From positions 1 through 43,967 of the forward strand of contig JAIRVT010000101.1 in NCBI GenBank assembly GCA_031253755.1: a stretch of DNA of 43,967 bases, written 5' to 3'. The DNA comes from Enterobacteriaceae bacterium (GTDB lineage Bacteria > Pseudomonadota > Gammaproteobacteria > Enterobacterales > Enterobacteriaceae). Within the stretch, counting starts at the first letter, position 1; each line of letters opens with the position of its first letter. The notes under the pieces were generated by a model. The model saw nothing but the letters and a program-made list of their open reading frames with translations. It was not told the origin of the DNA and searched no databases. The translations under genes were made by a program, and so were the position numbers. This document shows positions 1 to 43,967 of this stretch, one piece after another.

Positions 1-189
1 CGTTTACTATAACTCTGCGATTTTCTGAAGAAGTTTGAATCAGCGGGTAATCAAAAGGCGTTGGCGTTGATAAAGCAAATATCCCCCGCCGCCTGGCAGT
101 ACATACTGTTGAATGGACATTATGCCTTTCAGAATCAAGGTAAAATTATCGATCTTGATGACATTGTTGCCGGGCTGAATTTAGGCTGA
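1..189 (+). pseudogene. Tn3-family transposase 3' remnant (frameshifted, cut by window edge)
   Basis: The last frame before the TGA at 187-189 reads KALALIKQISPAAWQYI, then LLNGHYAF and IIDLDDIVAGLNLG. This is the C-terminal pattern of Tn3-family DDE transposases (a 'SP.AW.HI...G.Y.F' block, then a short acidic tail). Upstream the same frame has a TAA at 10-12, while the +2 frame reads VYYNSAIF, the usual preceding block, and then stops. The family signature is therefore split over two frames within about 25 bases, implying a frameshift. The gene is dead or needs a programmed shift, and only its 3' end is in the window. The family call comes from motif memory; the element name is unknown. Confidence 0.72.
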
Positions 190-221
190 CGGAAAAATCT
201 GGGATCCCGGCGTATAACCCC
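184..221. repeat. Candidate Tn3-type 38-bp terminal inverted repeat
   Basis: Directly after the transposase stop the plus strand ends in CCCC at 218-221. Read on the minus strand this gives GGGGTTATACGCCGGGATCC, and Tn3-family ends characteristically begin with GGGG and span about 38 bp next to the end of tnpA. The partner repeat lies outside the window, so this is an inference from position and the GGGG end. TAATA at 222-226 would be the adjacent target duplication if the call is right. Confidence 0.4.
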
Positions 222-515
222 TAATAGGCAATGCTTTTTGCGGTAAAATCCACATGCAAAGGAAATACGAATAAATATTATATTGCCTTTCCTTTTGGTA
301 TAAACTATTTTTTAGCTATTACCAAAAACACTTAATAGTATCGCTTGAGTTCGTAAAGAAAGGGCGTGCTGTAGTAGCTCTACATTTTCAATTTACGGAA
401 GACAAACAAATTAAACTACTCGTTTAATTTTTTTTTAGTTCCAGTTATAGTAGTGTTGGTTTGCATAATTGGTTCAATTTTAAACAAGAAAATATATTAA
501 CCTCAAGGATATTAT
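222..515. other. Non-coding leader between Tn3 remnant and hcp
   Basis: AT-rich spacer without a credible gene. It holds an imperfect inverted repeat (TTTTGGTA near 293 against TTACCAAAA near 319) and a short GTAG/CTAC hairpin near 372. It presumably contains the hcp promoter, but I cannot pick a convincing -35/-10 pair. A Shine-Dalgarno AAGGA at 505-509 sits 6 bases before the hcp start. Confidence 0.5.
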
Positions 516-995
516 ATGGCTAATTTAATATACGCTACGATAAAAGGAAAAAAGCAAGGCATAATCTCCGCTGGATGCTCTACTTTTGATTCAATAGGTA
601 ATAAGTATCAGGCAGGTCATGAAAATGAGATCCTTGTTGTTTCGTTTGAACACGAGATAACAAGGGCTGGTAATGTTAACCATCGTCCGGTTTCATTTAT
701 AAAACCAATAGACAAATCATCTCCATTACTAGGCATTGCAATATCCAATAATGAAGAACTTGAACTAGAATTCTTTTTTTATAGAACATCAAATAGCGGT
801 GGAAATGAACTTTATTATTCAGTTAAATTACAAAAAGCCACTATAGAAAGATTTAATGTCTGTTATCCCCACTCGATAAATCATAACGAACACCAACCAG
901 AAGAAATGATTTCTATTAAATATGCCAGTATAACATGGCAGCATCATGTTGCAGGAACGTCTGGCTATAGCTTTTGGGAAGATAGAGTATATTAA
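516..995 (+). CDS. hcp: Hcp family type VI secretion tube protein
   Basis: 159 aa, ordinary length for Hcp. It opens MANLIYATIKGKKQG, followed by ISAGCSTFDSIGN, the central NVNHRPVSFIKPIDKSSPLL and the late CYPHSINHNEHQPEEM and ITWQHHVAGTSGYSFWEDR blocks, all typical of the enterobacterial Hcp subfamily. Hcp hexamers stack into the inner tube of the type VI secretion system and act as chaperone or carrier for small effectors. The start is fixed by AAGGA six bases upstream. No other T6SS structural gene is in the window, so this is an orphan copy. The convergent gene pair just downstream encodes a plausible effector and immunity protein, which suggests an Hcp-linked auxiliary cluster. Confidence 0.92.
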   Translation: MANLIYATIKGKKQGIISAGCSTFDSIGNKYQAGHENEILVVSFEHEITRAGNVNHRPVSFIKPIDKSSPLLGIAISNNEELELEFFFYRTSNSGGNELYYSVKLQKATIERFNVCYPHSINHNEHQPEEMISIKYASITWQHHVAGTSGYSFWEDRVY

Positions 996-1000
996 TTACC

Positions 1001-1034
1001 TGCTAACCTCCCAAGTCATTATGGAAGGTTAGCA
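1001..1034. terminator. Bidirectional hairpin between convergent hcp and immunity gene
   Basis: TGCTAACCT at 1001-1009 pairs with AGGTTAGCA at 1026-1034, a 9-bp perfect arm with a 16-base interior that can add two more pairs. It begins 6 bases after the hcp stop and includes the stop codon of the opposite gene. There is no strong T-run on either side, so terminator function is inferred from position. Confidence 0.55.
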
Positions 1035-1355
1035 AATCATCAATCTTATAAAAAATCGCCATATCCAGTATGCTATTAATGTCAGTAATATAAGATTAGT
1101 CAATAATGATTTACCCTTTGATTTAAAAGCCAAAACTAGAAATGGAATGATAAAAATTACAGCCGTTGGAGCTGTAAAATCCCTTATATCATCGGCGGCC
1201 AATGCTCTATGAGCTATACATGCATTTTTTATATCATTTCCATCTATATATATCTCTTCTTCAAAAAAAGAAAAAGAATTTATAATAAACAAGCAAAATA
1301 AAAAGTATATTAACTTACATATATTAATTACTCTATTCTTTATTTTGCTATTCAT
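1029..1355 (-). CDS. Small membrane protein, candidate T6SS immunity protein
   Basis: 108 aa. Hydrophobic segments lie at about residues 12-31 (signal-anchor-like), 63-79 and 85-105, separated by a polar stretch at about 32-60 rich in acidic residues and containing HRALAADDIRDF. The C-terminus ends YWIWRFFIRLMIC. The ATG overlaps the stop of the upstream 237-aa gene (ATGAATAG), so the two are translationally coupled. A small inner-membrane protein with a periplasmic loop directly after a putative periplasmic wall-degrading effector fits an immunity role. I do not recognise a named family with certainty, so function is inferred from context and topology. Confidence 0.62.
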   Translation of the reverse strand: MNSKIKNRVINICKLIYFLFCLFIINSFSFFEEEIYIDGNDIKNACIAHRALAADDIRDFTAPTAVIFIIPFLVLAFKSKGKSLLTNLILLTLIAYWIWRFFIRLMIC

Positions 1356-2061
1356 CTTTAATTCCCATTATCATGTATATTGATTCTTTCTTTTCTAAAA
1401 GTCTGCGACCATAAGAACTATACTCCCTATCAGGAGCATTTGGAGGTGACGAAATTGATTTTATAATATCTTTTTTATCCCTTGCAATTCCCCTATTATA
1501 CCTTGAGCCAGCCAGAATAATTTGCTCATCACTCAATATGCTTGTGTTACTTATATCTGGATTATCAAAAATAATTAAGTCTCTTAAATGAAAAGCTACC
1601 ACCCTTATATTGAAATCATCCGTTAATAAGCAATTTGCAAGTTGAAGTTGTTGTGTTGTTGTCAGTGTCTTTGGGTCTATTCCTAACGTTTCCGCAGCAG
1701 CTCTTAATTGAATAGCCAATACACCGACAGAAGTCGCATTTGATTTTTTATTGTTACCACTGAAATTATCATGAAACATTTGTCTATATTGCAATACACC
1801 ATAGGCTTTAATTCTATCCGGCGTTCCTCCTGCTTCTGCTACCGCGACTCCAGCCAAAAGAAGAACAGGGATATTTGCTTCATGAGCGTATTTTATTATT
1901 AAATCCTTATTATACTGCAAATATGCCGCCTTATAAGCCCACAAATAACTCTCTCCTGTTACTAACAGTGGGCTATCAGGTAATACCTTATACCTTATAA
2001 AATCAACACCAGTGAAACGGGGAAATCCTAATTCATCAACGGTACAGTATGGGTTCTTCAT
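1348..2061 (-). CDS. Putative lysozyme-like type VI effector
   Basis: 237 aa from the ATG at 2061, chosen because GGAAG lies 8 bases upstream; the frame stays open to 2139 but has no good ribosome site there. Visible motifs are LLLAGVAVAEAGGTPDRIK (about residues 68-86), with a glutamate in a hydrophobic helix followed by a Gly-rich turn as in lysozyme-like catalytic helices; then SVGVLAIQLRAAAETLGIDP, and ILAGSRYNRG near residue 190. I recall this GVA.AE.GG / IQLR.AAE / RYNRG combination in T6SS-linked proteins thought to be peptidoglycan hydrolases. There is no signal peptide, as expected for a T6SS cargo. Alternatives are an uncharacterised toxin with another fold, or a cytosolic protein. 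Confidence 0.62.
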   Translation of the reverse strand: MKNPYCTVDELGFPRFTGVDFIRYKVLPDSPLLVTGESYLWAYKAAYLQYNKDLIIKYAHEANIPVLLLAGVAVAEAGGTPDRIKAYGVLQYRQMFHDNFSGNNKKSNATSVGVLAIQLRAAAETLGIDPKTLTTTQQLQLANCLLTDDFNIRVVAFHLRDLIIFDNPDISNTSILSDEQIILAGSRYNRGIARDKKDIIKSISSPPNAPDREYSSYGRRLLEKKESIYMIMGIKDE

Positions 2062-2196
2062 TTTTAAATCTTCCATGTAACTATGCATCAAGGTAATTTT
2101 GTTATATTTAAGATAAAAAAACCATACTTGGCTTAACATTATTCAATAGAATATGATTTTATAATTCATCGTTTTATGATTAGCGGCTTTTTATTG

Positions 2197-2574
2197 CTAA
2201 CCAGCAAACCTATTCATCACACTAAACGCAATCATCGTCATCAATAACGAACCCACTACATTTGCCAGAATACTGCCGAGTGCCCAGCTTATTTTTCCCG
2301 CTTGCAGCAAATAAACCACTTCAGCAGAAAAAGTTGAGAATGTTGTCAGCCCGCCACAAAAACCGGTTGTTAATATCAGTTTCCAAGCGGGATCAAGGTG
2401 TGTTGCTCTGTTAAAATAAGCCAGCCCCAGCCCGATAATAAAAGCGCCGATGCAGTTAGCCGCCAAAGTTCCCACTGCGATAGGTACTGGAATAGTATTC
2501 AGCCGGAGGCTGATTAGCCAGCGTAAAACACTGCCTAATCCACCTCCAATAAATACGGCAAGCACAAGATTCAT
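2197..2574 (-). CDS. crcB: Fluoride exporter CrcB (Fluc)
   Basis: 125 aa, four hydrophobic helices. It carries the family marks [10 protein letters not shown] (residues 10-19), [13 protein letters not shown] (about 36-48) with the conserved Asn, and [15 protein letters not shown] (about 72-86) with the Phe/Thr/Ser residues lining the fluoride path. Fluc channels are dual-topology dimers in the inner membrane that let fluoride leave the cytoplasm. It starts 13 bases after lipA on the same strand, so it is probably co-transcribed with lipA; in E. coli crcB is also near lipA. There is no room for a fluoride riboswitch directly upstream. Confidence 0.95.
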
Positions 2575-2587
2575 CCGTCAGAGCGGC

Positions 2588-3553
2588 TTATTTGATTTCC
2601 ATGCCTTTGGCTTGCAAATCAGCATGATAAGATGAACGGACAAATGGCCCACAGGCAGCATGCGTAAAGCCCATTTCTAATGCTGCTTCTTTCATTGCAT
2701 CAAATTCAGCAGGGCTGACATAACGCTGAACAGGAAGATGATGGCGGCTAGGCTGCAAATACTGCCCTAATGTCAGCATCGTGACGCCGTGGCTGCGCAG
2801 ATCGCGCATTACGTCTAAAATTTCCTCATTTGTTTCCCCCAGACCCATCATCAAACCTGATTTGGTCGGGATATCCGGATGAGCAGCCTTGAATTTTTCC
2901 AGCAGTTTTAATGACCATTCATAGTTTGCGCCCGGACGAATCTGACGATACATCCGTGGTACGTTTTCCAAATTATGGTTAAAAACATCTGGCGGTGTTG
3001 CGGTCAGAATTTCCAGCGCACGATCCATACGTCCACGGAAATCCGGCACCAGCGTTTCAATTTTTATTGACGGATTTTTTTCACGGATTGCAGTAATACA
3101 ATCGGCAAAATGCTGGGCGCCACCATCACGTAAATCATCACGGTCAACAGACGTGATAACCACATAACGTAACCCCATATCCTGAATAGTTTGCCCCAGT
3201 TTAACCGGCTCATTGGCATCCGGTGCATTTGGCCGCCCATGTGCCACATCACAGAATGGGCAACGGCGCGTACAAATAGCGCCCAGAATCATAAAAGTCG
3301 CCGTACCGTGGTTGAAACATTCGGCCAGATTCGGACAAGAGGCTTCTTCACAAACGGAATGCAAACCATTTTTACGCATTGCCGCTTTGATTCCCTGAAT
3401 GCGGCTGGAATCCGCAGGAAGTTTGATTTTCATCCACTCAGGTTTACGCAAGAGTGCTTCGCGTTCTGTTACCACCGTTTTCACAGGGATCAAAGCCATC
3501 TTATCTGCGTCGCGGTATTTGACACCACGTTCCATCTGAATTGGTTTACTCAT
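2588..3553 (-). CDS. lipA: Lipoyl synthase LipA
   Basis: 321 aa from ATG 3553, exactly the E. coli length and opening ([20 protein letters not shown]); the frame runs open to 3652 but those residues do not belong to the family. Radical-SAM enzyme that inserts two sulfurs into protein-bound octanoyl groups. The auxiliary 4Fe-4S cluster is held by C68, C73 and C79, the SAM cluster by C94-x3-C98-x2-C101 (ICTRRCPFC). The C-terminal RSSYHA block supplies the conserved serine. It follows lipB on the same strand after a 128-bp gap and is followed by crcB. Core gene with no oddities. Confidence 0.98.
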
Positions 3554-3681
3554 AATCGTGCCGGTTCCAGTTATATTCTTCAGATTGTAATTTATTGCCT
3601 GAGTATTGAGCTGAGTGCGCCTCATATTTCTCATCGCAATAAGTCTATTCAAATTTTTTTGAAAAATGTCAAAAAATCATA

Positions 3682-4332
3682 TCATCTTTCAACACTGAGT
3701 TGGAGTCCCAAGATCTGGCAGAATTTTTGCACCAGAATGGGATGTACATCTTCAACAGTGATCCCCGCTACAAGGTCACTGAGCTGAATCATTTGCATTC
3801 CTGTATAACCACACGGGTTGATACGCAAAAAAGGTTGCAAATCCATCGCAATATTCAGAGCCAGCCCGTGGAAAGAACAGCCTTTTCGGATCCGCAATCC
3901 CAGCGAGCAAATTTTACTGCCGTTAACATAGACACCCGGCGCATCCGGTCGGGCATAAGATTCGACACTAAAATGCGCTAAGGTTTGGATAACCGTTTCT
4001 TCAATCGCGGTGACGAGCTGGCGAACGCCAAGTTTAGCCCGTTTCAAATCGATCAGGATGTACATAACTTGCTGACCGGGGCCATGATAAGTCACCTGAC
4101 CTCCACGATCGGACTGAATAACCGGAATTTCACCGGCGGCAAGTATGTGCTCTGGTTTGCCCGCCTGACCTTGTGTAAACACCTTTTCATGCTGAACAAG
4201 CCAGATTTCATCAGGCGTTTCCGCTGTACGCTGTTCGGTGAACTGGTGCATAGCGTCAGAAACCGGTTTGTAAGGCTGAATACCCAACTGGCGTAAAATG
4301 ACGGTGTTATGTTGCAAGGGGAATGTCATCAT
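3682..4332 (-). CDS. lipB: Octanoyltransferase LipB
   Basis: 216 aa. Transfers octanoate from octanoyl-ACP to lipoyl domains, the step before LipA. The active-site lysine is K140 in [15 protein letters not shown] and the catalytic cysteine is C174 in [12 protein letters not shown]. The [18 protein letters not shown] block (about 74-91) is the family hallmark. Two ATGs lie in tandem at the start (4332 and 4329) and neither has a strong ribosome site. In E. coli its upstream neighbour is ybeD-dacA; here that neighbour is more than 16 kb away because the aerobactin island sits in between. Confidence 0.97.
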
Positions 4333-4369
4333 CTGTTAACAAAAATTGCCCGTCAGTATAACGCCCCGA

Positions 4370-4398
4370 AAGGATTCTCACCAGTTTGAGAATGCCTT
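4370..4398. repeat. Inverted repeat in the lipB/trkH divergent promoter region
   Basis: AAGGATTCTCA (4370-4380) faces TGAGAATGCCTT (4387-4398) across a 6-base loop. It gives 11 pairs with one bulged G, in the 147-bp spacer between the divergent lipB and trkH genes. It could be an operator or a leader hairpin for either gene. No matching regulator motif is recognised. Confidence 0.35.
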
Positions 4399-4479
4399 AA
4401 TCCAATAATAATCTTAATTAGACGGATATGCTTAAATTTTATATTATTATGGTCATATATTTTCTGTTTGAGTAAACAG

Positions 4480-5940
4480 ATGGTCAGAAAAAACCAACTC
4501 TTGATTGTTGGGCGCCTTTGTAGTTTTTTAGTGCTCCTTTACAGTCTCTCTATGTTATTCCCTATTTTGGTTGCTTTATTTTATAAAGAAAAAAGTGGTT
4601 TTGCTTTTTTCGACACGTTTCTCATTGGTTTCGCGTTTGGTGGCATTGGCTGGTATTTCACCCGAAAAACGAAAACACAGCCCAGCACACAAGATGGCTT
4701 CCTCATCATTGTTTTGTTCTGGTTACTTTTTTCATTGCTCAGCGCATTGCCTTTCATATTGGATGACAGTCTGGATATGAGCCTTGCTGATGCCATGTTT
4801 GAAGGAGTGTCAGGAATTACGACCACGGGCGCGACAGTGCTGAATAATGTTTCTTCATTATCGAAGTCAATGCTGTATTACCGTGCGCAACTCAACTTTA
4901 TCGGTGGCTTGGGAGTGATTGTTCTGGCGGTGGCGATTTTGCCGCTGCTGGGTATTGGTGGCGTAAAACTTTATCAGTCTGAAATGCCCGGCCCTTTTAA
5001 AGAAGAGCGATTGACGCCACGTCTTGCTGACAGCGCCAAAAGCCTGTGGTTGGTATATCTGCTGCTTGGTGCAGTCTGTTCCCTGAGTTTCTGGGCGGCC
5101 GGTATGTCATTTTTCGATGCCGTATGTCATGGGATATCCACCGTTTCGTTAGGGGGATTTTCGACCCGTAATGAGAGCCTTGGCTATTATGATAATTCCA
5201 TGATTGAAATAGTCGGCGGGATTTTCTCAGTATTATCAGCGGTTAACTTTACACTTTATTTTGTCGCCCTGACACGGCGTAGCCTAAAGCCTATCCTGAG
5301 AAATGCGGAATTCCGGTTTTTCTTGTTGGTACTTGCCATTGTGGTGATCATTATTTGGCTGGAATTATACCGTTCCGGTATGTACGGCGTGAAAGACGCT
5401 TTTGTACACGGTTTCTTAATGACCAGTTCGATGATGACAGATAATGGCCTGACGACATCCGATTACGCCCAATGGCCGCCCCATACTATGTTGATGTTAC
5501 TGGCGATCAGTTTTTTTGGCGGTTGTGTCGGTTCGACATGCGGAGGAATCAAAGCGCTGCGTTTTCTGATCCTGACGAAGCAGAGTTTCAGTGAAATTAA
5601 TCAGCTCACTCATCCTAATGCGATTTCAACGATAAAAGTCGGTCAATCTGCGGTACAGGAAAGGGTTCTGCATTCAGTCTGGGGTTTCTTCTTCCTGTAT
5701 GTTTTTTTCAGTTGCTTCTTTATTTGGGTGCTGAATCTGCTGGGTTATGATTTGGTTACATCATTTGCCACGGTTGCAGCATGTATCAATAATATGGGCG
5801 TCGGTTATGGCGGTACAGCACAGGGTTTCGGCGATCTGAGTGCTGTGGCGAAATGGCTAATGTGTGCAGCGATGTTGATGGGACGATTGGAGATTTACCC
5901 CATTCTTATCTTATGTTCGAAAACATTCTGGCGTTTTTAG
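4480..5940 (+). CDS. TrkH-family potassium uptake protein (divergent)
   Basis: 486 aa from ATG 4480 (weak TGAG site 6-7 bases upstream); an in-frame TTG at 4468 would add four residues. About ten transmembrane helices. The four pore loops of the Trk/Ktr/HKT fold are visible: GITTTGATV, GISTVSLGGFST, MMTDNGLTTSDY and INNMGVGYGG, each keeping the key glycine. GGCVGSTCGGIKALR and the C-terminal GRLEIYPILIL-FW also match TrkH. The family translocates K+ (or Na+) with a cytoplasmic TrkA ring; no trkA is nearby. The P3 and P4 loops differ from E. coli TrkH (TTAGFTT and NNLGPGLG as I recall them), so this is likely a second, paralogous transporter rather than the housekeeping copy. Confidence 0.88.
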   Translation: MVRKNQLLIVGRLCSFLVLLYSLSMLFPILVALFYKEKSGFAFFDTFLIGFAFGGIGWYFTRKTKTQPSTQDGFLIIVLFWLLFSLLSALPFILDDSLDMSLADAMFEGVSGITTTGATVLNNVSSLSKSMLYYRAQLNFIGGLGVIVLAVAILPLLGIGGVKLYQSEMPGPFKEERLTPRLADSAKSLWLVYLLLGAVCSLSFWAAGMSFFDAVCHGISTVSLGGFSTRNESLGYYDNSMIEIVGGIFSVLSAVNFTLYFVALTRRSLKPILRNAEFRFFLLVLAIVVIIIWLELYRSGMYGVKDAFVHGFLMTSSMMTDNGLTTSDYAQWPPHTMLMLLAISFFGGCVGSTCGGIKALRFLILTKQSFSEINQLTHPNAISTIKVGQSAVQERVLHSVWGFFFLYVFFSCFFIWVLNLLGYDLVTSFATVAACINNMGVGYGGTAQGFGDLSAVAKWLMCAAMLMGRLEIYPILILCSKTFWRF

Positions 5941-5963
5941 CCGCTAAGGCAAACATATCGCAG

Positions 5964-5998
5964 AACCCTGACGCCTCGCACTGCGAGGCGTCAGGGTT
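5964..5998. terminator. Strong bidirectional intrinsic terminator
   Basis: A perfect 16-bp stem (AACCCTGACGCCTCGC, 5964-5979, with its complement at 5983-5998) and a 3-base loop ACT sit between the convergent trkH-like gene and iutA. Plus-strand read-out continues TATTC; minus-strand read-out continues CTGCGA. The long GC-rich stem makes two-way termination likely despite weak T-tracts. Confidence 0.85.
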
Positions 5999-6026
5999 TA
6001 TTCACAATGTTGAAACCGCTTAGGGA

Positions 6027-8291
6027 TCAAAAAGCAACGGAATAGCCCAATGAGAATGCCCGGCCGCGACCTTTGTAACTGTATAAGTCAGGCTCACCAT
6101 AAGTTGGGCTATACAGATAGGCTGCGCGTTGCCCCCAAATAGTGGTGTAATCTTTATTCAGCAGGTTTTCAATACTGAAATTAAGCTGCCCGACCGGTAA
6201 ATGATAACTGCCGAGGAAATCGATGGTATTGTAGCCTTTAATCTTTTTCCCCTTAGCATCAGAGATGCTAAACGCCTGTTGTGATTGCAGACGCAGCTCC
6301 CAGTCATCCGGCGCCCAGTTAACGTAAGCCGTCATTTTCGATGGGCTGCTCTCATCAACTTTCAGCTTCTGCCACTTGCCGCTTTCCTGAGTTTCAGATT
6401 TAAGAATGTTGAAGCTGGTTCCGGTACTCCATTCACTGTTATCAAAGAAATAATCCACCGCACCTTCTAAACCATAAATGCGTTTTTTGTTCGGTTTCAA
6501 AAAGATAGTCATATCGGCTTTATTAATATCCGTCGTGATATCAGACAGGGAATAATAAGCGGCTATCTGTGAGCGCAGGTTATCGCCGTTATAACGCCAG
6601 CCCAATTCATAGGAATTGACCTTAATGCCTTTTAGCTTACTTCCCTTAACATTCATCCCACTCTTCAATGGATAGTGGCTACTTTTATCAGCTTCCTTAT
6701 ATGTTCCTGTACCGTAATATTTTCCGACATCCGGCAGATCAAATCCTTGTGAAAAATTAAACCATGCTTGCTGGCGTTCAGTCAGATTGGCAAGTATGCC
6801 GGCATTAAACAGGTAGTTATTGTAGCTGGCTTGACCACCGGGGATCGCATCCGCCGTTTCGCCTTTTTTATTTTCGGCCATTTTTTGTTGCTGGTTATAA
6901 GAGATGAAATCATCAACCTTATTACGGATATATTGATAACGCAGGCCACCGTTAATCGTGAATATTGGATTGATGTCATAACTGGCCTGAAAGAAGGAAG
7001 CCAGATTGGTGGTGGTATAACCCGGATAACGGCCGATATTAAAATCGTTTTTCAGTTTCAATCCTCCCGTTTCTTTTGCTCTATCTAAATCAAAGAATTG
7101 TTGATCGGCACTGAATTTTTCATGCTCCGCATCAAAACCGTAGGTCAATGTCAGGCTGTCAATCGGCTGGCTGTTCAGTGTTATTTTGCTACCGTAAAAA
7201 TCGGTTTTTTGTTCAGAAGAACCGATACTGACGACATTTCCCCATATAGTCTTATCGTTTTTGTCTTTCCCTAAATTTGCCCGTGTCGGAAAAGGATAAA
7301 ACGACATTGACTCATCGCGGTAAAATACCTGAGCCACTAAATCCTGCCCCCAAAGATCAGAATTGGAGTATTGCAGGTTAATCAAATGGCGTTCAGTGCC
7401 GGGAAGACGATCCGAATCCAATCCTTTGGAATTCTTAGCCTGAGTTTTGCCTAATACCGCATCAAAGTTTTTTCCAAGATAAACACCATGCTTGCCATCG
7501 GCTTCACTTTTATAATATTGGGTTGTCAGTTGCAGTTGCTGGTGTTCATCGATATTCAGGACACCGGTTCCCATCACATCAATACGGTCAGAAAATTGCA
7601 GGCCGGTTTGGGTATTGTCGATTAAAACCTCATGGCCTTTGCCATCATACCAGCCGCCAAAACGCTGGTAAGCGACAGAAAAACGCCCGGTGGCTCTGTC
7701 ATTGCCACCACTGATCGAAGCAGCGATATTTTCATCGTGATCTTTATGGTTGGCAAAACCACTTTTGCTGCCAACTTGCAGTTCAGAATGTATCCCTTTC
7801 TGCCCTTTTTTCGTGACAATGCTGACTATCCCGCCGGTACTGCCACCACCATAAAGCGCGGTTGCACCAGAAATTACTTCAATATGGTCAATATTAAATG
7901 GATCGATAGAATCCAGCTGACGGCTGTTTAAGCGGGAAGAATTCAGGCGCACTCCATCAACCATAACCGCCATTGAGCGCCCGCGCATATTCATACCATA
8001 ATTGGTGCGCCCCTGACTGCTGACATCCATACCCGGAATCAGTTGCGACAGAATATCCTTGAACTCTTTACCGCCGTTGATTTGTTGTTGAATATCACGG
8101 CCTTCTACCACCCAAGTTGTTTGTGCCATTTGTGCAGCACTCTTATGGGTACGGCTGGAGGAAACAACAATGTGATCTTCTTTTACATCCTTTGACTCTG
8201 CGGCCAAAACCGAGGGCGTCAGAATAACAGACAAACAGGAAGGAATAATTAAAAAAGGTCTGGCTCTAAAATAGCAACGCATTATCATCAT
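6027..8291 (-). CDS. iutA: TonB-dependent ferric aerobactin receptor IutA
   Basis: 754 aa. A signal peptide (about 1-31, ending VLAA) is followed by a TonB-box-like DHIVVSS near 39, then the plug domain with MAQTTWVVEGRD, GRTNYGMNMRGR, DGVRLNSSR and IEVISGATALYGGGSTGG. A 22-strand barrel ends in the terminal phenylalanine (SLGYSVAF). Long stretches match my memory of pColV IutA, including the late YTTIWGQRA. It imports ferric aerobactin across the outer membrane using TonB energy. It is the last gene of iucABCD-iutA, 86 bp after iucD. Three in-frame ATGs cluster at the start; AAGG at the best distance favours 8288. It is probably iron-repressed from the Fur site upstream of iucA. Confidence 0.96.
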   Translation of the reverse strand: MMIMRCYFRARPFLIIPSCLSVILTPSVLAAESKDVKEDHIVVSSSRTHKSAAQMAQTTWVVEGRDIQQQINGGKEFKDILSQLIPGMDVSSQGRTNYGMNMRGRSMAVMVDGVRLNSSRLNSRQLDSIDPFNIDHIEVISGATALYGGGSTGGIVSIVTKKGQKGIHSELQVGSKSGFANHKDHDENIAASISGGNDRATGRFSVAYQRFGGWYDGKGHEVLIDNTQTGLQFSDRIDVMGTGVLNIDEHQQLQLTTQYYKSEADGKHGVYLGKNFDAVLGKTQAKNSKGLDSDRLPGTERHLINLQYSNSDLWGQDLVAQVFYRDESMSFYPFPTRANLGKDKNDKTIWGNVVSIGSSEQKTDFYGSKITLNSQPIDSLTLTYGFDAEHEKFSADQQFFDLDRAKETGGLKLKNDFNIGRYPGYTTTNLASFFQASYDINPIFTINGGLRYQYIRNKVDDFISYNQQQKMAENKKGETADAIPGGQASYNNYLFNAGILANLTERQQAWFNFSQGFDLPDVGKYYGTGTYKEADKSSHYPLKSGMNVKGSKLKGIKVNSYELGWRYNGDNLRSQIAAYYSLSDITTDINKADMTIFLKPNKKRIYGLEGAVDYFFDNSEWSTGTSFNILKSETQESGKWQKLKVDESSPSKMTAYVNWAPDDWELRLQSQQAFSISDAKGKKIKGYNTIDFLGSYHLPVGQLNFSIENLLNKDYTTIWGQRAAYLYSPTYGEPDLYSYKGRGRAFSLGYSVAF

Positions 8292-8377
8292 CTACCTTAT
8301 ATTTTGGTGTCATTAATAACGATCAGTACTGCTGTTATGAAGAAACGTTTTTGCGAAAAAACAGGTAAAAATACCGA

Positions 8378-9679
8378 TTAACTCGCATTAGAAAAGGCTT
8401 GCACAGGTTCGCTGCGCCACTTAATCACATTGGGAAGCAGGGATAAATCAAAGTGATCCTTGCCCAATACCCGGTTTAAAATGCGAGCCGAACGCCACGC
8501 CATTAAGCTCATTTGCGGCTCTGCAATGCCATGGCTGAACATACCGGCATTCACCGCAAATAAATGATGGTCAGCAGGGCCATTCCAATCTAGCGTAAAA
8601 TCAGGGTTCATTTGGTATCTGCCTGCCTGATCGGTATGCAGTTTTGTGGCTAACGGCTCAAGAAAAGCCGGTGCTGTTGGTTGATAACCGGTCGCGAAAA
8701 TAACAACATCACTGTCAATATATTCATTGCCATGATCCAAAAGATGCTGGGTCAGCAAGCGATAACTGTCCTCATGTTGCTGCATATCCAATAATGCCCG
8801 GCTGGGTAGCAACTTGGCCCACGGTGTTTCGCGCAGCACCTCAAATCGGTGGTACATGGCCTGATAGATAGCCAGTAAAGAATCGCTGGTGATGCCGTCA
8901 GACGTCATTTTTTGTTCTTTCAGCATCTGCTGTTTGACTTCAGGCCGGAGACTGTAAAAACTTTCGACATACTCTGGCGTAAAGTATTCATTGGAAAATG
9001 CCGCTTCATCCAGCGCATGATAATTATTGCGCCGGGAGATCCAGTTAAGCTGTTTGGGGCGCCCCCACTCACTACGGAAAATATTGAGGAAAATATCCGC
9101 ACCACTTTGCCCGCCACCCACAATGGAAACACGCTTACCCGTAAGATCCGGATGACGCAACATCATTTCAGCTGCATGGAAACAGTGATCGTTTTGTGTT
9201 TGTACACACGCAGGTAATTTGATTTGTTTACCGATGCCCATACAGATATGGCGGGCAAAATAGTGATGATGGGTTGTTGAAACCTTAAATAACTGTTCCT
9301 GCTCATCAAAAGTGACACTCATGACTTCTTCACCAAATCGTAGGGAGTCTAATTCTTGTGCTGCCCATGCAAGGTAATCACCAAATTCTTCGCGGGAAAC
9401 GGTGCGCTGTTCTGTCGTCAAAAAGCGGTAAAATTTTTTCCTCTTAACCAGATAATTGAGAAAACTAAACGGATTGGTTGGATCGACTGCACTCACCAAG
9501 TCTTTCAAAAAACTGGTCTGCATATGACATTCCGGCAACATAATGCCTGAGTGCCACGAAAAACGTGATGAGCGCTCTAAAAACAGGCTATGGAAATTAG
9601 GAATATGGCGGCTCAACGCCGCGATACTAAGGTTAAAAGGCCCTATTCCAATACCAATGAAATCATAAGGCTGGCTCAT
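8378..9679 (-). CDS. iucD: L-lysine N6-monooxygenase IucD
   Basis: 433 aa. FAD- and NADPH-dependent enzyme that hydroxylates the side-chain nitrogen of lysine, the first step of aerobactin synthesis. FAD motif GIGIGPFNLSIA at residues 8-19; substrate/FAD region HMQTSFLKDLVSAVDPTNPFSF; NADPH motif VGGGQSGAD around residue 190; ATGY motif FATGYQP near 330; and the C-terminal HGIAEPQMSLMAWRSARILN. The ATG overlaps the iucC stop (ATGA, 9676-9679), showing tight coupling. Length is close to the known IucD (about 425-445 aa). Confidence 0.97.
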   Translation of the reverse strand: MSQPYDFIGIGIGPFNLSIAALSRHIPNFHSLFLERSSRFSWHSGIMLPECHMQTSFLKDLVSAVDPTNPFSFLNYLVKRKKFYRFLTTEQRTVSREEFGDYLAWAAQELDSLRFGEEVMSVTFDEQEQLFKVSTTHHHYFARHICMGIGKQIKLPACVQTQNDHCFHAAEMMLRHPDLTGKRVSIVGGGQSGADIFLNIFRSEWGRPKQLNWISRRNNYHALDEAAFSNEYFTPEYVESFYSLRPEVKQQMLKEQKMTSDGITSDSLLAIYQAMYHRFEVLRETPWAKLLPSRALLDMQQHEDSYRLLTQHLLDHGNEYIDSDVVIFATGYQPTAPAFLEPLATKLHTDQAGRYQMNPDFTLDWNGPADHHLFAVNAGMFSHGIAEPQMSLMAWRSARILNRVLGKDHFDLSLLPNVIKWRSEPVQAFSNAS

Positions 9680-11511
9680 CGTTCAAATTCCTTGTGAGCA
9701 ATAAAGAGAGGGTTAGCGAGATCCTGACTATATTCCGGTAGCATACGGTTGCCGCCGTCATGGTCGGAATACATCAGTTTTACCGGATTCAATATCACGC
9801 GAATGATTTGTGGCTTGAATAAATCGAATAGTGCAAAACGCTCATTCATAGCCGGGTGCTGCTGTCGCTGTTTTTGCATGTAGCGCTGTAATACTTCCGC
9901 CAGAATTTGGTAAAACCGCACTTCACTCATACCGTATTTTTCCAACAGCGGAGAAATAAATCGCAGGACAGTCACAAAATGACCGGTTTGTAAATCGTGA
10001 ATAAGATAATCGGCCGATAGACGTACCGTGACGTCTTTTACCCGTTGAGGTAACGAAGCCGCTTCCGGGAAATTCTGATCGATTAAACGCATATCCCCCT
10101 GAAAATCTTTTAACAATATTCTCTGCGGTACGTTATTTTTCATCACCAAAGTAATGTTCTGCCCATGTGCGATCAGTGATACACCGTAGCGACACATCAG
10201 GTGATAGAAAGGAATGATGACAGCCTGAAACATTTGCTGTAACCAATTTTCTATGCTCAGCCCGGAACGTTCTATATAGGCCATAATCAGCGGAACGCCG
10301 TTGTTATCACTTTCCATCAGCGTCGCCATTAAAATCGCCTGCTCTTCTGCCTGCAAATAACACGCGGGATTTTCACGCCAGATAACGCCCAGCATTTCCT
10401 GATAGCGGTATGGCGCTTTAGCAAGCCGGGCATAGGCAGGATGCGCCATGTAGCCCGCTGCGGGTTCACCGAGGATCTGTGCGCCGCTGGATTGTAAAAC
10501 CGAGTCTTGAGCAAATTGTTGCTGTAACCAGTGTGAGGCCGCAGGGCCTGCGCTGATATATTTGCCCGGAATGCCGCGATAACAGGACGTGTTATAAATC
10601 GTCAATGGCAGTTTGATATCAAATGCAACTCTGCGGCTGACATTGGTTAAAGTACGTAACGATTGCTGAGCGAGATAATCGTCACCGAATTCCCCCAGTT
10701 CAACCAAATCGCCACAAGCCAGTTGAGGCAGGAAATGCAGCGCAATTTTTTGCTGCCATTGCCACGGATGCAGCGGTAATGGCAGCCAGTCATCCGTCAG
10801 TTTGAGTTCATGCCAGCGTTGGTTAAAGCGCTGGCGTTCAACGGAATTCATGGTGCTCGCCAAAAGTGCATCGAGTGAGCAGGCATCATCCATACACCAA
10901 ACAAACACATTCCGTTTAACCGCGACCCAGTGCAGCCGGAAGCGGTTCTGATATTCCGGCGCATAGCGATGCAAAGCCTCTAAACCCCAGCCACGGCGGC
11001 CTTTGTTGAAAATAAATTTAGGATGGGCAGAAAGCAGGCATTGAAGCTTAACAGGATCAAGTTCAATCAGTTCCTGAGCACTCATATGACGGCGGGCAGA
11101 CAATAACCGGAGATCCCCGCGCAAGGTGGCGTACAGATCTTCCATATGTTCTGCAACCTGTGCATCACTCATACCCAGTACCTGCGCAAGCTGACGTAAT
11201 GTATGGTCAGCGGCTAACGGTTCATGCTTATTTGTCAATAAATCGGTACTTGTCAATAAATCGGCACTTACCAATGAATCAGGATCAATGACAAGCCAGC
11301 CCCAAATGCTGCGTTTGGCGGAAAAAGTATAGCTAACCTCTCCCAACCGGATGTACCAATGTGCGCCGGTAAACCCGGCATTCAGCGTGCGCTCATATTC
11401 CAATTCGGCTAAAATTTTGGCGATCATCCGACGATTGACATATTCCCAATCCGCATACGATTCGTTGAACGATCCACTGAATGAACCATGAAAATCACCT
11501 GACTGTTTCAT
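9676..11511 (-). CDS. iucC: Aerobactin synthetase IucC
   Basis: 611 aa, NIS (NRPS-independent siderophore) synthetase of the IucA/IucC fold with a C-terminal FhuF-like/iron-transporter domain. It joins the second N6-acetyl-N6-hydroxylysine to the citryl intermediate made by IucA, finishing aerobactin. Motifs: LSAHPKFIFNKGRRGWG, LPLPLHPWQWQQKIA, IKLPLTIYNTSCYRGIPGKY, ILGEPAAGYMAHPAYARL and IAHGQNITLVMK. The N-terminus has about ten extra residues ahead of ADWEYVNRRMIAKILAELEYE. A repeat-coded stretch, LVSADLLTSTDLLTNKH, is inserted near residue 80. The start overlaps the iucB stop by 4 bases. Confidence 0.97.
   Translation of the reverse strand: MKQSGDFHGSFSGSFNESYADWEYVNRRMIAKILAELEYERTLNAGFTGAHWYIRLGEVSYTFSAKRSIWGWLVIDPDSLVSADLLTSTDLLTNKHEPLAADHTLRQLAQVLGMSDAQVAEHMEDLYATLRGDLRLLSARRHMSAQELIELDPVKLQCLLSAHPKFIFNKGRRGWGLEALHRYAPEYQNRFRLHWVAVKRNVFVWCMDDACSLDALLASTMNSVERQRFNQRWHELKLTDDWLPLPLHPWQWQQKIALHFLPQLACGDLVELGEFGDDYLAQQSLRTLTNVSRRVAFDIKLPLTIYNTSCYRGIPGKYISAGPAASHWLQQQFAQDSVLQSSGAQILGEPAAGYMAHPAYARLAKAPYRYQEMLGVIWRENPACYLQAEEQAILMATLMESDNNGVPLIMAYIERSGLSIENWLQQMFQAVIIPFYHLMCRYGVSLIAHGQNITLVMKNNVPQRILLKDFQGDMRLIDQNFPEAASLPQRVKDVTVRLSADYLIHDLQTGHFVTVLRFISPLLEKYGMSEVRFYQILAEVLQRYMQKQRQQHPAMNERFALFDLFKPQIIRVILNPVKLMYSDHDGGNRMLPEYSQDLANPLFIAHKEFER
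11232..11285. repeat. Three 18-bp tandem units inside iucC
   Basis: TTGTCAATAAATCGGTAC (11232-11249) is followed by TTGTCAATAAATCGGCAC (one mismatch) and a more diverged third unit to 11285. Being 18 bp, it keeps frame and encodes (S)TDLLT / SADLL repeats absent from the IucC proteins I recall. Confidence 0.85.
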
Positions 11512-12518
11512 ACGCCCTCCTCACGAATCCCGGTGAATTGACGAAAGAAGTCATTGCGCTGATTCATGATGAGGCGCGAACGCTTGTGGGGAAATTCAAA
11601 CTCTTTGATGGTGTGATAGCCCGCTGCCGGTAAGTGACGGAACAGGCGTTGGTTATCGCACCGAGGCTCCGCCACAATACGTGTGGTGCGTGCCTCATCC
11701 AGATACAGATAGTGTGTGAGACCACGTAACCAACTGCGTATATATTGCGCACCGCGCCATTGTTCCTCTCCCACCAGCATATGCAGGCCGCGATCAAAGG
11801 GTTGCCAACGATAATGGCGGCCAATACGGTCTTCTGCTGCCCAGTACACTTCGAAATAGCCAAATGGCTGATCATCAAAACAACCCAGCAAGGGATAGCA
11901 GTAACGGGAATCAAGCTGGCGCAATAAATAGGCTTCCTGCTCCTGCTGAGAACCTGACATTTCCCAAAATGCGCTGACACGCGGGGTATTCATCCAGCGG
12001 GTGAATTGTTCTGCATCCTGAGAAACATCCGGCAGCCGGAAACTCAGCCAATGTTTTATCTGTGGATCATAACGGCGGTAAACCTCACCCTCTGGCCTTG
12101 CCGGACGAACCGGCAGCCATAAATGCCGCTCTGCATCGTAAAACGTTTGGTGATCGTCCGTATGGCGATCGTCCGTATGGTGATCGCCGCTGGATTGAGA
12201 AGAACCAGAAGCATCCGTCAGCCATAGCGGTAGCTGGTAGAAAGTTTCCCGCGCCAGATAATCGCTTTGCGCCAGTATGAAGAGTGTTTGAGCCTGTGGT
12301 TCGTGACGCCATTCATGATAAGGCAAGGCGATGCCGCTTAACTGTGGCGCCATCATCAGCAGCTGATCCAGCGCCTGTACCAGCCAGCTTTCAGGCAACG
12401 GGCCAACGCCGTGCAGAATTGCGCTGCTGTCCAGCCCCAGACTCAGTGGCAGATCTTGTTGCAATCTCTCACAGTGAAAACCATTAAACCCGTGCCTAAG
12501 TTTGGCTTGCGACATCAT
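11508..12518 (-). CDS. iucB: N6-hydroxylysine O-acetyltransferase IucB
   Basis: 336 aa from ATG 12518 (AAGG 7 bases upstream); ATG 12515 is the close alternative and aligns with the E. coli MSKAN start. A GNAT-fold enzyme that transfers acetyl from acetyl-CoA to N6-hydroxylysine to give the hydroxamate. Matches: PEGEVYRRYDPQIKHWLSFR, QFTRWMNTPRVSAFWE, GCFDDQPFGYFEVYWAAEDRIGRHY, GLHMLVGEEQWRGAQY and KEFEFPHKRSRLIM. It is about 20 residues longer than E. coli IucB because of a His/Asp-rich insertion (SGDHHTDDRHTDDHQT) at about 107-122 encoded by 15-bp repeats. Overlaps both neighbours. Confidence 0.96.
   Translation of the reverse strand: MMSQAKLRHGFNGFHCERLQQDLPLSLGLDSSAILHGVGPLPESWLVQALDQLLMMAPQLSGIALPYHEWRHEPQAQTLFILAQSDYLARETFYQLPLWLTDASGSSQSSGDHHTDDRHTDDHQTFYDAERHLWLPVRPARPEGEVYRRYDPQIKHWLSFRLPDVSQDAEQFTRWMNTPRVSAFWEMSGSQQEQEAYLLRQLDSRYCYPLLGCFDDQPFGYFEVYWAAEDRIGRHYRWQPFDRGLHMLVGEEQWRGAQYIRSWLRGLTHYLYLDEARTTRIVAEPRCDNQRLFRHLPAAGYHTIKEFEFPHKRSRLIMNQRNDFFRQFTGIREEGV
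12151..12195. repeat. 15-bp tandem units inside iucB
   Basis: TGATCGTCCGTATGG (12151-12165) is followed by the same unit with one change (12166-12180) and a decayed third copy. It encodes the repeated DDRHT/DDHQT insertion in IucB, outside the conserved GNAT core. Confidence 0.88.
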
Positions 12519-14440
12519 TGGGCCACCTTTAAATCTGTTTTTTTGCAATCAGAAGTTTTGCGATCAGAAGTTTTGCGGTCAAAAGTTTCGCCCTTGAACG
12601 GATTGGCAAAGTCGAAATAAATCAGGGCGGGATCAACGATGGTGTTTTCATTATGATCGTGCAGATAACAAAAGAAATTGCCTTTGCAGTTCCAGTGGAG
12701 ACTATCGAGAACATAATCCAGACAGCGGGTATTTTTAGCCGTTATCCGTAAGCGTGCGAGCGCATCGCGTACCCGCGCCATCAGGTTTTCTTCCCGATCA
12801 AAGCCCGCCGCCCCCATCGCAGCGGTCACGGCCAGTGTTGAATTTACCAGCAAATAATAGGGGAAATAGCGCAGTAATTGGCGTTCGGTGAAACAGTTTT
12901 CGGCATTAGTTTCACCAATTTCCTCCAGCCATAATCTGGCACTTTCGGTAAAACCACTGCCCTGACAATCCCGGTATAGCAGGCCAACCGGTAAATCCTG
13001 ATCCATTTCCAGTAGAATATTTTGCTGATGGGCTAACAACACCAGACCGTAATCCGCTTCGGCACTGAACAACGGCAGCAGCACATGATGGCAGTACGCA
13101 TCCAGCCAACGATAAGCCGCTTGTGTCAAAGATAAGTTAAGACGAGTACTCAAGCGCCGCACCGAGGCAGCCAGCAAGCTGTCGCCACCATCGGGTGCGG
13201 CCTGTGTTAACGTCACAAGGACGTTGGTTTGCGTTTGTGGACAATCAAACAGTAAGTTGACGCGAAATACCATCAGGCTTTCATCATGGATCACACCTTC
13301 CGCATCACGCAAACCGGCCCAGCCATCTTCCTGCATCACGCGCATGGATGGATAACGGGTTTGTAATTCCTGCCAGCGCGGAGTCTGCGCTAACTTCGCC
13401 AATCTGATACCCCGTTTTACCTCTTTCACAGACAGGGTTCTGATGGAGTTGGTCAGGCGGATACTGAGCGAAAACTTGATCATATCCTGATTGGTTTCGT
13501 TATAGAGCGAACGTGAGGAGCTGGTGGGTTTCCACTGCACTCCCGCTTCACCTAAATCCTGTAAATGGCCGTCCTGTATCAGCGCCTGAACCCAATCTTG
13601 CTCCAGCAGATAATCCGCCTGCCACGGGTGCATTGGAATCACCCAGATATCGTCGGAAAAGTGCTTGAGTAAATGCGGTGCACTTTCAGCCGTGAAGCGC
13701 TCTAAACGCTGTTTTAACGTCAGACTCAGGTTTTCTCCATAAACGTAAGTCTGCTCGACGGCAAACCAGCGTAGCGGAAAACTGGCGGCAAAATCAGGCA
13801 GGTAACGCCGGGCTTGCAGGCTATCGAAAGGTTCGTGGGATTTTGGCGCGGGATGGAAAGCGTGTCCGGCTAACAGACCCTGCTCTGCTTGGACAAAATT
13901 TAGCGGCTTGTCACGCAGGTGCGGCCAATCAGGACGAGCGTTGATGGCCTGCCGGGTATTGTCATGACTTTCCAGTACCCGACGATAAAAACTGGCGATC
14001 GTGTCGTCTGATAACGTGTTATTTAACTGTCTATTTTTTAAAGAATTATTTTCCAATAAACTATTTTCTAATAACAGACGCACAAATTGCCCCATCTTTA
14101 ACATGTGATATGCGGCATCATTTTCGTGTTTATTATTTATATGTTTATTATTTCCTTGATAACAATTTTTCTGATAAACATAGGCAGGAAACCAGTATTG
14201 GTGATGCTGTGTTGGTGAAATATAGCGCAAAACAACCCGAATCGATTGCTGTTCAGCGAGCGGAATGACTAATTGTGAATAAGGAAAATCCAGAGTCGCA
14301 GGCAGGATTTCCCAATTTTTCGTTTCACGAATCAATGAGTTAACAAAACACTGTGCGGCAACATCCGTTTTGAAGTGACTCTCCTGCGGGTAAACCGACC
14401 GGAGGTGATTAGAATCTAGACATATCGGTTGTGTAGACAT
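12515..14440 (-). CDS. iucA: Aerobactin/citryl NIS synthetase IucA
   Basis: 641 aa from ATG 14440; an in-frame TTG at 14449 would add three residues, and neither has a clear ribosome site. NIS synthetase that condenses N6-acetyl-N6-hydroxylysine with a prochiral carboxyl of citrate. Motifs: EQGLLAGHAFHPAPKS, VIPMHPWQADY, KFSLSIRLTNSIRTLSVKEVKRG, RVMQEDGWAGLRDAEG, GGDSLLAASVRRLSTRLNLS, VLLAHQQNILLEM and the C-terminal NCKGNFFCYLHDHNENTIVDP. Two low-complexity insertions occur at about residues 95-135 (NNKH repeats, then LLENSLLENNSLKN), plus a repeated tail (RKTSDRKTSDCKKTD) after the conserved end, all coded by 15-bp tandem units. First gene of the operon, divergent from the ShiF-like gene. 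Confidence 0.97.
   Translation of the reverse strand: MSTQPICLDSNHLRSVYPQESHFKTDVAAQCFVNSLIRETKNWEILPATLDFPYSQLVIPLAEQQSIRVVLRYISPTQHHQYWFPAYVYQKNCYQGNNKHINNKHENDAAYHMLKMGQFVRLLLENSLLENNSLKNRQLNNTLSDDTIASFYRRVLESHDNTRQAINARPDWPHLRDKPLNFVQAEQGLLAGHAFHPAPKSHEPFDSLQARRYLPDFAASFPLRWFAVEQTYVYGENLSLTLKQRLERFTAESAPHLLKHFSDDIWVIPMHPWQADYLLEQDWVQALIQDGHLQDLGEAGVQWKPTSSSRSLYNETNQDMIKFSLSIRLTNSIRTLSVKEVKRGIRLAKLAQTPRWQELQTRYPSMRVMQEDGWAGLRDAEGVIHDESLMVFRVNLLFDCPQTQTNVLVTLTQAAPDGGDSLLAASVRRLSTRLNLSLTQAAYRWLDAYCHHVLLPLFSAEADYGLVLLAHQQNILLEMDQDLPVGLLYRDCQGSGFTESARLWLEEIGETNAENCFTERQLLRYFPYYLLVNSTLAVTAAMGAAGFDREENLMARVRDALARLRITAKNTRCLDYVLDSLHWNCKGNFFCYLHDHNENTIVDPALIYFDFANPFKGETFDRKTSDRKTSDCKKTDLKVAQ
12541..12585. 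repeat. 15-bp tandem units at the 3' end of iucA
   Basis: Three near-identical units beginning TTTTGCAATCAGAAG (12541, 12556, 12571), with a fourth partial unit after 12586. In frame they encode the DRKTSDRKTSDCKKTD tail of IucA that is not part of the enzyme family. Confidence 0.9.
14126..14155. repeat. 15-bp tandem duplication within iucA
   Basis: GTGTTTATTATTTAT (14126-14140) is followed by ATGTTTATTATTTCC (14141-14155), encoding the NNKHINNKHEN stretch. A similar pair of 15-bp units around 14046-14075 encodes the LLENSLLENNS stretch. Both fall in a poorly conserved part of the N-terminal half. Confidence 0.82.
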
Positions 14441-14462
14441 TGGATTCAAATTTATCGTTGTT

Positions 14463-14493
14463 GATAATAATTCTCAAAATGATATTCATTTGA
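14463..14493. promoter_or_regulatory. Overlapping Fur-box-like sites between iucA and shiF-like gene
   Basis: GATAATAATTCTCAAAATG (14463-14481) matches 13 of 19 positions of the Fur consensus GATAATGATAATCATTATC. CAAAATGATATTCATTTGA (14475-14493) also matches 13 of 19 and contains the perfect palindrome AATGATATTCATT (14478-14490). Two overlapping sites in the 130-bp divergent promoter region would let iron-loaded Fur repress both the synthesis/receptor operon and the export/import operon. Consensus from general knowledge; matches counted by eye. Confidence 0.75.
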
Positions 14494-14570
14494 TTTATTA
14501 TGTAAAGAGTTTTGTGTATTATGCTCACAATTTATAAATAACCACTTTCTTTTAACAACATAAAATTAAT

Positions 14571-15785
14571 ATGCGGGTTAAGCCTTATTTCTTTGCGAAT
14601 CAAAGCCAAACATCATCCAATTGGTCACTCGCCTTTTGTGCTGGTTTATTGGGCATTGGGCAGAATGGCTTACTGGTTGCACTGCCTGTGCTGGTGGAAA
14701 TGACGCCTCTCTCTTTATCTGTTTGGGCCGGGTTACTGACACTCGGCTCCATGCTTTTTTTGGTGGGATCACCATTTTGGGGTAGGCAAACGGAAATTTA
14801 TGGCAGTAAGTTTGTCGTACTGGCAGCGCTATCAGGGTATTTGCTGAGTTTCATCATCATGGCACTGACGGTGTGGGGTATGGCTGTCGGCGAGCTTTCT
14901 ACACCAATCGGCTTAAGTTTACTGATTATCGCCCGAATTATTTATGGCCTGACCGTATCCGGCATGGTGCCCGCCTGCCAGACATGGGCGTTACAGCGAG
15001 CAGGAACAGCACGGCGAATGGCAGCACTGGCAACCATCAGCTCAGGTTTAAGTTGTGGCCGTTTGCTGGGGCCAATGTGCGCAGCATCCGTACTGGCATT
15101 GCACCCACTGGCACCCTTATGGCTGATGGCAATCGCCCCACTGATTGCCATGCTGGTGATTATCAAGGAATCCAGCCCACCTCCTTTGGCTCAGGAAATT
15201 CAGCAAAAAAACCAGCTTCACTGGGGCATCACTCCTTATTTGTTATGTGCGGTTCTGCTCGCTGCCTCTGTGAGTTTGATGCAGCTTGGTTTAGCGCCTC
15301 GCTTATCCCTGTTATTCGGTGTGCAAACTGCGATCATCAGCCGCCATGTGGCGATTTTGCTGAGTGTATCGGCAGTCGCAACCCTGCTTGCTCAGTTCCT
15401 GATTATTCGCCCGCAAAAACTCACGGCACTGCAATTGTTGCTTTGCGCCAGTGTCGTGATGGTATCGGGCTTGTCGTTAATGTCCATTCAGCATATTGCG
15501 CTGTTTTATCTGGGATGTGCCCTGACTGCATTTGGGTCAGCAATGGCGACACCCGGCTATCAACTTTTATTGAATGAGCGTTTCTCGACCGGTAAAAGTG
15601 CAGGGTTTATTTCCACCAGCCATACGCTTGGGTATGGAATGAGCGCGTTAGCCGTTCCGGTTATCGCTGCATGGTATGGCGAGTCTCAATTGATCATGGC
15701 ATCACTGGCTTCAGCGGTTTTATTGGGCGCGATTGCAGGATGCCTATGGCATTTTTCGCACAGAAGAATCAGCAACAAAATGTAG
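14571..15785 (+). CDS. shiF: MFS transporter, ShiF-like putative aerobactin exporter
   Basis: 404 aa, about 12 hydrophobic helices of the major facilitator superfamily. An acidic/aromatic FWGRQTEIYGSKFVV loop after helix 2 serves as the MFS A-like motif. Placed head-to-head with iucA, the same place shiF occupies in aerobactin islands of Shigella and pColV, where it is linked to aerobactin output. It begins a plus-strand operon with a SIP-type reductase 19 bases later and fhuCDB. The start at 14571 has only a poor ribosome site. The gene-level name rests on position and family; substrate is inferred. Confidence 0.82.
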   Translation: MRVKPYFFANQSQTSSNWSLAFCAGLLGIGQNGLLVALPVLVEMTPLSLSVWAGLLTLGSMLFLVGSPFWGRQTEIYGSKFVVLAALSGYLLSFIIMALTVWGMAVGELSTPIGLSLLIIARIIYGLTVSGMVPACQTWALQRAGTARRMAALATISSGLSCGRLLGPMCAASVLALHPLAPLWLMAIAPLIAMLVIIKESSPPPLAQEIQQKNQLHWGITPYLLCAVLLAASVSLMQLGLAPRLSLLFGVQTAIISRHVAILLSVSAVATLLAQFLIIRPQKLTALQLLLCASVVMVSGLSLMSIQHIALFYLGCALTAFGSAMATPGYQLLLNERFSTGKSAGFISTSHTLGYGMSALAVPVIAAWYGESQLIMASLASAVLLGAIAGCLWHFSHRRISNKM

Positions 15786-15804
15786 ATGTTTGGGAGAGAT
15801 GATT

Positions 15805-16713
15805 ATGTCTTCAGGTTACGGTATTTTTGATTTGTACCTCAAAGAACAAATTGTGATATCACCCTCAATATTGCGCTGTGTTTTTCGGGGGCCAGAGGTA
15901 CATCAAATGCAACGTTATGCACCGGATCAGCGCATCAAACTACTGTTTCCTACTTCGGATAGTCTCAGGTTGAAGCCAGAGAGCGGAAACAACTGGCATC
16001 GTGATTATCTGTCCATGCCTAGAGAGCAACGGCCACTGATGAGAACGTATACCATCAGAGCGTTGCGGAATGCGCAGCAGGAGATGGATGTGGAATTTGT
16101 GCTGCATGGTCATAACAGCCCGGTATCGAATTGGTTATCCCGCGCCAACACCGGAGAACTGTTGCAGGTTATTGCGCCGAAAGGAAAATCTCAGGCAGCT
16201 CTGGAAGGGTGCGAATGGAAACCCTCTCCTCAGGTCCGGCAATCACTTCTGATTGCGGATGAAACCGCACTGCCCGCCGCATTGGGAATACTTGAGCAAT
16301 TGGCACGACAGGATAATCCGCCTCAGGTACAGGCATTTTTTGAGGTGCCGACAGCCGCGGATTGCATCAATGTAGCGCAATTTACCTTTGCTGATGTTTT
16401 TTGGCTTCCCAGAGAGGAGAAATATCATTACGGTGAAAGGCTACTGGAATCTGTCCGCCAACATGCGGTTATTCCTGAATCAGCGTGTATGCAGGTTCAA
16501 CCTGTCATTGAAACGGATTCGCCAGAGGAACAATTATGGGAGCGGGCAGAAAAAGAAAATAATACGCACCATTTTTATGCCTGGATAGCGGCCGAATCCT
16601 CCTCAGTCAAAAAACTGCGCCATTATTTCATCCTTGAGCGGCATCTGGATCGTCACACTGTTAACTTCATGGCGTATTGGTCTAAATCTTCATCCAGAGG
16701 AAACAAGGTTTGA
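15805..16713 (+). CDS. Siderophore-interacting protein (SIP/ViuB-type ferric reductase)
   Basis: 302 aa from ATG 15805, chosen because GGGAG ends 8-9 bases upstream; ATG 15799 lies directly on the ribosome site. The flavin-binding RTYTIRALR motif (about residues 81-89) is followed by FVLHGHNSPVSNWLSRANTGE and a G-K-rich loop, as in the SIP family (ViuB, YqjH) of NAD(P)H/FAD enzymes that reduce ferric siderophores in the cytoplasm and free the iron. C-terminal FYAWIAAESS...LR matches the family end. In this operon the substrate is most likely ferric aerobactin brought in by FhuBCD. Its stop overlaps the TTG start of fhuC. Confidence 0.88.
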   Translation: MSSGYGIFDLYLKEQIVISPSILRCVFRGPEVHQMQRYAPDQRIKLLFPTSDSLRLKPESGNNWHRDYLSMPREQRPLMRTYTIRALRNAQQEMDVEFVLHGHNSPVSNWLSRANTGELLQVIAPKGKSQAALEGCEWKPSPQVRQSLLIADETALPAALGILEQLARQDNPPQVQAFFEVPTAADCINVAQFTFADVFWLPREEKYHYGERLLESVRQHAVIPESACMQVQPVIETDSPEEQLWERAEKENNTHHFYAWIAAESSSVKKLRHYFILERHLDRHTVNFMAYWSKSSSRGNKV

Positions 16714-17507
16714 TTGGAAGCAATTCATCGCCCGCCTCTACTTTTGCCTTACAGCAGGTGAGTTTTGCTGTACCGGGCAGGCGGCTACTCAATAATTTTT
16801 CAGTCACGTTTGCACCGGGATTAGTGACCGGGCTTATCGGGCATAACGGCTCAGGGAAATCCACTTTGCTGAAAATGCTTGGGCGTCACCAATTACCCAG
16901 CGAAGGCGCAATACAGCTCGGAGAGCGTTCATTGGCGCAATGGAACAGTAAAGCATTCGCCCGTGAAGTGGCTTATTTACCTCAGCAATTGCCTCCCGCA
17001 GAAGGAATGACGGTACGTGAGCTGGTTGCCGTGGGGCGCTATCCTTGGCATGGGGCGCTGGGACGCTTTAGTCGCGAAGATAGCAAATGTGTCGAAGAGG
17101 CCATTGAGCTGGTCAGCCTGAATTCGATGGCGCATCGGCTGGTGGATAGTTTGTCCGGTGGTGAACGCCAGCGGGCATGGCTGGCAATGACGGTAGCACA
17201 AAATAGCCACTGTTTGCTGCTTGATGAGCCGACTTCCGCATTGGATATCGCTCATCAGGTCGAAGTTATGGCATTAATTCAGCGACTCAGCCGTGAACGT
17301 GGCCTGACTGTCATTGTGGTCCTGCATGATATCAACATGGCGGCACGTTATTGTGACCATTTAGTCGCACTGCGTGGTGGTGAGCTGATTGCACAGGGAG
17401 TACCTGACAAAATCATGCAGGAACAGGTATTGGAACAAATATATGGCATACCGATGGGTATTTTGCCGCACCCAACGGGTGGAACGCCGATAAGTTTTGT
17501 CTACTGA
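16710..17507 (+). CDS. fhuC: Ferric hydroxamate ABC transporter ATPase FhuC
   Basis: 265 aa, TTG start at 16710 with GAGG nine bases upstream and a 4-base overlap with the preceding stop. Walker A GHNGSGKST (44-52), Q-loop LPQQLPPAEGMTV (90-102), signature LSGGERQ (148-154), Walker B LLLDEP (169-174), H-loop H206 in VLHDINMA. Near-identical blocks to E. coli FhuC (AYLPQQLPPAEGMTVREL, GRYPWHGALGRF, YGIPMGILPHP). It drives import of hydroxamate siderophores, including aerobactin, across the inner membrane. No fhuA receptor gene is beside it; iutA plays that role here. Confidence 0.95.
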   Translation: MIGSNSSPASTFALQQVSFAVPGRRLLNNFSVTFAPGLVTGLIGHNGSGKSTLLKMLGRHQLPSEGAIQLGERSLAQWNSKAFAREVAYLPQQLPPAEGMTVRELVAVGRYPWHGALGRFSREDSKCVEEAIELVSLNSMAHRLVDSLSGGERQRAWLAMTVAQNSHCLLLDEPTSALDIAHQVEVMALIQRLSRERGLTVIVVLHDINMAARYCDHLVALRGGELIAQGVPDKIMQEQVLEQIYGIPMGILPHPTGGTPISFVY

Positions 17508-18424
17508 TGAACAAATATAACTCCGGCGTTAATCGCCGCCATTTTCTGGCTGCTCTGGCTCTTTCCCCATTATGGGGATCATCGCTGGTTCGTGCTGCCA
17601 CTGCGCCACATATAACGCCGTCACACCCAGACCTGAAACGAATCGCCGTGCTGGAATGGTTACCGGCCGATCTTTTGATGGCTTTGGGCGTGATACCGTT
17701 AGCTGTCGCCGATATTCATAATTACAACTTGTGGGTACAGCAGCCCGCACTGCCATCTGGGGTTATCGATCTCGGTACGCGTGCTGAGCCGAATATGGAA
17801 TTGTTGCAGCAATTAGCGCCATCATTAATCCTCTATACCCAGAATTATGGCCCTTCAATTGAAAAAATGTCCTCAATTGCACCAATAATGGGGTTCAGCC
17901 TCAAAGACCCTCACCAGACACAACTGACACTGGCATTTAATTCGTTAAAACGGCTCGCTGAACGACTTGAACTTAACCATCAGTACGATCTTCATCTGCG
18001 GTATTTCCAGCAACAGATAGAGCAAAGCCAGCAACGGTTACGTTCTTGGAAAAATGTCCCGATCCTGCTATTTACGTTATTGAATAATGACAATGTGATG
18101 GTTTTCGGCAAGGGAAGCATCTTTCAGGATGTCATGGATAAATTAGGGTTACAGAATGCGTGGCAGGGGAAAGTCAATGCCTTTGGCAACCAAACGATTG
18201 GCATCGAGCAACTGGCGACCATTCGGGATGCGAAAGCCATCGCCTTTACGCCTGACAACGACACGTTACTCGCCCGTATGCAACGAACACCCCTGTGGCA
18301 ATCTTTCCCGTTTGTACAACGCTATCCGGTGAGTGTTCAGCCTGCGGTATGGCTGTATGGCGCAACATTATCTGCCCTGCGTTTTTGCCAGTTATTGACC
18401 GCAGCACTGGAGAATCGGTCATGA
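17507..18424 (+). CDS. fhuD: Periplasmic hydroxamate-siderophore binding protein FhuD
   Basis: 305 aa. The N-terminus NRRHFLAALALSPLWGSSLVRA carries a twin arginine and an AxA-like cleavage region, as in E. coli FhuD, so Tat export to the periplasm is likely. Matches to FhuD: AVLEWLPADLLMALGVIPLAVAD, LGTRAEPNMELLQQLAPSLI, NAWQGKVNAFG and AVWLYGATLSALRF. It binds ferric hydroxamates and hands them to FhuB. The start overlaps the fhuC stop (TGATG) and the stop overlaps the fhuB start (ATGA). Confidence 0.94.
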   Translation: MNKYNSGVNRRHFLAALALSPLWGSSLVRAATAPHITPSHPDLKRIAVLEWLPADLLMALGVIPLAVADIHNYNLWVQQPALPSGVIDLGTRAEPNMELLQQLAPSLILYTQNYGPSIEKMSSIAPIMGFSLKDPHQTQLTLAFNSLKRLAERLELNHQYDLHLRYFQQQIEQSQQRLRSWKNVPILLFTLLNNDNVMVFGKGSIFQDVMDKLGLQNAWQGKVNAFGNQTIGIEQLATIRDAKAIAFTPDNDTLLARMQRTPLWQSFPFVQRYPVSVQPAVWLYGATLSALRFCQLLTAALENRS

Positions 18425-20400
18425 GGCGTTTATGGGTTTTGCCCTTGTTACTGCTGGCGCCCGCCCTGTTGCTAACGGCATATAATCTGCAACAACAGTT
18501 GCCCGTATCCCAATGGCTACAATCTTTACTCGCCCCCGAACTCAAAAATATCCACCAAGTTGTCGCGCATTACAGCACATTGCCACGTTTGGTCGTATCA
18601 TTATTGGTCGGTGCGGGGCTGGGGCTGGCTGGGCTATTGTTTCAACAGGTGTTGCGAAATCCCTTAGCAGAGCCTGCGACACTGGGCGTATCAGCCGGTG
18701 CTAAATGTGGTATGACAATGGCACTGTTATTGGCGATCTCGCCAGATAGCGTGTTGATGCAGTTAGCCGCGCTGGCTGGAGCGATTGTGGTCGCGCTGAT
18801 GGTGTTTGGGCTGTCATGGGGGCGGCGGTTATCTCCGGTCACGCTGATCCTTGCGGGCTTGGTGGTGGGATTGTACTGTGGCGCCGTTAACTCTCTGTTA
18901 GCGCTGTTTAACTACGAAAGATTGCAAGGCATGTTCATCTGGAGTAGTGGCTCACTGGTTCAGCATGATTGGCAGGTTGTCGAGTGGCTGCTGCCGATGC
19001 TGCTGATCTCCCTGTTGCTGACATTCTTATTGTTGCGCCCCTTAACCTTGCTTGGGTTGGATGACGGCGTTGCTAAAAACCTCGGATTGGGGCTGAACAG
19101 TGCCCGGTTAGCGGCATTATCATTGGCTGTTGTGATGAGTGCAGTCATTGTCAATGTCGTTGGCGTTATTGGTTTTATCGGGCTCTTTGCACCTTTGCTG
19201 GCACGTATGTGTGGCGCAAGACAATTGCGGCAACAAATTATAATGGCGCCATTAATTGGCGCTTTGCTATTGTGGCTGACTGATCAAGTGGTGCAATGGC
19301 TGGCTACGGTCTGGCACAATCTTCCGACCGGTTCTGTTGTCGCTTTATGCGGCGCGCCGATACTATTTTGGCTGTTGCCTCGTCTGCGTACCAACGGTGA
19401 AAAAACCACACTTTCAGCAACTAGCAAAAATCAAATCGTCGTTGAACGTCAGGCGCTCTGGCGATGGTGTTGGGCTGGGGTATTGTTGCTGATAATTGCC
19501 ACTGCCGTTGCCCTGTTATTTGGCCGCAGTGCCTCAGGCTGGTACTGGGCGCAGGGTGAGCAAATTGCGGAATTACTGCCTTGGCGCTGGCCGCGTGTCA
19601 TGGCCGCACTCAGCGCTGGTATGATGTTGGCTGTCGCAGGAACGCTTATCCAAAAATTAACCGGAAATCCCATGGCCAGCCCGGAAGTTCTGGGCATAAC
19701 GTCAGGTGCATCATTAGGCGTACTGGTATTGTTGTTGATGACATCCGGTAATGTTTTTGTCTGGCTATTGCCGGCGGGCAGTCTGGGTGCGGCTATCACA
19801 CTGCTGTTGATCCTGTTTATCTCATCCCGGCAGGAATTTTCAGCTCAGCGCATGTTACTATCCGGCATTGCCATCAGCACGGTATTCGGCACTTTGGTGG
19901 CATTAGTGCTGGCGAGTGGCGATCCCCGTTCCGGGCTGTTATTGGCATGGCTATCCGGTTCAACTTATTCCGTCGAACCCACACAAGCGCTTTTCACTTT
20001 CTTGGCCGCATTCATACTGATCGCACTGACTCCCCTGTTCCGCCGATGGTTAACGGTTTTACCGCTGGGAAGTATCAGTGCGCAGGCGGTGGGCGTATCG
20101 CTGGCACGTTCGCGCTTGCTGATTTTACTGATAGCGTCCGCACTGACTGCGGCAGCAACATTAATGACCGGGCCATTAAGTTTTGTTGGCTTGATGGCGC
20201 CACACATGGCTCGCATGATGGGTTTCAGACGGGCAATGCCCCAACTGGTTATCGGTATGTTGCTGGGCGGATTATTAATGCTGCTGGCGGATTGGTGCGG
20301 GCGAATGGTGTTATTCCCTTACCAGATACCGGCTGGCCTGCTCGCGGCATTTATTGGCGTGCCTTATTTTATTGTGCTGCTACGGAGGCAGGCAAAGTAG
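18421..20400 (+). CDS. fhuB: Ferric hydroxamate permease FhuB (duplicated FecCD permease)
   Basis: 659 aa from ATG 18421, matching the usual 660-aa FhuB; the frame is open from 18295, but the ATGA overlap with fhuD fixes the start. Two fused FecCD/BtuC-like halves, about 20 helices. First half has LPRLVVSLLVGAGLGLAG, QQVLRNPLAEPATLGVSAGA and IGFIGLFAPLLARM; second half has WPRVMAALSAGMMLAVAGTLIQ, TGNPMASPEVLGITSGAS and SFVGLMAPHMARMMG. Those paired loops contact FhuC. Last gene of the operon, ended by a terminator at 20445. Confidence 0.96.
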   Translation: MRRLWVLPLLLLAPALLLTAYNLQQQLPVSQWLQSLLAPELKNIHQVVAHYSTLPRLVVSLLVGAGLGLAGLLFQQVLRNPLAEPATLGVSAGAKCGMTMALLLAISPDSVLMQLAALAGAIVVALMVFGLSWGRRLSPVTLILAGLVVGLYCGAVNSLLALFNYERLQGMFIWSSGSLVQHDWQVVEWLLPMLLISLLLTFLLLRPLTLLGLDDGVAKNLGLGLNSARLAALSLAVVMSAVIVNVVGVIGFIGLFAPLLARMCGARQLRQQIIMAPLIGALLLWLTDQVVQWLATVWHNLPTGSVVALCGAPILFWLLPRLRTNGEKTTLSATSKNQIVVERQALWRWCWAGVLLLIIATAVALLFGRSASGWYWAQGEQIAELLPWRWPRVMAALSAGMMLAVAGTLIQKLTGNPMASPEVLGITSGASLGVLVLLLMTSGNVFVWLLPAGSLGAAITLLLILFISSRQEFSAQRMLLSGIAISTVFGTLVALVLASGDPRSGLLLAWLSGSTYSVEPTQALFTFLAAFILIALTPLFRRWLTVLPLGSISAQAVGVSLARSRLLILLIASALTAAATLMTGPLSFVGLMAPHMARMMGFRRAMPQLVIGMLLGGLLMLLADWCGRMVLFPYQIPAGLLAAFIGVPYFIVLLRRQAK

Positions 20401-20411
20401 TTATAAAAGAT

Positions 20412-20441
20412 GCAGTCATAAAATAAGCAGTCATAAAATAA
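20412..20441. repeat. 15-bp tandem duplication after fhuB
   Basis: GCAGTCATAAAATAA occurs twice back to back (20412-20426, 20427-20441), 11 bases after the fhuB stop and just before its terminator. Same unit length as the repeats inside iucA, iucB and rlpA. Confidence 0.92.
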
Positions 20442-20444
20442 GCA

Positions 20445-20475
20445 CAAAGCGCTGGTTTTATTTACCAGCGCTTTG
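20445..20475. terminator. Bidirectional terminator between fhuB and ybeD
   Basis: CAAAGCGCTGGT (20445-20456) pairs perfectly with ACCAGCGCTTTG (20464-20475), a 12-bp stem with a T-rich 7-base loop, followed by TTGAT. It separates the convergent fhuB and ybeD genes and marks the right end of the inserted island. Confidence 0.83.
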
Positions 20476-20512
20476 TTGATAACCGAACTTTATCGATCAG
20501 CGAATTTGTCTA

Positions 20513-20776
20513 TCAAAGAACCACGCGCACCAGTTCCAACGCCCCTAATTCTTCATACAACGTTTCGACTTGTTCAATATGAGTGGCATTAATGGTAATA
20601 GACACAGAATGGTAATTGCCTTTGCTGCTTGGTTTTACCACTGGGGAATAATCGCCCGGCGCATGACGCTGAACCACTTCAATAACTTGATCCACCAGCT
20701 CAGGTTGAGCTAAACCCATCACTTTGTAGGTGAATGAGCAGGGAAACTCAAGCAGTTCATTTAATTTCGTTTTCAT
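20513..20776 (-). CDS. ybeD: YbeD (DUF493) family protein
   Basis: 87 aa from ATG 20776 (AGGA six bases upstream), the exact E. coli length. It reads [62 protein letters not shown] small alpha/beta protein with an ACT-like regulatory fold; its role is unsettled, though its usual place between dacA and lipB has suggested a link to lipoate. Here it follows dacA after 172 bp but has lost lipB as its downstream neighbour. The frame is open upstream to 20839, but those residues are not part of the family. Confidence 0.95.
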
Positions 20777-20796
20777 GGGCATTCCTGATTGATTGC

Positions 20797-20821
20797 ACGG
20801 CAGAAGAGTAAATTCTGCCGT
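20797..20821. promoter_or_regulatory. 9-bp hairpin in the ybeD leader
   Basis: ACGGCAGAA (20797-20805) pairs with TTCTGCCGT (20813-20821) across 7 bases, 20 bases before the ybeD start on the minus strand. No T-run follows, so it is more likely an mRNA leader or mRNA-stability hairpin after dacA than a full terminator. The rest of the dacA-ybeD spacer contains a degenerate copy of the TTCAAG-type repeat around 20870-20945. Confidence 0.45.
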
Positions 20822-20948
20822 AGCGTGATTATTTTCCAAAAAGTAGTACTGATATAAGTCTCAATATCTGATTTTCAAGATATACCTGAATGCAACAGGT
20901 AAATTTTCCCCAATGGATTTCGAGTCATATCGTTTGCTGCAAGTGAGA

Positions 20949-22157
20949 TCAACCAAACCAGTGATGGAACATCAACCGGATATAATCCACCAAACGGCTG
21001 AAGAACCCGCCTTCTTTCACTTCCTGCATCACAACAAGCGGATGCTGTTCAATGGTTTTGCCATCAAGCTGGAAATTAATCGTACCCACTGCCTGATTTT
21101 TGGCGAGAGGGGCATGTAATTCAGTGTTATTCAAGACATAACTGGCTTTCAGATCTTTCAGGCGGCCACGCGGAATGGTCAGATAAACATCTTTTTCCAC
21201 ACCCAATTGTGCCTTATCCGCATCACCAAACCAAACCAGTTCAGAGGCAAATTCTTTATCTGCTTTCAGAGGAGAAACGGTTTCAAAGAAGCGAAAACCC
21301 CAAGTCAGCAATTTTTTACTGTCTGTTTCGCGTCCTTTAAATGTCGGGCTACCCATGACCGCCGTAATCAGGCGCATATTGCCTTCAGTCGCAGACGCGA
21401 CGAGGTTATAGCCTGCGCCATTGGTATGACCGGTTTTGATACCATCGACTTTCAGGCTCTGATCCCACAGCAAGCCATTGCGGTTAGGCTGGCGGATATT
21501 GTTATACGTGAATTCTTTTTCTTTATAGATGGCATACTCATCCGGCACATCACGGATTAATGCCTGACCAATTAAAGCCATATCATGGGCAGAACTGTAT
21601 TGGCCTTCGGCATCGAGACCATGAACGGTCTGGAAGTGAGTATTTTGCAGCCCTAAATTATGCGCATATTGGTTCATCAGACCAACAAACGCATCCTGAC
21701 TCCCCGCAACATAATCCGCCATTGCGACACAGGCATCATTACCGGATTGCAGGTTGATACCGCGCGATAACATCGCAACAGAAACCTGATCACCGGGTTT
21801 CAAAAACATCAGGGAAGAGCCTTTGAAAACCGGGTTTCCGGTTGCCCAGGCATCGTTACCCACAGTGACGATATCATTCTGACTGATTTTTCCTGATTTG
21901 ATGGCCTGACCGATAACATAACTGGTCATCATTTTGGTCAGACTGGCAGGATCACGACGGATATCCGCATTCTTTTCTGCCAATATTTTTCCTGAATTGT
22001 AATCAATCAAAATATAGGATTCGGCATCAAGCTGTGGTGCGCCGGGGATCATGGTCTTGAAATTATCATCCGCATGAGCGAATGCTGAAAAACCCGCAAC
22101 CAGAGCAACACTCAGGGCAGCATGTTTAATAAAATAGGAGGTTATTGTATATTTCAT
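20949..22157 (-). CDS. dacA: D-alanyl-D-alanine carboxypeptidase PBP5
   Basis: 402 aa. Signal peptide about 1-29 (FSAFAHA-DD). Penicillin-binding motifs S72-L-T-K75, S138-G-N140 and K241-T-G243 in the correct order. The C-terminal domain ends with an amphipathic helix ([17 protein letters not shown]) that anchors the enzyme to the outer face of the inner membrane. It trims the terminal D-alanine from peptidoglycan pentapeptides. Downstream of rlpA on the same strand, as in E. coli, with a 268-bp spacer that probably holds its own promoter and one palindromic repeat. Confidence 0.98.
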
Positions 22158-22318
22158 GATTGATTAGATACATCCGTGAAAGAAGCATTGAAAATATGCC
22201 GCATAATAACAAATGACAAAAAAGGTGGCATTAAACAAAATCAGGTGAGGTGAAAATTTGCACTTTTTTACGCGTAACACTTTAGCCGATAACGCCTTAG
22301 CTGATGACTCAAGATATG

Positions 22319-22351
22319 CCAGCCGCCTTTCAAGGTACAACTTGAAGCTGG
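22319..22351. repeat. Palindromic TTCAAG/CTTGAA repeat in the dacA-rlpA spacer
   Basis: CCAGC (22319-22323), TTCAAG (22329-22334), CTTGAA (22341-22346) and GCTGG (22347-22351) form a nested imperfect palindrome ending near GTATA. It resembles the element at 34868-34919 in its TTCAAG core and flanking TAT ends. The remaining spacer 22158-22318 shows no gene. Confidence 0.55.
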
Positions 22352-22425
22352 ATTAGTATACAAGGGTTATCCCCACTGAGGTTGATTAATGAATTAATGA
22401 ACATATTCAGCAGGGAGTTTTCATA

Positions 22426-23469
22426 TCAGGGCGCCACAATAAAGGAAGACTGATTCATCTGACCCATGAGTTTATTTTGCAATTCAGCCACTTGTTGACG
22501 ATCACTGAAAGGCCCCAATTGAACGCGGTAAACATGACCAAACTGCATAACTCGGCCCCGCGTATTAAAGCGTTGGCTTAACGATTGCTGCCACTCTTTA
22601 GCTCTCTGTTCAGAGCTGACTGCGCCAACTTGTACCATATAGCCCGCAATGGTTGTTGACGCTGTTTCAATTGCCTGTTGTCGCGGTTTCTGAATTGCTG
22701 CTGGTTGTTCAGTTACCGCTGGGATATTTTCCGGCTGTGTCGCAACCTGAGATTCTGGATGCTTCAACAAACCTTGTTCTGCATGATCTTGTTCTAATGG
22801 CTTGGAGTCTAACGGATCGCGCTCTAACGGTTTTTGTTCAGAAACAGGCGGCGTCATATTTGTACTCGCGCCTGCTGAGGTGTTCAGTGTGGGCCTATCA
22901 GGTAAGGCATAGCTCTGTTTGACAATCGTTGACCCTTCTGTGCCCAAGCCAGAAAGTGAACCATCTGGCGCAACCTGAATACCATCCAGCTTAACCCGGC
23001 TCTGTGGCATCAAATTCAGCCGTTCAGCAACAGAACGGGATAATTCGACAATTTTACCCGGCTTATAAGGCCCCCGATCATTCACCCTGACGACCATCAT
23101 ACGCCCGTTACTTAAATTAGTGACTCGCACATAACTGGGTATTGGCAGTGTTGGATGTGATGCGGTTAATGCGTAAGGGTTGGCTCGTTCTCCAATCGCA
23201 GTCAATCTTCCCGTCATCCCTTCACCGGACTGGCTGGCATAACCGGTTTGAGTAAATTGAGCCAGATTCTGCACAATATGGTAGCTTTCCCCGTCCCGGC
23301 TATAGTCCTGATTAGCGCTTGGATGGTAAGGCTCGTATACCGGCTCTGCTCCCAGAATATCCTTGGCTGGTGCAGATAAAACAGGCGATGGGCTTTTTTC
23401 GTTGTCATCTGTTGTACAGCCTGAGATTAATACTGCCATTATGCCGAGAATAAGCCATTGCTGACGCAT
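22426..23469 (-). CDS. rlpA: Septal-ring lytic transglycosylase RlpA lipoprotein
   Basis: 347 aa. Lipobox LISGC with C18 as the lipidated cysteine. The double-psi beta-barrel (RlpA-like) domain lies at about 65-160 (GEGMTGRLTAIGERANPYALTASH, VRVTNLSNGRMMVVRVNDRGPY). A variable Pro/Gln/Glu-rich linker (about 170-265) is followed by a C-terminal SPOR domain (about 270-347, YMVQVGAVSSEQRAKEW) that binds denuded glycan at the septum. The linker contains repeats PLERDPLDSKPLEQDHAEQG coded by 15-bp units. Lies between mrdB and dacA, as in E. coli. Confidence 0.96.
   Translation of the reverse strand: MRQQWLILGIMAVLISGCTTDDNEKSPSPVLSAPAKDILGAEPVYEPYHPSANQDYSRDGESYHIVQNLAQFTQTGYASQSGEGMTGRLTAIGERANPYALTASHPTLPIPSYVRVTNLSNGRMMVVRVNDRGPYKPGKIVELSRSVAERLNLMPQSRVKLDGIQVAPDGSLSGLGTEGSTIVKQSYALPDRPTLNTSAGASTNMTPPVSEQKPLERDPLDSKPLEQDHAEQGLLKHPESQVATQPENIPAVTEQPAAIQKPRQQAIETASTTIAGYMVQVGAVSSEQRAKEWQQSLSQRFNTRGRVMQFGHVYRVQLGPFSDRQQVAELQNKLMGQMNQSSFIVAP
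22778..22837. repeat. 15-bp tandem units in the rlpA linker
   Basis: Four consecutive 15-bp units begin TCT at 22778, 22793, 22808 and 22823; the last three share TCTAA(C/T)GG. They encode the pentapeptide-like PLxxD/PLExD series in the RlpA linker. Confidence 0.78.
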
Positions 23470-23481
23470 GAAATTGCTTCC

Positions 23482-24606
23482 TTATAAGCTTTTGGATAAT
23501 AACTTACGATGGGTATTTACCGACATGATAATACCGAACCCTGCCATCAAGACAATTAAGGCCGAGCCTCCGTAGCTGATCAGCGGCAAAGGAACGCCGA
23601 CCACAGGTAAAATACCGCTGACCATACCAATGTTAACGAAAACATAAACAAACAGTATTAATATTAGCCCACCGACTATCACGCGACCGAACGTATTTTG
23701 TGCGTTGGCGGCAATAATCAGCCCACGGCCGATGATCATCAGATAGAGTGCCAATAAGAACAACACGCCGACTAACCCCAACTCTTCTGCCAGAACAGCA
23801 AAAATAAAGTCAGTGTGACGTTCAGGTAGAAATTCTAATTGTGACTGTGTTCCTTGCAGCCAGCCTTTGCCAAATAACCCGCCTGACCCAATGGCAATTT
23901 TAGATTGGATGATGTGATAACCTTTGCCCAAAGGGTCACTTTCAGGATCTAATAACATCATGACTCTGGCCCGTTGATAATCATGCATCCCAAAATACCA
24001 TAAGATCGGGAGAAGACAGGCAATCAGTACAACAGCAATAATAATTAACCGCCAGTTCATTCCGGCCAGAAACAGAATAAATATCCCGGAGGCCGCGATC
24101 AGAATAGACGTGCCTAAGTCCGGTTGTGCCGCGACAAGCAACGTCGGTAAGAATATCAGGACTAATGCAATTGCGGTATTTTTCAGGGAAGGCGGGCAAA
24201 GATCGCGGTTCATAAAGCGTGCAACCATCAATGGAACAGCGATTTTGGCGATCTCTGAAGGCTGAAAACGCACAACACCTAAATCCAACCAACGTTGTGC
24301 GCCTTTGCTTATTTGCCCGAAAACATCAACAAGGATGAGCAGAATCAAGCAAAAAATATACAGATAGGGTGCCCAATTTTCGTATACGCGCGGCGGCACC
24401 TGAGCCAGCGCAATCATGACCACTAACCCCATCAATACCTGACCTAATTTACGTTCCATCATATCCATATCCTGTCCACTGGCGCTCCACATAATGAACA
24501 GGCTGTAGGCCAGCAAGAGCAGGATACATAATAGTAAAGGAGCATCGATGTGTACTCTGGTCCAGAAAGGGATTTTTTTCTGCGATTCTGTCATAACATT
24601 ACTCAA
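23482..24606 (-). CDS. mrdB: Peptidoglycan glycosyltransferase RodA (MrdB)
   Basis: 374 aa SEDS-family membrane protein with about ten helices. It polymerises lipid II into glycan strands during side-wall growth together with PBP2. Conserved blocks: [89 protein letters not shown] and [15 protein letters not shown]. The catalytic aspartate of the family is in the large periplasmic loop after ERHTD. Sits 20 bases after mrdA and just before rlpA. Confidence 0.97.
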
Positions 24607-24626
24607 TTAGCCTGCATTCTGGTGAT

Positions 24627-26579
24627 CTAACGTGGATTAGTCATGGATTGGTCAGCCGACAAGCTGCTATTCCCACCTGCCGCATTTTTCATTGCGGGTT
24701 CAGCGGGCGGAGGATTCTTATTTTCCTTGATTAAAATATGATCCAGAATTTGGCGCATAATAACCCCCACTGATGCCCCAGAACCGCCATTTTCCAGAAT
24801 GATAGCAACAGCAACGGTTGGCTTATCGTAAGGCGCAAAAGCAATCATCAGCCTGTGATCCCGCAGCTGTTCCTTAACCTTACTGTGTTCATAGACATCA
24901 TAGCCATACACCTGTGCAGTACCGGTTTTGACTGCGGCTTTATAAGGAGTGCCAGCGAAAAACCGACGCGCTGTGCCACTGGCCGCGTTAGCAACACCGT
25001 ACATTCCCTCTTTAGCGATATTCCAATATTCGGGACGAACGCCTTCGATGGGTTTACTAATCACGGGCTGATAAGGCGTTTTTTCGCCGTTAACACGGCC
25101 TTCCAACAGAAAATGCGGAGTTTTTACTTCACCATCATTAACCAGTATCATCAAGGCTTTTGCCATCTGCATCGGTGTGGCTGTCCAGTAGCCCTGACCA
25201 ATACCGACAGATATTGTATCGCCTTGAAACCATGTGCCTTTACGGTATTTTTGTTTCCATTCCCGTGTTGGCATATTGCCCTGAGCTTCTTCTTTCAAAT
25301 CTATCCCGGTAAATTGACCATAGCCAAATTTTGTCATCCACGCAGAGATCCTGTCGATGCCCATATCATAGGCCAGCTGATAGAAAAAGGTATCTGCTGA
25401 TTCAACAAGGGCTTTATGCACATTCAGTATTCCATGCCCGTAACGTTTCCAGTCACGATAACGCTTTTCAGAGCCGGGTAATTGCCACCAGCCCGGATCA
25501 TGAATGGTCGAATTCTTTGTAATGATATTACTGCTTAGTGCCGCAACCGTGATAAAAGGTTTTACGGTTGAAGCGGGAGGGTAAATACCCTGAGTCGCCC
25601 GGTTGATCAACGGACGGTTGTGATCATTACGCAGCAGGTTAAAATCCTTGCTGGAAATGCCGTTAACAAACAGGTTAGGGTCATAACTTGGGTTGGACAC
25701 CATCGCCAGAATTTCGCCGGTGCGCGGATCAGTCACAACAACCGCTGCCCGGCTGGTTGTCAGTAATTCTTCAATGTAGCGCTGCAATTCTAAGTCGATT
25801 GACAGATAGATATCCTGCCCTGCCTGTGGCGCTGTTTCCTGCAACTGCCGAACCACTTTGCCACGGTTATTGACTTCAACCTCTTCGTTACCCGGTTTAC
25901 CATGCAGCTCTGACTCGTAGTAACGTTCAATACCCAGTTTACCGATATCGTGGGTCGCCGTGTAGTTTGAAAGAACACCGTCTTTTTCGAGCCGTTCCAC
26001 ATCTTTATCATTAATTTTGGAAACATAACCAATGACATGGGTAAGTGCTGAACCGTAAGGATAATAGCGGCGTTGCAGCCCTCTAATTTCCATACCCGGA
26101 AAACGGTACTGATTAACAGCAAACCTGGCAACCTGCACCGGAGTCAGTGATGTCTTCAGCGGGATTGAGGTAAAACGACGAGCACGTTGCCGCTCTTTTC
26201 GGAAATTGTCGATATCTTCATCGGTTAAATCAACGATAGAGCGCAACTCCTCCAGCGTCTTATCAAGATCAGTCACTTTTTGCGGCACAACTTCCAACTG
26301 GTAAATTGTACGATTTGTGGCTAATACCGTGCCGTTACGATCAAAAATCAGCCCACGGCTTGGCGCAATGGGAACCAGTTTGATCCGGTTGTCATTAGAG
26401 CGAGTTTGATAAACGTTGTGTCGATTGATCTGGAGGTGATAGAGATTCGCCACCAGAATTCCGGTCAAAAGGATAATACCCGCAAACGCGACCAGTGCAC
26501 GACGGATAAAAAGGGCTGATTCAGCCGTATGATCACGAAAAGAGGTTTGTTTATTCTTTATCCCATTACCAGACTTCAC
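24627..26579 (-). CDS. mrdA: Penicillin-binding protein 2 (elongation transpeptidase)
   Basis: 650 aa. One N-terminal membrane anchor (about 26-48), a dimerisation/pedestal domain (about 60-250), then the transpeptidase domain with S337-T-V-K340, S394-A-D396 and K551-T-G-T-A555. It cross-links new peptidoglycan in the elongasome with RodA. The C-terminal tail (KNPPPAEPAMKNAAGGNSS) is longer than in E. coli (633 aa). Head of the mrdA-mrdB-rlpA group, preceded by rlmH with a 19-bp gap. Confidence 0.98.
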   Translation of the reverse strand: MKSGNGIKNKQTSFRDHTAESALFIRRALVAFAGIILLTGILVANLYHLQINRHNVYQTRSNDNRIKLVPIAPSRGLIFDRNGTVLATNRTIYQLEVVPQKVTDLDKTLEELRSIVDLTDEDIDNFRKERQRARRFTSIPLKTSLTPVQVARFAVNQYRFPGMEIRGLQRRYYPYGSALTHVIGYVSKINDKDVERLEKDGVLSNYTATHDIGKLGIERYYESELHGKPGNEEVEVNNRGKVVRQLQETAPQAGQDIYLSIDLELQRYIEELLTTSRAAVVVTDPRTGEILAMVSNPSYDPNLFVNGISSKDFNLLRNDHNRPLINRATQGIYPPASTVKPFITVAALSSNIITKNSTIHDPGWWQLPGSEKRYRDWKRYGHGILNVHKALVESADTFFYQLAYDMGIDRISAWMTKFGYGQFTGIDLKEEAQGNMPTREWKQKYRKGTWFQGDTISVGIGQGYWTATPMQMAKALMILVNDGEVKTPHFLLEGRVNGEKTPYQPVISKPIEGVRPEYWNIAKEGMYGVANAASGTARRFFAGTPYKAAVKTGTAQVYGYDVYEHSKVKEQLRDHRLMIAFAPYDKPTVAVAIILENGGSGASVGVIMRQILDHILIKENKNPPPAEPAMKNAAGGNSSLSADQSMTNPR

Positions 26580-26597
26580 GGTGATATATTACCTGAT

Positions 26598-27068
26598 TTA
26601 TTCCCGATGATAAGGGTGATTAGTGGTTATACTCCATGCCCGATACAGACTTTCAGCAACTAAAACCCGTACCAGAGGATGTGGAAGCGTCAGTGGAGAA
26701 AGAGACCAACTTTGTTCTGCGGCAACTTTACAGGCTGGCGCTAAACCTTCCGGGCCACCAATCAACAAACTGACATTTCTTCCGTCTTGTTTCCAGCGCT
26801 CAAGCTGCTGTGATAACTGTGGCGTATCCCAACGAGAGCCGGGGATATCCAGTGTAACAATGCGATTGCCTTTACCGGCCACCGATAACATTTGCTCGCC
26901 TTCTTTTTCCAGAATACGCTTGATATCGGCATTTTTGCCCCGTTTTCCCGCCGGAATTTCAATCAATTCGAAAGGCATATCTTTCGGGAAACGGTGCAAG
27001 TAATCCATGAAGCCGGTCTGTACCCAGTCCGGCATTTTTGTTCCTACAGCGATAAGTTGTAACTTCAA
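26598..27068 (-). CDS. rlmH: 23S rRNA pseudouridine-1915 N3-methyltransferase RlmH
   Basis: 156 aa, SPOUT-fold methyltransferase. Family marks: [17 protein letters not shown] at the start, [25 protein letters not shown] (the SAM-binding knot) and the C-terminal [17 protein letters not shown]. It acts as a dimer on the assembled 70S ribosome at helix 69. Follows rsfS with a two-base gap, as in most gammaproteobacteria. Confidence 0.98.
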
Positions 27069-27070
27069 AC

Positions 27071-27388
27071 TCAGCTCCAGAGTTTTTCCAGTTCATACAT
27101 GCGACGGCTTTCTTCTTGCATGACATGAACCATCACTTCGCCGAGGTCAACAACAACCCAATCTGATACACCCTGCCCTTCGACGCCTAAAGGCATAATT
27201 CCAGCCTTGCGGCAATCATCAACCAATTTGTCAGCAACTGACATCAGGTGACGGCTTGATGTACCGGTGCAGATAACCATGCAATCTGTAATGCTGGATT
27301 TACCGCGAACATTTAAAGAAACAATATCTTGTGCTTTGGAGTCTTCAAGTTTATCAATAATAAATTGTTGTAGTTCTGTGCCTTGCAA
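27071..27388 (-). CDS. rsfS: Ribosomal silencing factor RsfS
   Basis: 105 aa from TTG 27388 (AAGG eight bases upstream), matching the 105-aa E. coli protein that also starts MQG; a GTG at 27397 sits right on the ribosome site and is less likely. Motifs [42 protein letters not shown] and [13 protein letters not shown]. It binds ribosomal protein L14 and blocks subunit joining under starvation. Separated from nadD by about 106 bp. Confidence 0.96.
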
Positions 27389-27494
27389 AAGGATCACCTT
27401 ATTTTTATCAAAATAGTTGCGTAACGTAGAATAATAGCATGCTCATCGCGGTAAGCGTAAGCCGCTCAATAAGTAAATCACGATGATTTAGCTA

Positions 27495-28193
27495 TTAGAT
27501 ATACAACCTCTGTAAATCGATGTAATTTTGTATCGCCGGAGGCAGCAAATCATCACAACTCAGCCCCTGTTGATGGCGCTGACGAATATCGGTTGCTGAA
27601 ATGTCCAATAACGGTGTTTCCGCCAAATAGATATAACCATGTGGTTTCTGGCTTAATGGTGCCGGTGTAACAATTTCATGTTGCTCAAGCCATTGCTGCA
27701 TTTCCGGGCGAGAAAGTTGCCTTGCATACCCCGGACGAGAACAAACCAGTAAGTGACAAATATCCAATAATTCGCCCCAGCAGTGCCATGTATGGATGGA
27801 TTGCAGAGAATCCTGCCCGATGATAAAAGCCAGCGGACACTGTTCACCCACTTCTGCACGAAACGATTTTAATGTTTCTATGGTGTAAGAAGGTGTCTGG
27901 CGTTGCAATTCACGAGTGTCAACCGTGAAAAGCGCATTGTCTTTCACTGCTAAACGTACCATTTCCAAACGCTGCTGAGCCGATGCCTCCGGCTGGGGGC
28001 GATGCGGAGGAACATGGTTAGGTAGCAAAATAACCTGTTTCAATCCCACTTGTTTTGCTAATGCTTCAACCGGCCGTAAATGACCATAATGAATCGGGTC
28101 AAATGTTCCGCCAAACAAAGCATGAATGATCGGTGAATCAGGGGGCAATACAGATAAATCGGGTGTTAAAAATAAATCAGTGGAGTGATTCAT
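27495..28193 (-). CDS. nadD: Nicotinate-nucleotide adenylyltransferase NadD
   Basis: 232 aa. Nucleotidyl-transferase motif [11 protein letters not shown] (28-38) and C-terminal ISATDIRQR carry the two ATP-binding signatures; [11 protein letters not shown] and FIIGQDSL are typical of NadD. It converts nicotinate mononucleotide and ATP to deamido-NAD. It has about 20 extra N-terminal residues compared with E. coli (213 aa). The 17-base overlap with the end of holA supports translation from this early ATG or a nearby one. The spacer to rsfS has no gene. Confidence 0.96.
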
Positions 28194-29232
28194 TCAAAAA
28201 GCTCTCTGGTAATATTTTTCCGTGCATGTTTCCGTACAGTAGCAGCATAGAGAGTGTTTCCAGGTCAGCCCAAATTGATTGACCATAATCCTGCTTAATG
28301 CGTAATTCCATTTGAGCCAACAAATGAATAGCCGAATGTATATCTTGCAGGGACAGGCGCTGTAGTGCTGCTGTCAGAAGTGTACGGCGGTTTTGCCAAA
28401 CTCTGTGTTGATCAAACAAGGCTTTCAACGGTGTTGTCTTTTCCTGATACTTAAGCTCCAGCAATAACATCAGTTCCCGCTGGATAATGCGAAGCAAAAT
28501 GATCTCTTCGATACCTTCTTGCCTCAGCTGTTTCAGGATATGCCATGCCCGCTTCACTTTGCCTGCCAGCAACGCATCAACCCAATGATAAGGAGCAAAA
28601 TGTGCCGCATCGTTGACAGCTTCTTCGACACGATGAAGTGTCAACAAATTATCAGGATAGAGTAATGAGAGGCGTTCCAGGGCCTGAGACAGGGCCAACA
28701 AGTTTCCTTCATAGCAATAACACAGTAACTGGTTAGCCTCATTTTCCAGTGACATTCCCATGCTTTTCGCACGTTGGGCTACCCACTGGGGAAGACGGTT
28801 TTGTTCTGGCGTGAGGCAACTGACGTATACGCTGTCTTTTCCGATAGCTTTGAACCACGGGCTGTTTTCTTGCGCTTTGGTCAGTTTATGACCACGAAGT
28901 ATCAGTAAAATATCGTCATGCAATAATTCGGCAAGTTTGCCCAAACGCTCCGCCATCGCTGCATTAGGGCCATTCTCAGGTAGCAGCAACGTCATTGTCT
29001 GGCGGCTGGCAAAAAGGCTGAGTGACTGACACAGGCCGAAGATTTCATTCCACTCGGTATGGTTATCCAACGAGAAAGAAAAATGCTCCATAAAGCCCTG
29101 TTGTTCAGCCACCCTACGAATACTGTCCTGACTTTCCTGCAACAGCAACGGCTCGCTGCCCCACAACAGATAGCTATTTCGCAGCCCTTCATTGAGCTGC
29201 GAAACAAGTTGTTCAGGGTAGATTCTGATCAT
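28177..29232 (-). CDS. holA: DNA polymerase III delta subunit HolA
   Basis: 351 aa (E. coli 343). Clamp-loader wrench subunit with an AAA+-like N-terminus ([38 protein letters not shown]) and the helical collar domain at the C-terminus. [29 protein letters not shown] is typical. It opens the beta sliding clamp. The ATG overlaps the lptE stop by 4 bases and its 3' end overlaps nadD, so leuS-lptE-holA-nadD read as one unit. Confidence 0.96.
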
Positions 29233-29816
29233 TGCGCTGAAGTTGTTACAGACCGGGTTTCAGTAGAACGAGACGTAGCAGATCCTGTTGTAGCAGATTG
29301 CGCTTCGACAGATTTCGAGTGTTCTGCACTCTGAACGGTCAGAAGCTGGCGGATCAGCTGACGTGCAGCCTGTTCACGCATTTCCTGCTGAATCAGTTCG
29401 TTTTCTGCATCTTTTGCCAACGCTTCCAGCGGGTTATCAAAGAAAGAACGTTCAACTCTGGCCTGTAACGGATAGGTATTGCCATTTGGCATCAGAACTT
29501 GTGCATCAACATCCAGTACTAATTGGCGTTCAGCCGCTTTACCATCCTGAAAGACGGATACGGTATCTTGGTTTTCACTTGAACCCATAAGTTTCAGAAT
29601 CGGCACTGAAGCACTGGCCTGCTCAACAATTTTAACGTCATTCAGACGCAGTTGCTGGCGCACTGATCGTGCCAATGGACCATAAGGATCACCTGAACTG
29701 ACCTGTAATGTCTGAAGTTCTTTAGGAACTTGTGTTGTGCCACGCAGGTGAAAACCGCAGCCAGCGGTGACCAGCACCGCTAACCCCAGCAACAACGTGA
29801 TAATACGGTGCCGCAT
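29229..29816 (-). CDS. lptE: LPS-assembly lipoprotein LptE
   Basis: 195 aa from ATG 29816 (AGGA six bases upstream). Signal peptide with lipobox VTAGC, then [28 protein letters not shown] and the [16 protein letters not shown] block. It plugs the LptD barrel and helps place lipopolysaccharide in the outer leaflet. The C-terminus (about 163-195) is a Ser/Thr-rich low-complexity tail, [19 protein letters not shown], partly coded by 15-bp repeats. The frame is open upstream to 29909 and overlaps the leuS stop, but the lipobox position fixes the start. Confidence 0.96.
29275..29304. repeat. 15-bp tandem duplication in the lptE tail
   Basis: GTAGCAGATCCTGTT (29275-29289) is followed by GTAGCAGATTGCGCT (29290-29304), sharing the first nine bases; encodes part of the SATTGSAT stretch. 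Confidence 0.6.
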
Positions 29817-29905
29817 ATTTTTTCCTGTCATATTTTTCACCATTCTGGTTATATCCAGAATGGCCTCCTGTTTTTTTATCTGCCAACATCTGCCAGCGTT
29901 ATCGA

Positions 29906-32497
29906 TCAACCAACAACCAGATTCAGTAACTTACCCGGCACATAGATGACCTTACGGATGCTGACGCCTTCAAGATATTTCGCTACGCTGTATTCTTGAG
30001 CGGCCATTTCCTGAACGTACTCTTTTGTCGTATCAGCCGGTACTGTAATACGGCCACGAACTTTACCGTTGACCTGAATAATCACCAGCTTGGTATCATC
30101 GACCATCGCCTGTTCATCTGCCTGTGGCCATTCAGCCGTGTCAATGTCACTTTCATTGCCGAGGGCTTTCCACAGAGTAAAACAGATATGTGGCGTGATC
30201 GGTGAAAGCATACGAACAATGGCTACCAGAGCCTCCTGCATCAGGGCACAGTCTTGCGCCGTTTCCTGTGCTGCACGGGTCAGTTTGTTCATCAATTCCA
30301 TGACGGCAGCAATCGCAGTATTGAATGCCTGACGACGACCAATATCATCCGTCACTTTAGCAATCGTTTTATGCAAATCACGGCGCAAATCTTTCTGTTC
30401 TGCGGTCAGGTTTGCGATATCTAATGGCTGAATTGTGCCTTTATCTGCTTTATTGACGTGTTCATAAACCAGACGCCATACCCGTTTCAGGAAACGGTTA
30501 GCACCTTCTACACTTGATTCCTGCCATTCCAGCGTCAGTTCCGGTGGTGCAGCGAACATCATAAACAAGCGAACAGTATCAGCACCATATTTATCAACCA
30601 TTTCCTGTGGGTCGATACCGTTGTTTTTGGATTTTGACATTTTGCTCATGCCAGTATAGACCAGCTCATGACCATCCTGATCCACCGCTTTTATGATGCG
30701 GCCTTTCTCGTCACGCTCAACAACCGCATCCGCCGGAGATACCCAGATTTTTTCGCCATTGCTGCCGGTGTAATAGAAAGCATCAGCCAGAACCATACCC
30801 TGACACAACAGGCGTTTTGCCGGTTCATCAGAGTTAACCAAACCTGCATCGCGCATCAGTTTGTGGAAGAAACGGAAATACATCAGGTGCATAATCGCGT
30901 GTTCAATACCACCGATATATTGATCCACCGGCAGCCAGTAGTTAGCAGCAGCAGGATCAAGCATTCCCTGATTATAATCCGGGCAGGTATAACGCGCGTA
31001 ATACCACGATGATTCCATAAAGGTGTCGAAAGTATCTGTTTCAAGCAGCGCTGGCTGACCGTTGATCGTGGTTTTTGCCCACTCAGGATCTGCCTTAATC
31101 GGGCTGGTGATGCCATTCATCACGACATCTTCAGGCAGAATAACCGGTAGTTGCGCTTCAGGAACCGGAACAACCGTGCCATCTTCCAGAGTTGCCATCG
31201 GAATTGGCGCACCCCAATAACGCTGACGGGAAACACCCCAGTCACGCAGACGGTAGTTAACTTTACGTTTGCCAACGCCCATTTCAACCAGTTTATCTGC
31301 GATAGCATTGAAGCCATTTTCGTGACTCAGGCCACTGAATACGCCGGAGTTAACCAGTGCGTTCTTATCAGTGAATGCACTTTCCTGAACCGCAGGGATG
31401 TTACCCTCGTTGTCCAGAATAACCGCTTTGATTGGCAAGTTGTATTTAGTGGCAAATTCCCAGTCGCGCTGGTCATGAGCCGGAACAGCCATCACTGCGC
31501 CGGTGCCGTATTCCATCAGGACAAAGTTAGCAACCCAGATAGCAATTTTTTCATTCGTTAGCGGATGAATAACGAACATACCGGTCGCTAGGCCTTTTTT
31601 CTCCATGGTTGCCATATCTGCTTCAGCAACTTTGGTGTTACGGCACTCGTTGAGAAATTCAGCCAGCTCAGGATTATTTTCCGCCGCTTGTTTTGCCAGA
31701 GGATGGGTTGCCGCGACAGCAACATAAGTCGCTCCCATAAAGGTATCCGGCCGAGTCGTATAAACGGTCAGTTTTTCCTGACTATCAGCGACGTCAAAGG
31801 TAATTTCGACGCCTTCAGAGCGACCGATCCAGTTACGCTGCATGACTTTAACCTGTTCAGGCCAGTCCTCCAGTTTATCCAGATCATTGAGTAACTCTTC
31901 CGCATAATCGGTGATTTTAATAAACCACTGCGGGATCTCTTTACGTTCAACCTGACTGTCACAACGCCAGCAACAGCCATCAATAACTTGTTCATTTGCC
32001 AGCACGGTCAAGTCATGTGGACACCAGTTAACCGCTGACGTTTTTTTGTAAACCAGACCTTTTTCATACAGTTTGGTGAAAAACCACTGTTCCCAACGAT
32101 AATATTCTGGCGTACAGGTTGTGACTTCACGATCCCAATCGTAACCGAAGCCCAGCATTTTCAACTGGCCTTTCATGTATTCAATGTTGGAATAAGTCCA
32201 CGGCGCGGGTGCAGTATTATTTTTGACCGCCGCGCCTTCTGCCGGCAGACCAAACGCATCCCAACCGATAGGTTGCAGGACGTTTTTGCCCAGCATGCGC
32301 TGGTATCGGGAAATTGCATCACCAATGGTGTAATTGCGGACATGGCCCATATGTAGTCGGCCAGAAGGGTAAGGTAGCATAGACAGGCAGTAGTATTTTT
32401 CTTTACTGTTGTCTTCGGTTACTTTAAAGGTCTGCTTCTCTTGCCAATGAAGCTGAACTTGTTGCTCTATGTCTTCTGGACGATATTGTTCTTGCAT
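29906..32497 (-). CDS. leuS: Leucyl-tRNA synthetase LeuS
   Basis: 863 aa, class Ia synthetase. HIGH-type motif HMGH at 49-52 within [20 protein letters not shown]; a CP1 editing domain with [15 protein letters not shown] and [15 protein letters not shown]; leucine-specific and anticodon domains; KMSKSKNN near 620. It charges tRNA-Leu and hydrolyses mischarged products. Starts the minus-strand leuS-lptE-holA-nadD unit; upstream lies the gltL terminator region (32498-32674), where I see no gene. Confidence 0.98.
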
Positions 32498-32621
32498 GGC
32501 ACCGATAATCCTATGGTGGGTATGTTCGTTGATGGAATCTGACGTTGATGAAATCTAAAGGGACATAGCATAACGGATAGGGCTAGGTGCAACAATAGTT
32601 GTTAGAGGAAGAGCACCGAAA

Positions 32622-32679
32622 ATTAATGTCTTACTGGCGGCGGGAATGGCGCAAATCCCGCCGACCGGAGAACATTAAT
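32622..32679 (-). terminator. Nested hairpin at the gltL 3' end
   Basis: Inner perfect stem CGGCGGGA (32638-32645) with TCCCGCCG (32656-32663); outer stem ATTAATGT (32622-32629) with ACATTAAT (32672-32679). The outer arm includes the gltL stop codon. Minus-strand read-out continues TTTTCGG beyond the outer arm, so termination of gltIJKL here is likely. Confidence 0.62.
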
Positions 32680-33400
32680 GCAGGATTTTCGCCAGAAAAT
32701 CGCGGGCACGTTCTGATTTAGGATTAACGAAGAAATCTTCTTTCTTACTGTCTTCGACAATAGAACCTTCATCCATAAAAATAACGCGATGAGCCACTTT
32801 TTTGGCAAATCCCATTTCGTGGGTAACGACCATCATCGTCATACCTTCTTTCGCCAGCTCCACCATCACATCCAGAACTTCATTGATCATTTCCGGGTCA
32901 AGGGCTGAAGTCGGTTCGTCAAACAACATGGCGATAGGATCCATACAGAGTGCACGCGCAATCGCGACGCGCTGCTGCTGCCCGCCGGAAAGTTGCGCCG
33001 GAAATTTATGGGCATGATTTCCTAAGCCAACACGTTCTAACAATTTTAGTCCTTTGTCCGTCGCCTCTTTTTTATCACGCTTTAACACTTTGACCTGAGC
33101 CAGTGTCAAATTCTCAATAATCGACAAATGAGGAAACAGTTCAAAATGCTGAAACACCATACCCACTTTGGAACGTAGCTGAGCCAAATCGGTATTCTTA
33201 TCGTTCACTTTCGTCCCATTGACTAAAATTTCACCTTGCTGAACAGCCTCAAGACCATTAACGGTTTTTATCAAGGTGGATTTACCGGAACCTGAAGGCC
33301 CACAGACGACAACGACTTCGCCTTTTTTGACTTCAGTGGAGCAGTCAGTCAGAACCTGAAATTGACCATACCACTTGGATATATTTTTCAGGGAGATCAT
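32675..33400 (-). CDS. gltL: Glutamate/aspartate ABC transporter ATPase GltL
   Basis: 241 aa from ATG 33400 (AAGGA seven bases upstream), the E. coli length; an in-frame TTG at 33403 is the alternative. Walker [10 protein letters not shown] (residues 34-42), Q-loop [12 protein letters not shown], signature [15 protein letters not shown], Walker [14 protein letters not shown] and H-loop VVTHEMGFA. It powers uptake of glutamate and aspartate through GltJK. The start overlaps the gltK stop (TGATG). Confidence 0.96.
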
Positions 33401-34074
33401 CAAATAGTCCTTTTCTTCAAATAGTTAACCAGCATAGATGCGGAGAAACTAATCACAAAATAAATAAGGCCGACAAACAGAATCATTTCAATTTGTGTAC
33501 CGTCACGCTCACCGATATTGGCTGCTGTACGGAAAAAATCCGCCAGACTCAATACATAGACCAGCGACGTATCCTGAAATAACACAATACCTTGCGTTAA
33601 CAATAACGGGATCATGGCACGAAACGCTTGTGGCAGAATAACCAAGCGCATACTTTGCATATGCGTCATACCCAGCGCCAGTGAAGCAGATGCTTGCCCA
33701 CGGGAAATACTTTGGATACCCGCCCGAATAATTTCAGCATAATAGGCGGCTTCAAAGAGAGAGAAAGCGACCATGGCAGAGATTAAACGGATATCAGTTT
33801 TGGGCGATACCCCAAGAACATTCTGGACTAAGCTGGGCACAATTAAATAAAACCATAACAGTACCATCACCAAGGGCACGGAACGGAAGAGGTTAACGTA
33901 AAGGGTGGCAAACCAGCTCAGTACCTTAATGGAAGAAAGCCGCATAACCGCCAGCACCGTTCCCCAGACAATGCCGATAATAATGGCTATCAAGGTAATT
34001 TTGGCCGTGATAATTAACCCATCCAACAGAAATGGCAGGCTGGGAATAATAGAACTCCAGTCAAATTCATACAT
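33400..34074 (-). CDS. gltK: Glutamate/aspartate ABC permease GltK
   Basis: 224 aa, polar amino-acid permease (HisM/GltK type) with five helices. The EAA loop is [39 protein letters not shown] (seen at about residues 113-151), where it contacts Glt[21 protein letters not shown] matches E. coli GltK. Pairs with GltJ to form the channel; three bases separate it from gltJ. Confidence 0.96.
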
Positions 34075-34077
34075 TTT

Positions 34078-34818
34078 CTATCGTCCTCCCAGATTGCCTG
34101 GCAGCCGTATTTTTTTCTCAAGGATGTTCATGGCAAGCATGATCACAAGACAGATACCCGCATATGCCAATGTGATTGCGGTAAATGTCTCGTACGCATG
34201 TGATGAATAATCCAGTAATTTTCCTGCCTGAGCGGCCATATCTACCAGACCGATTGTCGAGGCAATAGCAGAATTCTTCACCAGATTAAGCATTTCTGAA
34301 GTCATTGGCGGAATCACCACACGATAGGCATTGGGCAGCAATACACAACGATAGGTTTGTGGCAGAGTCAGCCCCATTGCCAGCCCGGCATTTTTCTGCC
34401 CTCTGGGGAGTGACTGAATGGCAGCTCTGATTTGTTCGCACACACGGGCAGCCGTAAATAACCCCAGACAAATAACTGAAGAAAGGAAAAATTGGATATT
34501 AGGATCCAAATCCATCTTGAACCAGTTACTCAGATCTTTGGGGAGAAGCTCCGGTACAACCAAATACCAGATAAAAAATTGAACAATAAGCGGAACATTG
34601 CGGAATAGTTCGACATAGCAGGTTCCCAGCCCGGAAAGGAATTTATTCGGGACGGTACGCAGAACACCGAAAAGTGAACCGACAATAAATGCAATAATCC
34701 AGGCGCAGATAGAAAGTGCAATCGTCACCTGAAGCCCAGAAATGATCCAGCCTAAATAGGTTGTGTTACCGAAAGGAGCCTCTTGTAAAAAGATACCCCA
34801 GTTCCAATCAACTGACAT
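34078..34818 (-). CDS. gltJ: Glutamate/aspartate ABC permease GltJ
   Basis: 246 aa, five-helix permease. MSVDWNWGIFLQEAPFGNTTYLGW at the start and EQIRAAIQSLPRGQKNAGLAMGLTLPQTYR in the EAA region are typical. Heterodimer partner of GltK in the inner membrane. Separated from gltI by 140 bp that hold an intrinsic terminator and a palindromic repeat, so expression of gltJKL relative to gltI is probably reduced by partial termination. Confidence 0.96.
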   Translation of the reverse strand: MSVDWNWGIFLQEAPFGNTTYLGWIISGLQVTIALSICAWIIAFIVGSLFGVLRTVPNKFLSGLGTCYVELFRNVPLIVQFFIWYLVVPELLPKDLSNWFKMDLDPNIQFFLSSVICLGLFTAARVCEQIRAAIQSLPRGQKNAGLAMGLTLPQTYRCVLLPNAYRVVIPPMTSEMLNLVKNSAIASTIGLVDMAAQAGKLLDYSSHAYETFTAITLAYAGICLVIMLAMNILEKKIRLPGNLGGR

Positions 34819-34837
34819 ATTGTGCTCCCTGAGGCAT

Positions 34838-34865
34838 AAAAAACGAGGTAGGAAACGACTACCTC
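34838..34865 (-). terminator. Intrinsic terminator/attenuator between gltI and gltJ
   Basis: On the minus strand GAGGTAG (34865-34859) pairs with CTACCTC (34851-34845) across a 7-base loop and is followed directly by GTTTTTT (34844-34838). This is a standard intrinsic terminator about 94 bases after the gltI stop and 20 bases before gltJ. Inside one operon it should act as a partial terminator that favours the binding protein. Confidence 0.8.
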
Positions 34866-34867
34866 AC

Positions 34868-34919
34868 ATACCCTTCGTCTTTCAAGCCGCCGTGATGCAG
34901 CTTGAAATCCATAGGGTAT
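34868..34919. repeat. REP-like palindrome ATACCC...TTCAAGC...GCTTGAA...GGGTAT
   Basis: Outer arms ATACCC (34868-34873) and GGGTAT (34914-34919), inner arms TTCAAGC (34881-34887) and GCTTGAA (34900-34906). I recall this element as common between genes in Xenorhabdus, Photorhabdus and some Yersinia and Serratia. It lies in the gltI-gltJ spacer directly upstream (in transcription) of the terminator. Confidence 0.75.
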
Positions 34920-34958
34920 AACCGTCATGCCAACATAAAGAAAGATAGCGTTTATTGG

Positions 34959-35846
34959 TTAATTTAAAGACTTATCATTGGGTGATTTAAATAAGGTTTT
35001 CATCTCATCAGAAAGTGAGAAATTCATATTCAGGTTTTTAGGCGGAATAGGTTGAGTAAACCAGCGATTAAACAGTTTTTCGGCCTGACCGGAATTTTGT
35101 GTTTGTACAATGGTATCATCCACCAGTTTTTTGAATTGCGGATCGTCTTTGCGCAGCATACAACCATAGGCTTCTTTGGATTGTGGCTCACCGACGATCA
35201 CCCATTGATCAGGTTTTTTCGCTTTGGCTCGCTCACCTGCCAGTAGTGCGTCATCAATCATAAACGCAACTGCACGGCCAGATTCCAATGTACGGAATGA
35301 GTCACCATGATCTTTTGCGCTGATAATGCGCATCTTCATTTTTTTCTCATCATTGAGTTTATTCAGCAACATTTCAGAAGTGGTGCCGGCACTGACAACG
35401 ACATTTTTTCCAGCCAGATCATCAAAACCTTTGACCCCAGAATCTTTGTTAGTCAGTAAACGTGTATTGACGATAAAAATTGTATTGGAAAATTCCGCTT
35501 GTTTGCGGCGCTCGACATTATTGGTTGTTGAACCACATTCGAAATCGTAAGTCCCATTTTGCAATAATGGAATACGGTTTTGGGAAGTGATTGGAATTAA
35601 TTTAACTTGTAAATTAGGTACGTTAAGTTTTTTCTTAATCGCATCGACAATTAAATCAGAATATGCTTGGGAATAACCAACGACATTCTGATGACCATCA
35701 TAATAAGCAAATGGTACAGACGACTCCCTGTGACCAATAGTCACCACACCATTGTCTTTGATTTTTTTCAATGTGCCGGTCAATTCCTCAGCATGGGCAG
35801 CTCCTGCTGCGCTGAATAACATTGCGGTTAACATCAACTTACGCAT
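34959..35846 (-). CDS. gltI: Glutamate/aspartate periplasmic binding protein GltI
   Basis: 295 aa from ATG 35846 (AAGGAG six bases upstream); an ATG five codons earlier is part of that ribosome site. Signal peptide MRKLMLTAMLFSAAGAAHA. Matches: GHRESSVPFAYYDGHQNVVGYSQ, LIPITSQNRIPLLQNGTYDFECGSTTNN, IISAKDHGDSFRTLESGRAVAFM and EAYGCMLRKDDPQFKKL. It binds glutamate and aspartate in the periplasm and delivers them to GltJK. First gene of the gltIJKL operon. Confidence 0.97.
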   Translation of the reverse strand: MRKLMLTAMLFSAAGAAHAEELTGTLKKIKDNGVVTIGHRESSVPFAYYDGHQNVVGYSQAYSDLIVDAIKKKLNVPNLQVKLIPITSQNRIPLLQNGTYDFECGSTTNNVERRKQAEFSNTIFIVNTRLLTNKDSGVKGFDDLAGKNVVVSAGTTSEMLLNKLNDEKKMKMRIISAKDHGDSFRTLESGRAVAFMIDDALLAGERAKAKKPDQWVIVGEPQSKEAYGCMLRKDDPQFKKLVDDTIVQTQNSGQAEKLFNRWFTQPIPPKNLNMNFSLSDEMKTLFKSPNDKSLN

Positions 35847-36343
35847 ATAAAACTCCTTCATCTGGTTGTTTATTCATAAAATCGCGCTTGCTTATAATTA
35901 TTTATGCTTCCATTTTTATTTTTGCAGAAGCCATTATCATCGAGACGATTTCCTGAACCTTTGTGCATGAACTGTGAAAAAATAATGCATTATGTTAGTT
36001 TTTTGAAACTAAAATGTTTCCGTTTCGCGAGCCACTTCGCACTATAAATAAATAATTTCTCTTAATTGTGATTTAAAGACGAATAATTCCATTCCTTGCT
36101 TACATTTAATTTTTGGCAAAGTTGAATATCTCATAATGGAATTATTGAGTATTGTTTTATCTTTTATAAAAGTGTTTTATAAGAGAAATTAAAAAACAAA
36201 TCCTCTTACTGAAATAAGTAAAAAATAATAAGAAGGTCATTTCAAATTGCAATTTACAATGCCATGAGTATGTTTATATTTCCCGCTAAACAGAGAGATA
36301 TAAAATATATATTGAAAAGCGATTGATATAATAAAGGGAAATA
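35847..36343. other. Non-coding AT-rich spacer between lnt and gltI
   Basis: About 500 bases with no credible gene on either strand. It contains the gltI promoter region (minus strand), a palindrome ATAATGCATTAT at 35982-35993, and a small GCGA/TCGC inverted repeat near 36028-36039. I cannot assign a -10/-35 pair or a known operator with confidence. Confidence 0.5.
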
Positions 36344-36380
36344 CATGAATTCATGGCCAAAATTAAGCCATGAATTCATG
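36344..36380. terminator. Perfect 14-bp inverted repeat downstream of lnt
   Basis: CATGAATTCATGGC (36344-36357) and GCCATGAATTCATG (36367-36380) form a perfect stem around a 9-base AT-rich loop, 33 bases beyond the lnt stop on the minus strand. Each arm is itself nearly palindromic (CATGAATTCATG). Only a weak T-tract follows. Likely the end of the miaB-ybeZ-ybeY-corC-lnt unit, but a protein-binding site is possible. Confidence 0.6.
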
Positions 36381-36412
36381 CGAAGATATTATCAAAAATA
36401 GGATTAAACTAT

Positions 36413-37942
36413 TTAATTGCGGCGGAATTTGCGGATAAACCCAAACAAAATAAACAACACGGTGACTCCCCAAACCGGCCAGTGACCAAAACGGTAATAA
36501 GGCGTTGTACCGCTGGCTGGAACAACCTTTGTTTCCAGAACCTGACGAGTGAATTGCGGGATTTCAGCCTGTATTGAGCCATCAGGCCTGATAACGGCCG
36601 TAATGCCGTTATTTGTTCCTCTTAGTAATGGGCGCCCCAGTTCAAGAGAACGCATCCGTGCCATTTGGAAATGCTGCCATGGCCCGATAGATTGCCCAAA
36701 CCACGCATCGTTGGAAATTGTCAGCAGGAATTCTGTATCAGGTTTGAAGTTTTCGCGGACTTGTTCGCCCAAAATAATTTCATAGCAGATTGCCGCCGTA
36801 ATTTCATGCCCTGCAACAGAAAGCTGGGGCTGTATGTAGGCTCCCCGGCTGAAAGAGGACATCGGTAAGTTAAACAGCGGAGCCAATGGGCGCAGTAACG
36901 TCTCCAGAGGCACAAATTCCCCAAAAGGCACCAGATGATATTTGTCATAACGATCAAGCGCCGGATACCGATAAGGTGTTTTTTCACCTAACACAATGAT
37001 ACTGTTATAGTATTTGTATCCTTCCAACGTAGGTCGTGCATCGGGAATACCCGTAATCAGGCTGGTATTATGTTGCCTGAGCATCGCATCCAGCTTAGTC
37101 AGAAAACTATCTTGGGTAATCTCATAAGCAGGAATAGCGGCTTCCGGCCAGATAATAATTGGTACCTTGCCGATAAAAGGCCTGCTGTTATCCAGATAGA
37201 TATCCAGCGTGTTCTTTAATTCAGACGCTTCCCATTTTATTTCCTGCGGAATATTGCCTTGCACCAGCGCGATATCGGCTGATTTTTCCGGCTGCAAGGT
37301 ATACCAGTGATAATGTCGCATTGACCAGGGCAGCAATAATAGAATGATGGCTGCGATGGCAGAGGAAAGATTTTTATGAACGGCGGCAACAACCAGAAAA
37401 CCGCTGATGATCATCAGCAGGAAAGTAACACCTTCTACCCCAAAAACCGGAGCAACCGCTTTCAATGGGCCATCAATCTGGCTGTAACCAAATTGCAGCC
37501 ACGGAAACCCGGTGAGTACCCAGCCCCGTAAAAATTCAGTACATTGCCACAAAGCCGGGCCGGCAATCACCAGCCTGATAGCATTTGAGGCAGGGAAAAA
37601 ACGGTTAAGCAACCCGGCAAACAGAGCCGGATAAAGCGCCAGATAGGCCGCAAGCAGGATCACCAAAAAGATATTGGCGGCAAAGGGCATTCCACCGAAA
37701 CCGGCAATACTGACATACACCCAATTTGTGCCACTACCGAATAAACCCAGACCCCAGCAAAAACCGATAAAAAGTGCCTGTCGGGTAGCCCGGTTTAACG
37801 TCAGGATTTGCAGCCCGAAAAGAGACAGAAGTGCTGCCGGCCAGAAATCAAAAGGTGAAAAAGCCAGTGTTCCACTGGCTCCGAAGAAAAGCGCCAGCAA
37901 AGCACGCAGCCGCTGGCAACTCATTAATGAGGCTTTGTTCAT
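36413..37942 (-). CDS. lnt: Apolipoprotein N-acyltransferase Lnt
   Basis: 509 aa (E. coli 512). Several N-terminal helices, then a nitrilase-like periplasmic domain with the catalytic triad E267 ([12 protein letters not shown]), K334 ([12 protein letters not shown]) and C386 ([10 protein letters not shown]). It adds the third acyl chain to the N-terminal cysteine of lipoproteins, the last step before Lol export; RlpA and LptE in this window are its substrates. Follows corC by eight bases, as in E. coli. Confidence 0.97.
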
Positions 37943-37950
37943 AGATCCTA

Positions 37951-38829
37951 TTAGTCTTTATCAAGGCCAGGAACTTCAGCATCATCCGGTATTTTTACAT
38001 GCACCTGAATGATCTTCCGGCTATCTGCCATGGCTATTTTGAAAAGATAGCCGTTGATGCTGATGGATTCGCCACGGGAAGGCAGGTGCCCGAATGCCTG
38101 CATAACCAGCCCGCCGATGGTATCGACTTCTTCATCGCTGAAATTCGTACCGAAAATATCGTTGAAGTCTTCAATTTGCGCTAATGCCCGCACTGAATAG
38201 GTATGGCGGCTCAAGGCACGAATATCGTTATCGTCTTCATCATCGTATTCGTCTTCAATTTCGCCCACAATCAGTTCAAGGATATCTTCGATTGTGACTA
38301 AACCGGAGACACCGCCGAATTCATCAATCACAATCGCCATATGGTAGCGTTGGGAACGGAATTCTTTCAGTAGCCGGTCAACTCGCTTGCTCTCCGGTAC
38401 GACAACAGCCTGCCGCAGCACTTTATCAATGCTGAAAGGTTCTGCATTTGTGCGCATGAATGGCAGGAGATCCTTCGCCATCAGAATGCCTTCAATATGA
38501 TCTTTATCTTCGCTGATCACAGGAAAGCGAGAATGGGCAGAATCGATAATAACATCCAGACATTCGTCCAGCGTTTGATTGCGTTTTAAGGTAACGATTT
38601 GTGAGCGTGGGATCATAATATCGCGCACGCGCTGGTCAGCAATATCCATTACCCCTTCGAGCATTTCTCGCGTATCGGGGTCAATCAGGTCGTTCTGTTC
38701 AGAATCACGGATCAGTTCAACCAAATCACTACGGTTCTTTGGTTCACCATGGAAAATCTGATTAAGAAGTGCAAAAAAGCCTTTCTTAGGACCAGGGCTA
38801 TCGTTACTAGAAGGATGGTCGTCGCTCAT
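37951..38829 (-). CDS. corC: CorC/YbeX CBS-domain protein (magnesium/cobalt efflux)
   Basis: 292 aa, the E. coli length. Two CBS domains (about 66-190, from [27 protein letters not shown] to [19 protein letters not shown]) and a C-terminal CorC_HlyC domain (about 205-285). No membrane segment, so it acts in the cytosol. Linked to Mg2+/Co2+ tolerance and to ribosome metabolism through its ybeYZ neighbours. An acidic stretch [13 protein letters not shown] lies between domains. Confidence 0.96.
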
Positions 38830-38878
38830 GGCGGTCTAATTAAAATACTCCATTAATTAATATTATCGTGATGTTTAA

Positions 38879-38920
38879 CACTGAATATTCAGCACTAACT
38901 ATTCACCACTAAAGTTTAAC
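38879..38920. repeat. 14-bp tandem units between corC and ybeY
   Basis: CACTGAATATTCAG (38879-38892), CACTAACTATTCAC (38893-38906) and CACTAAAGTTTAAC (38907-38920) are three diverged units in the 124-bp corC-ybeY spacer. No gene is present there. Confidence 0.55.
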
Positions 38921-38953
38921 GCACAAGATTTAACACAAAAGTGCCATCGGTGG

Positions 38954-39421
38954 TTACTCTTTTTCTGACAGATAAGGATCAGGATAACCCATTTTGGCTA
39001 AAATTTCCGTTTCCAAAGATTCCATCTCTTCTGCTTCATCATCTTCGATATGATCATATCCAAGTAAATGAAGACAACCGTGAACCACCATATGCGCCCA
39101 GTGTTCTTCAACTGTTTTTTGTTGCTCTTTTGCTTCTTGCTCAACAACTTGACGACATATGATCAAATCACCGAGCAAGGGCAGTTCCACTTCAGGCGGT
39201 GCTTCAAATGGAAAGGATAACACATTGGTTGGTTTATCTTTCCCACGATAAGTGAGGTTTAATTCGTGGCTTTCTGCCTCATCAACCAGACGGATAGTTA
39301 CTTCACTTTCTGCCTGAAATTGCGGCAAAACGCCCTCTAACCAGCGTTGGAAATGGGCTTCTTCAGGAAGCCCGGCCGGAGTTTCACATGCAATTTGTAA
39401 GTCTAATATTACTGCATTCAT
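38954..39421 (-). CDS. ybeY: Endoribonuclease YbeY (16S rRNA 3'-end maturation)
   Basis: 155 aa, same length as E. coli. Zinc-binding HxxxHxxxxxH: H114, H118 and H124 in [15 protein letters not shown], plus the conserved R59 region ([17 protein letters not shown]). It trims the 3' end of 16S rRNA and takes part in 70S quality control. The ATG overlaps the ybeZ stop by 4 bases. Confidence 0.98.
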
Positions 39422-40464
39422 TGCGCTTCCTGTCTGCGCTGTTCATTCAGCGCCTGTTTACGTTTCTGCTCTGCGGCTTCCCATATCTCATAGGCAATGA
39501 CGACTTTGGCAACCAAAGGATGGCGCACTATATCTTCACTATGAAGGAAATTAAAACTCAAGTCGTCAACGTCAGATAATACTTCCATCGCATGACTCAG
39601 GCCCGATTTCTGCCCTTTGGGCAGATCTATCTGAGTGACATCTCCGGTAATCACCGCTTTGGAATTAAAACCAATGCGGGTCAGAAACATTTTCATCTGT
39701 TCGATAGTGGTATTCTGGCTTTCGTCGAGAATAATAAAGGCATCATTGAGTGTTCGTCCACGCATATAAGCCAATGGAGCCACTTCAATAACATTTCTTT
39801 CGATCAGCTTCTCAACTTTTTCAAATCCCAGCATCTCAAACAAAGCGTCATAAAGCGGACGTAAGTAAGGATCGACTTTCTGACTCAGGTCACCCGGCAA
39901 AAAGCCCAGTTTTTCGCCAGCTTCAACGGCGGGACGAGTCAGCAGTATCCGGCGAATATCCTGACGTTCCAGCGCATCAACTGCCGCCGCAACCGCCAGA
40001 TAGGTTTTACCGGTTCCCGCAGGCCCGATGCCGAATGTAATATCATGGTCAAGGATATTAGCGATGTACTGTGCCTGATTAGGTGTCCGGGGTTTTACGA
40101 CACCCCGTTTCGTCTTGATATTTACGGCCTTACCGTATTGAGGCACGCTCTCTGCCGATTGTTCCAGTACGCGGCTTTCAGTGATCGCCAAATGAACCTG
40201 TTCAGGCTCAAGATTTGGTATCACGCCACGCACAGGCGCGGTATCAACGTACAAGCGGCGCAGGATACCAGAGACTGCACTGATATGCAGTGGTTTGCCC
40301 ACCAATTTGAAACGGTTGTCACGTCGGTTAATTTCGATTCCCAAACGACGCTCAAGTTGTTTCAAATTGTCATCAAGTGGGCCACACAGGCTCATTAGTC
40401 GCTGATTATCTGCGGGTTCCAGAAAGATCTCTTGTGTTGCTACTTGTGGGTTTATTTGTGTCAC
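39418..40464 (-). CDS. ybeZ: PhoH-like ATPase YbeZ
   Basis: 348 aa. Walker A GPAGTGKT (147-154), Walker [11 protein letters not shown] (about 238-247) and [11 protein letters not shown], marks of the PhoH family related to helicase ATPase cores. It partners YbeY in rRNA processing. The N-terminus ([30 protein letters not shown]) is a small KH-like region. It lies between miaB and ybeY, with 91 bp to miaB. Confidence 0.96.
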
Positions 40465-40520
40465 TGATTATCTCTATATTGGGATCCTAATACCGGCCTG
40501 CCTGTGAAAGCAGACCGTTT

Positions 40521-40564
40521 GTTAAGGCTGACCTCTGTTAAGGCTGCCCGGTTCGTTAAGGCTG
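40521..40564. repeat. Three GTTAAGGCTG repeats over the miaB 3' end
   Basis: GTTAAGGCTG occurs at 40521-40530, 40537-40546 and 40555-40564, with 16- and 18-base periods. On the minus strand it is CAGCCTTAAC, the last codons and TAA stop of miaB, so the stop-codon region has been copied twice into the miaB-ybeZ spacer. Confidence 0.88.
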
Positions 40565-41986
40565 ATAACTTCCAACGCCGATTTCATCTTCCTTACGGGT
40601 ACGGGCAATCACTGACTCAGGAGATTCATGGACACGTAAATCCATTTCATCTTCAGTACGAATCACCTTACCACGCAGGGAATTGGTATAAACATCAACA
40701 ATTTCCACATCAACGAATTTACCAATCATATCAGGCGTACCTTCAAAATTAACAACACGGTTGTTTTCAGTACGACCAGAAAGTTCCATGATATTTTTAC
40801 GTGACGGACCTTCAACCAGAATACGCTGTGTGCTGCCAAGCATCGCACGGCTGAAACTCATCGCCTGTTGGTTAATCCGCTGCTGGAGCAGGTACAGGCG
40901 CTGTTTTTTCTCATCTTCACTCACATCATCAGGCAAATCAGCGGCGGGTGTTCCCGGACGGGCTGAGTAGATGAAGCTGAAACTCATGTCGAAATTAACA
41001 TCAGCAATCAGCTGCATGGTTTTTTCGAAGTCATCTTGTGTTTCACCGGGGAAGCCAATGATGAAATCAGAGCTGATTAGAATGTCAGGACGGGCTTTAC
41101 GCAGACGCCGAATGATGCCTTTATACTCCAGCGCGGTGTGGGCACGCTTCATCATCGTCAGAATACGATCAGAACCGCTCTGGACAGGCAAGTGCAGGAA
41201 GCTGACCAGTTCTGGAGTATCTTCGTAAACTTCGATAATATCGTCAGTAAATTCAATTGGGTGGCTGGTTGTAAAACGGATTCGGTCAATGCCATCAATC
41301 GCAGCAACCAAGCGCAGCAATTCGGCAAATGAGCAGATCTCACCATCAAATGTTGCACCACGGTAGGCATTGACATTCTGACCGAGCAAATTGACTTCAC
41401 GCACGCCTTGTGCAGCAAGCTGGGCAATTTCAAACAAAATATCATCGCAAGGACGGCTGACTTCTTCCCCGCGCGTGTAAGGAACAACGCAGAATGTGCA
41501 ATATTTATTGCAGCCTTCCATAATGGAGACAAACGCTGTCGGGCCATCAGCTCGTGGTTCCGGCAGACGGTCAAATTTTTCGATTTCAGGGAAGCTGATA
41601 TCAACAACAGGGCTGCGAGTGCCTTTCACATGATTAATCATTTCCGGCAGGCGGTGCAGGGTCTGTGGCCCGAAGATAATATCAACGCTGGGAGAACGCT
41701 GGCGGATATAATCCCCTTCCTGAGAAGCGACACAGCCACCAACACCAATAATGATTTCAGGATTTTTGTCTTTCAGCCCTTTCCAGCGCCCCAATTGATG
41801 AAAGACTTTTTCTTGGGCTTTTTCACGGATTGAACAAGTGTTCAGGAGTAAGATATCTGCGTCTTCGGCGACATCGGTTAACTGATAACCGTGAGTGGTT
41901 TCCAGCAGGTCGGCCATCTTGGATGAATCATATTCATTCATCTGACAGCCCCAGGTTTTGATATACAGTTTTTTTATCGTCGACAT
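40556..41986 (-). CDS. miaB: tRNA-2-methylthio-N6-dimethylallyladenosine synthase MiaB
   Basis: 476 aa (E. coli 474). Methylthiotransferase with an N-terminal UPF0004 domain (C14, C51, C85 for the second cluster), a radical-SAM core with C159-x3-C163-x2-C166 ([10 protein letters not shown]) and a C-terminal TRAM domain (about 378-445). It adds the methylthio group to i6A37 of tRNAs reading U-start codons. First gene of the miaB-ybeZ-ybeY-corC-lnt unit, divergent from ubiF; the 231-bp spacer (41987-42217) should hold both promoters. Confidence 0.98.
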
Positions 41987-42217
41987 TTTGTGTATCCGGT
42001 GTTTCCAGTGGAATCATGCATTAACACTGAAAAGCCATAGTGTATGAACCAGTTATTGAACCAGCGCATGGAATGCAGTGTATTTAGCATAATAATATTG
42101 CTGGCTATTGTAGTCATTTGAGGCATCAGTGACCAGACTGTAACACCGGATATTCACAGCCAGAAAGGGAAAATTCCAGTACACTATTTTAATCAATAAG
42201 TTAATGACGTGATGAGT

Positions 42218-43405
42218 ATGAATAATCCACAACAAAAATTCGATATGATTGTCGTTGGTGCAGGCATGATTGGTGCTACAACGGCATTGGGGCTAGCCCA
42301 AGAAGGCTGGCAAGTTGCCCTGTTGGAGCAGCAGTCTCCACAACCCTATGATGCTGCTCAAATCCCGGATGTGCGTGTTTCTGCAATTAGTTGTGCTTCT
42401 GTTGAATTATTGAAGCAATTGGGCGCATGGAAGCGTGTTTTACAGATGCGCAGTGCGCCTTATCGGAAATTGGAAACGTGGGAACAACATGATTCTAATG
42501 TTATTTTCGATGCTGAAAGCCTCGGTTTACCCGAATTGGGTCATATGGTGGAAAACCGTATTCTGCAATTGGCGCTGTGGCAGGAATTTGAACATTATCC
42601 TAATCTGACCCTGCTCTGCCCTGCTGAATTAAAATCGATGCAACGACAGGATGCGCATAAAATGTGGCAGCTAGAATTAGCGGACGGCACGCAGCTCACC
42701 ACAAAATTAATTATCGGTGCTGATGGTGCCCGTTCTCAGGTTCGGCAGTTAGCGGGAGTGGGTAGCAGAGGGTGGCAATATCGTCAGTCATGTATGCTGA
42801 TTACGGTCAAAACTGAGCAACCTCAGCAAGATGTCACATGGCAGCAATTTTTCCCTTCCGGCCCCAGAGCATTTTTGCCGTTGTTTGAGCAATGGGCCTC
42901 ATTGGTTTGGTATGACTCTCCTGCCCGTATTCGTCAGTTACAGGCGATGCCGATGGCACAACTTGGGCAAGAAATTTTTCAGGCATTTCCTGACCGTTTA
43001 GGTAAAGTGACACCAATTGCCGCCGGTTCCTTTCCTCTCACTCGTCATCATGCCAGCCATTATGTGCGTGAAGGGCTGGTTTTGCTGGGTGATGCAGCCC
43101 ACACCATCAATCCGCTGGCTGGGCAGGGCGTCAATTTAGGTTATCGGGATGTCGATACTCTGCTCAAGGTCTTGATCAATGCCAGAGAATTGCTGGAGGA
43201 ATGGGATTCTTTGCCAGTTCTAATGCGCTATCAACGCCGCAGAATGCCGGATAATTTAATCATGCAGGCAGGCATGGATCTCTTTCATACCGCATTCAGC
43301 CACGATTTGCCGGGATTGAAAACGATGCGTAATCTGGCCTTAATGGCGGCACAACGTTCAGGAATGATGAAAAAACTGGCGCTGAAATATGCTTTAGGTG
43401 TGTGA
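42218..43405 (+). CDS. ubiF: 3-demethoxyubiquinol 3-hydroxylase UbiF
   Basis: 395 aa from ATG 42218 (aligns with the E. coli start MTNQPTE); a GTG at 42209 and an ATG at 42212 are in frame and cannot be excluded. Flavoprotein monooxygenase of ubiquinone synthesis. FAD motif VVGAGMIGATTALGLAQEGW, GADGARSQVRQLAG, and GDAAHTINPLAGQGVNLGYRDV near 280. SCMLITVKTEQPQQDVTWQQF and PRAFLPLFEQWASLVWYDSPARIRQLQ match UbiF rather than UbiH or VisC. In E. coli a tRNA cluster follows ubiF; none is seen here. Confidence 0.95.
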   Translation: MNNPQQKFDMIVVGAGMIGATTALGLAQEGWQVALLEQQSPQPYDAAQIPDVRVSAISCASVELLKQLGAWKRVLQMRSAPYRKLETWEQHDSNVIFDAESLGLPELGHMVENRILQLALWQEFEHYPNLTLLCPAELKSMQRQDAHKMWQLELADGTQLTTKLIIGADGARSQVRQLAGVGSRGWQYRQSCMLITVKTEQPQQDVTWQQFFPSGPRAFLPLFEQWASLVWYDSPARIRQLQAMPMAQLGQEIFQAFPDRLGKVTPIAAGSFPLTRHHASHYVREGLVLLGDAAHTINPLAGQGVNLGYRDVDTLLKVLINARELLEEWDSLPVLMRYQRRRMPDNLIMQAGMDLFHTAFSHDLPGLKTMRNLALMAAQRSGMMKKLALKYALGV

Positions 43406-43424
43406 AAAGTATTTTTAAGCAGAT

Positions 43425-43440
43425 TTTTGTATATACAAAA
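43425..43440. promoter_or_regulatory. Palindrome TTTTGTATATACAAAA (distal copy)
   Basis: Perfect 16-bp palindrome, 19 bases after the ubiF stop. It shares the core TTTTGTATATAC with a second copy 110 bp downstream, in front of the toxin-antitoxin remnant, so the pair looks like operators for one regulator. Confidence 0.55.
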
Positions 43441-43534
43441 TTATCAATATTATAATTTACACATCCATTACCAGCATATATGTCATGTGATAATGCAGGA
43501 GTACATGAGTTTATTTGTTTTATTTAATAGCGTA

Positions 43535-43550
43535 TTTTGTATATACGAAT
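43535..43550. promoter_or_regulatory. Palindrome TTTTGTATATACGAAT (proximal copy)
   Basis: Imperfect second copy of the TTTTGTATATAC palindrome, 26 bases before the toxin start. It overlaps a possible -10 region, with TTGTTT at 43515-43520 as a possible -35. Such a site could be the autoregulatory operator of the toxin-antitoxin locus. Confidence 0.5.
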
Positions 43551-43576
43551 TAACCATGAATTAAAGGCATTGTCAC

Positions 43577-43708
43577 ATGAATCTCTTGATATCACCAAGC
43601 ATCAGATTGAAATTGGCAGGAAAAAATCCGCCTGTTAATGAAGAAGATATATTCCAATGCTTTTCTAACCGGGTTGGTCATTTTCTCAAACCTGATGGCT
43701 TCTACTAA
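43577..43708 (+). pseudogene. Truncated toxin gene of a BrnT-like toxin-antitoxin pair
   Basis: 43-aa frame MNLLISPSIRLKLAGKNPPV..., EEDIFQCFSNRVGHFL, then an abrupt KPDGFY stop. I recall a family of about 90 aa (often labelled ADP-ribosyl-(dinitrogen reductase) hydrolase, BrnT-like) beginning '..ISPSI..KLA.K..V...EI.QCF.NR.G.FL.DTREEHKTDPPT..FIAET'. The second half, with its catalytic and beta-sheet part, is missing here and the frame runs straight into the antitoxin start. AAAGG nine bases upstream gives a good ribosome site. Family call from memory; loss of function inferred from the missing half. Confidence 0.6.
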
Positions 43709-43847
43709 TAAAGCTTGGGAAAACGGTGAACTTGGCCGCAGTACAGCCCACATCAAGGTATCTGATGATATAACTGAAGATCTGATTAACGAGGAATTGG
43801 ATTTACAACCTATTTCAATCAGATTAATTGACTGCTCCCCGCCGTAA
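43695..43847 (+). pseudogene. Truncated antitoxin partner (BrnA/CopG-like N-terminus)
   Basis: 50-aa frame from ATG 43695: MASTNKAWENGELGRSTAHI, then VSDDITEDLINEELDLQPISIRL, ending IDCSPP. The pattern 'AWE.GELG.......VS......I.E.L.LQPISIRL' is the start of antitoxins that pair with the toxin family above and continue with a C-terminal region of about 30 residues (..LI.DLK..A...G.GYQPLIR..L) lost here. It overlaps the truncated toxin by 14 bases, so a deletion joined the two. The frame is open from 43638, but those residues are toxin DNA in another frame. Nothing recognisable follows to 43967. Confidence 0.6.
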
Positions 43848-43967
43848 ACCTGTCTTTCCTACACAAATACGTTAGGGAGGAATAAAACACATTTTTATTG
43901 AACTTTTGTCTGATAGATTAAGCTCAACAAAAAACATGACCTGAGGTAATCTTTGTGTTTTCAGCCA

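Follow-up and report, generated by a model that had tools for sequence, protein, structure and literature searches.

An aerobactin-type iron block between trkG and ybeD in Xenorhabdus: a probable case of one old acquisition and repeated loss

Introduction

How did a set of siderophore genes come to stand between lipB and ybeD in a bacterium of the genus Xenorhabdus, whose members kill insects and live in partnership with nematodes? The window analysed here, a stretch of 43,967 nucleotides (contig JAIRVT010000101.1 of assembly GCA_031253755.1), comes from a genome that is assigned to this genus. A preliminary description of the window held that a trkH-like gene and a complete aerobactin island had been cleanly inserted at this core locus. 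The block genes themselves belong to known families; judging by what is left of them in 30 Xenorhabdus genomes, we regard one old acquisition followed by repeated stepwise loss of the iron block as very likely.

Results

The lipB–ybeD interval measures 16.2 kb (positions 4333-20512) and contains one Trk gene and an aerobactin-type locus (Table 1), so that the gene content and coordinates first described were borne out, as was the core nature of those flanking genes that were identified. The whole iron block (6027-20400) comprises a minus-strand arm (6027-14440), with a TonB receptor followed by IucD-, IucC-, IucB- and IucA-like genes, and a plus-strand arm (14571-20400) with an MFS gene, a siderophore-interacting reductase (SIP), fhuC, fhuD and fhuB. 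The arrangement is not an assembly error, because it was found again in a second Xenorhabdus genome, G173.

Table 1. Features of the lipB–ybeD interval and its flanks (window positions)
Feature	Position	Strand	Evidence
lipB, left core flank	3682..4332	-	NCBIfam NF010922, 351 bits (cut-off 235); found in 30/30 genus genomes
trkG, TrkG-like K+ transporter subunit	4480..5940	+	Pfam TrkH family
Terminator-like perfect inverted repeat of 17 bp where trkG and the receptor gene converge	5964..5998	.	Inverted-repeat search
iutA-like TonB-dependent receptor	6027..8291	-	TIGR01783, 403 bits (cut-off 223.5); plug and barrel
iucD-like L-lysine/ornithine N-monooxygenase	8378..9679	-	Pfam PF13434, 378 bits
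iucC-like aerobactin synthase	9676..11511	-	841 bits to PDB 6cn7 (IucC); next relative 248 bits
iucB-like GNAT acetyltransferase	11508..12518	-	Pfam PF13523, 169 bits; ATG at 12518
iucA-like aerobactin synthetase	12515..14440	-	787 bits to PDB 5jm7 (IucA); ATG at 14440
Fur-box-like site in the divergent promoter region	14462..14476	.	TGATAATAATTCTCA, 1 mismatch
MFS transporter, likely siderophore exporter	14571..15785	+	Pfam MFS_1
SIP-A, siderophore-interacting FAD reductase	15805..16713	+	Pfam PF08021 and PF04954; start read from sequence
fhuC, ABC ATPase	16710..17507	+	NF007863, 495 bits (cut-off 433)
fhuD, substrate-binding protein	17507..18424	+	NF007864, 355 bits (cut-off 252)
fhuB, permease	18421..20400	+	NF007868, 995 bits (cut-off 943); ATG overlaps fhuD stop
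Hairpin, most simply the ybeD terminator	20444..20476	-	Hairpin search and by-eye comparison with block-free genomes
ybeD, right core flank	20513..20776	-	NF003447, 159 bits (cut-off 86); found in 30/30

The usual marks of a mobile island were not found at the locus. In agreement with the preliminary description, there was no tRNA gene within the window, and none of the ORFs compared with protein families, a set that included part of the small ORFs, encoded an integrase. The longest word common to both edges, at 7 bp, matched the shuffled mean of 7.3, giving no sign of flanking direct repeats. The comparison of GC content and codon usage with the flanks, which had been proposed as a check, did reveal a modest departure from the core, as a mobile island might show: GC3 was 0.499 in the 10 block genes and 0.448 in 23 core genes (p about 0.004, with starts partly unrefined), and codon use differed modestly (p about 0.004). 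Scans of the window gave no excess of promoters (29 sites, 29.5 in shuffles) or of terminator-like sites (17, 21.7 in shuffles). The strong terminator thought to bound the island on the right is a real hairpin, but we rejected it as a block boundary: similar ybeD-adjacent hairpins occur by eye in block-free genomes, e.g., G172, G160 and G168, and it is therefore most simply ybeD's own terminator, a core feature.

The aerobactin set appeared complete, as had been claimed, all iuc-like genes and the receptor being present by profile and PDB matches. The scores of the IucA/IucC-type pair far exceed those of other NIS synthetases, and the iucB- and iucD-like genes lie on the same strand, overlapping or adjacent, in one operon with them. 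The PDB relatives of the IucD-like protein include lysine and putrescine hydroxylases with similar scores; its gene is 67% identical to plasmid genes adjoining annotated iucC. The best equivalog of the receptor is RhtA (711 bits, below the cut-off of 1100), and the receptor gene is placed as in other iuc loci, with 61–72% identity. From these families we infer a self-contained aerobactin-type circuit in which IucABCD would synthesise a hydroxamate siderophore, the MFS protein, presumably ShiF-like, would carry it out of the cell, import of its ferric form would fall to the TonB receptor together with FhuCDB, and the iron would be freed by the SIP reductase. The divergent promoter region (14441-14570) would put both arms under the control of Fur. 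The Fur-box-like site there (TGATAATAATTCTCA, 1 mismatch) is the only match with at most two mismatches in the window, but 25 of 100 window shuffles had at least one; G173 has one Fur-box-like site at the corresponding place. The 19-mer Fur consensus was weak: when the divergent region was shuffled 2000 times, 80 of the shuffles attained it.

The aerobactin locus iucABCD–iutA, with shiF, occurs on both plasmids and chromosomes of enterobacteria. The Xenorhabdus block matches such loci in the biosynthetic set, its order and strand and the terminal receptor, and the divergent MFS gene has its equivalent in 10 of the 11 outside loci tabulated; the block differs in carrying the SIP reductase and fhuCDB after the MFS gene. 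Of the 11 outside loci tabulated, 8 have MFS and SIP next to each other, whereas adjacent fhuCDB occurs in 1 of 14, that of Ca. Fukatsuia symbiotica (G147). This locus has the identical ten-gene order, iutA-iucDCBA / MFS-SIP-fhuCDB (SIP being matched in two pieces), but lies elsewhere in the chromosome, away from lipB–ybeD, and its genes group, at varying support, with G078, G016 and G032 and not with Xenorhabdus.

The product of the Trk gene is 61% identical to TrkG of E. coli and only 44% to the TrkH of the same genome, and its score against the TrkH equivalog NF008020 (475 bits) falls below the cut-off of 866, so that it is nearer to TrkG than to the housekeeping TrkH. The start was placed at 4480, as most relatives have stops within the longer ORF match. 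E. coli TrkG resides on the Rac prophage; in Xenorhabdus, by contrast, trkG adjoins lipB in 30 of 30 genomes, whether the iron block is present or absent, with no prophage in view, and so does not belong to any insertion specific to the window strain. The assignment of a trkH-like gene to the island thus stands as regards the Trk family, but not as regards the type of the gene or its membership in a strain-specific insertion, which we rejected. It is conceivable, though unlikely, that trkG and the iron block were a single 16-kb piece acquired in the Xenorhabdus stem, of which trkG is all that every genome kept. Both lie between lipB and ybeD, and G138, probably Photorhabdus and the closest genus in the sample, has neither at that site; against this, the flanking sequence retrieved for trkG relatives (Serratia, Buttiauxella and others) contained no iuc gene, and the nearest outside iuc loci gave no match to trkG, which was among the queries. 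Such a joint arrival resembles the preliminary view, although in an ancient form, and does not conflict with the losses in the explanation that we prefer.

The gap between trkG and ybeD was surveyed in 30 Xenorhabdus genomes, including that of the window (G000), and block-derived sequence was present in 22 of them. The complete block occurs in two (G000 and G173), in the same slot, order and orientation; G167 has kept the receptor, fhuCDB and a reductase, SIP-B, and has no synthesis genes; five genomes have an intact SIP-B alone. Fragments remain in 14 others, namely 10 SIP-B relics, 3 relics of the fhuB end and G158 (X. hominickii), with an intact SIP-A and relics of iucA, MFS, fhuC and fhuB, while the slot of the remaining eight holds nothing detectable. 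The relics retain the strand and order of the block, the iucA piece of G158 lying on the minus strand to the left of MFS, SIP and fhuC. In the 27 shorter gaps, the ORFs of at least 60 codons comprised SIP genes and ORFs overlapping them, relics and a TetR gene.

Control gaps and shuffled queries were used to gauge chance matches. Set beside the 14.9 kb of slot gaps tested, 90 control gaps (15.4 kb) gave no match at E 0.01, and of 165 shuffled relic queries none fell below E 0.001 and six below 0.01. The weakest relics, in G154 and G155, cover 18 codons each at E 2e-4 and 3e-3, a range in which shuffled queries reached 1e-3; both also have DNA matches (E 6e-4 and 2e-6). At the thresholds used, matches to FhuB (3/30 genomes), IutA (3/30), IucA (2/30) and SIP (12/30) were all confined to the slot, with no relocated copies elsewhere in genomes of the genus. 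The IucA query, which matched 19 of 149 genomes, found nothing in 12 genomes of the genus of G138, an absence that carries little weight by itself.

Trees of the block genes included at most 14 outside loci, each from a different genus; in them the Xenorhabdus copies of iucA, iucB, iucC, iucD, MFS and iutA each formed one clade (FastTree 0.97–1.00). The flank tree made with IQ-TREE puts the two full copies on opposite sides of its deepest split, which separates the window clade from the rest (support 75). This split is uncertain, which counts against our reading: FastTree places G152/G153 first (0.45), and other inner nodes have support of 35–61. Parsimony on the flank tree requires 5 changes with the block present at the root and 7 with it absent, or 6 and 7 without G154 and G155. 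The weakly discordant fhuC tree, the modest difference of the block genes in GC3 and codon use, and the slightness of the relics in G154 and G155 likewise speak against our reading.

That the block was acquired once and then passed long ago from one Xenorhabdus species to another, by recombination in the flanks they have in common, is quite improbable. The flanks are homologous in all 30 genomes, which would permit exchange, and the fhuC tree is weakly discordant (0.76), but the rooted SIP-B topology (6 genomes) is identical to that of the flanks and the iutA and fhuB topologies agree with them. When G000 is compared with G173, synonymous sites approach saturation in the block (pS 0.67–0.77) as in the flanks (0.61–0.73); therefore any exchange between these two was old.

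We also think it very improbable that the ancestral block served uptake only (iutA, fhuCDB and SIP-B), with some lineages gaining iucABCD, MFS and SIP-A at a later stage. Such a history would suit G167, with uptake but no synthesis, and the presence of iuc traces in only 3 of 30 genomes. The three lineages with iuc traces, however, are scattered over the flank tree, the two full copies share order and slot, and the full form exists outside Xenorhabdus, since Ca. Fukatsuia symbiotica carries the ten-gene order elsewhere in its chromosome. Two further observations count against our reading. For the biosynthetic genes taken alone, equal-cost parsimony slightly prefers root absence (3 vs 4 changes). 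The reductase genes, too, are placed differently, SIP-A between MFS and fhuC (G000, G173, G158) and SIP-B after fhuB (G167 and the lone SIP-B sites), and no genome has both forms. It is hardly credible that related aerobactin blocks entered a preferred slot, or hotspot, several times independently: the two reductase forms and the parsimony of the biosynthetic genes would favour this, but the shorter gaps revealed no unrelated gene, no integrase, tRNA or flanking repeats came to light, and the Xenorhabdus block genes are monophyletic, SIP-A and SIP-B together forming a single clade (UFBoot 100).

Discussion

One old acquisition followed by loss would mean that the iron block already occupied the trkG–ybeD gap before the sampled Xenorhabdus lineages separated, and was then eroded piecemeal many times while trkG was retained. 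The survivors would be the full form of the window genome and G173, the uptake and reductase genes of G167, the lone SIP-B of five genomes, and scars or nothing elsewhere. The block does occupy a core slot, as first described, but the insertion is neither clean nor strain-specific: with block-derived sequence in 22 of 30 genomes, it is most likely that the ancestor possessed the block and that most lineages lost it; the patchy distribution does not bear the stamp of recent gain. The preliminary description named two findings that would speak against it, the same arrangement in all close relatives and a composition uniform with the core; neither was observed outright, and the relics show that the patchiness is mainly loss.

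An aerobactin-producing, virulence-related iuc cluster is reported, in PMC9177418, from Xenorhabdus szentirmaii, of the same genus as the block described here. A review (PMC11547657) states that aerobactin clusters were probably acquired by few strains individually, and our reading differs from that statement. The literature matches listed contained nothing about loss or about this locus.

Purifying selection acts on the lone SIP-B, which occurs in X. beddingii among others, and three of the five cases show a good Fur-like site; this suggests reuse of the orphan reductase. We tentatively propose, with less confidence than we place in the history above, that a full ancestral circuit was dismantled in parallel, G167 losing synthesis and keeping uptake, and that a Fur-controlled orphan SIP-B may, several times over, now free the iron bound to a different hydroxamate siderophore, for example the putrebactin or avaroferrin of the genus or one taken from neighbours.

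Against the probable individual uptake stated in the review (PMC11547657), this virulence-related siderophore locus seems to be an ancestral trait in retreat. The slot holds the intermediates (full, uptake only, reductase only and scars), so that a single genus offers a test of ideas on siderophore loss and cheating, and the patchy occurrence of a gene cluster need not imply recent transfer.

The locus and its host genome

The window (contig C35 of a 3.02-Mb genome, 83% complete) derives from a member of Xenorhabdus, the nearest named loci being those of X. stockiae, X. beddingii, X. budapestensis, X. innexi, X. hominickii and X. anantnagensis. Its lipB–ybeD interval holds a Trk gene together with a block of ten iron genes (gene starts adjusted by sequence reading), and the identified genes flanking this interval are core genes. 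The AT-rich stretch adjoining crcB also includes a 263-aa ORF for which no Pfam or NCBIfam match was found.

Coordinates of the features discussed
Sequence	Feature	Position	Strand	Remark
window	AT-rich stretch	516–2139		Hcp (T6SS tube) and DUF2645 genes
window	lipB	3682–4332		left flank of the gap
window	TrkG-like gene	4480–5940
window	receptor (iutA-like), iucD, iucC, iucB, iucA	between lipB and ybeD	minus	in that order
window	MFS (predicted siderophore exporter), SIP (siderophore-interacting reductase), fhuC, fhuD, fhuB	between iucA and ybeD	plus	in that order
window	ybeD	20513–20776		right flank of the gap
G173, locus L029	TetR-family regulator gene	19037–19657		between fhuB and ybeD
G082, locus L043	inverse-autotransporter/invasin-like gene	2710–8550		1946 aa, in the lipB–ybeD gap
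G147, contig C1	ten-gene iron block	640000–654500		Ca. Fukatsuia symbiotica

The iron genes are of a known kind. Solved aerobactin synthases match IucA and IucC of the window much better than other NIS synthetases do, and at E 1e-60 the genome, which is incomplete, has no FhuB match other than the block fhuB. The locus is real and complete, ordinary as aerobactin-type loci go and unusual in its placement. In the circuit that we propose, Fur would repress synthesis by IucABCD, the MFS protein would export the siderophore, the receptor and FhuCDB would import it and SIP would perform the reduction. A Fur-like site lies in the divergent promoter, and another at the matching place in G173, the second genome with a full block. 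As at least one such match arose in 25 of 100 shuffles of the window and 25 of 200 shuffles of L029, it is the position and recurrence of the site that carry weight.

Among iuc loci outside the genus, SIP adjoins the MFS gene in 8 of the 11 tabulated, and only one of 14, that of the aphid symbiont Ca. Fukatsuia symbiotica (100% match across the 15 kb searched of contig C2 of G147), has adjacent fhuCDB as in the window. The same ten-gene block stands there at a different site. In that genome the SIP match is in two pieces, as is ybeD, elsewhere. A review (PMC11547657) considers it probable that individual strains, few in number, each acquired their aerobactin cluster, a view from which the history proposed here departs. 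A producing, virulence-related iuc cluster is described for X. szentirmaii in the available text of PMC9177418, and the titles and abstract openings of the literature searched held no report of the gap between trkG and ybeD (the slot) or of its relics.

The trkG-like gene and the lipB–ybeD junction

LipB, the Trk protein and YbeD were each detected in all 30 Xenorhabdus genomes, and the Trk gene always adjoins lipB. The protein scores under the TrkH equivalog cut-off and shares 61% of its residues with E. coli TrkG, against 44% with TrkH of the same genome; this gene, in the gap genus-wide, may be a chromosomal relative of the Rac-prophage gene TrkG. Relatives at 67–75% identity belong to a few taxa, Serratia and Buttiauxella among them, and no lipB, ybeD or iuc genes were found in their fetched flanks (at most 10 kb per side, some shorter). 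In G138, the only genome examined from the closest genus sampled, lipB lies directly next to ybeD with no Trk gene between them. In Xenorhabdus, trkG may have arrived before the iron block or, in an ancient joint event, together with it.

The invasin-like gene of G082, from another genus, indicates that the junction took a different large insert elsewhere. Among the matches listed in the family survey, lipB–ybeD spacing is about 0.7–1 kb in G003, G046, G060 and G143, against the usual 0.02–0.25 kb.

Slot contents across the genus

Traces of the block were found in 22 of the 30 slots, or in 20 when G154 and G155 are left out.

Slot contents in 30 Xenorhabdus genomes
Content	Genomes
full block	G000 (window), G173
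receptor, fhuCDB and SIP-B (second SIP form, after fhuB), without iuc or MFS	G167
SIP-B alone, intact	G151, G152, G161, G163, G175
intact SIP-A (between MFS and fhuC), pieces of iucA, MFS, fhuC and fhuB, shortened TetR gene	G158 (X. hominickii)
SIP-B pieces	G149, G166 (also fhuB piece), G176, G153, G012, G150, G157, G170, G162, G174 (also receptor piece)
fhuB 3' end	G159; weaker in G154, G155
trace-free	G156, G160, G164, G165 (lipB region present twice, one copy counted), G168, G169, G171, G172

Shuffled queries (165) never matched below E 0.001 and did so six times below 0.01, so that the G155 protein match (3e-3) and the G166 fhuB match (2e-3) lean on DNA matches (2e-6 and 1e-8). Ninety neighbouring non-coding gaps of the same genomes gave no match at E 0.01, and FhuB, IutA, IucA and SIP had none outside the slot in the genus at the thresholds used. 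In the 27 shorter gaps, all ORFs of at least 60 codons are SIP, SIP overlaps, relics or TetR. Estimated contamination of G158 and G159 is 7%. The fhuB–ybeD space of the window is only 112 bp, whereas G173 has its TetR gene there.

The five lone SIP-B genes are intact (307–308 codons), with low dN/dS (0.13 for G151–G163, 0.11 for G161–G175). Upstream of SIP-B, G151, G163, G175 and G167 each have a Fur-like site with one mismatch or none; the best in G161 has three mismatches, and none with three or fewer was found upstream in G152. Within the first 400 bases of the lone-SIP-B gaps, three of five have a site with at most two mismatches, against a mean of 0.042 in mononucleotide shuffles. These sequence features suggest that lone SIP-B retains a function independent of aerobactin.

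Age and direction of change

In the IQ-TREE tree of eight flank proteins including trkG (3002 columns), the clade of the window (support 100) is opposed to all others (75), and the two full copies therefore span the deepest split. With FastTree, G152/G153 branch first (0.45); the full copies then span the next split, and traces remain on both sides of the deepest one. When traces are mapped by parsimony onto the IQ-TREE tree, presence at the root is favoured, needing 5 changes where absence needs 7 (6 and 7 with the strict set). Parsimony on iuc alone favours absence at equal costs (3 against 4) and presence when gains cost three times losses (5 against 8).

In the trees of the iuc, MFS and receptor genes, the Xenorhabdus copies form a single clade; these trees include at most 14 loci from outside the genus, with each genus represented by one genome, and cover 14 of the 18 outside genomes that have IucA. 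SIP-A and SIP-B are sister groups inside one Xenorhabdus clade (UFBoot 100 joint, 99 SIP-A, 76 SIP-B), and six SIP-B copies match the rooted flank topology, some nodes being weak (56, 74). The fhuB and receptor trees are consistent with the flank tree; that of fhuC is weakly discordant. Between G000 and G173, synonymous differences have nearly saturated in the block as well as in its flanks, which leaves no room for recent exchange between the two. The composition of the block differs modestly from that of the core, as would fit either an old origin from a foreign source or a difference between classes of gene.

The preliminary description had proposed a clean 16-kb iron and potassium insertion splitting ybeD and lipB; a clean new insertion is not borne out, given the widespread traces, the deep split spanned by the full copies and the saturated synonymous sites. 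Our confidence is tempered because the deepest split differs between IQ-TREE and FastTree and trkG may have arrived jointly. We consider it quite probable that the iron block is old and in retreat, its history being more interesting than its gene content.
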